This document shows, piece by piece, positions 1 to 64,000 of a DNA stretch of 64,000 bases. Origin of the DNA: Tragulus kanchil (Eukaryota > Chordata > Mammalia > Artiodactyla > Tragulidae); the NCBI GenBank assembly GCA_022376925.1, contig JAIOJX010000004.1, positions 744,001 through 808,000 of the forward strand, written 5' to 3'. Within the stretch, counting starts at the first letter, position 1; each line of letters begins with the position of its first letter. Below the pieces are notes generated by a model. That model saw nothing but the letters and a program-made list of their open reading frames with translations, searched no databases and was not told the DNA's origin. A program made the position numbers and the translations under genes.

Positions 1-1021
1 TGTGAGTGGGTGTGTTTATGTCCTCCACTGAATTCCACTAAAGCTATTAATCTTATCAGTAAGACTGAATATATTCAAGTTTACATAATTTTTTTTCTTC
101 TTTTTCCTTTTAAACCACACATTTTATTTTGGTATAAACTTCTGGTTCCCCATTGGCTTTTTAAGGTTCTGTGGGATTTTCTTTGTTTTTATTGTTTTTG
201 CTTTGTTTCTATATATTTCTCTATATACTTATCTCTGTTTTAATTTTTAAAACATTTTATTGGTACTACTACTTCCTCTATCATTCTTTGCTTTCTCTGA
301 TGCTTCTTTCCTATAGGACTATACTCTAATAGATACAAATCTTTATCGCCCTATAGTTAACTGTGCAGTATTATTCTATATTTCTCTTCTATCCTCCCTT
401 TCTCTTTTTCCCTTTTTACACCATATTTCGTAGTCTGTTCTATCCTCATTACCTTATCGCCAATGGGGACACTGCTTTAGCATTCTTCTCCAATTGGTGC
501 TCTACTTAGTTTGGTTATTAACTGGTGGATATCATTCGTGGTTTTCTCTCTTCGCCGTGCTAAAGTATGCTACTGTATTTTTGGTTGGAAAGTTTCGGTT
601 ATGTTATAGCTGTATATGTTTGTGTGTATAAGTCAATACGCTAGATAGTATTTGCACAATATTTTAATTGCCATTTGTCAAAGGTATACCTTCTGTTTCT
701 CATTCGCGTATATATGTTTTAATATCATTTAATGCCATAACAAACCAGCCATGAAATCTTCATTCCCTGGTAAGGAAACAAGTTCCAGAGCTTTAAGGAG
801 GGAGCACTGACTCCACAACTCTACAATACTAGAGAACACCTAATACTAGAGAGCAGTATACAAGTGAGAATGTCAACAAAGGTAATCACTGGTATGCAAG
901 TCCTGACAACACCCAACCACCAGCATCACCGAGAATAAGAAGCCCCCTCCAAAAAACAAACACCAAGAGATATAACTCAAGGAAATCACAAACAAAGTCA
1001 GTTAAAAAATTAATAATAACA
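1..1021 (+). mobile_element. 5' region of young L1 element (L1-A), 5' end not resolved
   Basis: T-rich sequence leading directly into an L1 ORF1 start at 1022. Composition and position match the 5' UTR of the second L1 in this window (T-rich stretch 37741-38100). The boundary with flanking DNA was not found, so the element may begin before the window. Part of this region is repeated from 1537 by duplication D1. Confidence 0.6.
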
Positions 1022-2643
1022 ATGAAACGGCAGAGAAATACCACACAAGCGAAGGAACAATCCACAAACACACAAGATCAAATCAACGAAGAGGATTTGG
1101 ACAAACTTTCTGAAAGTGATTTCAGAAGAATAATAGTAAAGATGATCAGAGACACTGAAAACAGAATGTTAGAGAAATTGTAAGACACAACTAACACACT
1201 GAATAAAGAAATACAAGAACTTGCCAAAAAAGTAACAGAGACAAACAACTCCACTGCTGGACTGAAAAACACTGTAGAAGGAATCAAGAGCAGAGTATCT
1301 GAGACAGAAGGCCAGATAAGTGAGCTGGAAGATAGAATGGTGGAAGTAACTGCTGAAAAACAGAATCTAGCTCAAAGAATGAAAAGAGCAGAGGATAGCC
1401 TCAGAGACCTCTGGCATAATATCAAACGCACCAATATTCGAATTATAGGGGTTCCAGAAGAAGAAGAAAAAAAGAAAGGCTATGAGAAAAATTTTGAAAA
1501 TTCATGAAAACCCAAGGAAAAGAATAGTCCATCAAGTCCTCATTACCTTATCGCCAATGGGGACACTGCTTTAGCATTCTTCTCCAATTGGTGCTCTACT
1601 TAGTTTGGTTATTAACTGGTGGATATCATTCGTGGTTTTCTCTCTTCGCCGTGCTAAAGTATGCTACTGTATTTTTGGTTGGAAAGTTTCGGTTATGTTA
1701 TAGCTGTATATGTTTGTGTGTATAAGTCAATACGCTGGATAGTATTTGCACAATATTTTAATTGCCATTTGTCAAAGGTATACCTTCTGTTTCTCATTCG
1801 CTTACATATGTTTTAATATCATTTAATGCCATAACAAACCAGCCATGAAATCTTCATTCCCTGGTAAGGAAACAAGTTCCAGAGCTTTAAGGAGGGAGCA
1901 CTGACTCCACAACTCTACAATACTAGAGAACACCTAATACTAGAGAGCAGTATACAAGTGAGAATGTCAACAAAGGTAATCACTGGTATGCAAGTCCTGA
2001 CAACACCCAACCACCAGCATCACCCAGAATAAGAAGCCCCCTCCAAAAAACAAACACCAAGAGATATAACTCAAGGAAATCACAAACAAAGTCAGTTAAA
2101 AAATTAATAATAACAATGAAACGGCAGAGAAATACCACACAAGCGAAGGAACAATCCACAAACACACAAGATCAAATCAACGAAGAGGATTTGGACAAAC
2201 TTTCTGAAAGTGATTTCAGAAGAATAATAGTAAAGATGATCAGAGACACTGAAAACAGAATGTTAGAGAAATTGTAAGACACAACTAACACACTGAATAA
2301 AGAAATACAAGAACTTGCCAAAAAAGTAACAGAGACAAACAACTCCACTGCTGGACTGAAAAACACTGTAGAAGGAATCAAGAGCAGAGTATCTGAGACA
2401 GAAGGCCAGATAAGTGAGCTGGAAGATAGAATGGTGGAAGTAACTGCTGAAAAACAGAATCTAGCTCAAAGAATGAAAAGAGCAGAGGATAGCCTCAGAG
2501 ACCTCTGGCATAATATCAAACGCACCAATATTCGAATTATAGGGGTTCCAGAAGAAGAAGAAAAAAAGAAAGGCTATGAGAAAAATTTTGAAGAGATTCT
2601 AGTTGAAAATTTCCCCAACATGGGAAAAGAAATAGTCCATCAA
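443..2643. repeat. Direct duplication D1 (443-1536 and 1537-2643), offset 1094 bp
   Basis: The sequence starting at 443 (tcctcattaccttatcgcc) starts again at 1537 and runs on almost unchanged through the L1-A 5' UTR and ORF1 start. The last about 45 bases of copy 1 (1495-1537) are a scrambled, shortened version of 2589-2643. Likely an assembly overlap. Confidence 0.93.
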
Positions 2644-3020
2644 GTCCAAGAAGCACAAAGAGTACCATACAGAATCAATCCAAGAAGAAACACAGCAAGA
2701 CACATATTAATGAAGCTAACACAAATTAAACACAAGGACAGAATTCTCAACGCAGCAAGGTAAGAGCAACTAGTGACATGCAAGGGAAAGCCCATACATT
2801 TAACAGCTGATTTTCAACAGAAACTCTGCAGGCCAGAAGGGAATGGCAGGACACATTTAAATGGCTAAAAGAGAATAATCTGCAACCAGGAATCCTCTAC
2901 CCTGCAAGGATCTCCTTCAAAATGGATGGAGAAATCAAAAGCTTTACAGATAAGCAAAAATTAAAAGAATTTAGTCACACCAAACCAGCCTTACAACAAG
3001 TGTTAAAGGGACTTATATAG
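2116..3020 (+). pseudogene. L1-A ORF1 (RNA-binding chaperone), broken
   Basis: ORF1p is the trimeric coiled-coil RNA-binding protein of L1. The ATG at 2116 opens the same N-terminus (MKRQRN) as the intact L1-B ORF1. A TAA at 2275-2277 (codon 54) interrupts it. The frame then stays open through the coiled coil and the RRM core with the conserved NIRIIGVPEEEE block near 2526, and the RNTARHI block near 2690, to a second stop at 2761-2763. Beyond that, homology to the C-terminal domain continues with a frameshift to the original terminator at 3018-3020. A partial earlier copy with the same first stop starts at 1022 because of D1. Clearly non-functional as ORF1. Confidence 0.85.
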
Positions 3021-3080
3021 ACAACAAGTATAAAAGAAGGAGAAGATCCACGAAACAAAGCCATCATAATATCTAAGAAG

Positions 3081-6000
3081 ATGACAATAGGATCATTTGT
3101 ATCAATAATTACCTTGAATATAAATGGACTAAATGCCCCAACCAAAAGACACAGAGTGGCTGAATGGATTCAAAAACACGACCCATACATATGCTGCCTC
3201 CAGGAAACTCACTTCAGACCTAGAGACACTCATAGACTGAAAGTGAGAGACTGGAAAAGGATATCCCATGCAAGTGGAAATCAGAAGGAACCTGGAGTAG
3301 CAATCCTCATATCAGACGAAATAGACCTCAAAATAAAGAAGACTAGAAGAAACAAGGCAGGACACTACATAATGATCAAGGGATCGATCCAAGAAGACAT
3401 AACAATCATAAATATCTATGCACCCAATGCAGGAGCACCCCAATACATAAGACAAACACTTTCAGACATAAAAGAAGACACCAACACTAACACAATCATA
3501 GTAGGAGACTTTAACACTCCTCTCACACCAATGGACAGATCATCCAAACAGAAACTTAATAAAGAAACACAAGCCTTCAATGCCACACTAGAAGAAATGG
3601 ACCTCTTTAATAACTTTAGGACTTTCCATCCAAAAGCAGAAGAATACACTTTCTTCTCAAGTGCTCATGGAACATTCTCCAGGATAGACCACATCTTGGG
3701 CCACAAATCAAACCTCAGTCAATTCAAGAAAATTGAAATTATATCAACCATTTTCTGGGATCACAATGCAATGAGACTAGAGATCAAATACAGGGAAAAA
3801 ACCGCTAAAAACACAAACACATGGAGACTAAACAGCACATACCTAAAAAACCAACTGATTACCGAGGAAATCAAAGGAGAAATAAAAAACTTCCTAGAAG
3901 AAAACGACAATGAACACACGACAGTGCAAAACCTATGGGATACCACAAAAGCAGTTCTAAGAGGGAAGTTTATAGCAATTCAATCCTACCTCATGAAACC
4001 AGGAAAATCTCAAACAGACGACCTAACCTTACGCTTAAAACAACGGGAGAAAGAAGAACAAAAACACCCCAAAGCCAGCAGAAGAAGGGAAATCATAAAG
4101 ATCAGAGCAGAAATAAATGATAAAGAAATGAAAGAAACAAGAGTAAAGATAAATAAAACAAAAAGATGGTTCTTCAAAAAGGTAAATAAAATCGACACAC
4201 CACTGGCCAGACTCATCAAGAAAAAGAGAGAGAAGAACCAGATCACCAAAATCAAAAGCAAAAAAGGAGAGATTACAACAGATAATGCAGAAATCCAAAG
4301 GATTCTAAGAGACTATTATGAACAACTCTATGGCAACAAACTAGACAACATGGAAGAAATGGACAGTTTCTTAGAGAAGATTAATCTCCCAAGACTCAAC
4401 CAGGAAGAAATAGAAACTATGCACAAACCAATCAGAAGCTCAGAAATCGACGCTGTGATCAAAAATCTACCCAAAAATAAAAGCCCAGGGCCAGATGGTT
4501 TCACAAGTGAATTCTACCAAACATTTAAAGAAGAGCTAATGCCTGTCCTTCTAAAACTCTTGCAAAAAATTGCAAAGGAAGGAACACTTCCAAATACATT
4601 CTATGAGGTCGCCATTACCCTGATACCAAAGCCAGGCAAAGACAACATAAAAAAAGAAAATTATAGCCCAATTTCACTGATGAATCTAGACGCCAAAATC
4701 CTCAACAAAATCCTAGCAAACAGAATTCAACAACACATCAAAAAGCTCATACATCACGATCAAGTCAGGTTCATCCCAGGCATGCAAGGATTCTTCAGTA
4801 TCCACAAATCAATCCATGTGATACACCATATCAACAAATTGAGAGACAAAAATCACATGATTATCTCAATAGATGCAGAAAAAGCCTTCGACAAAGGACA
4901 GCATCCATTTATGATAAAAACTCTTCAAAAAATGGGCATAGAAGGAACCTGTCTCAACATAGTGAACGCCATCTATGAGAAGCCCACAGCAAACATTATC
5001 CTCAACGGTGAAGAACTCAAAGCATATCCTCTAAGATCAGGAACAAGACAAGGGTGTCCACTTTCACCACTCTTAATTCAACATAGTCCTGGAAGTTCTA
5101 GCAACAGCAGTAAGAGAAGAGAAAGAAATCAAAGGAATCCAGATTGGAAAGGAAGAAGTCAAACTCTCTCTTTTTGCAGATGACATGATATTATACATAG
5201 AAAATCCCAAAGACGCTATTACAAAGCTACTAGAGTTAATCAGCGAATTCAGCAAAGTCAAAGGATGCAAAATCAATACACAGAAATCACTGGCATTCCT
5301 ATATACAAACAATGAAAAATCAGAAAATGAAATCAAAGAGACAATCCCCTTCACCATTGCAACCAAAAGAATCAAATATCTAGGAATAAACCTACCCAAA
5401 GACACAAAAGAACTGTATACTGAAAATTACAAGACACTCATGAGAGACATTAAAGAAGACTTAAACAGATGGAGAGATATTCCATGTTCCTGTGTCGGAA
5501 GAATCAATATTGTGAAAATGACCATACTACCAAATGTCATCTATAGTTTCAGTGCGATCCCTATCAAACTTCCAATGACATTCTTCACAGAACTAGGCCA
5601 AAGAATGACACAGTTCATGTGGAAGCACAAAAGACCTCGAATAGCCAAAGCAATCCTGAGGAGGAAGAATGGAACTGGAGAGGTCAGCCTCCCCAACTTC
5701 AGACTCTACTACAAAGCAGCAGTTATCAAGACAGTATGGTGCTGGCACAAAAACAGAAATATCGACCAATGGAACAAGATCGAGAACCCAGAGGTAAACC
5801 CACACATCTATGGATACCTTATTTTTGACAAAGGAGGCGAACATATAAAATGGGACAAAGACAGCCTCTTCAACAAATGGTGCTGGGAGAATTGGACAGC
5901 TACATGCAAAATAATGAAGTTGGAACATTCCCTTACACCATACACAAAGATCAACTCAAAAGGGATTCAAGACCTACACATAAGACCTGAAACCCTATAA

Positions 6001-7632
6001 CTCTTAGAGGAGAATATAGGCAAAACATCCAAGGACACAGATCAAAGCAAGATCTTCTCTGACCCACCTACTAGAATAGTGGAACTAAAAACAAAAATGA
6101 ACATGTGGGACCTAATGAAACTGAAAAGCTTTTGTACAGCAAAAGAAATCACAAAAAAGCTGAACAGACAGCCCACAGAATGGGAGAAAATCATAACAAA
6201 TGAAACAACAGAAGAAAATGAAATCAAAGAGACAATCCCCTTCACCATTGCAACCAAAAGAATCAAATATCTAGGAATAAACCTACCCAAAGACACAAAA
6301 GAACTGTATACTGAAAATTACAAGACACTCATGAGAGACATTAAAGAAGACTTAAACAGATGGAGAGATATTCCATGTTCCTGTGTCGGAAGAATCAATA
6401 TTGTGAAAATGACCATACTACCAAATGTCATCTATAGTTTCAGTGCGATCCCTATCAAACTTCCAATGACATTCTTCACAGAACTAGGCCAAAGAATGAC
6501 ACAGTTCATGTGGAAGCACAAAAGACCTCGAATAGCCAAAGCAATCCTGAGGAGGAAGAATGGAACTGGAGAGGTCAGCCTCCCCAACTTCAGACTCTAC
6601 TACAAAGCAGCAGTTATCAAGACAGTATGGTGCTGGCACAAAAACAGAAATATCGACCAATGGAACAAGATCGAGAACCCAGAGGTAAACCCACACATCT
6701 ATGGATACCTTATTTTTGACAAAGGAGGCGAACATATAAAATGGGACAAAGACAGCCTCTTCAACAAATGGTGCTGGGAGAATTGGACAGCTACATGCAA
6801 AATAATGAAGTTGGAACATTCCCTTACACCATACACACAGATCAACTCAAAAGGGATTCAAGACCTACACATAAGACCTGAAACCCTAAAACTCTTAGAG
6901 GAGAATATAGGCAAAACATCCAAGGACACAGATCAAAGCAAGATCTTCTCTGACCCACCTACTAGAATAGTGGAACTAAAAACAAAAATGAACATGTGGG
7001 ACCTAATGAAACTGAAAAGCTTTTGTACAGCAAAAGAAATCACAAAAAAGCTGAACAGACAGCCCACAGAATGGGAGAAAATCATAACAAATGAAACAAC
7101 AGGCAAAGAATTAATCTCCAAAATCTACAAGCAACTCAGACAACTCAGCACTGGAAAAATGAACAACCCAATCTAAAAATGGGAAAAGGACCTAAACAGA
7201 CACCTCTCCAAAGAGGACATACAGATGGCCCAAAAACACATGAAATGATGCTCAACTTCACTTATAATTAGAGAAATGCAAATCAAAACTACATTGAGAT
7301 ATCACCTCACACCCATCAGAATGACCATCATCCACAAATCAACAGACAATAAATGCTGGAGAGGGTGTGGAGAAAAGGGAACACTCCTGCATTGCTGGTG
7401 GGATCGTAGATTGATACGGCCTCTATGGAAGACATTCTGGAGATTTCTTCAAAAACTGAAAATAGAAGCACCATACGACCCAGCCATCCCACTCTTAGGC
7501 TTGTACCCTGATGAAATCAAATCTCAAAGAAGCACCTGTATCCCAATGTTCATTGCAGCTCTCTATACAGTAGCTAGAACATGGAAGCAACCTAGATGCC
7601 AATCGACGAAGGAATGGATACAAAAGCACTAG
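3081..7632 (+). pseudogene. L1-A ORF2 (endonuclease/reverse transcriptase), broken
   Basis: ORF2p provides endonuclease, reverse transcriptase and a C-terminal Cys-rich domain for retrotransposition. The ATG at 3081 follows ORF1 by 60 bp. The APE-type endonuclease comes first ([27 protein letters not shown]). The usual SDH near residue 226 is WDH (TGG at 3756-3758), which hits a normally conserved serine. The RT domain follows, with SPGPDGF near 4485 and catalytic FADD at about 5173-5184. A frameshift near 5070 separates the RT fingers from FADD. Further stops lie at 5998-6000, 7174-7176, 7246-7248 and 7630-7632. The Cys-rich tail ([14 protein letters not shown]) lies near 7358. D2 and D3 repeat internal parts; the C-terminal part recurs at 8051-8713. 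Confidence 0.9.
5323..7104. repeat. Direct duplication D2 (5323-6213 and 6214-7104), unit 891 bp
   Basis: The block starting gaaaatgaaatcaaagag at 5323 restarts at 6214. It is the shortest unit of the series and is a multiple of three, so the ORF2 frame survives. Copy 1 has TAA at 5998-6000 where copy 2 reads AAA (6889-6891). Confidence 0.93.
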
Positions 7633-8960
7633 TACATATATACAATGGAATACTACACAGCTGTAAAGAGAAATGCAGAAGAATCAGCCCTAATGAGGTG
7701 GCTGGATCTAGAACATATCATCAAAAGTGAAGTCAGTCATAAAGAGAAGGACAAATACAGTATATTAACACACATATATGGAATCTATTAGGATGATGAT
7801 GATGATACACACAGTGAAGCGGAAAGACAGATACGGGCTATGGACATTGTGGGGAAGGACAGAGTGGACAGGAACCAAAAGAATTGGACAGCTACATGCA
7901 AAATAATGAAGTTGGAACTTTTGATCCTCAAAAGGGATTCAAGACCTACACATAAGACCTGAAACCCTATAACTCTTAGAGGAGAATATAGGCAAAACAT
8001 CCAAGGACACAGATCAAAGCAAGATCTTCTCTGACCCACCTACTAGAATAGTGGAACTAAAAACAAAAATGAACATGTGGGACCTAATGAAACTGAAAAG
8101 CTTTTGTACAGCAAAAGAAATCACAAAAAAGCTGAACAGACAGCCCACAGAATGGGAGAAAATCATAACAAATGAAACAACAGGCAAAGAATTAATCTCC
8201 AAAATCTACAAGCAACTCAGACAACTCAGCACTGGAAAAATGAACAACCCAATCTAAAAATGGGAAAAGGACCTAAACAGACACCTCTCCAAAGAGGACA
8301 TACAGATGGCCCAAAAACACATGAAATGATGCTCAACTTCACTTATAATTAGAGAAATGCAAATCAAAACTACATTGAGATATCACCTCACACCCATCAG
8401 AATGACCATCATCCACAAATCAACAGACAATAAATGCTGGAGAGGGTGTGGAGAAAAGGGAACACTCCTGCATTGCTGGTGGGATCGTAGATTGATACGG
8501 CCTCTATGGAAGACATTCTGGAGATTTCTTCAAAAACTGAAAATAGAAGCACCATACGACCCAGCCATCCCACTCTTAGGCTTGTACCCTGATGAAATCA
8601 AATCTCAAAGAAGCACCTGTATCCCAATGTTCATTGCAGCTCTCTATACAGTAGCTAGAACATGGAAGCAACCTAGATGCCAATCGACGAAGGAATGGAT
8701 ACAAAAGCACTAGTACATATATACAATGGAATACTACACAGCTGTAAAGAGAAATGCAGAAGAATCAGCCCTAATGAGGTGGCTGGATCTAGAACATATC
8801 ATCAAAAGTGAAGTCAGTCATAAAGAGAAGGACAAATACAGTATATTAACACACATATATGGAATCTATTAGGATGATGATGATGATACACACAGTGAAG
8901 CGACGGAAAGACAGACGTGGACAGTGGACATATGGACATTGTGGGGAAGGAACAGAGGGT
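6780..8960. repeat. Direct duplication D3 (6780-7880 and 7881-8960), offset 1101 then 1081 bp
   Basis: gaattggacagctacatgc at 6780 recurs at 7881. About 20 bp are missing just inside copy 2 (near 7919), which changes the offset. The end of copy 1 (7820-7880) is a shortened, garbled form of 8900-8960. Confidence 0.92.
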
Positions 8961-9187
8961 GGGAGGCGTAAAGGAAGTAGCATGAAGGCCTGTACTATCA
9001 TAAGTGAAGAAAATAGCTCTAGTCATTGCTCTGTGAGAAAGAGGACCCTTCAGGGGTGCTGTGTGATGGTCGGGAGGGGTGGGAAGGGAGGGATATACAT
9101 ATGACTAATCTGGGGACATGCACATCTGTAAACAAAACTCTGTAAATGTGAAAAGTAAAATAAAGGTTTTTAAAAAAAAAAAAAAAG
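8714..9187 (+). mobile_element. L1-A 3' UTR and poly(A) tail
   Basis: From the last ORF2 stop (8711-8713) the sequence runs through an L1-type 3' UTR to an AATAAA-like signal (aaaataaagg near 9158) and an A-rich tail at about 9168-9187. Homologous to 45731-46119 of L1-B. D4 repeats the tail at about 10260-10275. Confidence 0.8.
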
Positions 9188-10930
9188 AAAGGATAGGGAA
9201 AAGCTTCCAGCATAGATACTGGAGAGGGGATAGAAGAGTATCCCCGCTTTGCCAGGTTAGGCATGACAATTTGTATTTTCCAGTCGGTTATCAAAACAAT
9301 AGCTTAATGTTGTAAAGTCATTCCAGTCCTACATTCACAACATGAGATTAGCCAGGGGATAATCTCCGGGCTAGGTGAGATAAGACCTTTCTAGGCCCAC
9401 AGCATCAACATAAGACAGTAAACTTAGTTTGGGGTTGATCTTATCATAACAAATATTTCCAGTTAGAAAAACACCTGTCCTTCTTTTTGTCCCTCACCGT
9501 CTCCTCTTTATCAAATCTGCCTATGAACACCTTTCATTCTGAACCCCTTTCAGTGCTAGGGTTTTTATGGGAAATTATGTATATAAACCTAACTGAAAAA
9601 AAAAATGATGTTCTAAAGAAGAAAATTGACTGCCTCTGGGACAGGGACAGGGACAGAGGGAAAGAAGATGGCTAGAGAAAGCATGTATTGAGAGGTGGAA
9701 GAGGATGTGGAGGAGGGCTCATGCTGGACAGCTTTTGTCAGGAAAGCTGATGATGGCATCTTCTGTACAGTCGAGGTGCTGTGATGTATTGAAAGTTTAA
9801 AAAAAAAACGATTATAGTAATACATGAAATCTACAGCGGGAAAAAACAGAAGAATCAGCCCTAATGAGGTGGCTGGATCTAGAACATATCATCAAAAGTG
9901 AAGTCAGTCATAAAGAGAAGGACAAATACAGTATATTAACACACATATATGGAATCTATTAGGATGATGATGATGATACACACAGTGAAGCGACGGAAAG
10001 ACAGACGTGGACAGTGGACATATGGACATTGTGGGGAAGGAACAGAGGGTGGGAGGCGTAAAGGAAGTAGCATGAAGGCCTGTACTATCATAAGTGAAGA
10101 AAATAGCTCTAGTCATTGCTCTGTGAGAAAGAGGACCCTTCAGGGGTGCTGTGTGATGGTCGGGAGGGGTGGGAAGGGAGGGATATACATATGACTAATC
10201 TGGGGACATGCACATCTGTAAACAAAACTCTGTAAATGTGAAAAGTAAAATAAAGGTTTTTAAAAAAAAAAAAAGAAAGGATAGGGAAAAGCTTCCAGCA
10301 TAGATACTGGAGAGGGGATAGAAGAGTATCCCCGCTTTGCCAGGTTAGGCATGACAATTTGTATTTTCCAGTCGGTTATCAAAACAATAGCTTAATGTTG
10401 TAAAGTCATTCCAGTCCTACATTCACAACATGAGATTAGCCAGGGGATAATCTCCGGGCTAGGTGAGATAAGACCTTTCTAGGCCCACAGCATCAACATA
10501 AGACAGTAAACTTAGTTTGGGGTTGATCTTATCATAACAAATATTTCCAGTTAGAAAAACACCTGTCCTTCTTTTTGTCCCTCACCGTCTCCTCTTTATC
10601 AAATCTGCCTATGAACACCTTTCATTCTGAACCCCTTTCAGTGCTAGGGTTTTTATGGGAAATTATGTATATAAACCTAACTGAAAAAAAAAATGATGTT
10701 CTAAAGAAGAAAATTGACTGCCTCTGGGACAGGGACAGGGACAGAGGGAAAGAAGATGGCTAGAGAAAGCATGTATTGAGAGGTGGAAGAGGATGTGGAG
10801 GGAGGGCTCATGCTGGACAGCTTTTGTCAGGAAAGCTGATGATGGCATCTTCTGTACAGTGAGGTCTGGTATGTGTGTTCTGTGATGTATTGAAAGTTTA
10901 CAAAAAACATTAAGTATAAGCTGTATGATT
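8761..10930. repeat. Direct duplication D4 (8761-9850 and 9851-10930), offset 1090 bp
   Basis: agaatcagccctaatgagg begins at 8761 and again at 9851. The unit contains the L1-A 3' UTR plus about 650 bp of flanking DNA. The last about 75 bp of copy 1 (9770-9850) is a corrupted version of 10855-10930. Confidence 0.93.
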
Positions 10931-11214
10931 AATTAGTAATCCATCAAATCAGGTATTTGGGGCCAGTTCAAATAATTCAGATTCTTATTTCAAAATAGGG
11001 CAATATGGCTTGACATTATTTTTTGAAACCATGTAAGAAAAAAAAATAGAGAACTCAAGTAATCAGGTGAGAAATAATGGTAAGACTCTAGCTTTAGTTT
11101 TGCTTAAAAAGATCAACAAGGGATTAAATACATGCTATATCTTGGGATTACTGCTACTGAATTTAAATTATTGAACATAAATTACTTTATTTTTATGCTT
11201 TTGGTTCATTCTAG
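9190..11214. other. Flanking DNA 3' of L1-A, no gene recognised
   Basis: Sequence downstream of the L1-A tail, part of it present twice through D4. No splice-bounded coding exon was recognised; the short open frames here carry no family motifs. If the repeat exon at 11215 belongs to a gene whose first exon lies outside the window, this would be intron 1. Confidence 0.5.
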
Positions 11215-11761
11215 TATTTCCAACCCAGCCTTTGAAGAAGACAAGTGTTTTTCAACTAGGAGATAGTCCAGAACCTACACTCATTCTAGAGAGAGAAAAT
11301 GGAGCTAACCATCAAGGAGGACAAAAAGAATATAATACTGACATATGTAGCAACACACAGGGAAAACCAGGGGCACTTATTTGGCAAGGAGAACCAGGGC
11401 ATTGTAATCAGCCAGGAAAGCCAGAAATTCTTAATTAGCAAGGGAGGCCAGGAGTTTTCAATCAGCCTGGGAGTCTGCAAGGGAACTCAGGACAGCCTAA
11501 CCAAAAAGGGAATCCAGAAGCTTCTAATGAGCAAAGAAATCCAGGATCTTTTAGACAGCAGGGGAAGCCAGAGTAAACCAGCCAACAAGGGAAGCCAGGG
11601 TCCATTGGCCAGCAAGGGAAGCTAGATTTAACTAACCAGCAAGGGAAGCCAGGGTCAACCAGCCAGCAAGGGAAGCCAGGATCAACTAGCCAGCCAGTGA
11701 AGCCAGGGTCATCTAGCCAAAAAGGAAAGCCAGGATTGTCTAGTCAACAGGGAAAATTAAG
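11215..11761 (+). pseudogene. Q/G/K/P nonapeptide-repeat exon (MARCO-like?), with two stops
   Basis: An exon-like block sits between an acceptor (ttctag, AG 11213-11214) and a possible donor (AAG|GTATTT, GT 11762-11763). In the frame entering at phase 1 it encodes an acidic-to-polar leader and then about a dozen degenerate nine-residue units of the type SQQGKPGST, a Gly/Pro-rich pattern. Two in-frame stops (TAG 11436-11438, TAA 11574-11576) each need one substitution from the repeat consensus (CAG to TAG, TCA to TAA), so this is a decayed coding repeat. Reading through the donor meets TGA at 11805-11807. A MARCO-like gene (MARCOL) lies in the human SPINK cluster as I recall, which makes it a candidate relative; I could not verify this. 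The 3' part recurs at 12556-12941 through D5 with both stops unchanged. Confidence 0.5.
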
Positions 11762-13716
11762 GTATTTTTATAATCAAGAAGAAAAAAAACTGCAGACAAC
11801 ACTTTGAATGACAATACAGTGGAGAGATTCAGGTTAGTGTTCATTTCTCTTTTTTTTTTTTTCTTCTTTTTGCAGCTATCCTATTTTCCAAGACTTGAAA
11901 CAGCTCAAAGAATACACAGTACTAAGGGCAAACACTTAGTAACAATGCTGATTTAATAAAATGAGAGGTGGTTATTTTCCTATATCCCTATAATCATTAA
12001 TGAGTGTCATGCTCTTTCATTCTGTCTTGTTCGTCTTTCATTCTGTCTTATTTCCTTCTACTATTTTCCAACCAAGCCTTTCCATCTATACTGGATCAGC
12101 TCAGAACCTCAATAATTAAGTCCCCATTCCCACTAGAATTAACTTCATGTCTATTTTCATCCCAACCATAATGTAAAAACCACTTTATCGGTATTTCTAA
12201 GTCACAAGACTAATCTGATATATCACTACCTTGCTAAAAATTCTTTCGTGACACCACACTACCCTAGGCAATAAAACCCAAACACATTAGCATGTAAGAG
12301 TGTTTCATAACTGGACCCCAGGCTCATGATTGAATGTGACTGGATAATTTACATCACTCTGGCTCACACCCCAGCCACATTATACAGAATCATATGGCTT
12401 TCCAAAAATGTATTCTTAATACTAATTATATCTTCTATCATAGAATGTACATTGTTGTTTTGTAATTGATTGTTATTTAATTAGAGCATTAACTCCTTAA
12501 GAAAGTGCCATTTTAATTTTGTTTATTGATTTCGACTAAACTAGTTGGAAAAGCCCTTATTTGGCAAGGAGAACCAGGGCATTGTAATCAGCCAGGAAAG
12601 CCAGAAATTCTTAATTAGCAAGGGAGGCCAGGAGTTTTCAATCAGCCTGGGAGTCTGCAAGGGAACTCAGGACAGCCTAACCAAAAAGGGAATCCAGAAG
12701 CTTCTAATGAGCAAAGAAATCCAGGATCTTTTAGACAGCAGGGGAAGCCAGAGTAAACCAGCCAACAAGGGAAGCCAGGGTCCATTGGCCAGCAAGGGAA
12801 GCTAGATTTAACTAACCAGCAAGGGAAGCCAGGGTCAACCAGCCAGCAAGGGAAGCCAGGATCAACTAGCCAGCCAGTGAAGCCAGGGTCATCTAGCCAA
12901 AAAGGAAAGCCAGGATTGTCTAGTCAACAGGGAAAATTAAGGTATTTTTATAATCAAGAAGAAAAAAAACTGCAGACAACACTTTGAATGACAATACAGT
13001 GGAGAGATTCAGGTTAGTGTTCATTTCTCTTTTTTTTTTTTTCTTCTTTTTGCAGCTATCCTATTTTCCAAGACTTGAAACAGCTCAAAGAATACACAGT
13101 ACTAAGGGCAAACACTTAGTAACAATGCTGATTTAATAAAATGAGAGGTGGTTATTTTCCTATATCCCTATAATCATTAATGAGTGTCATGCTCTTTCAT
13201 TCTGTCTTGTTCGTCTTTCATTCTGTCTTATTTCCTTCTACTATTTTCCAACCAAGCCTTTCCATCTATACTGGATCAGCTCAGAACCTCAATAATTAAG
13301 TCCCCATTCCCACTAGAATTAACTTCATGTCTATTTTCATCCCAACCATAATGTAAAAACCACTTTATCGGTATTTCTAAGTCACAAGACTAATCTGATA
13401 TATCACTACCTTGCTAAAAATTCTTTCGTGACACCACACTACCCTAGGCAATAAAACCCAAACACATTAGCATGTAAGAGTGTTTCATAACTGGACCCCA
13501 GGCTCATGATTGAATGTGACTGGATAATTTACATCACTCTGGCTCACACCCCAGCCACATTATACAGAATCATATGGCTTTCCAAAAATGTATTCTTAAT
13601 ACTAATTATATCTTCTATCATAGAATGTACATTGTTGTTTTGTAATTGATTGTTATTTAATTAGAGCATTAACTCCTTAAGAAAGTGCCATTTTAATTTT
13701 GTTTATTGATTTCGAC
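11375..13716. repeat. Direct duplication D5 (11375-12554 and 12555-13716), offset 1180 bp
   Basis: cttatttggcaaggagaacc occurs at 11376 and 12556, in the middle of the nonapeptide-repeat exon. The copies stay collinear until ttcgac at 12536 and 13716. Copy 2 therefore carries a 5'-truncated repeat exon without its acceptor. Confidence 0.93.
12195..12415 (+). mobile_element. L2-like ancient LINE fragment
   Basis: Shows the degenerate L2 3' end pattern: ttgctaaaaattctttcgtg, then a block about packed residues and caca/cagccaca near 12370. Old and diverged. It recurs at about 13375-13595 through D5. Confidence 0.4.
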
Positions 13717-13723
13717 CTGTGTC

Positions 13724-13805
13724 TTTCAGGCTCTTGGTTCCTCAACCAGGGATCAAACCCATATCCCCTTCAGTGGAAGCACAGAGTTCTAACCACTGGA
13801 CTGCT
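13724..13805 (-). mobile_element. tRNA-Glu-type SINE fragment (CHR family), reverse
   Basis: On the + strand it reads the complement of a CHR/Bov-tA head: aaccagggatcaaacccat (B box complement) and ctaaccactggactgctggg. Lies within the possible intron between the repeat exon and the Kazal exon. Confidence 0.65.
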
Positions 13806-14709
13806 GGGAAAGTGCCATTTCTTTTCAAACATGTATTTCCAGATTCTAAAATAAGACAAGCATATAAAAGTTCCTCTTGAACTATTTGTCAGATGAGGGA
13901 ATAAATGGCTGGCATTTAATCACGATCTGATCACTGCAAACAGGTATACATCCATGACTCCCAAATTCCCTTTTAAGTCCTGCTATGCTTTGCCTATTCT
14001 TACCATTCTCCTTCCCAACTGCCAGCTTGCTAATTCCATTTGGCAATGACTTTGGACACTTCATTTGGTAAATCCAAGATGATTTTCTAGAATTCTTCCT
14101 CCACCTTGTTATCTTAATGGAAACTTCATTTTTTACCTCATAATGTGTCATTCCTCGATATCCTTTCAAGTAAAAGCAGCCTATAGCACCTTATTCTTTT
14201 GCCTTGTCTGGCATGAAGCAGTAATCGACCAGGTACATCCTTGCTCTCCAAATGCCAACCACCTGCAGGTTTCTGAGTGCTTATATTGTCACTTAATATT
14301 CTTCAATTTTATATTATTTCATAAAATATGGGTGATAACCCTGTTCATTTCACAGAGTGGGTGTGAATGGAAGTAACAGATGTGCATGAAAAGAGTAGTA
14401 AACTCTAAATCACTGGAAATGACAGAGATATCTGTTCATCTTCCTTGGCTCTAGGAAGTCTAAGCCCCCTGTTGGAGATACTCACCATTCCATTTAGTGC
14501 CTCTGCTCTCATCTGCTAAGCAAAGCTTCCTTAGGTTCACAGCCTTCTGCCATCCTCTACCTTGATTCTGTGATATGCTTCAGGTACTATCACACTTAAC
14601 CCTCACAATCCTACCTTCTGATTCAATTTTTTTATGAGACAAGAAAAATAAAGGCTCAGTAAGTTATGACCATATGTGTTTTGTATTTGCCAACTTTTTG
14701 CAAAGTCTT
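13806..14709. other. No gene recognised
   Basis: Mixed-composition sequence with only short open frames and no splice-bounded motif. I looked here for a SPINK-type signal-peptide exon (ATG, hydrophobic run, phase-1 donor) and did not find a convincing one. Confidence 0.4.
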
Positions 14710-14711
14710 CA

Positions 14712-14955
14712 TGTGAGGCAGTCTGACATATAGTACGAGCACAGATTCTAGAGTCACATAATTCAGGGTGTGAATCCCAGATGGGATAGTTAATCCATAC
14801 ATGGTTTTAGGCTTGTCACTTAAATACACTGTCTGCCTAGGACAAAATAAACTCTTCTTTCATATTGTTACATGGATTACATTAAAATATAAAAGATTAA
14901 CAAAATGAATGGTTGAGTACAATACTTAATCAGTAGTTAATGAGTAATAAATAGG
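14712..14955 (+). mobile_element. MIR SINE
   Basis: Follows the MIR layout: gagcacagattctagagtca, then gtgaatccca (B-box region), tgtcacttaaat, and the end with acttaatcagtagttaatgag. Diverged, as expected for this mammal-wide family. Confidence 0.6.
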
Positions 14956-15021
14956 TGTTTTGCTACAATAACATAATTAGAGTATCCTGTATTTGTTTAA
15001 CGATGTTTTACCTTACTGAAG

Positions 15022-15143
15022 ACTGGCTGTATCAGCAACAAGAACCCAATCAGAAAAACAAAATGTCAGTCTATCTATGAACCAATCTGTGGTTCTGATG
15101 GAAAAACCTATAGCAACCGCTGTGAATTTAAGGAAGCAAAAAG
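15022..15143 (+). CDS. SPINK-A Kazal-domain exon (exon 3 type)
   Basis: Encodes most of a Kazal serine-protease inhibitor domain. The core YEPICGSDGKTYSNRC is unmistakable. Cysteines at 15064 and 15088 are separated by seven residues and those at 15088 and 15121 by ten, as in the family. By SPINK1 numbering the P1 residue after the C2-P2 pair is Ser (CQS-I). The position where C5 is expected, three residues after C4, is Lys (AAG 15130-15132), so one canonical disulphide partner is missing. An earlier Cys (15028-15030) is 11 residues before C2. The donor AG|GTAAGAG at 15144 is strong and leaves phase 2. The acceptor is either AG 15020-15021 (phase 0) or AG 15034-15035 (phase 2). Upstream exons were not found. 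Best described as a SPINK-family member; the C-terminal half most resembles SPINK6. Confidence 0.75.
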
Positions 15144-15147
15144 GTAA

Positions 15148-17294
15148 GAGGACTTTTATGTTTATTTGTGTTAGGAAGCACTATTCTGATCCAAAGTGAC
15201 TGAAAGAATATCTTTTGCTACATCTTTAATTTTCTCCCAATAGTGCTTTGAGTATTTGTCCAAAGAAAATTTAAAAGGATACTTAACCCTGAACAGGAAA
15301 GTCAGTCATTTCCTGAGAGAATATGATACAGTCAACTTTTTAAACAAGAGTAAACTTATTACTGAGTCATTCATTGACTATATATTCATTAAACATCTAC
15401 TATGTACCATACATTGCTCGAAGCACTAAGATGGTGAACAAAACACAGAATTTCTTGTTTCTGTGGAGCTTCCATTTATGCAATGAAAAGACAGCATACA
15501 AAATATATCACAGGGCAAAGAGGATTACAAATACCATGGATTACTAAGTGCTATTAAAATATATTTTAAATTTAAATATTAAATGTTGGATTTGGCAAGG
15601 CATGACAACATTTTTTTTTTTTGCATGACAACTTTTAAGAGTTACACTATATCTACAAGAAATAATATAATGATAATATATTGATTTATATATAATTTAT
15701 ATATATAATGTATAAATAGTATATAATATGTATTATATATAATACATATAATATATAATATATATTAGTTATGTGATATATAATAACATATCACATGGCA
15801 TGGAATAATATAATATAATATATATATAAAATATACAATGTATATATAATATACAATTGCTTATATATAATTTATATTATATATATATAATTTATATATA
15901 TACTATATGTTATACATATATAATAATAATACATATAATACTAATATAAATGTCTCTACATTTAAAATTAGAACATGTGGCTAAGAAAGAGATAACAGAT
16001 TTCAAAATGAATGAACATTTATCTATGAATGAAAGGAATAAAGTAAAAATTATACTTTTGTTTTTGACAGTTCCAGAATTTGTTAAGGTTAATGTTAATG
16101 TAAATGTTAAAGTTAAGTGTCCTCTATAGCCATAAAATGTAAGTTGGAAGGCAGACTGGACACCCATTCTGTCATTTTATAGATAAGGCACCTGGCCCAG
16201 AGAGAGAAAGACTGCCCACTGAGGACTTTTATGTTTATTTGTGTTAGGAAGCACTATTCTGATCCAAAGTGACTGAAAGAATATCTTTTGCTACATCTTT
16301 AATTTTCTCCCAATAGTGCTTTGAGTATTTGTCCAAAGAAAATTTAAAAGGATACTTAACCCTGAACAGGAAAGTCAGTCATTTCCTGAGAGAATATGAT
16401 ACAGTCAACTTTTTAAACAAGAGTAAACTTATTACTGAGTCATTCATTGACTATATATTCATTAAACATCTACTATGTACCATACATTGCTCGAAGCACT
16501 AAGATGGTGAACAAAACACAGAATTTCTTGTTTCTGTGGAGCTTCCATTTATGCAATGAAAAGACAGCATACAAAATATATCACAGGGCAAAGAGGATTA
16601 CAAATACCATGGATTACTAAGTGCTATTAAAATATATTTTAAATTTAAATATTAAATGTTGGATTTGGCAAGGCATGACAACATTTTTTTTTTTTGCATG
16701 ACAACTTTTAAGAGTTACACTATATCTACAAGAAATAATATAATGATAATATATTGATTTATATATAATTTATATATATAATGTATAAATAGTATATAAT
16801 ATGTATTATATATAATACATATAATATATAATATATATTAGTTATGTGATATATAATAACATATCACATGGCATGGAATAATATAATATAATATATATAT
16901 AAAATATACAATGTATATATAATATACAATTGCTTATATATAATTTATATTATATATATATAATTTATATATATACTATATGTTATACATATATAATAAT
17001 AATACATATAATACTAATATAAATGTCTCTACATTTAAAATTAGAACATGTGGCTAAGAAAGAGATAACAGATTTCAAAATGAATGAACATTTATCTATG
17101 AATGAAAGGAATAAAGTAAAAATCATACTTTTGTTTTTGACAGTTCCAGAATTTGTTAAGGTTAATGTTAATGTAAATGTTAAAGTTAAGTGTCCTCTAT
17201 AGCCATAAAATGTAAGTTGGAAGGCAGACTGGACACCCATTCTGTCATTTTATAGATAAGGCACCTGGCCCAGAGAGAGGGAAAGACTGCCACT
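15148..17294. repeat. Direct duplication D6 (15148-16220 and 16221-17294), offset 1073 bp
   Basis: gaggacttttatgtttattt at 15148 recurs at 16221. Copy 1 starts four bases inside the intron after the Kazal exon donor, so the exon itself is not copied. Single differences include attatac near 16050 against atcatac near 17123. Confidence 0.93.
15655..15950. repeat. AT-rich palindromic microsatellite tract
   Basis: About 300 bp of almost pure A/T with many self-complementary tata/atat segments. Recurs at 16728-17023 through D6. Could form hairpins and is a plausible trouble spot for assembly. Confidence 0.85.
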
Positions 17295-17446
17295 AACTGT
17301 ACACATAGTCAGAGCATTCCATGTGAAACAGCCCAGCCACGATCAAGGCCTGCCTTCTCCATTTGATTTTTAAATAATCACATTCTCTCTGTATCTTGAC
17401 GCCACCATCCCTTGTTCCTTGATTGCTCTCATTATCTTGTTTTCAG

Positions 17447-17492
17447 GTTGAGTCATGGAAAACTGAATCTGAACCATGAAGGGATATGTTAA
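17447..17492 (+). CDS. SPINK-A terminal exon (exon 4 type)
   Basis: Preceded by a good acceptor (cttgttttcag, AG 17445-17446). One base completes the phase-2 codon from the Kazal exon, giving KRLSHGKLNLNHEGIC and a TAA stop at 17490-17492. The final Cys is C6 of the Kazal fold. Exon length (46 nt) and phase are identical to the terminal exon of SPINK-B at 53193, which supports the assignment. The distance from the Kazal exon is 2.3 kb here but about 1.2 kb if D6 is collapsed. Confidence 0.75.
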
Positions 17493-17550
17493 GCATTTGT
17501 GACAAACAATTACCTGGAACCTCAGAATCTACTTTCAATTCTGTTTAAAC

Positions 17551-17556
17551 AATGAA
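17551..17556 (+). promoter_or_regulatory. Degenerate polyadenylation hexamer of SPINK-A (copy 1)
   Basis: AATGAA lies 59 bases after the stop, where copy 2 has AATAAA (18702-18707). A short 3' UTR is normal for SPINK genes. The base difference is one of the few between the D7 copies. Confidence 0.4.
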
Positions 17557-18144
17557 TTCCCTGGGTGTTCTACTGAGGCCAGCAGGAGTCTTCTAGATAC
17601 AAGGGATCTTCCATTATTCCCTAGTTTTTTCTACTGCAGATAAAGTCAGTTCTAGAGTTTCCTCCAATTTCTGGGTTTGCTTATTTTCTAAACTTTCCCA
17701 AACCTTGCATCTATGATCTATTTGTTCCCAAAGTGCCAAAACGGCTAAGACTATAGGACCAGCAACTTCAGCCGCAATTTGTAAATCCTCATTAAGATAA
17801 AAAATCTCAGGACTGCATGTGAAAAATGACTCCCCACTTGAGAAATACCGATGCTCTAGGTCTTTGTTAAAGTTCAAGAGACTGCAGTTTGAAACCACAT
17901 TCCAGGTGTTTTTTATAAAGGTGGTCTCTGGACACTTGATGTAAAATTAACTCAGGGTTTCTCAAGGATGCATTAATTGGCTCCAGAGGATCTATGGCAA
18001 CATACAAAATAAATATATATACAGAAATTTGTGTATTTCCATACAAATCTATTTTATGGGCAAACATACAAAGTAAATTCTCTGAGTACGTTTTTTCTTA
18101 AGAGAATATCCAAAGCATTAGTTAGGAATTCTTTTTTTCTTTGG

Positions 18145-18242
18145 TCACACCTTGTGACGTATGGGATCTTAGTTCCCAGATGACCAGGGATCCAACTGCA
18201 GTGGATGTGCTGAGTCCTAACCACTGGACCACCAAGGAATTC
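18145..18242 (-). mobile_element. tRNA-derived SINE fragment, reverse
   Basis: Complement of a CHR-type head: gaccagggatccaactgcag and cctaaccactggaccaccaa followed by ggaattc. Recurs at 19298-19395 through D7. Confidence 0.65.
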
Positions 18243-18597
18243 TCTCATTAAATTCTTATGTGAGCACAGATAGTTTAAAACCATTGATCTACAGACACTG
18301 AAGTGTAAAAATTCACTTTTTTATTGTTAAAAACCTTTGATAGTCCTCTATAGCCATAAAATGTAAGTTGGAAGGCAGACTGGACACCCATTCTGTCATT
18401 TTATAGATAAGGCACCTGGCCCAGAGAGAGGGAAAGACTGCCACTAACTGTACACATAGTCAGAGCATTCCATGTGAAACAGCCCAGCCACGATCAAGGC
18501 CTGCCTTCTCCATTTGATTTTTAAATAATCACATTCTCTCTGTATCTTGACGCCACCATCCCTTGTTCCTTGATTGCTCTCATTATCTTGTTTTCAG

Positions 18598-18643
18598 GTT
18601 GAGTCATGGAAAACTGAATCTGAACCATGAAGGGATATGTTAA
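18598..18643 (+). CDS. Second copy of the SPINK-A terminal exon (D7)
   Basis: Identical in acceptor, frame and stop to 17447-17492. It is part of a 1.15-kb duplicated block and is probably not a separate exon in the animal. It is followed by a canonical AATAAA at 18702. Confidence 0.6.
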
Positions 18644-18701
18644 GCATTTGTGACAAACAATTACCTGGAACCTCAGAATCTACTTTCAATTCTGTTTAAA
18701 C

Positions 18702-18707
18702 AATAAA
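18702..18707 (+). promoter_or_regulatory. AATAAA polyadenylation signal of SPINK-A (copy 2)
   Basis: Canonical hexamer 58 bases after the copy-2 stop codon. The corresponding site in copy 1 is AATGAA. Confidence 0.5.
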
Positions 18708-19480
18708 TTTCCCCTGGGTGTTCTACTGAGGCCAGCAGGAGTCTTCTAGATACAAGGGATCTTCCATTATTCCCTAGTTTTTTCTACTGCAGATAAAGTC
18801 AGTTCTAGAGTTTCCTCCAATTTCTGGGTTTGCTTATTTTCTAAACTTTCCCAAACCTTGCATCTATGATCTATTTGTTCCCAAAGTGCCAAAACGGCTA
18901 AGACTATAGGACCAGCAACTTCAGCCGCAATTTGTAAATCCTCATTAAGATAAAAAATCTCAGGACTGCATGTGAAAAATGACTCCCCACTTGAGAAATA
19001 CCGATGCTCTAGGTCTTTGTTAAAGTTCAAGAGACTGCAGTTTGAAACCACATTCCAGGTGTTTTTTATAAAGGTGGTCTCTGGACACTTGATGTAAAAC
19101 TAACTCAGGGTTTCTCAAGGATGCATTAATTGGCTCCAGAGGATCTATGGCAACATACAAAATAAATATATATACAGAAATTTGTGTATTTCCATACAAA
19201 TCTATTTTATGGGCAAACATACAAAGTAAATTCTCTGAGTACGTTTTTTCTTAAGAGAATATCCAAAGCATTAGTTAGGAATTCTTTTTTTCTTTGGTCA
19301 CACCTTGTGACGTATGGGATCTTAGTTCCCAGATGACCAGGGATCCAACTGCAGTGGATGTGCTGAGTCCTAACCACTGGACCACCAAGGAATTCTCTCA
19401 TTAAATTCTTATGTGAGCACAGATAGTTTAAAACCATTGATCTACAGACACTGAAGTGTAAAAATTCACTGTATTTACCT

Positions 19481-20472
19481 GAAGTTGTATTTGACATCTG
19501 GCATTGTCCTAAACCAAACTGCTTAGAAGAAATCTCACCAAGATGTTAATCATATTGGTTAGCAAGATGGGGTCCGAGAAGGGACCAAGACCCAATGATG
19601 ATGTTGGGATCAGAGCTAGTGAAGAGAACTGTTTAACATAAAAGAAGTCAGAAAGCCTGCACAAGATCTTTAGACTGGTGATGACTACAAGTTCTTTTAT
19701 ATCCAAAGGAGCCCTATTTAGCAGTAAGGAACTCAGGTGGCAATTTATCTTTGACATATATAGATTGAACCCAGCAAACACAGCTGGACAGCAGACAGTG
19801 GAATATGGCACACGGTCCAGATTAAAGTGTAGAGAGAAGCTGTGGTATCAGACAGAACAAGTGGTTAAATCTAAGAGAGAGAGGTGTAATGAATTATGGT
19901 CTGGGAAAGTGAGAGAAAAAAAAAAGATGCAGAAAACTATCACTGAGGTATATGTGAGTCATTAGGAGGCATACTGAGGGCATTCAGTCCTACATATTGA
20001 ATTTGCAATGAACAATCCTCAGCGATCAACTATGGAATCCCCTCATATATCTGGCCTTAAAAACTCAATTGGAAACAATCCCAAATTCAAACGGACAGAA
20101 TCGAAGCAAACTCTACATTGGACTTTTCCTAGTTATCTAGGATGTTTCCTTGTGATTATATTTGATGAAAGTTTAAACAGAGTGGATGACTGAACCCTGA
20201 GCAAAATGCCTCATAAAGAAGTAAATAAATTATTTTGGAATTATTATATGTTTATATATAGAATAGAAATTAATGCTGGAAAATACCTTAGGACTTACTT
20301 ACCATAAAGGTTAAATAAGTTAGTTAGTTTTGTTCAATTTGTTTGCTTGTGCCTCACAAACAAAACAATTAATACTGAACACAGATCTCAGACCAGACAC
20401 ACTGATGCCACTGCACAGACAGAACTTGTAATTTTTTCTTAAATACTTAAGAATACCCAGATTTGTATTTTG
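19481..20472. other. No gene recognised
   Basis: Unique sequence with short open frames on both strands that show no family motif and no splice context. Confidence 0.4.

Positions 20473-20502
<30 letters not shown>
20473..20502. repeat. (AC)n microsatellite
   Basis: An uninterrupted run of about 14-15 AC dinucleotides. Confidence 0.95.
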
Positions 20503-20504
<2 letters not shown>

Positions 20505-20821
20505 GAAAATAGCTATTTCTGTGTTTTTACTAGTAGAATTATCTCAGGAAAGTGTTCTTTGGCAGAAGCCACAATTGACTATGCTCACAACAATTAAGAT
20601 ATAATATCAAAGAGGCATTTGATAATCACATAAGACATTAATGAAATCTTTCAAATATGCAGTCAACATCTTGAGGGAAAAAAATTTAGGCCTTTTTTGC
20701 AAATGAAAGGAACTTAGGAAAATTGTTTTAATGAATGAGTCATTGAATTAATCAATAGAGGAGGTCAGTGAAACAGGTGCTGTTCACTTTTCTCCTTAAT
20801 TGCCTATATTTTAGTACAAAC

Positions 20822-21125
20822 TGGACTTCCCTGGTAAATCAGCTGGTAAAAAATCTGCCTGCAATATGGAGACACCGGTTTGATTCCTGGGTCAGGGAGA
20901 TGTCCTGGAGAAGGGCTAGGCCACCCACTCCAGTATTCTTTACCAGACAGTAAAGAATCCTCCTGCAATACAGGAGACCTGGGTTCAATCCCTGGGTTGG
21001 GAAGATTCCCTGAAGAAGGGCATGGCTACCAACTCCCTCATTCTTGCCTGGAGAATTCCATGGACAGAAGAGCCTGGCAGGCTACAGTCCACGGGGCTCA
21101 CAAAGAGACATGACTGAGTGACTTT
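20822..21125 (+). mobile_element. Bov-tA SINE
   Basis: Shows two successive tRNA-derived heads: acttccctggtaaatcagct at 20824, and a second module with ggagacctgggttcaatccc at about 20972. The typical ruminant end follows: tggacagaagagcctggcag, then tacagtccacgggg and catgactgagtgact. This family is restricted to ruminants and is a main support for the taxonomic call. Confidence 0.85.
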
Positions 21126-21629
21126 AACTAGTGCAACTTTATTCATTGACTCTTCCTGAAACACTGCAAGATCTCCCTAAATGGCTTGTGTACTTTCACT
21201 TTTCATCTTGTTAGTTCATTCCTCATAGAGGAGCAGGAGTGACCTATTTGAAGTATGAATTTTATAATATACTACTGCTATTCCAGCTTACAACCCTTGG
21301 TCCCTAATATTTAGTACACTCTTCATATTCTACACCTGATCCACAGGATAATCATCATTCTGATAGTTAGACTAGAGTCACTTTTGATAGTCCCAAAGAG
21401 TTTGTACTAGAATCCTGCACCTTTGCTAAAAGCACTGCCCTTTCTTTTTTTTTTTTCCCTTATCATCCCTTAATCCTTGGCAGCCCATGAGGCTAGCAAG
21501 TCCCTGGTTCCTTCCTGTCTGTTCAGTCATTGCCTGCCTGGACCTCTCAAACTCTCAGAGATCTTCCCATTACCGGAATCCACTAAGTGACTTTACAAAC
21601 CAGGATCTGTGAATTTTCTTGGTCCTTCT
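21126..21629. other. No gene recognised
   Basis: Intergenic sequence without recognisable coding or repeat motifs apart from a T-run near 21446. Confidence 0.4.
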
Positions 21630-21631
21630 GC

Positions 21632-23860
21632 AACTATGGAAATAGGAACTTCTCCTTGAAATCCATTCCCCTCTGGCCATGCACAGTCTTTTGTCTGAAG
21701 ACTACCTGAAACTGCATAATAGACAACTCTGTAAGACACAAGGACGCTCATTGCTTTATATTTCAATCTACACATGAATTTAAATTCACACAACTAGAAT
21801 TTAATTTCACAGAGAATCTCAGTCTCCTAAAATCTTTATTTTATCACTCCTTTTTGTCCCCTGACCTGTATTCCTTTACACTCTTGCAAGAGTTCATCTG
21901 GTCAACATTTGTATTCATTTTTCACAGTTACACTTAGTTCCCTTGCCCCTTATTTGTCCAACAGTCCCCTCTTCCCTCTCATTCACACTTTTCTCCAAAT
22001 GCCCCAGGTCTGGGCTTGGTAAATGCTCATAAATCGAGTACTTTGCTGCAAGAGAAAGTCACCTATAAAACCATGCATCTGATGCCATGAGAAGTACAAA
22101 GTTTCTTATTTCTTAATAGTCAAAAAAGGGTTTACGGGAACTTGCCATTCTTTTATAAACTCCAGAGACAATATCAGCAAAGCAGATAATATTTTAAAAA
22201 TTAAATCATCATTTATTTGATTAGATACATTTGCTGCTAAGAAGGCACTTATTCTCAGTAAACAAAAAGTATGAAGCATGTATTTCTAATCATTTATCCA
22301 TGTATCCAAATTAGATCTCAATGACCAAGAAAAATCCAAAATTACTTTAAGTCTACTGTAAATATGGCTACATTTCAAACACTTGCATATGGTAGCTTAT
22401 AAAACTCTAGCAACAACTCTGCCAACAATAGGTAATTTCCTCACTTTGTAGGTGAGAATACTTATGTGTATTAAGAACAATGAGGTGTATGAACCCACTT
22501 AGCATTTAGAAGGAGAATGTGGAATCAGGTTCAGTATATCAGATCCAAGACTAATAGCACCTCTTATTTCATCTATTGGTGACCAAGGGTCTCCATTATC
22601 ATACTGATCATCAGTGAGATCTATGTATTTGGTCACATTTTGGGCAACTAGTGAATAGGCAAAAGTTGTCAATTGGCTACGAGAAAAATTACTCACCAGA
22701 CAAAATGCAAAATCAATATAAAGAATGATATAGCCTTAGTCATTTGGCCTTTAACTATGGAAATAGGAACTTCTCCTTGAAATCCTTTTGACACAGTCTT
22801 TTGTCTGAAGACTACCTGAAACTGCATAATAGACAACTCTGTAAGACACAAGGACGCTCATTGCTTTATATTTCAATCTACACATGAATTTAAATTCACA
22901 CAACTAGAATTTAATTTCACAGAGAATCTCAGTCTCCTAAAATCTTTATTTTATCACTCCTTTTTGTCCCCTGACCTGTATTCCTTTACACTCTTGCAAG
23001 AGTTCATCTGGTCAACATTTGTATTCATTTTTCACAGTTACACTTAGTTCCCTTGCCCCTTATTTGTCCAACAGTCCCCTCTTCCCTCTCATTCACACTT
23101 TTCTCCAAATGCCCCAGGTCTGGGCTTGGTAAATGCTCATAAATCGAGTACTTTGCTGCAAGAGAAAGTCACCTATAAAACCATGCATCTGATGCCATGA
23201 GAAGTACAAAGTTTCTTATTTCTTAATAGTCAAAAAAGGGTTTACGGGAACTTGCCATTCTTTTATAAACTCCAGAGACAATATCAGCAAAGCAGATAAT
23301 ATTTTAAAAATTAAATCATCATTTATTTGATTAGATACATTTGCTGCTAAGAAGGCACTTATTCTCAGTAAACAAAAAGTATGAAGCATGTATTTCTAAT
23401 CATTTATCCATGTATCCAAATTAGATCTCAATGACCAAGAAAAATCCAAAATTACTTTAAGTCTACTGTAAATATGGCTACATTTCAAACACTTGCATAT
23501 GGTAGCTTATAAAACTCTAGCAACAACTCTGCCAACAATAGGTAATTTCCTCACTTTGTAGGTGAGAATACTTATGTGTATTAAGAACAATGAGGTGTAT
23601 GAACCCACTTAGCATTTAGAAGGAGAATGTGGAATCAGGTTCAGTATATCAGATCCAAGACTAATAGCACCTCTTATTTCATCTATTGGTGACCAAGGGT
23701 CTCCATTATCATACTGATCATCAGTGAGATCTATGTATTTGGTCACATTTTGGGCAACTAGTGAATAGGCAAAAGTTGTCAATTGGCTACGAGAAAAATT
23801 ACTCACCAGACAAAATGCAAAATCAATATAAAGAATGATATAGCCTTAGTCATTTGGAAG
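21632..23860. repeat. Direct duplication D8 (21632-22752 and 22753-23860), offset about 1110 bp
   Basis: ctatggaaataggaacttct occurs at about 21635 and 22755. Copy 2 lacks about 14 bp near its start (aaatccttttgacacag replaces a longer stretch). No gene was seen in the unit; a reverse-strand open frame at 22499-22696 has no family signature. Confidence 0.93.
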
Positions 23861-25860
23861 CATGCTTTTCAATCTTTTCAGTGAACTTCTTATGAGAAGA
23901 AGTCTCTTTTAATAAATGATGTTGAGAAAATTGGACAACCACATGCCACAGAATGAAACTGGAGCCCTATCTTACACCATATACACAAGTCACTCAGAAT
24001 GGATCTCAGACTTGAATGCAAGACCTGAAACCATAAAACCCTTAGAACAAAACAGGTGGCAAGCTTCTTGACACTGATCTTATAGATGGTCTTTTGGATT
24101 GGACATCAAAAGCAAAGGAACAAAGGAAAATACAAACAAGTGGGACTACATCAAACTACAAAGTTTCTGCATAGCAAAGCAGCAAAAGTCCAAAAAGCAA
24201 CCTACTGTATAGGAGGAGGCATTTACAAATAATATATCTGAGAAGAAGTTAATATGCAAAAATCTATCAATATGAAGAACTCATACCACTCAACAGCAAA
24301 AATAAAAAAAACAAACAGGAAATTCCAAAGAATCCAATTAAAAATGGGCAGAGATCTGAATAGTCATTTTTCCAAGCAAGACACACAAATTGATCAATAG
24401 GCACATAAACATCACTAACAGTGTTCAACATCACTTATAAACAGGAAAAGGCAAACCAAAATATCACCTCACATCTGTCAGAATGGCTATTATCAAAGAA
24501 GACAACAGATACTAAGTCTTGACAGAGATCTGCAGAAAAGGGAACACTTGCACACTATTGATGGGAATGGAAATTGATGCAACCACTATGAGAAACAGTA
24601 TGGTGATTCCTCAAAAAAAATAGGACTACCATAAGATGAAGCAATCTCCACTTCTGAAAAGACATATTCACCCCATATTCTGCAACATTACTTACAATAG
24701 CCAAACAATGTAGTAAAATCTGAGGTGTATGAACCCACTTAGCATTTGAGGAATGTGGAATCAGGTTCAGTATATCAGATCCAAGACTATTTATTTCATC
24801 TATTGGTGACCAAGGGTCTCCATTATCATACTGATCATCAGTGAGATCTATGTATTTGGTCACATTTTGGGCAACTAGTGAATAGGCAAAAGTTGTCAAT
24901 TGGCTACGAGAAAAATTACTCACCAGACAAAATGCAAAATCAATATAAAGAATGATATAGCCTTAGTCATTTGGAAGCATGCTTTTCAATCTTTTCAGTG
25001 AACTTCTTATGAGAAGAAGTCTCTTTTAATAAATGATGTTGAGAAAATTGGACAACCACATGCCACAGAATGAAACTGGAGCCCTATCTTACACCATATA
25101 CACAAGTCACTCAGAATGGATCTCAGACTTGAATGCAAGACCTGAAACCATAAAACCCTTAGAACAAAACAGGTGGCAAGCTTCTTGACACTGATCTTAT
25201 AGATGGTCTTTTGGATTGGACATCAAAAGCAAAGGAACAAAGGAAAATACAAACAAGTGGGACTACATCAAACTACAAAGTTTCTGCATAGCAAAGCAGC
25301 AAAAGTCCAAAAAGCAACCTACTGTATAGGAGGAGGCATTTACAAATAATATATCTGAGAAGAAGTTAATATGCAAAAATCTATCAATATGAAGAACTCA
25401 TACCACTCAACAGCAAAAATAAAAAAAACAAACAGGAAATTCCAAAGAATCCAATTAAAAATGGGCAGAGATCTGAATAGTCATTTTTCCAAGCAAGACA
25501 TACAAATTGATCAATAGGCACATAAACATCACTAACAGTGTTCAACATCACTTATAAACAGGAAAAGGCAAACCAAAATATCACCTCACATCTGTCAGAA
25601 TGGCTATTATCAAAGAAGACAACAGATACTAAGTCTTGACAGAGATCTGCAGAAAAGGGAACACTTGCACACTATTGATGGGAATGGAAATTGATGCAAC
25701 CACTATGAGAAACAGTATGGTGATTCCTCAAAAAAAAAAAAAATAGGACTACCATAAGATGAAGCAATCTCACTTCTGGATATTTATCTGAAAAAAATTA
25801 AAACATAGCTTTAAAAAGACATATTCACCCCATATTCTGCAACATTACTTACAATAGCCA
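23591..25860. repeat. Direct duplication D9 (23591-24720 and 24721-25860), offset 1130 then 1117 bp
   Basis: tgaggtgtatgaacccactt occurs at 23591 and 24721 (and at 22481 through D8, so this block appears three times). Copy 2 has small deletions near 24748 and 24790. The end of copy 1 (24640-24720) lacks about 70 bp that are present at 25770-25830. Confidence 0.92.
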
Positions 25861-25915
25861 AAGCATGAAAACAACCTAAATGTCCCTCAATGAATGAGTA
25901 GATAAATGTGATGTG

Positions 25916-25961
<46 letters not shown>

Positions 25962-26275
25962 AGTATTACTAATGTAAATATAGTATTAATATATAATAGT
26001 ATTCAGTCATAAAAAGGAATGAAATCTTGCCATTTGCAACAACATGGATGGAACTGGAGAGCATTATGCTAAGTGAAATAAAACAGAAAAAGATGAATGC
26101 TGCATGAATACAATTAAATGTGGAACCAGAAACAAAAAATATATTTAAAGAATGAGCACATGCATATAAAAAAACATGGTGGTGGTTTCCTGAGTTATGA
26201 GAGGTGGGTGAAATGGGTGAAATTCTTTTTAAAAGCTTCAGTCCTGTGATTTGAGCATTTCATTAAAAAATAAAT
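23900..26275 (+). mobile_element. Old L1 (L1M-type) 3' end, duplicated internally by D9
   Basis: Carries a degraded L1 ORF2 C-terminal region and 3' UTR, for example ttacaccatatacacaagtc, agaatggctattatcaaaga and the late aacaacatggatggaactgg near 26038. Many stops; non-functional. It ends in an A-rich stretch near 26270. Confidence 0.8.
25915..25959. repeat. (TA)n microsatellite
   Basis: About 20 TA dinucleotides within the old L1 3' UTR. Confidence 0.95.
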
Positions 26276-26342
26276 GCATTAATTTTCAAGTGATTGAAAT
26301 ACAGGTTTTAGCCAAAGGATTGTTCTTGGATAAGAAATAATC

Positions 26343-26575
26343 CAGGACTCTGCTGTGCTCAGTTGGACTGTGCTCCAATCCTCTGTGACCCATGGACTGT
26401 AACACACCAGGCTCCCCTGTCCACGGAATATCCCAAGCAAGAATACTGTAGGTTGCCATTTCCTTTTCCAGGGGATCTTCCTGATCCAGGGACTGAACCC
26501 ATGTCTCTTTCATCCCCTGCACTAGCAGGCAGATTCTTTACTGCTGGATCAATTCTTTACCACTGGAAAGCTCAA
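26343..26575 (-). mobile_element. Bov-tA/Bov-A type SINE, reverse
   Basis: Complement of a ruminant SINE: gtgctcagttggactgtgct, cccatggactgtaacacacc, the block cttcctgatccagggactga (B box complement) and gcaggcagattctttactgc. Confidence 0.8.
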
Positions 26576-26855
26576 TCTAGGACTGGATACATACATTTAG
26601 CTGCCTAGATTATAGCTTCCCTGTGCTATCTTCCCTGCTAACACCAATACTTCCTGAGGTTAATCCTCTTCAGGACCGCTGAAGTTACAGACCTGCTAGA
26701 AAAATGTGATCCTCTGTTATTCATAATTTCTCTCACCAGTGTCCTGAAGAGTGTCAGTTCCCAGATCACAACCTGAAGATTTCCTTCCAACCAACAGAAG
26801 TCTTCTGCTTTTAGAGGTGCTAATTAAGAGCTGTCTGGAAATGAATGACAGTCCA

Positions 26856-27065
26856 GGAGGGCTTACCAGGTGGCTCAATGGTAAAGAATCCACCTGCCAA
26901 TAAAGGAGATGCAGGAGCCACAGGTTCAATCCATGGGTCAGAAAGACCCCCTGGAGGAGAAACTGGCAACCCACTCCAGTATTCTTGCCCGGAAAACCCC
27001 ACGGACAGAGAAGCCTGGTGGGCTGCAGTCCATAGGGTTGCAAAGAGTTGAACACGACTGAGCAT
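26856..27065 (+). mobile_element. Bov-tA SINE (copy 1 of D10)
   Basis: Head ggtggctcaatggtaaagaa, middle cactccagtattcttgcccg, end tgcagtccatagggttgcaa followed by aacacgactgagca. The second copy is at 27961-28170. Confidence 0.85.
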
Positions 27066-27960
27066 ACCCGCACCAGGAAGGACAGAGTAAAGAAGCAGGC
27101 TTTGTACAAGATCAAGAGACAGCACTCAGCTATGAATAAACCAGTCCCACAAAGGACCATTGGGACAGAAAGAGACGGGGAGCAGCGGAAGGGCAGGAGG
27201 CTAGGAAAAGCACTTCATTATGAACAGAAGAAAGGGAACAAAAATTTCCAGGCAAAGACCATGAGCTAAGGCTTTGAACCGTAAAGGAAGTCAGTTATCT
27301 GATACAGTATTTTCTGTGACCTGATAGAGCTTGTTAAAGTGGTAGCAAATCTAGGCCTAAGGCCAGTTGTACATACCATTTTAATGGCATTCAAAAAAGT
27401 TCAATTTCTTGCAAGATGCAATGGAAAAGTGAAATCTTTCCAAAGATGAGTGAAATGAGTACCTTTCTATTAATATGGATGTTTAAACTAATTAACACTT
27501 ATGTAGCACTAAATTCATCTTGTAATATTTACAAAGAATAAATTCTTTTGCATTGAAAAAGCCTAGCTTATCTTAGGTGAATAAAGCAAGATGAAGAAAA
27601 GTTTAAGTTTATGTTTCTATTAAATAGAAAATCTCTGGTTCAGAGCAGTAGAAAATAGCTGGAATAGGGTTCCAGAGGTATTTCAGCCTCTCGTTCTGTT
27701 ACCCTCCAGCTGTACCTGCATATTTATCTTGGGTACTTTAAAAGATACTTTAAAAGATATGTTCAAGGCCTAAGGCAGAGCAACTGCATCACCATCTCAA
27801 GCAAGGAAACCAGATGCTGTGCTACACTTTAAAGCTCCCCAGGTGATTGCTATATCTAACTGTTTCTGGTTTTTCTTTCCCAAATCCAAAACTGTATCTC
27901 TGCCCTTAATTTTTCCTTGTATGTAAAATTAAGAGCTGCCTGAAACTGACTGACACTCCA

Positions 27961-28170
27961 GGAGGGCTTACCAGGTGGCTCAATGGTAAAGAATCCACCT
28001 GCCAATAAAGGAGATGCAGGAGCCACAGGTTCAATCCATGGGTCAGAAAGACCCCCTGGAGGAGAAACTGGCAACCCACTCCAGTATTCTTGCCCGGAAA
28101 ACCCCACGGACAGAGAAGCCTGGTGGGCTGCAGTCCATAGGGTTGCAAAGAGTTGAACACGACTGAGCAT
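27961..28170 (+). mobile_element. Bov-tA SINE (copy 2 of D10)
   Basis: Sequence-identical duplicate of the SINE at 26856, within the repeated block and not an independent insertion. Confidence 0.85.
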
Positions 28171-29234
28171 ACCCGCACCAGGAAGGACAGAGTAAAGAAG
28201 CAGGCTTTGTACAAGATCAAGAGACAGCACTCAGCTATGAATAAACCAGTCCCACAAAGGACCATTGGGACAGAAAGAGACGGGGAGCAGCGGAAGGGCA
28301 GGAGGCTAGGAAAAGCACTTCATTATGAACAGAAGAAAGGGAACAAAAATTTCCAGGCAAAGACCATGAGCTAAGGCTTTGAACCGTAAAGGAAGTCAGT
28401 TATCTGATACAGTATTTTCTGTGACCTGATAGAGCTTGTTAAAGTGGTAGCAAATCTAGGCCTAAGGCCAGTTGTACATACCATTTTAATGGCATTCAAA
28501 AAAGTTCAATTTCTTGCAAGATGCAATGGAAAAGTGAAATCTTTCCAAAGATGAGTGAAATGAGTACCTTTCTATTAATATGGATGTTTAAACTAATTAA
28601 CACTTATGTAGCACTAAATTCATCTTGTAATATTTACAAAGAATAAATTCTTTTGCATTGAAAAAGCCTAGCTTATCTTAGGTGAATAAAGCAAGATGAA
28701 GAAAAGTTTAAGTTTATGTTTCTATTAAATAGAAAATCTCTGGTTCAGAGCAGTAGAAAATAGCTGGAATAGGGTTCCAGAGGTATTTCAGCCTCTCGTT
28801 CTGTTACCCTCCAGCTGTACCTGCATATTTATCTTGGGTACTTTAAAAGATACTTTAAAAGATATGTTCAAGGCCTAAGGCAGAGCAACTGCATCACCAT
28901 CTCAAGCAAGGAAACCAGATGCTGTGCTACACTTTAAAGCTCCCCAGGTGATTGCTATATCTAACTGTTTTTACTCCCGAGGTTCTTGACTTTCCTTGTT
29001 TTGAAGGTCTTAATAGTCTTCTATAGCACTGGTCAGTCGTTTTGTAGACTGTTCCTCATTTGAGATTTGTGTGGCATTTTTCTCATGATTAATTGGGATT
29101 ATGGATTACTTCACAAAATATGTAAAAACTTTGAGCTGGCTTTACAATGCTGATAATCCACTACCCTGGTCTTAATTTCCTTATCTGTGAAATAAAACCA
29201 TCTGTCCCTTAAGTGCATTTTTTTGCTGTTTTCT

Positions 29235-29735
29235 GCAACACTTTTTTCTTTTTAATTGAAGTAAGGTTGATGTATAATATATAAATTACAGCTATGTGTA
29301 TAGTGTTTCACAATTTTTAATGTTTATACTTCATTTATAATTATTATAAATAATGACAGTATTCCCTGTGTTTCACAGTATATCCTTGCAGATTTTTAGA
29401 AAGTTTTAAAATTTATTTTTAGTTGGAGGTAGATTATTTTATACTTAAGAGTTTGTACTAATACCTCTTAATCTCCTACCTCTATATTACCCCCTTTCCT
29501 CCCCACTGGTAACCATTGGTTTGTTCTCTATATCCATGAGTCTGCTTTTTTTCTGACTATATTCACTAGTTTGTGGGGTTTTGTTTTTGTTTTCTAGATT
29601 CTACATATAAATGCTGTCCTACAACATTTGACTTTCTCCACCTGACATTTCATTTAGCATAAAGCCATCCAAGTCCATCCTTGTCCTTGCAACTAGCAAG
29701 ATTATATCATTTTAATGGCTGAATATTTCATTACA
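29235..29735 (-). mobile_element. Old L1 3' UTR fragment, reverse
   Basis: Complement of an L1M 3' end: ttaattgaagtaaggttgat at the left, ccactggtaaccattggttt and tttcatttagcataaagcca to the right. Confidence 0.7.
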
Positions 29736-29779
29736 TATATAAACAGGACTGGGATTAATAGAGATTTCATTCTAAAGAG

Positions 29780-30890
29780 GAATACAAAAAAGTTGCTCAG
29801 GCTCTGGTACCCACAAAAGAGCTGGACCTATCTGCTAGTCTTGGAGTGTCTCCAGAGAGGCGGACAGAACTGGAACGGAGCTGCAGCACCCTGGGGAGAG
29901 AAACACCGGTAGCAGCCATTCTTGGAAGCTCCAGTACCTGTGTGAGCCATTGTGAAATCCTCCTGTTAGCTCCTTAGTGCCAAGACTTGGCCTCACCCAA
30001 CGGCCTGAAGGCACCAGTGCTGGAATGCTTCGAACCAAGCAACTAACTAGGTGCGAATACGGTCCCACCCAACGGCAGAAAAACTGCCAAAATAACTCCG
30101 GAGCCCACAGAGGCCTCTGGACACAAGTTGCCTTGCCCACCAGAGAGCCAGGACCCTGCTCTGTTTACCAGCATGCGGGCGCCTTCCCAGAATCCCCTGG
30201 GCCCGGGCCCTGGCCCTGCCCTCCAGGAATCAGGCTGGCTCAAAACTCTCGACCAGGTTCATTCACCGAGAGCTGACACCAGATTCGAGGGCAGACACCA
30301 CCCACATTCTCATAGCCTGAAGACCAGCCTGCCCACACAAGGTCAGACTCTGCCCTGGAACCAGCTGGGCTCGGGTCCTGCCCAACTTCAGGCCAACACA
30401 AGTTTCAGGACACCACGGGCCCCAAGTCCAACTGTGTCAGGAACCAACCCTCTTCTACCAGTGATCCGACACCATCTCTGGAACCCCTGCACCCTGCAAC
30501 CAGACTCTAGGACTCAGCTCTGCCTGCCAATAGTCCAGCACTAGCCCTGGGCCCTGGATTCTCCCACCAGTAGGCAAGCAACAACCGCAGAGTCTCAGAA
30601 CCCTGACACCCCACTAGTCCAGGTGCCCTTGTGACCAGACTTCTACACAAGGCTGGTCCTGGGGCCAACCACGCCTACCAGACAGCCGACATAGCCTGCT
30701 GCAAAAGAAGGACTCTGCAGCTCTCAGAGACAGAATCCTAGAGCACACAGCCCCGGGGGAAGAGAGGACTGTGTGCAACTGGGATGCCTAGGGCTTCACC
30801 GGCAGAAGCCACTTCTCCAAGATTGGGAAACCTGACAGATACGTAAAAATACAAACAGCAACTTAGGCAAAATGAACCACGGAGAAGAGC
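29780..30890 (+). mobile_element. GC-rich, probably an old L1 5' UTR
   Basis: About 1.1 kb much richer in G+C than its surroundings, with repeated cccac and ccagg motifs. It ends in a section resembling the L1 5' UTR/ORF1 junction: cttctccaagattgggaaac, cagcaacttaggcaaaatga. No L1 ORF follows; a SINE fragment adjoins it. The three open frames across it look like by-products of high GC. Confidence 0.4.
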
Positions 30891-30904
30891 ATTTTTCACA
30901 AGTG

Positions 30905-30985
30905 CTGTTCAGACTATCTCTGGGCAGGGATTGATTCCTGGCAGTAAAAACACCAAGTCCTAACCAATGGACCATCAGGGAATTT
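30905..30985 (-). mobile_element. tRNA-derived SINE head, reverse
   Basis: Complement of a SINE head: gggattgattcctggcagta, then cctaaccaatggaccatcag and ggaattt. Recurs at about 32007-32080 through D11. Confidence 0.55.
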
Positions 30986-31140
30986 GAGAGTGTTCTTTTT
31001 TAAATCACCCCTGCACCCCGACTTCCAAAAGGCAGACACAATATACATTTTCTTAACTTTTTCAATTCAAAGACGATTTCCTTTTTTTAGAGAGAGAAAT
31101 GTATTTCTACTTGGGGTTATTATCTCCTCTGTACTAGTGT

Positions 31141-31148
31141 ATACACAC

Positions 31149-31209
<61 letters not shown>

Positions 31210-31210
31210 T
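31141..31210. repeat. Compound (TA)n(CA)n microsatellite
   Basis: A short ACAC run, then a TATG segment, then about 22 TA units and ACACACACA. Recurs at about 32233-32299 with fewer TA units. Confidence 0.95.
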
Positions 31211-31394
31211 AGTTTTCATTTCTACTTAAACTATTTTTAATCTTTATTTTTCCAGTGTCAACTTCCTCTATCAGTCAGTAATTCTGAATTTCCACAGATC
31301 TGTCTTACATGCTTTGATGCTACTGGTAATAATCTCATCCACAAAAGCAGGTGTTTCAGTTACCACCTATATATATCCATAAGGAATACTCATA

Positions 31395-31528
31395 CTTTTT
31401 TTAAAATTTAATTTTGGCCTCTTTTATTGACCTTTCACTTATTTATTTTCATCCATCCCCTCTCCTTGGCCTGTGTGGGCCTCCCATTGCAGTGGCCTCT
31501 TTCGTTGCAGAGCACCAGCTTTGGAAGT
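31395..31528 (-). mobile_element. CHR-type SINE 3' part, reverse
   Basis: Its complement matches the unusual tail of the SINEs at 34320 and 60405: ggtgctctgcaacgaaagag, gccactgcaatgggaggccc, then ggatggatgaaaataaataa and gtgaaaggtcaataaa. Recurs at about 32487-32620 through D11. Confidence 0.65.
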
Positions 31529-32241
31529 GTTGTCTCACTCATACATTTTTATCTGTGTCCAGAATTTTTAAACATATATCCACTGACCTATGATATCTGC
31601 CCTTGACTGTCTCAAATTCAAACCATCATTTTGAATCTTTAAATTCAGAATGTCAGAATTTAACTGATATCCTTCTCCTGCTCCACTGCAAGGTGCTTCA
31701 CCTACAAGGTTTAAAATTCAGTGAACAGCTGCAAAGTTGATTACACAAGTCAAAAACGCTGACATAGATGGCCCGGGGGGGAAGAGAGGACTAGCCTGCT
31801 GCAAAGAAGGACTCTGCAGCTCTCAGAGACAGAATCCTAGAGCACACAGCCGGGGAAGAGACTGTGTGCAACTGGGATGCCTAGGGCTTCACCGGCAGAA
31901 GCCACTTCTCCAAGATTGGGAAACCTGACAGATACGTAAAAATACAAACAGCAACTTAGGCAAAATGAACCACGGAGAAGAGCATTTTTCACAAGTGCTG
32001 TTCAGACTATCTCTGGGCAGGGATTGATTCCTGGCAGTAAAAACACCAAGTCCTAACCAATGGACCATCAGGGAATTTGAGAGTGTTCTTTTTTAAATCA
32101 CCCCTGCACCCCGACTTCCAAAAGGCAGACACAATATACATTTTCTTAACTTTTTCAATTCAAAGACGATTTCCTTTTTTTAGAGAGAGAAATGTATTTC
32201 TACTTGGGGTTATTATCTCCTCTGTACTAGTGTATACACAC

Positions 32242-32298
<57 letters not shown>

Positions 32299-33014
32299 TA
32301 GTTTTCATTTCTACTTAAACTATTTTTAATCTTTATTTTTCCAGTGTCAACTTCCTCTATCAGTCAGTAATTCTGAATTTCCACAGATCTGTCTTACATG
32401 CTTTGATGCTACTGGTAATAATCTCATCCACAAAAGCAGGTGTTTCAGTTACCACCTATATATATCCATAAGGAATACTCATACTTTTTTTAAAATTTAA
32501 TTTTGGCCTCTTTTATTGACCTTTCACTTATTTATTTTCATCCATCCCCTCTCCTTGGCCTGTGTGGGCCTCCCATTGCAGTGGCCTCTTTCGTTGCAGA
32601 GCACCAGCTTTGGAAGTGTTGTCTCACTCATACATTTTTATCTGTGTCCAGAATTTTTAAACATATATCCACTGACCTATGATATCTGCCCTTGACTGTC
32701 TCAAATTCAAACCATCATTTTGAATCTTTAAATTCAGAATGTCAGAATTTAACTGATATCCTTCTCCTGCTCCACTGCAAGGTGCTTCACCTACAAGGTT
32801 TAAAATTCAGTGAACAGCTGCAAAGTTGATTACACAAGTCAAAAACGCTGAATTTCCTTGAGGCACCTCCTTGTCCAACTCACCAACAGTGTGCTGTCTT
32901 TCAGTCACTTATTATCTCACTCTCTACTATCAATCAAATAAATATAGGATCCTATGTTCTCTTACTTGGAATACTGCAGTGATTTCCTAAGTATTTTATC
33001 TACATCCATCAAGA

Positions 33015-33500
33015 CATTTTTTTTTTATCCTACTGCTATAACCAAAGGAATATTTTTAAAGACCAATCATACCTTTTCTTAAAATACTTCTAATGTGTAT
33101 AGGATTCATGGCAAAGACCACAATCCTTATCACAGCCTTCAAATTCTGTGTGTTTTGTTTTGCTCTTCTTTACTGCTCCCCTGTACCTTGTTTCATGAAT
33201 CCTTCTTTTTTGTTTTCTTTTTCCTGTTCTTGGCTTTGGCATTTATTTACATGGCATATACTGTTATAGTTACTGACTCTGAACTCAAATCCATCACGTA
33301 GGCACATCCATGCTAGAAAAGGATTCCTTGGATGGTAACTTGTCTCTTGGGCTCCATGAAAATTTTCCAATCCTTCCTTAGAGCTCAGGGTAGTCTAGGA
33401 CTCATCTAACCACTCATCCCTCATTCCACCTTGAAGCAGTTTGTGATCTCAGACTCTGACAGCCTTCCTGTCTCTCTCCCTATTTACTCCTCCCCTCCAT
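33015..33500 (+). mobile_element. L2-like ancient LINE fragment
   Basis: Resembles the L2 3' end: cctactgctataaccaaagg, then cttttcttaaaatacttcta and tcatggcaaagaccacaatc. Strongly diverged. Confidence 0.35.
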
Positions 33501-33682
33501 CCAATAGGCATTTCCTGTCACAAACTCTTTGCATTTTTAATCTGTAAGCTGCACATGTTTCTCGATGTACTTAGAATAACACAGTATCTGATGCCTCTCT
33601 TACTTAGGTCAGGTCTGAGTCCTGAGTCAGGTGTCAGCATATAGAAGTATCAAGAGACACCCTGTCCCAAAAGGAAGAGGAT

Positions 33683-33792
33683 GTGTGTAAGGACAGGGAG
33701 GACATGTACAACGACAGGGAAAATGTATGCCAGGACAGGGAGAGGACATGTGCAAGGACAGGGAGGATGTGTGCAAGGACAGGAAGCAGGTG
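33683..33792. repeat. GGACAGGGAGGA-type minisatellite
   Basis: About four degenerate units of roughly 24 bp built on aaggacagggaggacatgtg variants. Confidence 0.8.
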
Positions 33793-34303
33793 GGAACCAG
33801 TTACTGTAGCAAATGAAGCACAACCTCTTCATTGTACCTAAATTCATTGAGAAGCACTTTGTACATGACCGACCTGAGGACTTTGAATTTTTTTCTCTGA
33901 AGGAAAAGTGTAGGGTACTTTATGGAGATGGACATTTTTGATGGAGCTACAAATTAGTATTCCTTTTATTTGTATCCCATTTTGCAGTAGATTCTACAAT
34001 TATTCTTTATAATTCAGGGTCTTATGTTCCTAAACCAGGTGAATCCCTCTAGGGAAAAACAGGAAGGGATTATGGGATATTCAAGGTCCTGATCAACCCC
34101 GTGATTCTATGATTTCAGGATTTGATCTCTATCTTCAGTTAATGACAATTTGTAAAACATACCTTAACTAGTTTATAAACTGTATTAAGGAAATTTAATA
34201 AACACACTTAGCAGCCAGTTTTCATCAGCATCAGAAATATTAAATATGAACAATCAAGTAATGGATCTGAAAATACCCCATACCTTTACTAAAATATTAA
34301 ATC
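33793..34303. other. No gene recognised
   Basis: AT-rich intergenic sequence; nothing supported. Confidence 0.4.
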
Positions 34304-34319
34304 AAAATGAAACAGTTTA

Positions 34320-34610
34320 GAGCTTCCCTGGTGGTCCAGTGTGTAAGGACACTGCCTTGCAGTGCAAGGGGCGCCAGTTCAACCCCAGGCCTGGGAAGAT
34401 CCCACGTGCAGCAGAGCGGCTGGACTGATGTGTCCAATTACCGAGCCGGAGCTCTAGAGCACACGTGCCCAGAGCCAGTGCTCTGCGACAAGAAGTCACT
34501 GCAATGGGAGGCCCAGATGGGTCAAAGAACAAAGATGGATGAAAATAGATAAATGAAAGACCAATAGAAGTGACCCACCCACACCCCTCCCTTCCCAACC
34601 TGCTCCCCCC
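34320..34610 (+). mobile_element. CHR-type SINE with perfect target-site duplication
   Basis: The head agcttccctggtggtccagt and ggcgccagttcaaccccagg (A and B boxes) are followed by a CHR-like middle and an unusual tail (acaaagatggatgaaaatag, then aaatgaaagaccaatagaag). It is flanked by a 16-bp direct repeat aaaatgaaacagttta at 34304-34319 and 34611-34626, which fixes its ends. Confidence 0.85.
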
Positions 34611-34929
34611 AAAATGAAACAGTTTAAATGTTTAAACATAAAAATGAAATTATTTTCTCATAAAAGCTTCTGTAAGAGAACACAGTAGAAACTATTTTGT
34701 TATGTCTGATTAAATGAAAAGTTCTCAGACATTGAACAAAAATATTTTAAAAATATATATCATAAATTGACATCATTAAATTTAAAAACTTTGCTCTGGG
34801 AAAGACCTTGTTACAAGGATGAAAAGTCCAGCGGCAGACCTAGAGGAAAAGGGTGAAAATCAAGTATCTAAAAGAGACTCATACACAGAATACAGCTCTC
34901 TGTAAACTCAAAGAGTAAGAACACAACCA

Positions 34930-35525
34930 GCCCAGTGTGTATTTGTCAATATGTGTGTGTTTGAATGGCAAATAATTACTTGGAAAAAATGTTCAATATA
35001 ATTTTCATTACCCACAAGAAAAATGCAAATTAAAACCACAACAAGATACTTCTGCATGCCTATATGAATGGCAAAAATAAACAATAGTGGCAGTACATAA
35101 TGCTGTCAAGGATGTGGAGGAATTGGTTTATCATGAATTGCTGGGTGCAATGTATACACACTTCATAAATCAGTTTGGCAGTTTCTTAAAAATTAAGCAT
35201 ACACTTGCCATATGACTCAAGAGTTTTACTCCTAGACATTTATCCTGTCCAAAGCAAAACTTAGGTTTATACAAAATCATGAGTTTGAATATTCTTAAAA
35301 GCTTTTAAAAACTTATATCCCCAAACGGGAAACAACCCAAAGGTCCTCCAATGGGAGAACAGATAAATTAAGGTACATCTATACAATACAATACTACCCA
35401 GAGAGGAGAGTTTGGAGGAGAAAGGATACGTGTATATGTATGGCTGAGATCTTTCATTATTCACCTGAAACTACCACAGCACTGCTTGTTAATCAACTAT
35501 ACTGCAGTATAAAATAAAAAGTTAA
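34930..35525 (+). mobile_element. Old L1 3' end
   Basis: Degraded ORF2 C-terminus and 3' UTR: gaaaaatgcaaattaaaacc, gtcaaggatgtggaggaatt, tgaaactaccacagcactgc, then an A-rich end near 35520. Confidence 0.75.
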
Positions 35526-35529
35526 AGAA

Positions 35530-37020
35530 ATATTGCCTGGAAATAAAGAGGAAAAGACTAAAGATATATACACTAACTGAAGTAGACACATTATGATTAG
35601 CTACTTTGTGATCAGGGGGTAAAAATTCAATCTTAAAATCTTATTTACTTTATGGCTCTATTCATATATAACTCTCTAAATGACAAAATTATGATGATGA
35701 AGAAAAGAGGAATTAATGGCAGGGGTCATGGCTGGTGAGAACATCAAGGGTGAAGCAACAACGAATGAATACTTCTACATCCTGCATGTGGTAGTAGTTA
35801 TATTAATCTGTACATTAGACACTTTCCCTAGAACTGTGCACCAAAGAATCAACAGTTCATTTTTCAAATAAAGGTTTAAATCCAAATAAAGTACACAGTT
35901 CGGTAGTGTGGCATATCAATTTGCTTGTTTCCAATGTATTGTGATTATGTAATACTTTATCACTGAGGAAGATTGATAATATAGAACATGACTGTATTGT
36001 TTCTGCATCGTTCATGAGTTTAAATCTATTTTGACATAAAACTGGTCAAATATAGTTACAAGTAATCAGATTAGTGGTTCCTAAGTGCTGGAAGAAGAGG
36101 AAAGAATTAATTATAAAACAGCAGAAGGGAAATTGAGAGAGTGAATGAAATATCTTATATCTTTATAGTCGTGAAGTTTATACAATTACAATAAGCTTAT
36201 CTAAATTCATAGAAGTATACAACTATGAAAGTTTAATTATACTGCATGCAAATTATAATTTAAGCATGAGAAATAATTTCAAAATACAACTTGGTAATAG
36301 TTGTGTCATCTAAACCCAGTTCTGTTATCTCCCTCTAGTTTAAAAACTTGGAACAATAGGATTGATGACCTCTAGATCTGCTGAATTTTACTGAATAACT
36401 TTTAGTGGATGCAACAACCCAGAGTTGAAACTCTATAAACAATTCAAAAGACATGCAGGCATTTCTGAATCCCTGAAAGAAAATTATGTCCCAAATGTAT
36501 TTAAAGTAAATGTTATCTTGTGGTCTTTTTTAGTGTTTCAGTAATTAATAATTCAGCTGGTAGATTAGTTATTCCTATAAATCAGTGTAAATTGTTCAAG
36601 TCAAAGAATATCATCACTTCTATTTGAAAGTTTTGGCTTGATTCTTTCTATTAAAGTCATATCTGATATAACTGAAGTATAATCTTGAACATAAAACGGT
36701 AGTATTCCATTTTTAGTCAAATGATTCTTCCGTGTAGAATATTATTTCCTTAAAAGAAACTGCAGTGTCTTGATGCAGAACAAACAGTCTCATAATATTT
36801 TTAGTTTTTCTTGTCCTGAGCAAGTTAGATGAGAGCTGTTTTGGTCCAGATACATTTGTATTGATCATAGCCTGAGGTATCTTTTAAAACATGGTGTATT
36901 GGCATCCAATCACTTTAGTCTCCTCTGGACTAGAGGTAGACTAGAAGGCCTCAGTCTCCTTTGAAATATTGGTAAACATGGACTTTTGTTATTCTCTTTT
37001 CAACAGTATAAAATTTCCAA
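35530..37020. other. No gene recognised
   Basis: AT-rich intergenic DNA upstream of the L1-B insertion point. It ends in a 21-base A-run with flanking A-rich bases (37021-37045), possibly the tail of an unidentified retroposon. Confidence 0.4.
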
Positions 37021-37081
37021 AAAGAAAAAAAAAAAAAAAAAAAAAGAGAAGCCTGAATAAACACTTTGTTCACTGACCAGT

Positions 37082-37096
37082 GAAAGTACACATGTC
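37082..37096. repeat. Target-site duplication of L1-B, 5' copy
   Basis: gaaagtacacatgtc, identical to 46120-46134. It marks the exact 5' end of the L1-B insertion at 37097. Confidence 0.9.
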
Positions 37097-37123
37097 GGAG
37101 GAGCAGCCAGAACCCGCCGCCGC

Positions 37124-37250
37124 GAGGAGCCGCGGACGCCACGAGGAGCCGCGGACGCCACGAGGAGCCGCGGACGCCACGAGGAGCCGCGGACGCCACG
37201 AGGAGCCGCGGACGCCACGAGGAGCCGCGGACGCCACGAGGAGCCGCGGC
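37124..37250 (+). repeat. 19-bp CpG-rich tandem repeat in L1-B 5' UTR
   Basis: About 6.7 head-to-tail copies of gaggagccgcggacgccac, starting 27 bp after the element's 5' end. Copies are essentially identical and each holds a CCGCGG. The position at the very 5' end is reminiscent of promoter monomers in rodent L1s, but this unit is far shorter. Open frames across it on both strands are a consequence of the repeat. Confidence 0.93.
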
Positions 37251-37253
37251 ATG

Positions 37254-37261
37254 GGTAAGTT
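37254..37261 (+). promoter_or_regulatory. Strong splice donor consensus in L1-B 5' UTR
   Basis: ATGG|GTAAGT directly after the tandem repeat. A transcript starting at the L1 promoter could use it and splice out of the element. No RNA evidence is available. Confidence 0.4.
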
Positions 37262-38079
37262 CAGCCACTCCAACTGGAGGGCTTGCTGAACAGAGAGGGG
37301 AAGTCGTCCACAGGTTGCTGACCAGGGACCGGGCACGAGTTGGACGGGAAAGCTCGCGTCCGCCTTTGGGACTTAGACACGTAACCGGCAGTGCGCTTGT
37401 GCCAGTGGCAGAGGAGCCCGCTCTCCCCTAGAGCTGCAGCAGCAGCGGAGGAAGCCGGGGAAAGAGCAGGGATTGGAGACTACAGGCGGGTGCGCGGTAG
37501 AGCCGGGGCGCCACCCTCCAACACGGGACTGTGCGCGCCGCGGCCTCCGCCCGACTGACTGGGATCAGCCCACCGTCCCGGCCAGCACCCAGTATAGCAG
37601 CAAAGCCCTCATTTTGCTGAGCACAAAAACAGAAACCACAGCAACCAGCACTGTAAGGGAAAGACTACGCCATCAAGACACCACCATCAAGAGCAGACTG
37701 GTTTCCAACAGGCAGATGAGAAGATAAAAACCAAGGACAGTATTTACCTTTTTTTTCTTTTTTTTCTCCCTTTTCTTCTGCTTGTTTGTGGTGGACTATT
37801 TTGCTTATTCAATTGATTGGTCTGGTTTGGGGTTTATTAGTTTCTTTGTTTATTGGGGGGTTTTTTTGATTTTTTTTTTTTGGTAGTTGTTTTCATTTGT
37901 TTGATTTGTTTTATGTGTTTTTTCTTTGTTCTTTGGTCTCTTATTAATTTTTTCTGCTCTTTTTAATTTTTAACTTTTTTTTTGACTTTTATTGTATTTT
38001 TTCTAACTTTAATTTTAATTCTTGAAAACCTCTCTCTTTTCTCTTTCCTCTTTCCAACTGCTTTCTTCCTCTATGTTCT

Positions 38080-40283
38080 AAATGTAAAACATTTTCCTAG
38101 CTACCAATATCCTCTAGATAAATTATTTCCTATCTTTCTGTCTCCACTATTCACTTCCAAATACACTAAACAATACACACACTAATCTTTGCTACCTAAC
38201 CTATAAAATACTTCCAAGACGAATCTTTTCCTTTTTATTACTTATAGACTATCCTCCTTGTCACCCTGAACACATGTCCTAAATTAAAATTGCTCTCATT
38301 GTAATTATCCAAGCCAGAACCTTGTGCTAGATCTTTTATTCAGGCACTATTTCAATTAATTCAAAGCTTAATGGGCAAGTATCATCTGTGATTGCATGAA
38401 TTGCTAGAAAGATTTCCTGTGCCTTATCTCTGTAAAACTGGTCAGTTGTGGGGATTGCTGTATATGTATGTGTATCTTATGATTATGTTAGAAAACATCT
38501 GCATGCTTTTATGACTGTCACCCATCAGGGATGCACCTCTTGTTCCTTAGATGCTAGTATGTGAACTAATATCACAGAACACCATAGCAAACCAGACATA
38601 GAGCCTACACCTCCTGACCAATCATCAAACCAAGGATCCTTGGAGCAGAAGCCCTGATTCCAAGACCCCACACTGATTATCAAAGAACATACAACACTAC
38701 AGATTATTCACCTGTAAACAAGGTCTATCACCACCCAAGACACAAACCACTGAACCCTTCTACAAGGACAAAAACCCAAAGGAAGGGAGAATTCAACCAA
38801 GAAGCCTGGTGGGAATAAGAACTCCATACACACAGACACACACAAAGAAACAAAAACTAACCTAATAATGAAACGTCAGAGAAACACTGTACAAATGAAG
38901 GACCAAGCTAGAGAAACACCACTTCAAATGACAGAGGAGGAGATAGACAAACTATCTGAAAGAGAATTCAGAAAAGCTATACTAATGCGGATGCAAAACA
39001 CCAAAAACAGAATATTAGAGGAAATTCGTGCATTGAGAAGAGACATGCAAGAAATGAAAAATAAGCAAATGGAGACAAACGACTCAATTGCTGAACTCAA
39101 AAATACTATAGAAGGTCTCAACAGTAGAGTATCAGAGGCTGAAAAATGGATAAGTGAGCTGGAAGACAGAATGGTGGAAATAAATGTAAAACATTTTCCT
39201 AGCTACCAATATCCTCTAGATAAATTATTTCCTATCTTTCTGTCTCCACTATTCACTTCCAAATACACTAAACAATACACACACTAATCTTTGCTACCTA
39301 ACCTATAAAATACTTCCAAGACGAATCTTTTCCTTTTTATTACTTATAGACTATCCTCCTTGTCACCCCGAGCACATGTCCTAATTTAAAATTGCTTTCA
39401 TTGTAATTATCCAAGCCAGGACCTTGTGCTAGATCTATTATTCAGGCACTATTTTAATTAATTCAAAGCTTAATGGGCAAGTATCATCTGTGATTGCATG
39501 AGTTGCTAGAAAGATTTCCTGTGCCTTATCTCTGTAAAACTGGTCAGTTGTGGGGATTGCTGTATATGTATGTGTATCTTATGATTATGTTAGAAAACAT
39601 CTGCATGCTTTTATGACTGTCACCCATCAGGGATGCACCTCTTGTTCCTCAGATGCTAGTGTGTGAACTAGTATCACAGAACACCATAGCAAACCAGACA
39701 TAGAGCCTACACCCCCTGACCAATCATCAAACCAAGGATCCTCGAATTGGAAGCCCTGATTCCAAGACCCCACACTGATTATCAAAGAACATACAACACT
39801 ACAGATTATTCACCTGTAAACAAGGTCTATCACCACCCAAGACACAAACCACTGAACCCTTTTACAAGGACAGAAACCCAAAGGAAGAGAGAATTCAACC
39901 AAGAAGCCTGGTGGGAATAAGAACTCCATACACACAGACACACACAAAGAAACAAAAACTAACCTAATAATGAAACGTCAGAGAAACACTGTACAAATGA
40001 AGGACCAAGCTAGAGAAACACCACTTCAAATGACAGAGGAGGAGATAGACAAACTATCTGAAAGAGAATTCAGAAAAGCTATACTAATGCGGATGCAAAA
40101 CACCAAAAACAGAATATTAGAGGAAATTCGTGCATTGAGAAGAGACATGCAAGAAATGAAAAATAAGCAAATGGAGACAAACGACTCAATTGCTGAACTC
40201 AAAAATACTATAGAAGGTCTCAACAGTAGAGTATCAGAGGCTGAAAAATGGATAAGTGAGCTGGAAGACAGAATGGTGGAAAT
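38080..40283. repeat. Direct duplication D12 (38080-39182 and 39183-40283), offset about 1102 bp
   Basis: aatgtaaaacattttcctag occurs at about 38080 and 39183. Copy 1 contains the first 104 codons of ORF1 (from 38868), fused at 39180 to the repeated 5' UTR. The copies differ at several single bases (for example attgctctc near 38290 against attgctttc). Confidence 0.93.
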
Positions 40284-40863
40284 AAGTGCTGAAGAACAGA
40301 ACAAAGCCCAAAGAATTAAAAGAACTGAGGATAGCCTCAGAGACCTATGGTACAATATCAAACACACCAACATTAGAATTATAGGAGTTCCAGAAGAAGA
40401 AGAAGAGAAGAAAGACTATGAAAAAATTCTTGAAGAGGTTATAGTTGAAAACTTCCCCAGCATGGGAAAGGAGATAGTCAACCAAGTCCAGGAAGCACAA
40501 AGAGTTCCATACAGGAGAAACCCCAGAAGAAACACACCAAGGCACATACTAAACAAACTAACGCAGACTAAATATAAAGACAGATTACTAAAAGCAGCTA
40601 GAAGCAAACAACAAATAACATATAAAGGAAACCACATAGGTTTAACTGCAGATCTCTCAACAGAAATCCTACAGGCCAGAAGAGAATGGCAAGATACATT
40701 TAAACGGCTAAAAGAGAACAACCTCCAACCAAGAATTCTCTACCCAGCAAGAATCTCATTCAGAATCGATGGTGAAGTCAAAAGCTTCACAGACAAGCAA
40801 AAACTAAAAGAATTCTGTACCACAAAACCAGCCCTACAACAAGTGTTAAACGGCCTGATATAG
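39970..40863 (+). CDS. L1-B ORF1p, intact (297 aa)
   Basis: ORF1p binds L1 RNA as a trimer and acts as a nucleic-acid chaperone in the cytoplasmic L1 RNP. The frame is fully open from ATG 39970 to TAG 40861-40863. A basic N-terminus is followed by a long Glu/Lys/Leu-rich coiled coil (about residues 30-110), an RRM-like core starting around NIRIIGVPEEEE (about residue 135), and a C-terminal domain with RNTPRHI (about 190) and AARSKQQITYKG. At 297 residues it is shorter than human ORF1p (338 as I recall). The start was chosen because MKRQRN is shared with L1-A. The same frame recurs at 41052-41945 (with an in-frame extension back to 41004) through D13, and a truncated copy starts at 38868. Confidence 0.9.
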   Translation: MKRQRNTVQMKDQARETPLQMTEEEIDKLSEREFRKAILMRMQNTKNRILEEIRALRRDMQEMKNKQMETNDSIAELKNTIEGLNSRVSEAEKWISELEDRMVEISAEEQNKAQRIKRTEDSLRDLWYNIKHTNIRIIGVPEEEEEKKDYEKILEEVIVENFPSMGKEIVNQVQEAQRVPYRRNPRRNTPRHILNKLTQTKYKDRLLKAARSKQQITYKGNHIGLTADLSTEILQARREWQDTFKRLKENNLQPRILYPARISFRIDGEVKSFTDKQKLKEFCTTKPALQQVLNGLI

Positions 40864-41051
40864 CCAATAAATACAAGAGTAGGAGAAGCCTTACAAATCA
40901 GACCCCAAATTTCTAAGAAGATGAAAATAGGAACATTCATATCAATAATTACTTTGAACGTAAATGGACTAAATGCTCCAACCAAACGACACAGGCTGGC
41001 TGAATGGATCCAGAAGCAAGACCCAATATATTTACAAAAACTAACCTAATA

Positions 41052-41945
41052 ATGAAACGTCAGAGAAACACTGTACAAATGAAGGACCAAGCTAGAGAAA
41101 CACCACTTCAAATGACAGAGGAGGAGATAGACAAACTATCTGAAAGAGAATTCAGAAAAGCTATACTAATGCGGATGCAAAACACCAAAAACAGAATATT
41201 AGAGGAAATTCGTGCATTGAGAAGAGACATGCAAGAAATGAAAAATAAGCAAATGGAGACAAACGACTCAATTGCTGAACTCAAAAATACTATAGAAGGT
41301 CTCAACAGTAGAGTATCAGAGGCTGAAAAATGGATAAGTGAGCTGGAAGACAGAATGGTGGAAATAAGTGCTGAAGAACAGAACAAAGCCCAAAGAATTA
41401 AAAGAACTGAGGATAGCCTCAGAGACCTATGGTACAATATCAAACACACCAACATTAGAATTATAGGAGTTCCAGAAGAAGAAGAAGAGAAGAAAGACTA
41501 TGAAAAAATTCTTGAAGAGGTTATAGTTGAAAACTTCCCCAGCATGGGAAAGGAGATAGTCAACCAAGTCCAGGAAGCACAAAGAGTTCCATACAGGAGA
41601 AACCCCAGAAGAAACACACCAAGGCACATACTAAACAAACTAACGCAGACTAAATATAAAGACAGATTACTAAAAGCAGCTAGGAGCAAACAACAAATAA
41701 CATATAAAGGAAACCACATAGGTTTAACTGCAGATCTCTCAACAGAAATCCTACAGGCCAGAAGAGAATGGCAAGATACATTTAAACGGCTAAAAGAGAA
41801 CAACCTCCAACCAAGAATTCTCTACCCAGCAAGAATCTCATTCAGAATCGATGGTGAAGTCAAAAGCTTCACAGACAAGCAAAAACTAAAAGAATTCTGT
41901 ACCACAAAACCAGCCCTACAACAAGTGTTAAACGGCCTGATATAG
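41052..41945 (+). CDS. Second copy of L1-B ORF1 (D13)
   Basis: Essentially identical to 39970-40863, including the stop. The in-frame codons upstream of 41052 come from the D13 junction (ORF2-start sequence fused to the 5' UTR) and are not natural. It lies next to the ORF2 start, so in a collapsed assembly this would be the single ORF1. Confidence 0.85.
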   Translation: MKRQRNTVQMKDQARETPLQMTEEEIDKLSEREFRKAILMRMQNTKNRILEEIRALRRDMQEMKNKQMETNDSIAELKNTIEGLNSRVSEAEKWISELEDRMVEISAEEQNKAQRIKRTEDSLRDLWYNIKHTNIRIIGVPEEEEEKKDYEKILEEVIVENFPSMGKEIVNQVQEAQRVPYRRNPRRNTPRHILNKLTQTKYKDRLLKAARSKQQITYKGNHIGLTADLSTEILQARREWQDTFKRLKENNLQPRILYPARISFRIDGEVKSFTDKQKLKEFCTTKPALQQVLNGLI

Positions 41946-42002
41946 CCAATAAATACAAGAGTAGGAGAAGCCTTACAAATCAGACCCCAAATTTCTAAGA
42001 AG

Positions 42003-45000
42003 ATGAAAATAGGAACATTCATATCAATAATTACTTTGAACGTAAATGGACTAAATGCTCCAACCAAACGACACAGGCTGGCTGAATGGATCCAGAAGCA
42101 AGACCCATATATATGCTGTTTACAAGAGACCCACTTCAGACCTAGGGACACCCATAGACTGAAAGTAAAAGGCTGGAAAAAGATATTTCATGCAAATGGA
42201 AATCAAAAGAAAGCTGGAGTCGCAATCCACATATCAGACAAAATAGACTTTAAAGTAAAGAAGATTCTAAGAGACAAGGCAAGTCACTACATCATGATTA
42301 AGGGATCTATCCAAGAGGAAGACATAACAGTCATGAATATCTACGCACCCAACACAGGGGCACCTCAATACATAAGACAGGTACTTTCAGACATAAAAGA
42401 AGAAATCAACAATAACACAATAATAGTAGGAGACTTTAACACTCCTCTCACACCAATGGACAGATCAACAAAACTGAAAATTAATAAAGGAACACAAGCC
42501 TTAAATGCCACACTAGAAAAGATGGACCTCATCGATATCTTTAGGACATTCCATCCAAAAGCAGAAGAATACACTTTCTTCTCAAGTGCTCATGGAACAT
42601 TCTCCAGGATAGACCACATTTTGGGCCACAAATCAAACCTCAGTCAGTTCAATAAAACCGAAATTATATCAACCATCTTCTCGGACCACAATGCAATGAG
42701 ACTGGAGATCAACTACCAGAAAAACAACCCTAAAAACAGGAACACATGGAGATTAAACAATACATACCTAAAAAACCAACTGATCATTGAGGTAATCAAA
42801 GGAGAAATTAACTCCTAGAAGAAAATGATAATGGACACACGACAGTGCAAAATCTATGGGATACTGCAAAAGCAGTTCTAAGAGGGAAATTTATAGCAGT
42901 ACAATCCCACCTCAAGAAACTAGGAAAATATGAAGCAGATGACCTAACCCTCCGCTTAAAACAACTGGAGAAAGAAGAACAAAAGCATCCCAAAGCCAGC
43001 AGAAGAAGAGAAATCATAAAGATCAGAGAAGAAATAAATGAGAAAGAAACAAAAGAAACAATAGTAAAGATAAATAAAACAAAGAGCTGGTTCTTTGAAA
43101 AGGTAAACAAAATTGACAAGCCACTGGCCAGACTCATTAAGAGAAAGAGAGAGAAGAACCAGATCAACAAAATCAAAAATGAAAAAGGAGAGATTACAAC
43201 AGATAATGCAGAAATCCAAAGAATTCTAAGAGACTATTATGAGCAACTCTATGGTAACAAACTGGACCACCTGGAAGAAAGGGACAGTTTCTTGGACAGG
43301 ATTAATCTCCCAAGACTGAGCCAGGAAGAAACAGAAACTTTGAACAACCCAATCACAAGCTCAGAAATCAAATCTGTGATTAAAAATCTACCCAAAAATA
43401 AAAGCCCAGGACCAGATGGCTTCACAGCCGAATTCTACCAAACATTTAAAGAACAGCTAATGCCTGTCCTTCTAAAACTCTTCCAAACAATTTCACAGGA
43501 AGGAAAACTTCCAAACACATTCTGCGAGGCCACCATCACCCTGATACCCAAACCAGGCAAAGACAACACAAAAAAGGAAAACTATAGGCCAATTTCTCTG
43601 ATGAACTTAGATGCCAAGATCCTCAACAAAATCCTAGCAAACAGAATTCAACGACACCTCAAAAAACTCATACATCATGATCAAGTCGGGTTCATCCCAG
43701 GCATGCAAGGATTCTTCAACATCCGCAAATCAATCAACGTGATACACCATATCAACAAGTTGAAAGATAAAAAGCACATGATCATCTCAATAGATGCAGA
43801 AAAAGCCTTTGACAAAGTACAACATCCATTTATGATAAAAACTCTTCAGAAAATGGGCATAGAAGGAACCTATCTCAACATAATAAAAGCCATCTATGAG
43901 AAGCCTACAGCGAACATTATCCTCAATGGTGAAAAACTGAAAGCATTCCCTCTAAGATCAGGAACAAGACAGGGGTGCCCACTTTCACCACTACTATTCA
44001 ACATAGTCCTGGAAGTCCTAGCAACAGCAATAAGAGAAGAGAAAGAAATCAAAGGAATCCAGATTGGAAAGGAAGAAGTCAAGCTCTCTCTTTTTGCAGA
44101 CAACATGATATTATACATAGAAAATCCCAAAGACATGGTTACAAAGCTACTAGAGCTAATCAATGAATTCAGCAAAGTTGCAGGATACAAAGTCAACACA
44201 CTGAAGTCACTGGCATTCCTATACACAAACAATGAAAAATCAGAAAATGAAATCAAAGAGGCAATCCCCTTCACCATTGCAACCAAAAGAATCAAATGTC
44301 TAGGAATAAACCTGCCCAAAGAAACAAAAGAATTGTACACAGAAAATTACAAGACACTCATGAGAGACATTAAAGAAGACTTAAACAGATGGAAAGATAT
44401 TCCGTGTTCCTGGATCGGAAGAATCAATATTGTGAAAATGACCATACTACCAAATATCATCTACAGATTCAATGCAATACCTATTCAACTACCATTGACA
44501 TTTTTCACAGAACTAGACCAAAGAATAACACAGTTCATATGGAAACACAGAAGACCTCGAATAGCCAAAGCAATCCTGAGGAAGAAGAATGGAGCTGGAG
44601 GGATCAGCCTCCCTAACTTCAGACTCTACTACAAAGCAACAGTCATCAAGACAGTATGGTACTGGCACAAAAACAGAACTATAGATCAATGGAACAAGAT
44701 AGAGAACCCAGAGATAAACCCACGCACCTATGGGTACCTTATTTTTGACAAAGGAGGAGAAACTATAAAATGGGACAAAGACAGCCTCTTCAACAAATGG
44801 TGCTGGGAAAATTGGACAGCTACATGCAAAAAAATGAAGTTGGAACATTCCCTTACACCATACACAAAGATCAACTCAAAATGGATTAAAGACCTCAATG
44901 TAAGACCAGAAACCATCAAACTCTTAGAGGAAAATATAGGCAAAACCCTCAAGGACATCAATCAAAGCAAGATCTTCTCTGACCCACCTACTAAAATAGT

Positions 45001-45730
45001 GGAACTCAAAAGAAAAGTCAACACGTGGGATCTCATGAAACTTAAAAGCTTTTGTACAGCGAAAGAAATCACCAAAAAGTTGAACAGACACCCCACAGAA
45101 TGGGAGAACATCATAGCAAATGAAACAACAGACAAAGAATTAATCTCCAAAATCTACAAGCAACTCAGACAACTCAGCACAGGGAAAATGAGCAGCCCAA
45201 TCAAAAAATGGGAAAAAGCTCTAAAGAGACGCCTCTCCAAAGAGGACATACAGATGGCCCAAAAATACATGAAACGATGCTCAACCTCGCTTATTATCAG
45301 AGAAATGCAAATTAAAACCACAATGAGATACCACCTCACACCTGTCAGAATGGCCATCATCAACAAATCGACAGACAACAAATGCTGGAGAGGGTGTGGA
45401 GAAAAGGGAACCCTCTTACATTGCTGGTGGGAATGTAAATTAATACAACCTCTATGGAAGACATTCTGGAGATTTCTTCAAAAACTGAAAATAGAAGCAC
45501 CCTATGACCCAGCAATCCCACTGTTAGGCCTATATCCTGATCAAATCAAGACTGAAAGAAGCACCTGTACCCCAATGTTCATTGCAGCTCTCTATACAAT
45601 AGCCAGAACATGGAAGCAACCTAGATGTCCATCGACAAATGAATGGATCCAGAAGCTCTGGTACATATATACAATGGAATACTACTCAGCTGTTAAAAGA
45701 AATGCAGAAGACTCAGTCCTAATGAGGTGA
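42003..45730 (+). pseudogene. L1-B ORF2p with one frameshift and a mutated RT active site
   Basis: Endonuclease plus reverse transcriptase of L1. From ATG 42003 the endonuclease motifs are all present (LNVNGLNAP, LQETHF, VGDFN, RIDHILG and SDH). At about 42808-42816 four bases are missing compared with L1-A (gaaattaactcctag against gaaataaaaaacttcctag), which gives a stop after residue 271. The downstream frame is then open all the way to TGA at 45728-45730. It contains [16 protein letters not shown], the RT motif, and the C-terminal [14 protein letters not shown]. The RT catalytic motif reads FADN (GAC AAC at 44099-44104) instead of FADD, which L1-A retains. Loss of the second Asp should abolish polymerisation. 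Total length about 1,243 codons, close to the family norm. Confidence 0.9.
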
Positions 45731-46119
45731 CTGGTTCTAGAACCTATCATAAAAAGTGAAGTAAGTCAAAAAGAGAAAGACAAGTATAGTATACTAATTC
45801 ATATATATGGGATCTAGTAAGATGGTCATGATAACATACACAGTGAACTCATGAGAAAACAGAGACTAGACACAAAGACATTGTGGAGACCGAACAGTGG
45901 GAGGGAGGTATGGAGGGAGTAACATGGAAGCCTATACTGTCATGTATGGAAAAGATAGCTATTGTCATTGTGCTAGGGGAATAGGAGTACCTACAACCAC
46001 TTGGAGGGATGGTCTGGAGGGATGGGAGGGGGGGAACTGGGTGTGGGGGAGGGTCCAGGGATATGCATATGAGTGATCTAGGAACATACATGTAAAAATA
46101 AATAAATAAATAAAAAGAA

Positions 46120-46134
46120 GAAAGTACACATGTC
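46120..46134. repeat. Target-site duplication of L1-B, 3' copy
   Basis: gaaagtacacatgtc right after the AAATA-rich tail. It is present once more at 47222-47236 because of D14. Confidence 0.9.
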
Positions 46135-46370
46135 TTAGTTGCTTTGTTACATGCATAGGCTAAATTTTTCAGTCACTCCTTCTTGGTATGGCTCACTTTG
46201 CCCACACCATATGGGACATGACACCAGGGAGACTGGGGACTGCTTTTACTTCCTATTTTCTCTCTCTTTTATTATCCCTATTATATTAAATACAAAGTGA
46301 ATAAAGTGTTCTTTTTTATCTCTATGGAAACTTTAATTCAAACATCTAACATTCCTTTTAGAGGCTAGGT

Positions 46371-47184
46371 TAAAAAATACATGAAACGATGCAGAGAAAT
46401 GCAAATTAAAACCACAATGAGATACCACCTCACACCTGTCAGAATGGCCATCATCAACAAATCGACAGACAACAAATGCTGGAGAGGGTGTGGAGAAAAG
46501 GGAACCCTCTTACATTGCTGGTGGGAATGTAAATTAATACAACCTCTATGGAAGACATTCTGGAGATTTCTTCAAAAACTGAAAATAGAAGCACCCTATG
46601 ACCCAGCAATCCCACTGTTAGGCCTATATCCTGATCAAATCAAGACTGAAAGAAGCACCTGTACCCCAATGTTCATTGCAGCTCTCTATACAATAGCCAG
46701 AACATGGAAGCAACCTAGATGTCCATCGACAAATGAATGGATCCAGAAGCTCTGGTACATATATACAATGGAATACTACTCAGCTGTTAAAAGAAATGCA
46801 GAAGACTCAGTCCTAATGAGGTGACTGGTTCTAGAACCTATCATAAAAAGTGAAGTAAGTCAAAAAGAGAAAGACAAGTATAGTATACTAATTCATATAT
46901 ATGGGATCTAGTAAGATGGTCATGATAACATACACAGTGAACTCATGAGAAAACAGAGACTAGACACAAAGACATTGTGGAGACCGAACAGTGGGAGGGA
47001 GGTATGGAGGGAGTAACATGGAAGCCTATACTGTCATGTATGGAAAAGATAGCTATTGTCATTGTGCTAGGGGAATAGGAGTACCTACAGCCACTTGGAG
47101 GGATGGTCTGGAGGGATGGGAGGGGGGGAACTGGGTGTGGGGGAGGGTCCAGGGATATGCATATGAGTGATCTAGGAACATACA

Positions 47185-47216
<32 letters not shown>

Positions 47217-47221
47217 AAGAA
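46371..47221 (+). mobile_element. Repeated L1-B 3' end (copy 2 of D14)
   Basis: Holds the last 147 codons of ORF2 and the 3' UTR again. It has no target-site duplication of its own at the 5' side, so it is not an independent insertion. Confidence 0.85.
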
Positions 47222-47619
47222 GAAAGTACACATGTCTTAGTTGCTTTGTTACATGCATAGGCTAAATTTTTCAGTCACTCCTTCTTGGTATGGCTCACTT
47301 TGCCCACACCATATGGGACATGACACCAGGGAGACTGGGGACTGCTTTTACTTCCTATTTTTCTCTCTCTTTTATTATCCCTATTATATTAAATACAAAG
47401 TAAATAAAGTGTTCTTTTTTATCTCTATGGAAACTTTAATTCAAACATCTAACATTCCTTTTAGAGGCTAGGTTAAAAAAAACTGAAAATGAAAATGTTG
47501 TAACCTGTGGTGATTCATAGGAGTCTCTCCTGGTTTTAATCTCTGCTGACATGCATATGTAAAAGGAGAGATCTAGCATGTGATGTAAAGACATTTCAAT
47601 TCTGAACTTCAGTTTACTT

Positions 47620-49480
47620 TTCTTCAGATGTCCTGCCCCAGCAGGACTGGTCTACCAGACACCTCTGGCGGTAGCTCTATAAGTAACTCAAAGAACTACT
47701 GCAAGAGGAGCATTCAGTCCACGATAATAATGGAGTGTGTCCTGCACCCTTCAGATTTTGTGTTCTCCCATTAAATTGGAATTGAACAGTGCTGCACCCA
47801 AAGTTTCCTTTCCAAATCTGTCGAGGCTGGCTCAACAACGAACAAACCCGAGGGGGCGGTGCCACAAAAGATTAAAGAAAACAAGACAGAAATAAAGTGG
47901 GGATCAGGGGGCTAGTGCCTCTCATAGGCAAAAGCCTAGTACTGACTCTGCTCATGATATTTATTGTTTCTCTCTGCTTTCTTGTACGTGCACGAACATG
48001 CTCACAAGACATCTGTTTTCTATAATCACAAAAATGGGAACACAGACTCCCCTGTTCCTTTCATGTTTCATTCCAGTTTATCTCCTTCTGGCCTGCAACA
48101 GCTTTGTTTATTCTTAAACCCTAGCAACTTTATCTCCCCAAATCTAGCAACATCCTTTCCCACTAATATCTCCAAGACTCTGGTCCTGAGTGTTAGGTTG
48201 CCTGGGAATCAGAGCCCCCAGCCCACAAGGTAAAAATAAATGTGCCAAGAGTCATCTGAAAAACAGGCCCCAGAGGAACAAAGAAGCCATAAAACCACTG
48301 GCCCATTTACTGGTGCCAAAGGTCCTGCAACTGGCAATAATGAACCATACCAGAAAGAAGAAAATCAGCCTGATTACAAGTTTTTTCCACGACATCCAGA
48401 GGAACCTGATGAACCACTTCATGTTCCCCTTGACTTGCCCCCTACCCTTGTTTACTTTCCCCGACAAAAAAAAAAAAAAAACCTTAAGCTTGTCCCCTGG
48501 GTGAAACTTCATTGGCCCACCTCTTGGACCTGTGAACCGCGCCCAGGAACACTTCCCAAAATAAACTCCTTTCCTAGCAGCTTGCTGTTCATTGTGTCAT
48601 TGCATTCTTACACTGAGAACAGGAGGTAATGGGGTTACATCAGTAACATTGATATGTAAACACCTTGCATTCAAGGTGTTTGATGTTTTCTTAGTTCCCA
48701 GCCCGTCACCTCGGGTTCATGAGAAAATTATTGCCTTATTCTTTCAGACTGCATTTTGAGTCTCTATTCATCATTCTCATGTCTGCACTGCATGTCCTAC
48801 ATAAATCTTACCTTTTGCTACTACTATAAAGGGGAAGTTAGAGTACAGTGGCATATAGCATTGTATAAGTTTAAGGTATACAATGTGATGACTGGCTACA
48901 TATACAGAGAGAGAAATGATTAGCACAAAAAGTTGTTCTCTCCTCTTCTTCCTACTATTCACATCCTATCCTCTAGGCGGGGTTCCAAAACGGTCCCAAA
49001 TACTCGTCTGGAAACTTTGCAAACATACCACTGCCCAGACCTCATGTATCAACAACTGACTCACAGTCTTAGCGTTAAGAACAAATATTGATAAAAGGTC
49101 TCCAGCTGATGTCGATTCCTGGTAGTGACTTGGTACTATCATCCTATAAGACATTCCCACTGGGAGAAACCGTTTAAAAGATACAGGAGAACCCTCTCTA
49201 ATTTCTGACAACTGTATGTAATAAATCTACAACCATCTCAACATAAAAAGTTTGTGTTTAAACTTTAAGCAGAGTTTAAATTTACAACAAATCTCCACTT
49301 GAGTCGCCATTGCTCAGTTCAGTTGTGAAATAAGAAGGTCTCAGCATTATAGTTTCATTATAGTTCAAAAGACTCTCCTGGCTTTGATTAGCCTGTCCTT
49401 TCCAATTCAATAGCTTGAAAAGCTTCCACATCTCTTGTCTACTTTAAGATCTGTAATTTTTTGCATTTCTTTTTCCCCTC
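47620..49480 (+). other. SPINK-B upstream region, homologous to 61105-62330
   Basis: A shared block begins with tgtcctgcccc...aggactggtctac (47628) against tgtcctgtcc...aggactgatctac (61121). It continues with similar order through attaaattgg and aaagtttcct. About 1 kb here (roughly 47870-48650) has no counterpart in the SPINK-C region and is probably inserted. Confidence 0.6.
47870..48650 (+). other. Unidentified inserted segment with an open frame at 48240-48470
   Basis: Not present upstream of SPINK-C. The frame starting ATG 48240 (MCQESSEKQAPEEQ) is polar and proline-rich (HPEEPDEPLHVPLD) and runs into an A16 stretch at 48465-48481, then cccaaaataaactcctttcc near 48555 with an AATAAA. 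It might be a retroposed or LTR-derived fragment; I do not recognise the family and propose no function. Confidence 0.3.
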
Positions 49481-49622
49481 CTCATAGTTCTGAATTCATC
49501 AGATAAAACTGTTCTAGACCTCCTGCTGAGATAATCTGTGAAAACTTTGTGAGGAAGAACAGAGTCTTATCTGCTGGTGGCCATCTGTTTCCTGACTCTA
49601 CCAGGCTCCTCACCAACAGTCC

Positions 49623-49630
49623 TATAAAGG
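49623..49630 (+). promoter_or_regulatory. Candidate TATA box of SPINK-B
   Basis: TATAAAGG about 100 bp upstream of a conserved donor-like site. The aligned SPINK-C position reads aataaaac (about 62471), a weaker match. Confidence 0.35.
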
Positions 49631-49649
49631 AGACTCTGCAACTGAGGAA

Positions 49650-49730
49650 AGTGGTTGAGAAAAAAAGGGGATCCAACCAGGTGCAGTCCCTTGAGGTACA
49701 GTACTCACTCCCCACCATCTTCTGTGTCGG
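49650..49730 (+). other. Possible non-coding first exon of SPINK-B
   Basis: Lies between the TATA-like element and a donor (TCGG|GTAGGT, GT 49731-49732). The donor region is conserved in SPINK-C (CAG|GTAGGC at 62577). A good acceptor (ttccttccacag, AG 50110-50111) lies 11 bases before the ATG, which supports a 5'-UTR intron. Exon start is inferred. Confidence 0.4.
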
Positions 49731-50121
49731 GTAGGTCAAGTGGGAGTGCTATGAGGCAGCCCTGCTGCATCACATTGTTGTGAGGACCACTCCAGGTCAG
49801 TCCTTCCTGAAATAACTGTTTCTATTTTCTGAGGGAAAATTGAACTTCCAAAGTGCATGTTTCCTTTAATGCAGTCAGGCTCCTTGTGAGCTGAGGCAAG
49901 GGTTGGGAGAGTCAACTGCTCCTTCTTAAGTGGGCAAAGAGGACCTGTCCTGGAGTTTCCCTCAAGTCTCTATGAGGCCTTCTGTTCACATGTGGGTCAT
50001 GCTGATTCTGTGGGTTGAGGGAAGAGAAAAACGAATAGTTCACTATGGTTAGAAATCTAGAAATAGAAATTTGCCCCTGTGTTACAAACATATCAAAATT
50101 TCCTTCCACAGACTTGAAAAA

Positions 50122-50182
50122 ATGTCTCTCATATGGACCAAAGCTATTTTCATCATTGCCTTGGTATTTCCTTTTTATTCTG
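50122..50182 (+). CDS. SPINK-B coding exon 1 (signal peptide)
   Basis: ATG in context gaaaaaATGt, 20 codons plus one base, donor TCTG|GTGAGT. Hydrophobic core AIFIIALVF. Paralogous to 63005-63068. Confidence 0.85.
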
Positions 50183-53100
50183 GTGAGTTAATTTTTCAGT
50201 CCAAGGTGAAATATTTTACATATCTTAGAAAACATGGGAAACAGCTTCTCTAATCTAGTAATGAAGGAGGTGTTTTTTTTTTTTTTCTTTTTAGTTGAGT
50301 TTGTAAATCTTAAACTGATAAACTGCAAAAGGGCATATTACAAATGTCTTTTTAAAATTGCACCGGTGGGTTACTTATTCTCATTTCCCACTTCAGACAA
50401 GTGGAGACAGAAGAGTTGGTTAGAATAGGCATTAGAACTTTGCTCTTTGTTTTACAACATGAACATGACCTATGTATCTTTGTTTTTGGCAGGCAGATTG
50501 TTAAAAGCAAACATATGCAGAGGAATGATCTTTTTCTAGGTCTGGTATAGCTTGATATTCTGATTTTTTTTTTTAACCACCCATTCTGAATCTCCTATGA
50601 TATCTTCAAAGAAATACAGTAGGAGTTCAATAAATACATAAAATTAATTTTAATGGAGTTAGAATAATTCAGAATTTTTAAATATTTTCAAATTTGGTAA
50701 TGTTTTGTGAGTTTTTGTTTTACTAATTGCAGGAAAGGGGGTCTCTAGGACGCAATTGCATGTGTTTCTGCTCCTAAGAAATATGAGCCTTGTTTACTAA
50801 AAATAATTCTTCCCTCCACTTCCCTTTCTCCTCCTGTTCTTTTTCTCCCTCCACCTCATTCTCCTTCTCTCTTCTCCTTCTCCCTTTCTCCTTCTCCTTG
50901 TTCATCTCCTCCCCTGCCTCTTCCCCAACTCCTCCTTCATTTTTAACTTTCTCTTTTTTGTCTATGTGTTGGTTGCAGAAAGCGCTTTTGCACCTATGTC
51001 AGATTTCAGACCTCCGGTAAGTTAATGCTGATGGGGGTTGAAAAAAGATAAGTAATTAAGTTTCCTATATTATAAGTGTTAACAGCAAAATTCATCAAAA
51101 TCTGAGCATCAGAGAGGTCTTTCCAAAAGTAAAAAGATAGTGTCAGTATTACACTAGGGTCAAAAATAGAAACTTAGCCATACAAAGCCATCTGCCATAG
51201 ACAGCAGAAAAACATGCATGCCCTATTACACAAAAATCTAATTAATGGGTATAAATGTGTACAGGCTTTATACAAGCCTCTAACAAAGGTTGAAGATGTT
51301 TAGATTAGTAGTATTCATCTTAGCAAAACAAAGGAAAAAAGAATCAGCCTAGATATATATTTAAGGATGGATAATATAGTGAAAATTTCTATATATTTAC
51401 GTAGTATATTACATGAAAGGTGAAAAAAAACTTTAGCTTTGAATATCTGAATAAACAGTCATGTGTTTAAAAAGCAGATAATGTAGCAGGCACACAGTAT
51501 TTTTCACTTATGTCAATTACCAAAACTGTCAACACTAAATAAACTGCACAAGCATACACATATTTAGTTGGAATTATCAAGAAAGATAGGGCATGAGAAA
51601 AGAGAAATCTAGTTTCATCATTTCTTCTTGAATTTAAAAGGGAAGTGAAGATGATGGTCACTAAATTACAAAAACACATTTAGCCAGTTTTATGACCTCT
51701 TTAAAAAAAAATCACAGGTTTATAAAAATAATAATATTTTATTTTTAAGTGGGATATATGTTAGTTTTATAAGTTCTAGTGCTATAAGTATTAGTTTTTA
51801 AAGGTAAATATAGGTAGGTGGCTTCCCTGGTGGCTCATTGGTAAAGAATCTGCCTACCAATGCAGGAAACATGGGTTCTATTCCTGATCACGGAAGATCA
51901 CACAGGCCTCGGAGCAACTAATCCCACATGTTCTAACTATTGAACCTATGCTCTAGAGCCAGGGAACCACAGCTACTGAGCCCACATGCCCAAATTACTG
52001 AACTCTGCATGTCCTAGAGTCCATGTTCCACAGCAAGAGTGGACACTGTGAGTACAGAGTAGCCCCCACTCGCCACAACTAGAGAAAGCCCACACAGCAA
52101 AGCCAAAAATAAATAAAATTGCTTTTGAAAAAACCTAAGTAAAATATATATTTCCAGTTTTGATGCATGGTACTTCATATCAAGACTAAATAAATTTTAC
52201 TCAGACTTTCACTCCCTGATGATTTTATGTTGTCTGTCTACATTTAACAGCCAGACTGTAAACAGTATACAGAAACCTGCACCAAAAAATATGATCCAGT
52301 CTGTGCAAGTGATGGACAAACTTATGGCAATGAATGCACTTTCTGCAACGAAAAGATGTAAGCACACGATAGTAAATACTTGGTCTTCCAAGGCATGAAG
52401 AAATTATCACAAGGTGATGGTAAAATCTGTGAATTCGGTACAAATGCATCTAATTTCCTTTCATGGGTATTTCCAATCACAAAAGTTTTGCACATTTAAT
52501 CCCCAAAGAGGCATGTGTTTCTGCAGGACTTCTAACACAGTCTCCAATCTCTCCTCTCTCAGATCTGGGTGGGTCCCAAACCTGAGTCAGGACTGAGCAC
52601 GTAGAAGAGTCCAGTGGCCCCTTAGAAGGGGACGGGACATGTGCCAGATCCTAGGAGCAAGCAGAGTCCATCTGCTTCTAAGGAAGAGAAACACAGCCAC
52701 TCTATCTTGTTCCCTTTACAAATCCTTCTTACTGAAAATATCTTTGGTGTCTTTTATGTTTCACATCCAAATTCTATTCTGCATGCATAGTATCTACATC
52801 TCTGCACCATGGACATGACCCCAATCTGTACGATCGATCAATGGTAGAACTTAAAGCATTCAGCACAGTTTTCTCAGGGATACTGCACTGGGAATTTAAA
52901 ATATTCCTTTTTAAATAAAAATTTTATTTTGGAGTAATTTTAGACTCACAGAAAAATTTCAAAGTCAGTACCAAGTTTTTGTATACTTTATGCAGTTTCT
53001 TCTAAGAATAATTCATTATGGAAGCCTGCCATACATATCAAAACTAAGAAATTAACATTGGTTTATCAGTATTAGCTAATCTACAGGATTTGTTTGGATA

Positions 53101-53238
53101 TCCCATTTTTTCCATTAATATTTTTAAAAATGCAGTGTGCTTTTTTATTCCTTAAAACTATTTAATGTTTTTCTCTCTTTCTTTCTTTATAGGAATAAAG
53201 ATCCAAATATTTATTTTGAACATTTTGGTGAATGTTGA
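50122..53238 (+). CDS. SPINK-B: secreted Kazal-type protease inhibitor, 4 coding exons, 83 aa
   Basis: A complete small secreted serine-protease inhibitor. Coding exons 50122-50182, 50979-51016, 52251-52357 and 53193-53238 (252 nt with stop) join in phases 1, 0 and 2 with GT-AG borders throughout. The product has a signal peptide ([20 protein letters not shown]), a short linker, and one Kazal domain with six cysteines: C1 in PDC, C2 six residues on, CTKKYDPVC (seven between C2 and C3), ten to C4 (NEC), then TFC (C5), and a final GEC (C6). By SPINK1 numbering P1 is Lys (CTK-K), suggesting trypsin-like targets. It does not match the human SPINK1, 6, 7, 9, 13 or 14 sequences as I remember them, so it may be a lineage member without a human orthologue. 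No disabling mutation. The terminal exon recurs at 54288 through D15. Confidence 0.88.
50808..50958 (+). repeat. Pyrimidine-rich CTTCTC tract before SPINK-B exon 2
   Basis: About 150 bp of nearly pure C/T with ccttctccctttctcc-type repeats, ending about 20 bp before the exon 2 acceptor. Confidence 0.85.
50979..51016 (+). CDS. SPINK-B coding exon 2 (linker)
   Basis: 38 nt between acceptor ttggttgcag and donor CCG|GTAAGT. Encodes [13 protein letters not shown] together with the last base of exon 1; the signal cleavage site is likely near its start. Confidence 0.8.
51017..51820. other. SPINK-B intron 2, nothing further recognised
   Basis: AT-rich intron sequence before a SINE; no RNA gene or coding motif seen. 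Confidence 0.4.
51822..52132 (+). mobile_element. CHR-2 type SINE
   Basis: Head gcttccctggtggctcattg, B box region gggttctattcctgatc, then the CHR-type series of aactactgagcc-like units, agtagcccccactcgccaca and an AAATAAAT tail. This copy has the standard CHR 3' half, unlike those at 34320 and 60405. Confidence 0.8.
52251..52357 (+). CDS. SPINK-B coding exon 3 (Kazal core)
   Basis: 107 nt, acceptor catttaacag, donor AGAT|GTAAGC. Encodes C1 to C5 including [15 protein letters not shown]. Confidence 0.88.
52905..53130 (+). mobile_element. Ancient L1-type repeat in SPINK-B intron 3
   Basis: attttagactcacagaaaaa, gtatactttatgcagtttct and aacattggtttatcagtatt follow a common old mammalian LINE 3' pattern. 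Recurs at about 54000-54225. Confidence 0.4.
53193..53238 (+). CDS. SPINK-B terminal coding exon
   Basis: 46 nt from acceptor ctttctttatag to TGA 53236-53238, encoding [14 protein letters not shown]. The last Cys is C6. Confidence 0.85.
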
Positions 53239-53523
53239 ATATTGATGAAGCTCCTTGTAATTTGGCTTTTACCCCAATCATTTTGTGGTAATGCTCTACA
53301 GGCAATTAGTCTTCTTCGTCAGAGCCTAAAATTCATAGACGACCAGGTCAATTCTATGAAACAGAAGTTATTAATAGAATGTAGAACATTCAGATTCTTT
53401 CCAAAACTAATTTCCTGTGATTTCAGGATTTTTATCCTCTGTGTTCAATTTATTCAATGACAGTTTGGAAAAACTAATGTCAATTTCATGCTTGATGACA
53501 TAAAATCTAGTGTAATTTAAAAT

Positions 53524-53529
53524 AATAAA
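53524..53529 (+). promoter_or_regulatory. SPINK-B polyadenylation signal
   Basis: AATAAA 285 bases after the stop, in an AT-rich 3' UTR. Repeated at about 54619 through D15. Confidence 0.5.
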
Positions 53530-54287
53530 TATTTCACTCATTAAAATGCTAAAGGTATTATTTTTATTAAAATATCATTTCTTTTAACAAGGGGTTAAGA
53601 TATATACATACATTAGTAACTATAAACAAATATATATTTAACATTTTCAAAGATGAAATATTCCAAAATTATTTGGTATTCATCAAAAGTACAGATTCTT
53701 GAGCTCCTTTCTATCCTACTGAATCAAAGTCTCAAAGAAAAAAAGACTCGTAAGTTGAATTTTAATCAGCACCTAAGGAAGAGAAACACAGCCACTCTAT
53801 CTTGTTCCCTTTACAAATCCTTCTTACTGAAAATATCTTTGGTGTCTTTTATGTTTCACATCCAAATTCTATTCTGCATGCATAGTATCTACATCTCTGC
53901 ACCATGGACATGACCCCAATCTGTACGATCGATCAATGGTAGAACTTAAAGCATTCAGCACAGTTTTCTCAGGGATACTGCACTGGGAATTTAAAATATT
54001 CCTTTTTAAATAAAAATTTTATTTTGGAGTAATTTTAGACTCACAGAAAAATTTCAAAGTCAGTACCAAGTTTTTGTATACTTTATGCAGTTTCTTCTAA
54101 GAATAATTCATTATGGAAGCCTGCCATACATATCAAAACTAAGAAATTAACATTGGTTTATCAGTATTAGCTAATCTACAGGATTTGTTTGGATATCCCA
54201 TTTTTTCCATTAATATTTTTAAAAATGCAGTGTGCTTTTTTATTCCTTAAAACTATTTAATGTTTTTCTCTCTTTCTTTCTTTATAG

Positions 54288-54333
54288 GAATAAAGATCCA
54301 AATATTTATTTTGAACATTTTGGTGAATGTTGA
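54288..54333 (+). CDS. Second copy of SPINK-B terminal exon (D15)
   Basis: Identical acceptor, frame and stop to 53193-53238. Part of the duplicated block and probably not a separate exon. Confidence 0.6.
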
Positions 54334-54870
54334 ATATTGATGAAGCTCCTTGTAATTTGGCTTTTACCCCAATCATTTTGTGGTAATGCTCTACAGGCAA
54401 TTAGTCTTCTTCGTCAGAGCCTAAAATTCATAGACGACCAGGTCAATTCTATGAAACAGAAGTTATTAATAGAATGTAGAACATTCAGATTCTTTCCAAA
54501 ACTAATTTCCTGTGATTTCAGGATTTTTATCCTCTGTGTTCAATTTATTCAATGACAGTTTGGAAAAACTAATGTCAATTTCATGCTTGATGACATAAAA
54601 TCTAGTGTAATTTAAAATAATAAATATTTCACTCATTAAAATGCTAAAGGTATTATTTTTATTAAAATATCATTTCTTTTAACAAGGGGTTAAGATATAT
54701 ACATACATTAGTAACTATAAACAAATATATATTTAACATTTTCAAAGATGAAATATTCCAAAATTATTTGGTATTCATCAAAAGTACAGATTCTTGAGCT
54801 CCTTTCTATCCTACTGAATCAAAGTCTCAAAGAAAAAGAGACTCGTAAGTTGAATTTTAATCAGCACCTA

Positions 54871-55500
54871 AGGTTAATGTTATGATCACAAATGTTAGAC
54901 AATAAAAATCTTAATTAGTTAATTAGAATTTGTTCTATAACTGAATTTGGTGAAAATCTATTCAAAGATACTACAGCATTTCTGACACTTGGAAGAATAA
55001 TTTACATGTTATTTTTCTTTCTCTTTCATAAATAAGCCAAAGGTAGCTGAGTGATCTTCAAATAGGCTAGCTTTCTTCAACCTAGGCTATTGATATATAA
55101 TTTGGTCTAAGTTTGATGATAGATTTCCATTTCTTTCCATATCCAAACTAATAAGCAACAGTTAAGTGGCTAACTGTTCATTTAAGCTTTATTATAGTAT
55201 CAGAAATGTAGAGATAATATTATCTTTAATATATTTTGAGGGAACAGCCAAACTGTTTCCAAAAAAGGGGAATCATTTTCATCCCCACTAGGCCTGTGTA
55301 AGAGTTCCAATTTCTTCATATTCTCAACCCAAATCAATTTTTTTAATTTTTTAAATTATATTTATCCTAGTGGTAGTGAATCTGTATTTCATTGGGGTTA
55401 GATTTACATCCCCTTAGTATTATCAGTGTTTAATGTCTTTTCATGTGCTTCTTGGCCACTTGTATAACTTCTCTAGAGAAATGTCTATTTAAATTTTTTG
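54871..55500. other. No gene recognised
   Basis: AT-rich intergenic sequence between SPINK-B and the BovB fragment. Confidence 0.4.
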
Positions 55501-55511
55501 CCTTTAAAAAA

Positions 55512-56040
55512 ATTGCTGTTGTGTAAGTCATGTCTGACTCTTTGCAACACCATGAACTGCAGCACGCCAGGCTTTCCTGTCTTTCATTATCTCCTGGGGT
55601 TTGCTCAAACTCATGTCCATTATGTCAGTGGTGCCATCCAACCGTCTCATCCTCTGTCACCCCTTCTCCTCCTGCCCTCAATCTTCCCATCATAAGGGTC
55701 TTTTCCAATGTGTCAGCTCTTCCCATTGGTGGTCGAATATTGAAGTTTCACCTTCAGCATCAATCCTTCCAATGAATATTTCCTGGTCTGATCTCCTTGC
55801 AGTCCAAGGGAATCTTAAGAGTCTTCTCCAGTACCACAGTTAGCATCAATTCTTCAGCAATCAGTCTTCTTTATGGTCCAAATCTCACATTCATACATCA
55901 CTACTGGAAAAACCATAGCTTCAATTATACAGACCTTTGTTGGCAAAGTGATGTCTCTGCTTTTTTAATACACTGTCTAGGTTTGTCGTAGCTTTTCTTC
56001 CAAGAAGCAATCATCTTTTAAGTTCATGCAGCCAGGAAAT
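55512..56040 (-). mobile_element. BovB LINE 3' end, reverse
   Basis: The + strand reads the complement of the BovB/Bov-A 3' region: gtcatgtctgactctttgca, actgcagcacgccaggcttt, tccaaccgtctcatcctctg, ccaaatctcacattcataca. 5'-truncated. BovB is abundant in ruminants among mammals. Recurs at 56631-57159 through D16. Confidence 0.88.
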
Positions 56041-56630
56041 AGCCCTCCATAAATACAGTTAACAGGTCTTTGCCAAGGAAGCAAAGGCAATACAATGGGG
56101 AAAGATAGTTTTCTCAACAAATAGTGCTGGAAAAAAAACTGGACTTACACTTAAGATAAGTTATTTTTCTTTATTATAGTATCTAAAGCATTTCTTCAAC
56201 CTAGGCTATTGATATATAATTTGGTCTAAGTTTGATGATAGATTTCCATTTCTTTCCATATCCAAACTAATAAGCAACAGTTAAGTGGCTAACTGTTCAT
56301 TTAAGCTTTATTATAGTATCAGAAATGTAGAGATAATATTATCTTTAATATATTTTGAGGGAACAGCCAAACTGTTTCCAAAAAAGGGGAATCATTTTCA
56401 TCCCCACTAGGCCTGTGTAAGAGTTCCAATTTCTTCATATTCTCAACCCAAATCAATTTTTTTAATTTTTTAAATTATATTTATCCTAGTGGTAGTGAAT
56501 CTGTATTTCATTGGGGTTAGATTTACATCCCCTTAGTATTATCAGTGTTTAATGTCTTTTCATGTGCTTCTTGGCCACTTGTATAACTTCTCTAGAGAAA
56601 TGTCTATTTAAATTTTTTGCCTTTAAAAAA

Positions 56631-57159
56631 ATTGCTGTTGTGTAAGTCATGTCTGACTCTTTGCAACACCATGAACTGCAGCACGCCAGGCTTTCCTGTC
56701 TTTCATTATCTCCTGGGGTTTGCTCAAACTCATGTCCATTATGTCAGTGGTGCCATCCAACCGTCTCATCCTCTGTCACCCCTTCTCCTCCTGCCCTCAA
56801 TCTTCCCATCATAAGGGTCTTTTCCAATGTGTCAGCTCTTCCCATTGGTGGTCGAATATTGAAGTTTCACCTTCAGCATCAATCCTTCCAATGAATATTT
56901 CCTGGTCTGATCTCCTTGCAGTCCAAGGGAATCTTAAGAGTCTTCTCCAGTACCACAGTTAGCATCAATTCTTCAGCAATCAGTCTTCTTTATGGTCCAA
57001 ATCTCACATTCATACATCACTACTGGAAAAACCATAGCTTCAATTATACAGACCTTTGTTGGCAAAGTGATGTCTCTGCTTTTTTAATACACTGTCTAGG
57101 TTTGTCGTAGCTTTTCTTCCAAGAAGCAATCATCTTTTAAGTTCATGCAGCCAGGAAAT
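56631..57159 (-). mobile_element. BovB LINE 3' end, second copy (D16)
   Basis: Near-identical duplicate of the fragment at 55512, within the repeated block. Confidence 0.88.
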
Positions 57160-57280
57160 AGCCCTCCATAAATACAGTTAACAGGTCTTTGCCAAGGAAG
57201 CAAAGGCAATACAATGGGGAAAAAGATAGTTTTCTCAACAAATAGTGCTGGAACAACTGGACATATACATTCAAAAACAG

Positions 57281-59420
57281 TAATCTAGGCACAGATCTTA
57301 CACTCTTCCAAAAAACAGATCACAGATCTATGTGTTTAATGCAAAACTGTAAAACTTTTAAAAGATAACATATGGAAAAACATAAATGACCTCGGGTATG
57401 GTGGCTTTTTACATAAAATACCAAAGGCTTGAGCCATGAAAGAAATAATTAACACACTGGAATTCATTAAAATGAAAAATTCAGTTCTGTGAAATATCAA
57501 GAGAAAGACACTAAACTACAGAGTGGGAGAAAGAGTTGCAAAAGATCCATTTGATAAAGGACTATCATCCAAGATATGCAAAGTTCACTTGAATCTCAAT
57601 GACAAGAAAACAAAGAACCCTAAAATGGCCATTCTACCCAAAACAATCTACACAGTTAAAATGATCCTAAAAATTATCCATAACATTTTTCACTGAACTA
57701 GAACCAATTATCCAAAAATTTATATGGAACTACAAAAGAACCAGAATTGCCAAAGCAATCCAAAAGGAAAACAACAAAGTTGGAAGCATAACCCTCGCAG
57801 ACTTCAGACAATACTTCAGAGCTAGAGTAATCAAAACAGCGTGGTACTGGCACAAACACAGACATGCAGATCAATTAAAGAGTTTATAGAGCCCAGAAAT
57901 GAACTTACATACCAGCAGTCAATTGCCAATTTATGACAAAAGTTGCAAAAATAGACAAATAGAGAAGACAGTCTTTTTACCAATTGGTGCTGGGAGAGCA
58001 GGATGGCTATATATCAGTGAGTGAGATTGGAACACTCCCTCAGAGCTGATAGAAAAATAAATTCAAAATGATTTAAAGGCTAAAGTCTAGGACATGGCAC
58101 CGTAAAACTCCTGGAAGAGAATGTAGGTAAAACATCCTATGATATTTTAAATCATAGCAACACCCACAACCACAAAATGAGAGAAAGTACTTGTAAATTA
58201 TGCAACTGACAAGGGCTTACTTCCCAAAATATACAAACAGCTTATAGAACTCAATATCAAAACAATGAACAACTTAATCAAAAATGAGGAATAAGAACTA
58301 GGTAGACATTTCAGGAAAGATGATATACAGATAGCCATGCTCCAAGTCAGTAATCTAGGCACAGATCTTACACTCTTCCAAAAAACAGATCACAGATCTA
58401 TGTGTTTAATGCAAAACTGTAAAACTTTTAAAAGATAACATATGGAAAAACATAAATGACCTCGGGTATGGTGGCTTTTTACATAAAATACCAAAGGCTT
58501 GAGCCATGAAAGAAATAATTAACACACTGGAATTCATTAAAATGAAAAATTCAGTTCTGTGAAATATCAAGAGAAAGACACTAAACTACAGAGTGGGAGA
58601 AAGAGTTGCAAAAGATCCATTTGATAAAGGACTATCATCCAAGATATGCAAAGTTCACTTGAATCTCAATGACAAGAAAACAAAGAACCCTAAAATGGCC
58701 ATTCTACCCAAAACAATCTACACAGTTAAAATGATCCTAAAAATTATCCATAACATTTTTCACTGAACTAGAACCAATTATCCAAAAATTTATATGGAAC
58801 TACAAAAGAACCAGAATTGCCAAAGCAATCCAAAAGGAAAACAACAAAGTTGGAAGCATAACCCTCGCAGACTTCAGACAATACTTCAGAGCTAGAGTAA
58901 TCAAAACAGCGTGGTACTGGCACAAACACAGACATGCAGATCAATTAAAGAGTTTATAGAGCCCAGAAATGAACTTACATACCAGCAGTCAATTGCCAAT
59001 TTATGACAAAAGTTGCAAAAATAGACAAATAGAGAAGACAGTCTTTTTACCAATTGGTGCTGGGAGAGCAGGATGGCTATATATCAGTGAGTGAGATTGG
59101 AACACTCCCTCAGAGCTGATAGAAAAATAAATTCAAAATGATTTAAAGGCTAAAGTCTAGGACATGGCACCGTAAAACTCCTGGAAGAGAATGTAGGTAA
59201 AACATCCTATGATATTTTAAATCATAGCAACACCCACAACCACAAAATGAGAGAAAGTACTTGTAAATTATGCAACTGACAAGGGCTTACTTCCCAAAAT
59301 ATACAAACAGCTTATAGAACTCAATATCAAAACAATGAACAACTTAATCAAAAATGAGGAATAAGAACTAGGTAGACATTTCAGGAAAGATGATATACAG
59401 ATAGCCACCAGGAATATGAA
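57281..59420. repeat. Direct duplication D17 (57281-58350 and 58351-59420), offset 1070 bp
   Basis: taatctaggcacagatctta occurs at 57281 and 58351. The end of copy 1 (agatagccatgctccaagtc) lacks about 24 bases that are present in copy 2 at about 59408-59431. Confidence 0.93.
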
Positions 59421-60188
59421 AAAAAAAAATGCTCCAAGTCATTAATTATTAGAGAAAGGACATCCAAAGCCACTTGTATCATATGACACTGATTAGAATG
59501 ATGTTTGTCAAAAGCTCTGAAAATAATCAATGCTGAAAAGGATGTGGAGAAAATGAACACTCCTATGCTATAGATGGAAGTGTAAACTGGTGCAGGCTGT
59601 ATGGGAAACAGTGTGGAGGTTCCTTAAAAAACTGAAAACTACCATATGATCCAGAAATCCTTTTCTTAGGAATAAATTTGAAAAATATGAAAATTCTAAC
59701 TTGAAAAGATACATGCAACTCAATGTTCATAGTAGCACTTTTTACAACAGCCAAGATATGGAAGCAACCTATGGGTCCATCAACACACGAATGGATATAA
59801 ACAATTTTACACACATGCACACATGTACTAATAGACTACTATTCGGCCATAAAAAAGAATAAAATACTGCCACTTTCAGCAACATGGAACTAGATGTTAT
59901 TATAATAAATTAGACACAGAAATACAAATATTGTATGATATCATTTATATATGCAATCTAAAAACTAAGGCAAATGAATTTATTTACAATATACAAACTT
60001 ACACCTATAGATATCAAACATAAGGTTACCAAAGGGGAAAGGAGCAGGGAGGAAAAATTAGGAGTATGGCGATAATAGATGTATACTACCACATAGGAAA
60101 TAGGTAAGTAACAAGAATTTAGTCTAGAACACACAGAAATATATTCAATACCTTGTAATAACCTACAATGGAAATAATCTGAGAAGTA

Positions 60189-60221
60189 TAGATAGATAGA
60201 TGATAGATAGATAGATAGATG
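60189..60221. repeat. (GATA)n microsatellite
   Basis: About eight GATA units with one interruption, in the old L1 3' UTR. Confidence 0.9.
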
Positions 60222-60404
60222 CATATCTGAATTACGTTGCTGTACACCTGAAACTAACACAATAGTGTAAATCAACTACTTCCATTAAAAAAAAAAAAAG
60301 GTAGATTAAAAAATGAGTCAAAGTCATTAACAAATACCTCACCAAAGAAGAGATACAGATAGCAAATAAGCACATGAAAAGATACTTAAAATCACATATG
60401 TTGG

Positions 60405-60728
60405 GCTTACCCTGGTGGTCCAGTGGGTAAGGACACCGCCTTGCAGTGCAAGGGGCACCGATTCGATCCTTGGCCTGGGAAGATCCCACGTGCCGCAGAG
60501 CGGCTGGACCGATGTGTCCAATTACCGAGCCAGAGCTCTGGAGCGCATGCGCCCAGAGCCGGTGCTCTGCAACAACAGACGCCACCGCAATGGGAGACCC
60601 ACAGCAGCCAAAGAACAAAGATGGATGAAAATAGAGAAATGAAAGACCAATCGAAGTGGCCCGCCTGCTCCCCTCCCTCCCCAACCCGACTCCCACCCAA
60701 AATAAATAAATAAATAAATCTTTAAAAA
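60405..60728 (+). mobile_element. CHR-type SINE with unusual tail
   Basis: Head cttaccctggtggtccagtg, B box cgattcgatccttggcctgg, then ccgatgtgtccaattaccga, gagcgcatgcgcccagagcc and the tail acaaagatggatgaaaatag, ending in (AAAT)n. An imperfect target-site duplication (aaaatcacatatgt and aaaattacatatgt) flanks it. Confidence 0.85.
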
Positions 60729-61104
60729 AAAAATTACATATGTCAAGAGAGAAATTCAAATTAAAAAAAAAACAAAAAACCAGTGAGGTACCATTACACA
60801 TCTAATACAATGGCTAAAATCTGGAGCACAGAACAACAAATGCTGGCCAGATGGAAATCTTAGCAATTTTTAAAATGTTCATCCTACAAGTATTTTATAT
60901 CCTTGCTTTTTTTTTTTCTTATTTTTTTCTTCGTAAAGCTACACCAAATAATTTATCTACCTATATTACCTTCATCAGTTAATTAAAAATATTTCATAGC
61001 CTGCCATGATTCACAGACCTTATCTCTCTGCTCTTAATCTTTGCCAACAAATGCATATCAAAGAAATATAAAGTTTCCCCATTATTTCACCTGTAGCCTT
61101 CAGC

Positions 61105-63004
61105 TTCATCTTCTCTAAAATGTCCTGTCCAAGAAGGACTGATCTACTATAGGCATCTCTAAAGGTGTACAGAAGTCAAAGAGCAAGAACATTTTCTGGA
61201 CTGTCATATATGAGCTCTTCAACTAAATTGGCATGAAATATTACCAATCTCAAAGTTTCCTTCTATATATTCTAGATTTCTCCCTTGCAAAATATAGCAG
61301 GCAGGATTAGGGTGACAAATGACCACCCAACACAGAACTTAAGCACAGAGTTTAAATGTTTTATCCTCACTTATCACAAACATGAAAGATGGTTACAGAC
61401 TCTAACTCTCATATTTACAATAAGAAAACTGAGGATTATGCCGTTTGAATACTAAGTCTAGATGACTCACTAATAGATGGTGTTTCTACTTGGATCCTTC
61501 TCCTGCAGTGCTCTTTCCACTGATTCAGGCTGAAGAAGATGATTAGGAGAATATAACAGCGAAAAAAGTCTCCAAACAAAAAAAGCCTTCAGAATCTCAG
61601 AAACATCTCAGAAATATTCCCAAACATCTCTAATGTAAAATCAAATGTTTACCATATAATTTAATGAATGCACTGTTCAGCCATTCAGTCTCAACTTCAT
61701 ACCCCACCTTTCACTCTCTCATGCTCCAAAAAGTAACTTTTGGAGATCTAATAATCAGCATAGTGATTATAGTCAACACTACACTGTAATAAACTTCATT
61801 GTTCTTATTACAAAGAAAAACAATCAATTACCATGATAGAGATGTTAGGTAACACTAGAGTGGTGGTCATAATGAAACAGATAAACAACCAAATCAACAC
61901 AGCCTACACCCTAAATTTATGCTATGGTGCACATCAATCATCTCAATTAAAAACAAATAATTTGTACCCTCTCTTCAAGATAAGCTTCCCCTAAACTCAG
62001 GTTCACAGGAGACTCCTCTGGGAGCTTCTATACTGTTCCACTACCCATGTCTACTCTTCTAACAATTGATTCTCAATTTTTCAGGACAGTGAATTCATTA
62101 TTTTTACCAGTTCCCAGATAATTGTAATAAGCAAATAGTTTTAAAACTTTGGGGAGCTTAGGCCTTTAATTATCTGATTACCATTCCCAGACTCTTCTCT
62201 ATCCTGCTTGATTCTCTTTTCCTTTTTCAATTCACTTGCTTGGAAAGTTTTCACCTCTTCTCTCTATCTTAGGATCTCTAGTCCTTCCCCATACTTCTAG
62301 GGACATGAGATCAAGTTGTCCCCAAGCCTCCTACTGAGGGAAGATTAATTGAGAATTACCTGTGAAGCATCTCTCCTGACCTACTTTACAGCCTCCAGTG
62401 AGGACACAGAATATCTCTGTGTCTTATCTGGGTCATCAGTCTTACCCCATCAAACTCCTGACCAGCAAAACAATAAAACAGACTGAGCTGGAAGGCAGTA
62501 GGTAAAGAGGAAGGTGAATGAGACAACCACAGTCTTCAGAGCTGTTGACCTCACTCCCCCGTGATCGCTCTATCAGGTAGGCCAGGTGGGGAATCTAGGA
62601 AGAGCATACCATATCCAGAGGATTGCTCCAGGTTAGTCTTTCCAGAAATAACTGTTCCTATTTCCTGAGGAAAATAATCAAGAGCCAAATGTGCACTGGT
62701 AATATGTACAACCAGGCTTCTTCTGGGGCGATGGAAAAGCTGAGTAATCATTTTTTTCCATTTTGTTAACAGACTGTTTTCCTGGGCTCTTTACATGTCT
62801 CTTTTAAATGTCTTCCAACAATGCTACCTTCTTTTATGGAATCGTAGGGTTGTGGAGGAGGCCAAAGGAAGAGCCACGTTAGATGGGAACAATTTCTTTA
62901 GAAGGAACTTTCTAGAACCTGACTCCAGATTCTTTTAGTCAAAAGTGGCATGTATCAGTGTTACAAGCACTCTTAAAAGTATCTTCCACGTACTTGATAA
63001 CAAC
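61105..63004 (+). other. SPINK-C upstream region, paralogous to SPINK-B upstream
   Basis: Collinear with 47620-50121 over several blocks: the aggactgatctac block at 61134, tctgtgtcttatctgg (62416) against agagtcttatctgctgg (49560), the donor-like caggtaggccaggtgggg (62575), and aagagccaaatgtgcactgg (62670) against aaagtgcatg. Indicates a tandem duplication that includes at least about 2 kb upstream of the gene. Confidence 0.65.
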
Positions 63005-64000
63005 ATGTCCTTCTCATCATGGATCAACCTCATTTTCATCATTGGCTTGACCTTTCATCTTTATTCTGGTGAGTAAATTTTTCACTTTTGGATGAAGCCA
63101 TTCACATATCATAGAAAAATGCAGGAAACAACTACCATTACAGAGGAATGGACGAGCTTGTGCTGGTGTACTGTTCCATCCCATATTTTGATTCTCAATT
63201 TTTCAGGACAGTGAATTCATTATTTTACCAGTTCCCAGATAATTGTAATAAGCAAATAGTTTTAAAACTTTGGGGAGCTTAGGCCTTTAATTATCTGATT
63301 ACCATTCCCAGACTCTTCTCTATCCTGCTTGATTCTCTTTTCCTTTTCAATTCACTTGCTTGGAAAGTTTTCACCTCTTCTCTCTATCTTAGGATCTCTA
63401 GTCCTTCCCCATACTTCTAGGGACATGAGATCAAGTTGTCCCCAAGCCTCCTACTGAGGGAAGATTAATTGAGAATTACCTGTGAAGCATCTCTCCTGAC
63501 CTACTTTACAGCCTCCAGTGAGGACACAGAATATCTCTGTGTCTTATCTGGGTCATCAGTCTTACCCCATCAAACTCCTGACCAGCAAAACAATAAAACA
63601 GACTGAGCTGGAAGGCAGTAGGTAAAGAGGAAGGTGAATGAGACAACCACAGTCTTCAGAGCTGTTGACCTCACTCCCCCGTGATCGCTCTATCAGGTAG
63701 GCCAGGTGGGGAATCTAGGAAGAGCATACCATATCCAGAGGATTGCTCCAGGTTAGTCTTTCCAGAAATAACTGTTCCTATTTCCTGAGGAAAATAATCA
63801 AGAGCCAAATGTGCACTGGTAATATGTACAACCAGGCTTCTTCTGGGGCGATGGAAAAGCTGAGTAATCATTTTTTTCCATTTTGTTAACAGACTGTTTT
63901 CCTGGGCTCTTTACATGTCTCTTTTAAATGTCTTCCAACAATGCTACCTTCTTTTATGGAATCGTAGGGTTGTGGAGGAGGCCAAAGGAAGAGCCACGTT
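62068..64000. repeat. Direct duplication D18 (62068-63189 and 63190-64000+), offset 1122 then 1120 bp
   Basis: gattctcaatttttcaggac occurs at 62068 and 63190. Copy 1 contains SPINK-C exon 1; copy 2 runs to the window edge, so a second exon 1 would be expected about 125 bp beyond it. Confidence 0.93.
63005..63068 (+). CDS. SPINK-C coding exon 1 (signal peptide); gene continues past the window
   Basis: ATG 63005 opens 21 codons plus one base (MSFSSWINLIFIIGLTFHLY, then S) and ends at donor TCTG|GTGAGT, the same phase and context as SPINK-B exon 1. Hydrophobic core LIFIIGLTF. The Kazal exons must lie downstream of 64000. Just before the ATG, SPINK-B has the acceptor cttccacag|act, whereas here the aligned bases are cttccacgtact, without the AG. 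Confidence 0.65.

Follow-up and report, generated by a model that had tools for sequence, protein, structure and literature searches.

Pairs of abutting direct copies, each about 1.1 kb long, occur eighteen times (D1–D18) in the window analyzed here, a 64 kb stretch of the Tragulus kanchil assembly. Are they a property of the animal's DNA or a product of its assembly? Judged from the sequence, we hold with very high confidence that the eighteen doublings are false tandem duplications generated by genome assembly and not biology. Read in the same way, each pair is a seam between two assembly units.

Presence and identity of the doublings

An earlier note on this DNA had listed eighteen doublings, and a self-comparison with megablast recovered 18 of 18 where they had been placed. 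The megablast offsets are 1094, 891, 1081, 1090, 1180, 1073, 1151, 1121, and 1130 bp for D1 to D9 and 1105, 1101, 1102, 1082, 1094, 1095, 1118, 1070, and 1122 bp for D10 to D18. Agreement with the earlier offsets is within approximately 11 bp, the largest gap being that of D8 (1110 versus 1121 bp); the D3 offset becomes 1101 bp after its noisy end is aligned. Refined offsets for D1–D18 range from 890 to 1174 bp with a median of 1,101.5. The matched cores of the 18 pairs are 98.0–100% identical by megablast, and for kilobase matches of at least 98% chance is ruled out as a cause. Together, the doublings contribute approximately 19.8 of the 64 kb.

A second self-comparison was performed with blastn, using low-complexity filtering and a minimum of 60 bp and 96% identity per row. 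It returned 19 rows, all direct and each belonging to the D1–D18 series. They represent 17 pairs (all but D9, which is outside these cut-offs) and two of the three-copy stretches described below. Every pair is direct and abutting, as had been claimed. The claim that there are always two copies is not exact, since five stretches of roughly 100–335 bp are present three times. The copies had also been called nearly identical, which holds for their interiors and fails at the abutting ends, which are often degraded, and in D12, where 20 mismatches fall within about 520 bp.

Differences between copies at the seams

In D1–D17, the seam lies directly after the last base of the first copy; no pair carries a strand assignment. 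Five seams are nearly clean: D2 (5322–6211 / 6212–7102), which has the shortest overlap at 890 bp, D6 (15148–16220 / 16221–17294) with 3 differences, D12 (38079–39180 / 39181–40282) with clean ends, D13 (39952–41033 / 41034–42114), which lies within an L1, and D15 (52678–53772 / 53773–54867). Degradation is present at both unit ends in D3 (6779–7879 / 7880–8972) and D4 (8721–9819 / 9820–10916). The left unit of D1 (443–1536 / 1537–2644) lacks 14 bases near its right end, the left end of the right unit of D8 (21624–22747 / 22748–23857) also lacks 14 bases, and the tail of the left unit of D9 (23577–24707 / 24708–25865) lacks 41. At D10 (26744–27865 / 27866–28970), the first 61 bp or so of the right unit can scarcely be aligned (20 mismatches, 19 deletions). 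The remaining complete pairs are D5 (11364–12537 / 12538–13718), D7 (17162–18320 / 18321–19475), D11 (30680–31782 / 31783–32865), D14 (45298–46391 / 46392–47491), D16 (55052–56164 / 56165–57284), and D17 (57268–58335 / 58336–59405), the last with a matched core that is 100% identical. The second copy of D18 (62066–62880 / 63188–64000) is cut by the end of the window, and the first 307 bp of this second unit (62881–63187) have no match to the partner.

At distances of up to 60 bp from the seam, approximately 6–16% of aligned columns differ between the copies of D1–D17. Differences per aligned column in the three 20-bp bins nearest the seam amount to 12.5, 6.5, and 13.7% at left-unit ends and 16.3, 8.3, and 11.9% at right-unit starts; at 100–150 bp from the seam, the values are down to 0.2% and 0.0%, respectively. 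In the copy interiors, 48 of 13,440 columns differ, with 28 of the 48 outside D12. The 289 differences counted over the 34 unit ends are made up of 191 deletions, 42 insertions, and 56 mismatches. At least one end with five or more differences is found at 12 of 17 seams, and 17 of the 34 unit ends have fewer than five. The copies are thus near-identical except for error-like differences, as expected of a false duplication, with deletions concentrated at the ends. Most of the unmatched "spacers" can be aligned as degraded unit ends, a result biased toward the noisy-end reading since the seam position within a spacer was set by the best alignment score. The window contains no N bases, and all seams are gapless.

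Some differences are of another kind. The interior mismatches of D12, of which 17 of 20 are transitions, and the non-matching head of D18 go beyond simple end noise. A few differences are also found inside the copies of D1, D2, D7, and D14.

Unit lengths and three-copy stretches

The coefficient of variation of the overlap length is 5.4% overall and 2.6% without D2, as compared to 73% for the spacing of the seams. A constant overlap combined with variable spacing is what would be expected of a software parameter. In 6 of 17 cases, a unit is so short that its two overlaps meet, and the touching overlaps measure 324, 252, 133, 281, 331, and 17 bp (three above 275 bp). For five of these six, the flanking units share sequence directly; these are the three-copy stretches, which arise because the unit is short enough for its two end overlaps to run into one another. 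Units U2, U3, and U4 are three consecutive short units with touching overlaps. Seam spacing was also compared with steps of 256 raw bases. The best value (R = 0.60 at 244 bp) comes from a scan of only the nine spacings under 2.5 kb, and no clear 256-bp periodicity was detected in these nine.

A second L1 as an internal control

The L1 unit at 2111–6211 matches 41047–45131, and the next unit, at 6213–7818, matches 44242–45847. Therefore, the second L1 of the window (41–46 kb) has the D2 stretch once. This second L1 also permits the degraded ends to be compared with their inner copies. The D1 tail matches it at 68% versus 86% for the inner copy, and the D3 head at 79% versus 94%. For the D3 tail, the values are nearly equal (64% against 68%).

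Origin of the doublings

The explanation preferred in the earlier note, un-collapsed overlap between adjoining pieces, fits the degraded ends at 12 of 17 seams and the redundant short units. It also accommodates the constant overlap with variable spacing and the L1 control within the window. The sequence would then be a chain of assembly units of approximately 1.7–7.4 kb, and successive units would have about 1.1 kb in common because they draw on the same reads over that stretch. The units would have been written end to end with the shared stretch left unmerged. Two features make the pieces look less like independent contigs than like the consensus units of a single long-read contig layout: every seam is free of N, and even-numbered units have ends about as noisy as those of odd-numbered units (p = 0.57). 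The offset, in turn, looks like a software node length.

Our best specific guess, made with moderate confidence, is a mechanism of the wtdbg2 type. In a graph of this kind, neighboring nodes would be expected to overlap by at most about one 256-bp bin. The units may be edge consensuses of such a fuzzy-Bruijn graph, with neighboring units sharing one node of 1,024 raw bases; a failure of the join step would have concatenated the consensus units with the shared node untrimmed. The median overlap of 1,101.5 compares with 1,024 at a ratio of 1.076, which agrees with the node length only if the reads were biased toward deletions. A figure of roughly 1,100 true bases for every 1,024 raw ones would suit reads rich in deletions, as from nanopore sequencing. 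The literature describes 1,024-bp points in the wtdbg2 graph (PMC7506008), 256-bp bins (PMC11831799), and node-length values in multiples of 256 (PMC11087460, PMC11931762, PMC7831173), and one source gives nanopore read errors as richer in deletions and PacBio errors as richer in insertions (PMC8590762). In that source, properly run wtdbg2 produced HG002 assemblies with 158–2,226 structural errors genome-wide, and 88.9% of errors above 1 kb across the assemblers tested were collapses. A specific failure must therefore be assumed, which counts against wtdbg2, as does the lack of a clear 256-bp period in the nine short spacings.

A gap-filling or patching step is an unlikely but appreciable alternative: every other unit would be a patch, pasted in untrimmed with about 1 kb of flank on either side. 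A fixed flank length would suit the constant overlap of about 1.1 kb too, and even-numbered units do tend to be shorter (median approximately 2.1 kb versus 4.4 kb; Mann-Whitney p = 0.074). However, patching predicts noise on one kind of unit, and noisy ends are distributed over even (8 of 17) and odd (9 of 17) units alike (p = 0.57); the run of short units from U2 to U4 also fits awkwardly. For the alternating patch model, noise parity thus gives no support and length parity is weakly suggestive.

Explanations that place both copies in the animal fare worse. Uncollapsed haplotypes, with the copies being two alleles placed in series, would account for the D12 mismatches with their excess of transitions and for the few interior differences in D1, D2, D7, and D14. 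Most pairs, however, have zero or almost zero interior differences, as in the identical D17 core, and allele placement would not yield a constant 1.1 kb; this origin is very improbable. Still harder to credit are real, recent tandem duplications, which are favored solely by the copies being direct, adjacent, and similar. We know of no process that makes eighteen copies of near-fixed length in 64 kb regardless of sequence. Real duplication is also at odds with the degraded bases found in both copies where they abut and with the three-copy stretches between neighboring units, which match the expectation for overlapping tiles exactly. A local, sequence-blind replication or repair process that produces direct copies some 1.1 kb long and errs mainly at the junction is as remote a prospect, and the unprecedented duplication process that had been raised as an alternative gained no positive evidence.

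What the window shows is almost certainly a striking but ordinary assembly error rather than a novel mode of duplication. Should the artefact extend throughout the assembly, approximately 30% of that assembly would consist of false sequence, with broken genes and retrotransposon frames and inflated copy number. The signature (direct doublings of fixed length, degraded where the copies abut and lacking N) is easily scanned for and could flag other assemblies.

Comparison with known assembly errors

A closely similar class, described by Ko et al. (2022, PMC9516828), is the homotype false duplication, which consists of under-collapsed copies of one locus, is linked to sequence error and not to allelic difference, and may place both copies on the same scaffold. 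Unlike those described there, the copies in the window have a fixed length of about 1.1 kb and stand in series, eighteen in 64 kb, and they lack the intervening gap that the paper counts among the usual signs. Layouts of the wtdbg2 type (PMC12037172, PMC7506008) likewise build contigs from overlapping read sequences, using a graph with 1,024-bp points, and then derive a consensus. Overlaps are merged in a normal run, whereas those in the window stay doubled. The literature search found no description of a wtdbg2 run with overlaps left doubled, nor of this exact artefact, which does not prove their absence. The doublings also resemble the expansion errors defined by Inspector, where an assembly has more sequence than the genome; in that study (PMC8590762), HG002 structural errors are mostly below 500 bp and those above 1 kb are mostly collapses, while all of those in the window are expansions of about 1.1 kb.

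Other contents of the window

The doublings had been said to occur in L1s and in exons alike. The exons stand unconfirmed: a Pfam scan of 20 of the many open frames identified domains in three L1 frames only. Host exons were rejected as landmarks on the same scan. A search for RNA families in the window gave 0 matches at gathering thresholds. ARAGORN made a single tRNA call (20903–21003), which lies within a repeat that we take to be a ruminant Bov-tA-like SINE. Among the 120 matches listed of 2,783 for the L1 ORF1, identity reaches 71%, and the named relatives are led by cetaceans (64–65%), then Moschus (61%) and Capra (60%).

Presence and Identity of the Doublings

A megablast comparison of the window with itself recovered all eighteen direct, abutting pairs (D1–D18) described in the earlier note, and the matched cores were 98.0–100% identical, in agreement with its description of near-identical copies. 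The refined offsets are 1094, 890, 1101, 1099, 1174, 1073, 1159, 1124 and 1131 bp for D1–D9 and 1122, 1103, 1102, 1082, 1094, 1095, 1113, 1068 and 1137 bp for D10–D18, the last value taking in a non-matching head. Doubled sequence totals approximately 19.8 kb of the 64 kb, and the window contains no N. A second self-comparison (low-complexity filter on, ≥60 bp, ≥96% identity) produced 19 rows, every one direct and belonging to the D1–D18 series; D9 was absent at these cut-offs. Repeats unrelated to the series are also present, notably two L1s that are about 86–90% alike (approximately 1–9 kb and 38–47 kb).

Seams and Unit Ends

In many pairs, the two copies in the megablast output are separated by a spacer, at most about 65 bp long, that has no match. 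Each spacer was realigned by comparing the tail of the left unit with the interior of the right, and the head of the right unit with the interior of the left. Most resolved into two degraded unit ends meeting at a single point, which was placed by best total score, a choice that favours this reading. An error profile was calculated for D1–D17, D18 being excluded because its head is not collinear. Differing columns amounted to 12.5, 6.5 and 13.7% at 0–20, 20–40 and 40–60 bp from the left unit's end and 16.3, 8.3 and 11.9% over the same intervals from the right unit's start, falling to 1.5–3.7% at 60–100 bp and at most 0.2% at 100–150 bp. In the interior, taken as >150 bp from each end, the copies disagree at 48 of 13,440 columns, and D12 accounts for 20 of these. 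Over the 34 ends, deletions number 191, insertions 42 and mismatches 56. The effect is uneven, with at least five differences at 17 ends and at one or both ends of 12 of the 17 seams; D2, D6, D12, D13 and D15 are nearly clean.

The second L1 served as an outside witness for three degraded ends. Identity to this L1 is 68% for the D1 tail (inner copy, 86%) and 79% for the D3 head (inner copy, 94%), while for the D3 tail the gap is too small to discriminate (64% and 68%). The clean D2 head gives 96%, its inner copy 97%. Damage confined to two abutting ends has the look of low-coverage ends of consensus pieces, and we know of no duplication process that would damage precisely these.

For two seams, noise by itself is a poor explanation. 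In D10, the opening part of the right unit has 20 mismatches and 19 deletions, and in D18 the last unit opens with 307 bp (62881–63187) that have no match in the partner copy. This segment possibly derives from a chimeric read; some 177 bp within it are 75% like 50079–50246, so it holds a dispersed repeat.

The 20 mismatches of D12 lie between overlap positions 189 and 708 (38267–38788 and 39369–39890), the copies being identical from there to the seam. Seventeen are transitions. They are real sequence variation, not read noise, and look like either two alleles or, because D12 lies within an L1, the outcome of polishing or of reads recruited from a different L1 copy.

Tiling and the L1 Control

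Divided at its seams, the window consists of units 1,668–7,398 bp long. In 6 of the 17 complete units the overlaps with the left and right neighbours themselves overlap (by 324, 252, 133, 281, 331 and 17 bp), which accounts for short three-copy stretches; in the first five the outer units directly share sequence. A unit whose two overlaps meet contributes nothing beyond its neighbours, and this redundancy of short units is the behaviour of overlapping tiles. Successive overlap starts are 567–6,296 bp apart (CV 73%); the CV of overlap length is 5.4%, or 2.6% without D2. An overlap of fixed length and free position points to a parameter.

Within the first L1, unit 2111–6211 aligns unbroken to 41047–45131 and the next unit, 6213–7818, to 44242–45847. 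The second L1 therefore has the D2 stretch in single copy. Seams fall at different L1 positions in the two elements.

Origin of the Doublings

The degraded abutting ends, the tiling, the fixed overlap and the L1 control agree with the explanation preferred in the earlier note, un-collapsed overlap of adjoining pieces. The doublings are almost certainly unmerged overlaps between neighbouring assembly units; as biology they are not a real feature. False duplication by assembly is a well-known class (PMC9516828), and a narrow literature search found no description of this dense, fixed-length form.

The best guess for the tool, made with moderate confidence, is a wtdbg2-type assembler. In a wtdbg2-type layout, neighbouring units would have one node in common, and nodes would overlap by no more than about 256 bp. 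If adjoining units shared a node and the join step failed, a doubling of 1,024 raw bases would be expected. The observed median offset of 1,101.5 bp is 1.076 times this length, a ratio that fits deletion-biased reads. As described in the literature, wtdbg2 works on tiling 256-bp bins (PMC11831799), each point of its graph is a selected 1,024-bp sequence (PMC7506008), and a first program emits contigs as overlapping read sequences for which a second computes the consensus (PMC12037172). Node-len settings of 1536–2560 in three further papers are multiples of 256 (PMC11087460, PMC11931762, PMC7831173). Another study describes nanopore reads as deletion-rich and PacBio reads as insertion-rich (PMC8590762). 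Two points count against wtdbg2. The same study gives only 158–2,226 structural errors genome-wide for HG002 wtdbg2 assemblies and found errors >1 kb, across the assemblers it compared, to be mostly collapses, so a specific malfunction or setting must be assumed; and a 256-bp step is not visible in the seam spacing. An artefact of gap filling is possible but rather unlikely.

Other Sequence Features

The window is of mammalian origin: Pfam identified L1 ORF1 and ORF2 domains in it, and among the matches listed for ORF1 the closest named ones are cetartiodactyl. Bov-tA-like SINEs further suggest a ruminant. An open ORF1 frame of 335 aa (39856–40860) lies entirely inside one assembly unit (39181–41033); among the matches listed, its closest relative is at 71%, followed by cetaceans at 64–65%. 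Upstream of ORF1, seven copies of a GC-rich 19-bp tandem unit (99% matches) occupy 37118–37249, around which CpG is raised (observed/expected 0.75 for 36001–38000); this stretch is possibly the promoter region of the L1. Degenerate 27-bp tandem repeats occur in both D5 copies (11406–11755 and 12586–12935). At 20846–21036, two SINE-like units are in tandem with a 105-bp period, presumably a Bov-tA-like ruminant SINE, and are partly read by ARAGORN as tRNA-Gly.
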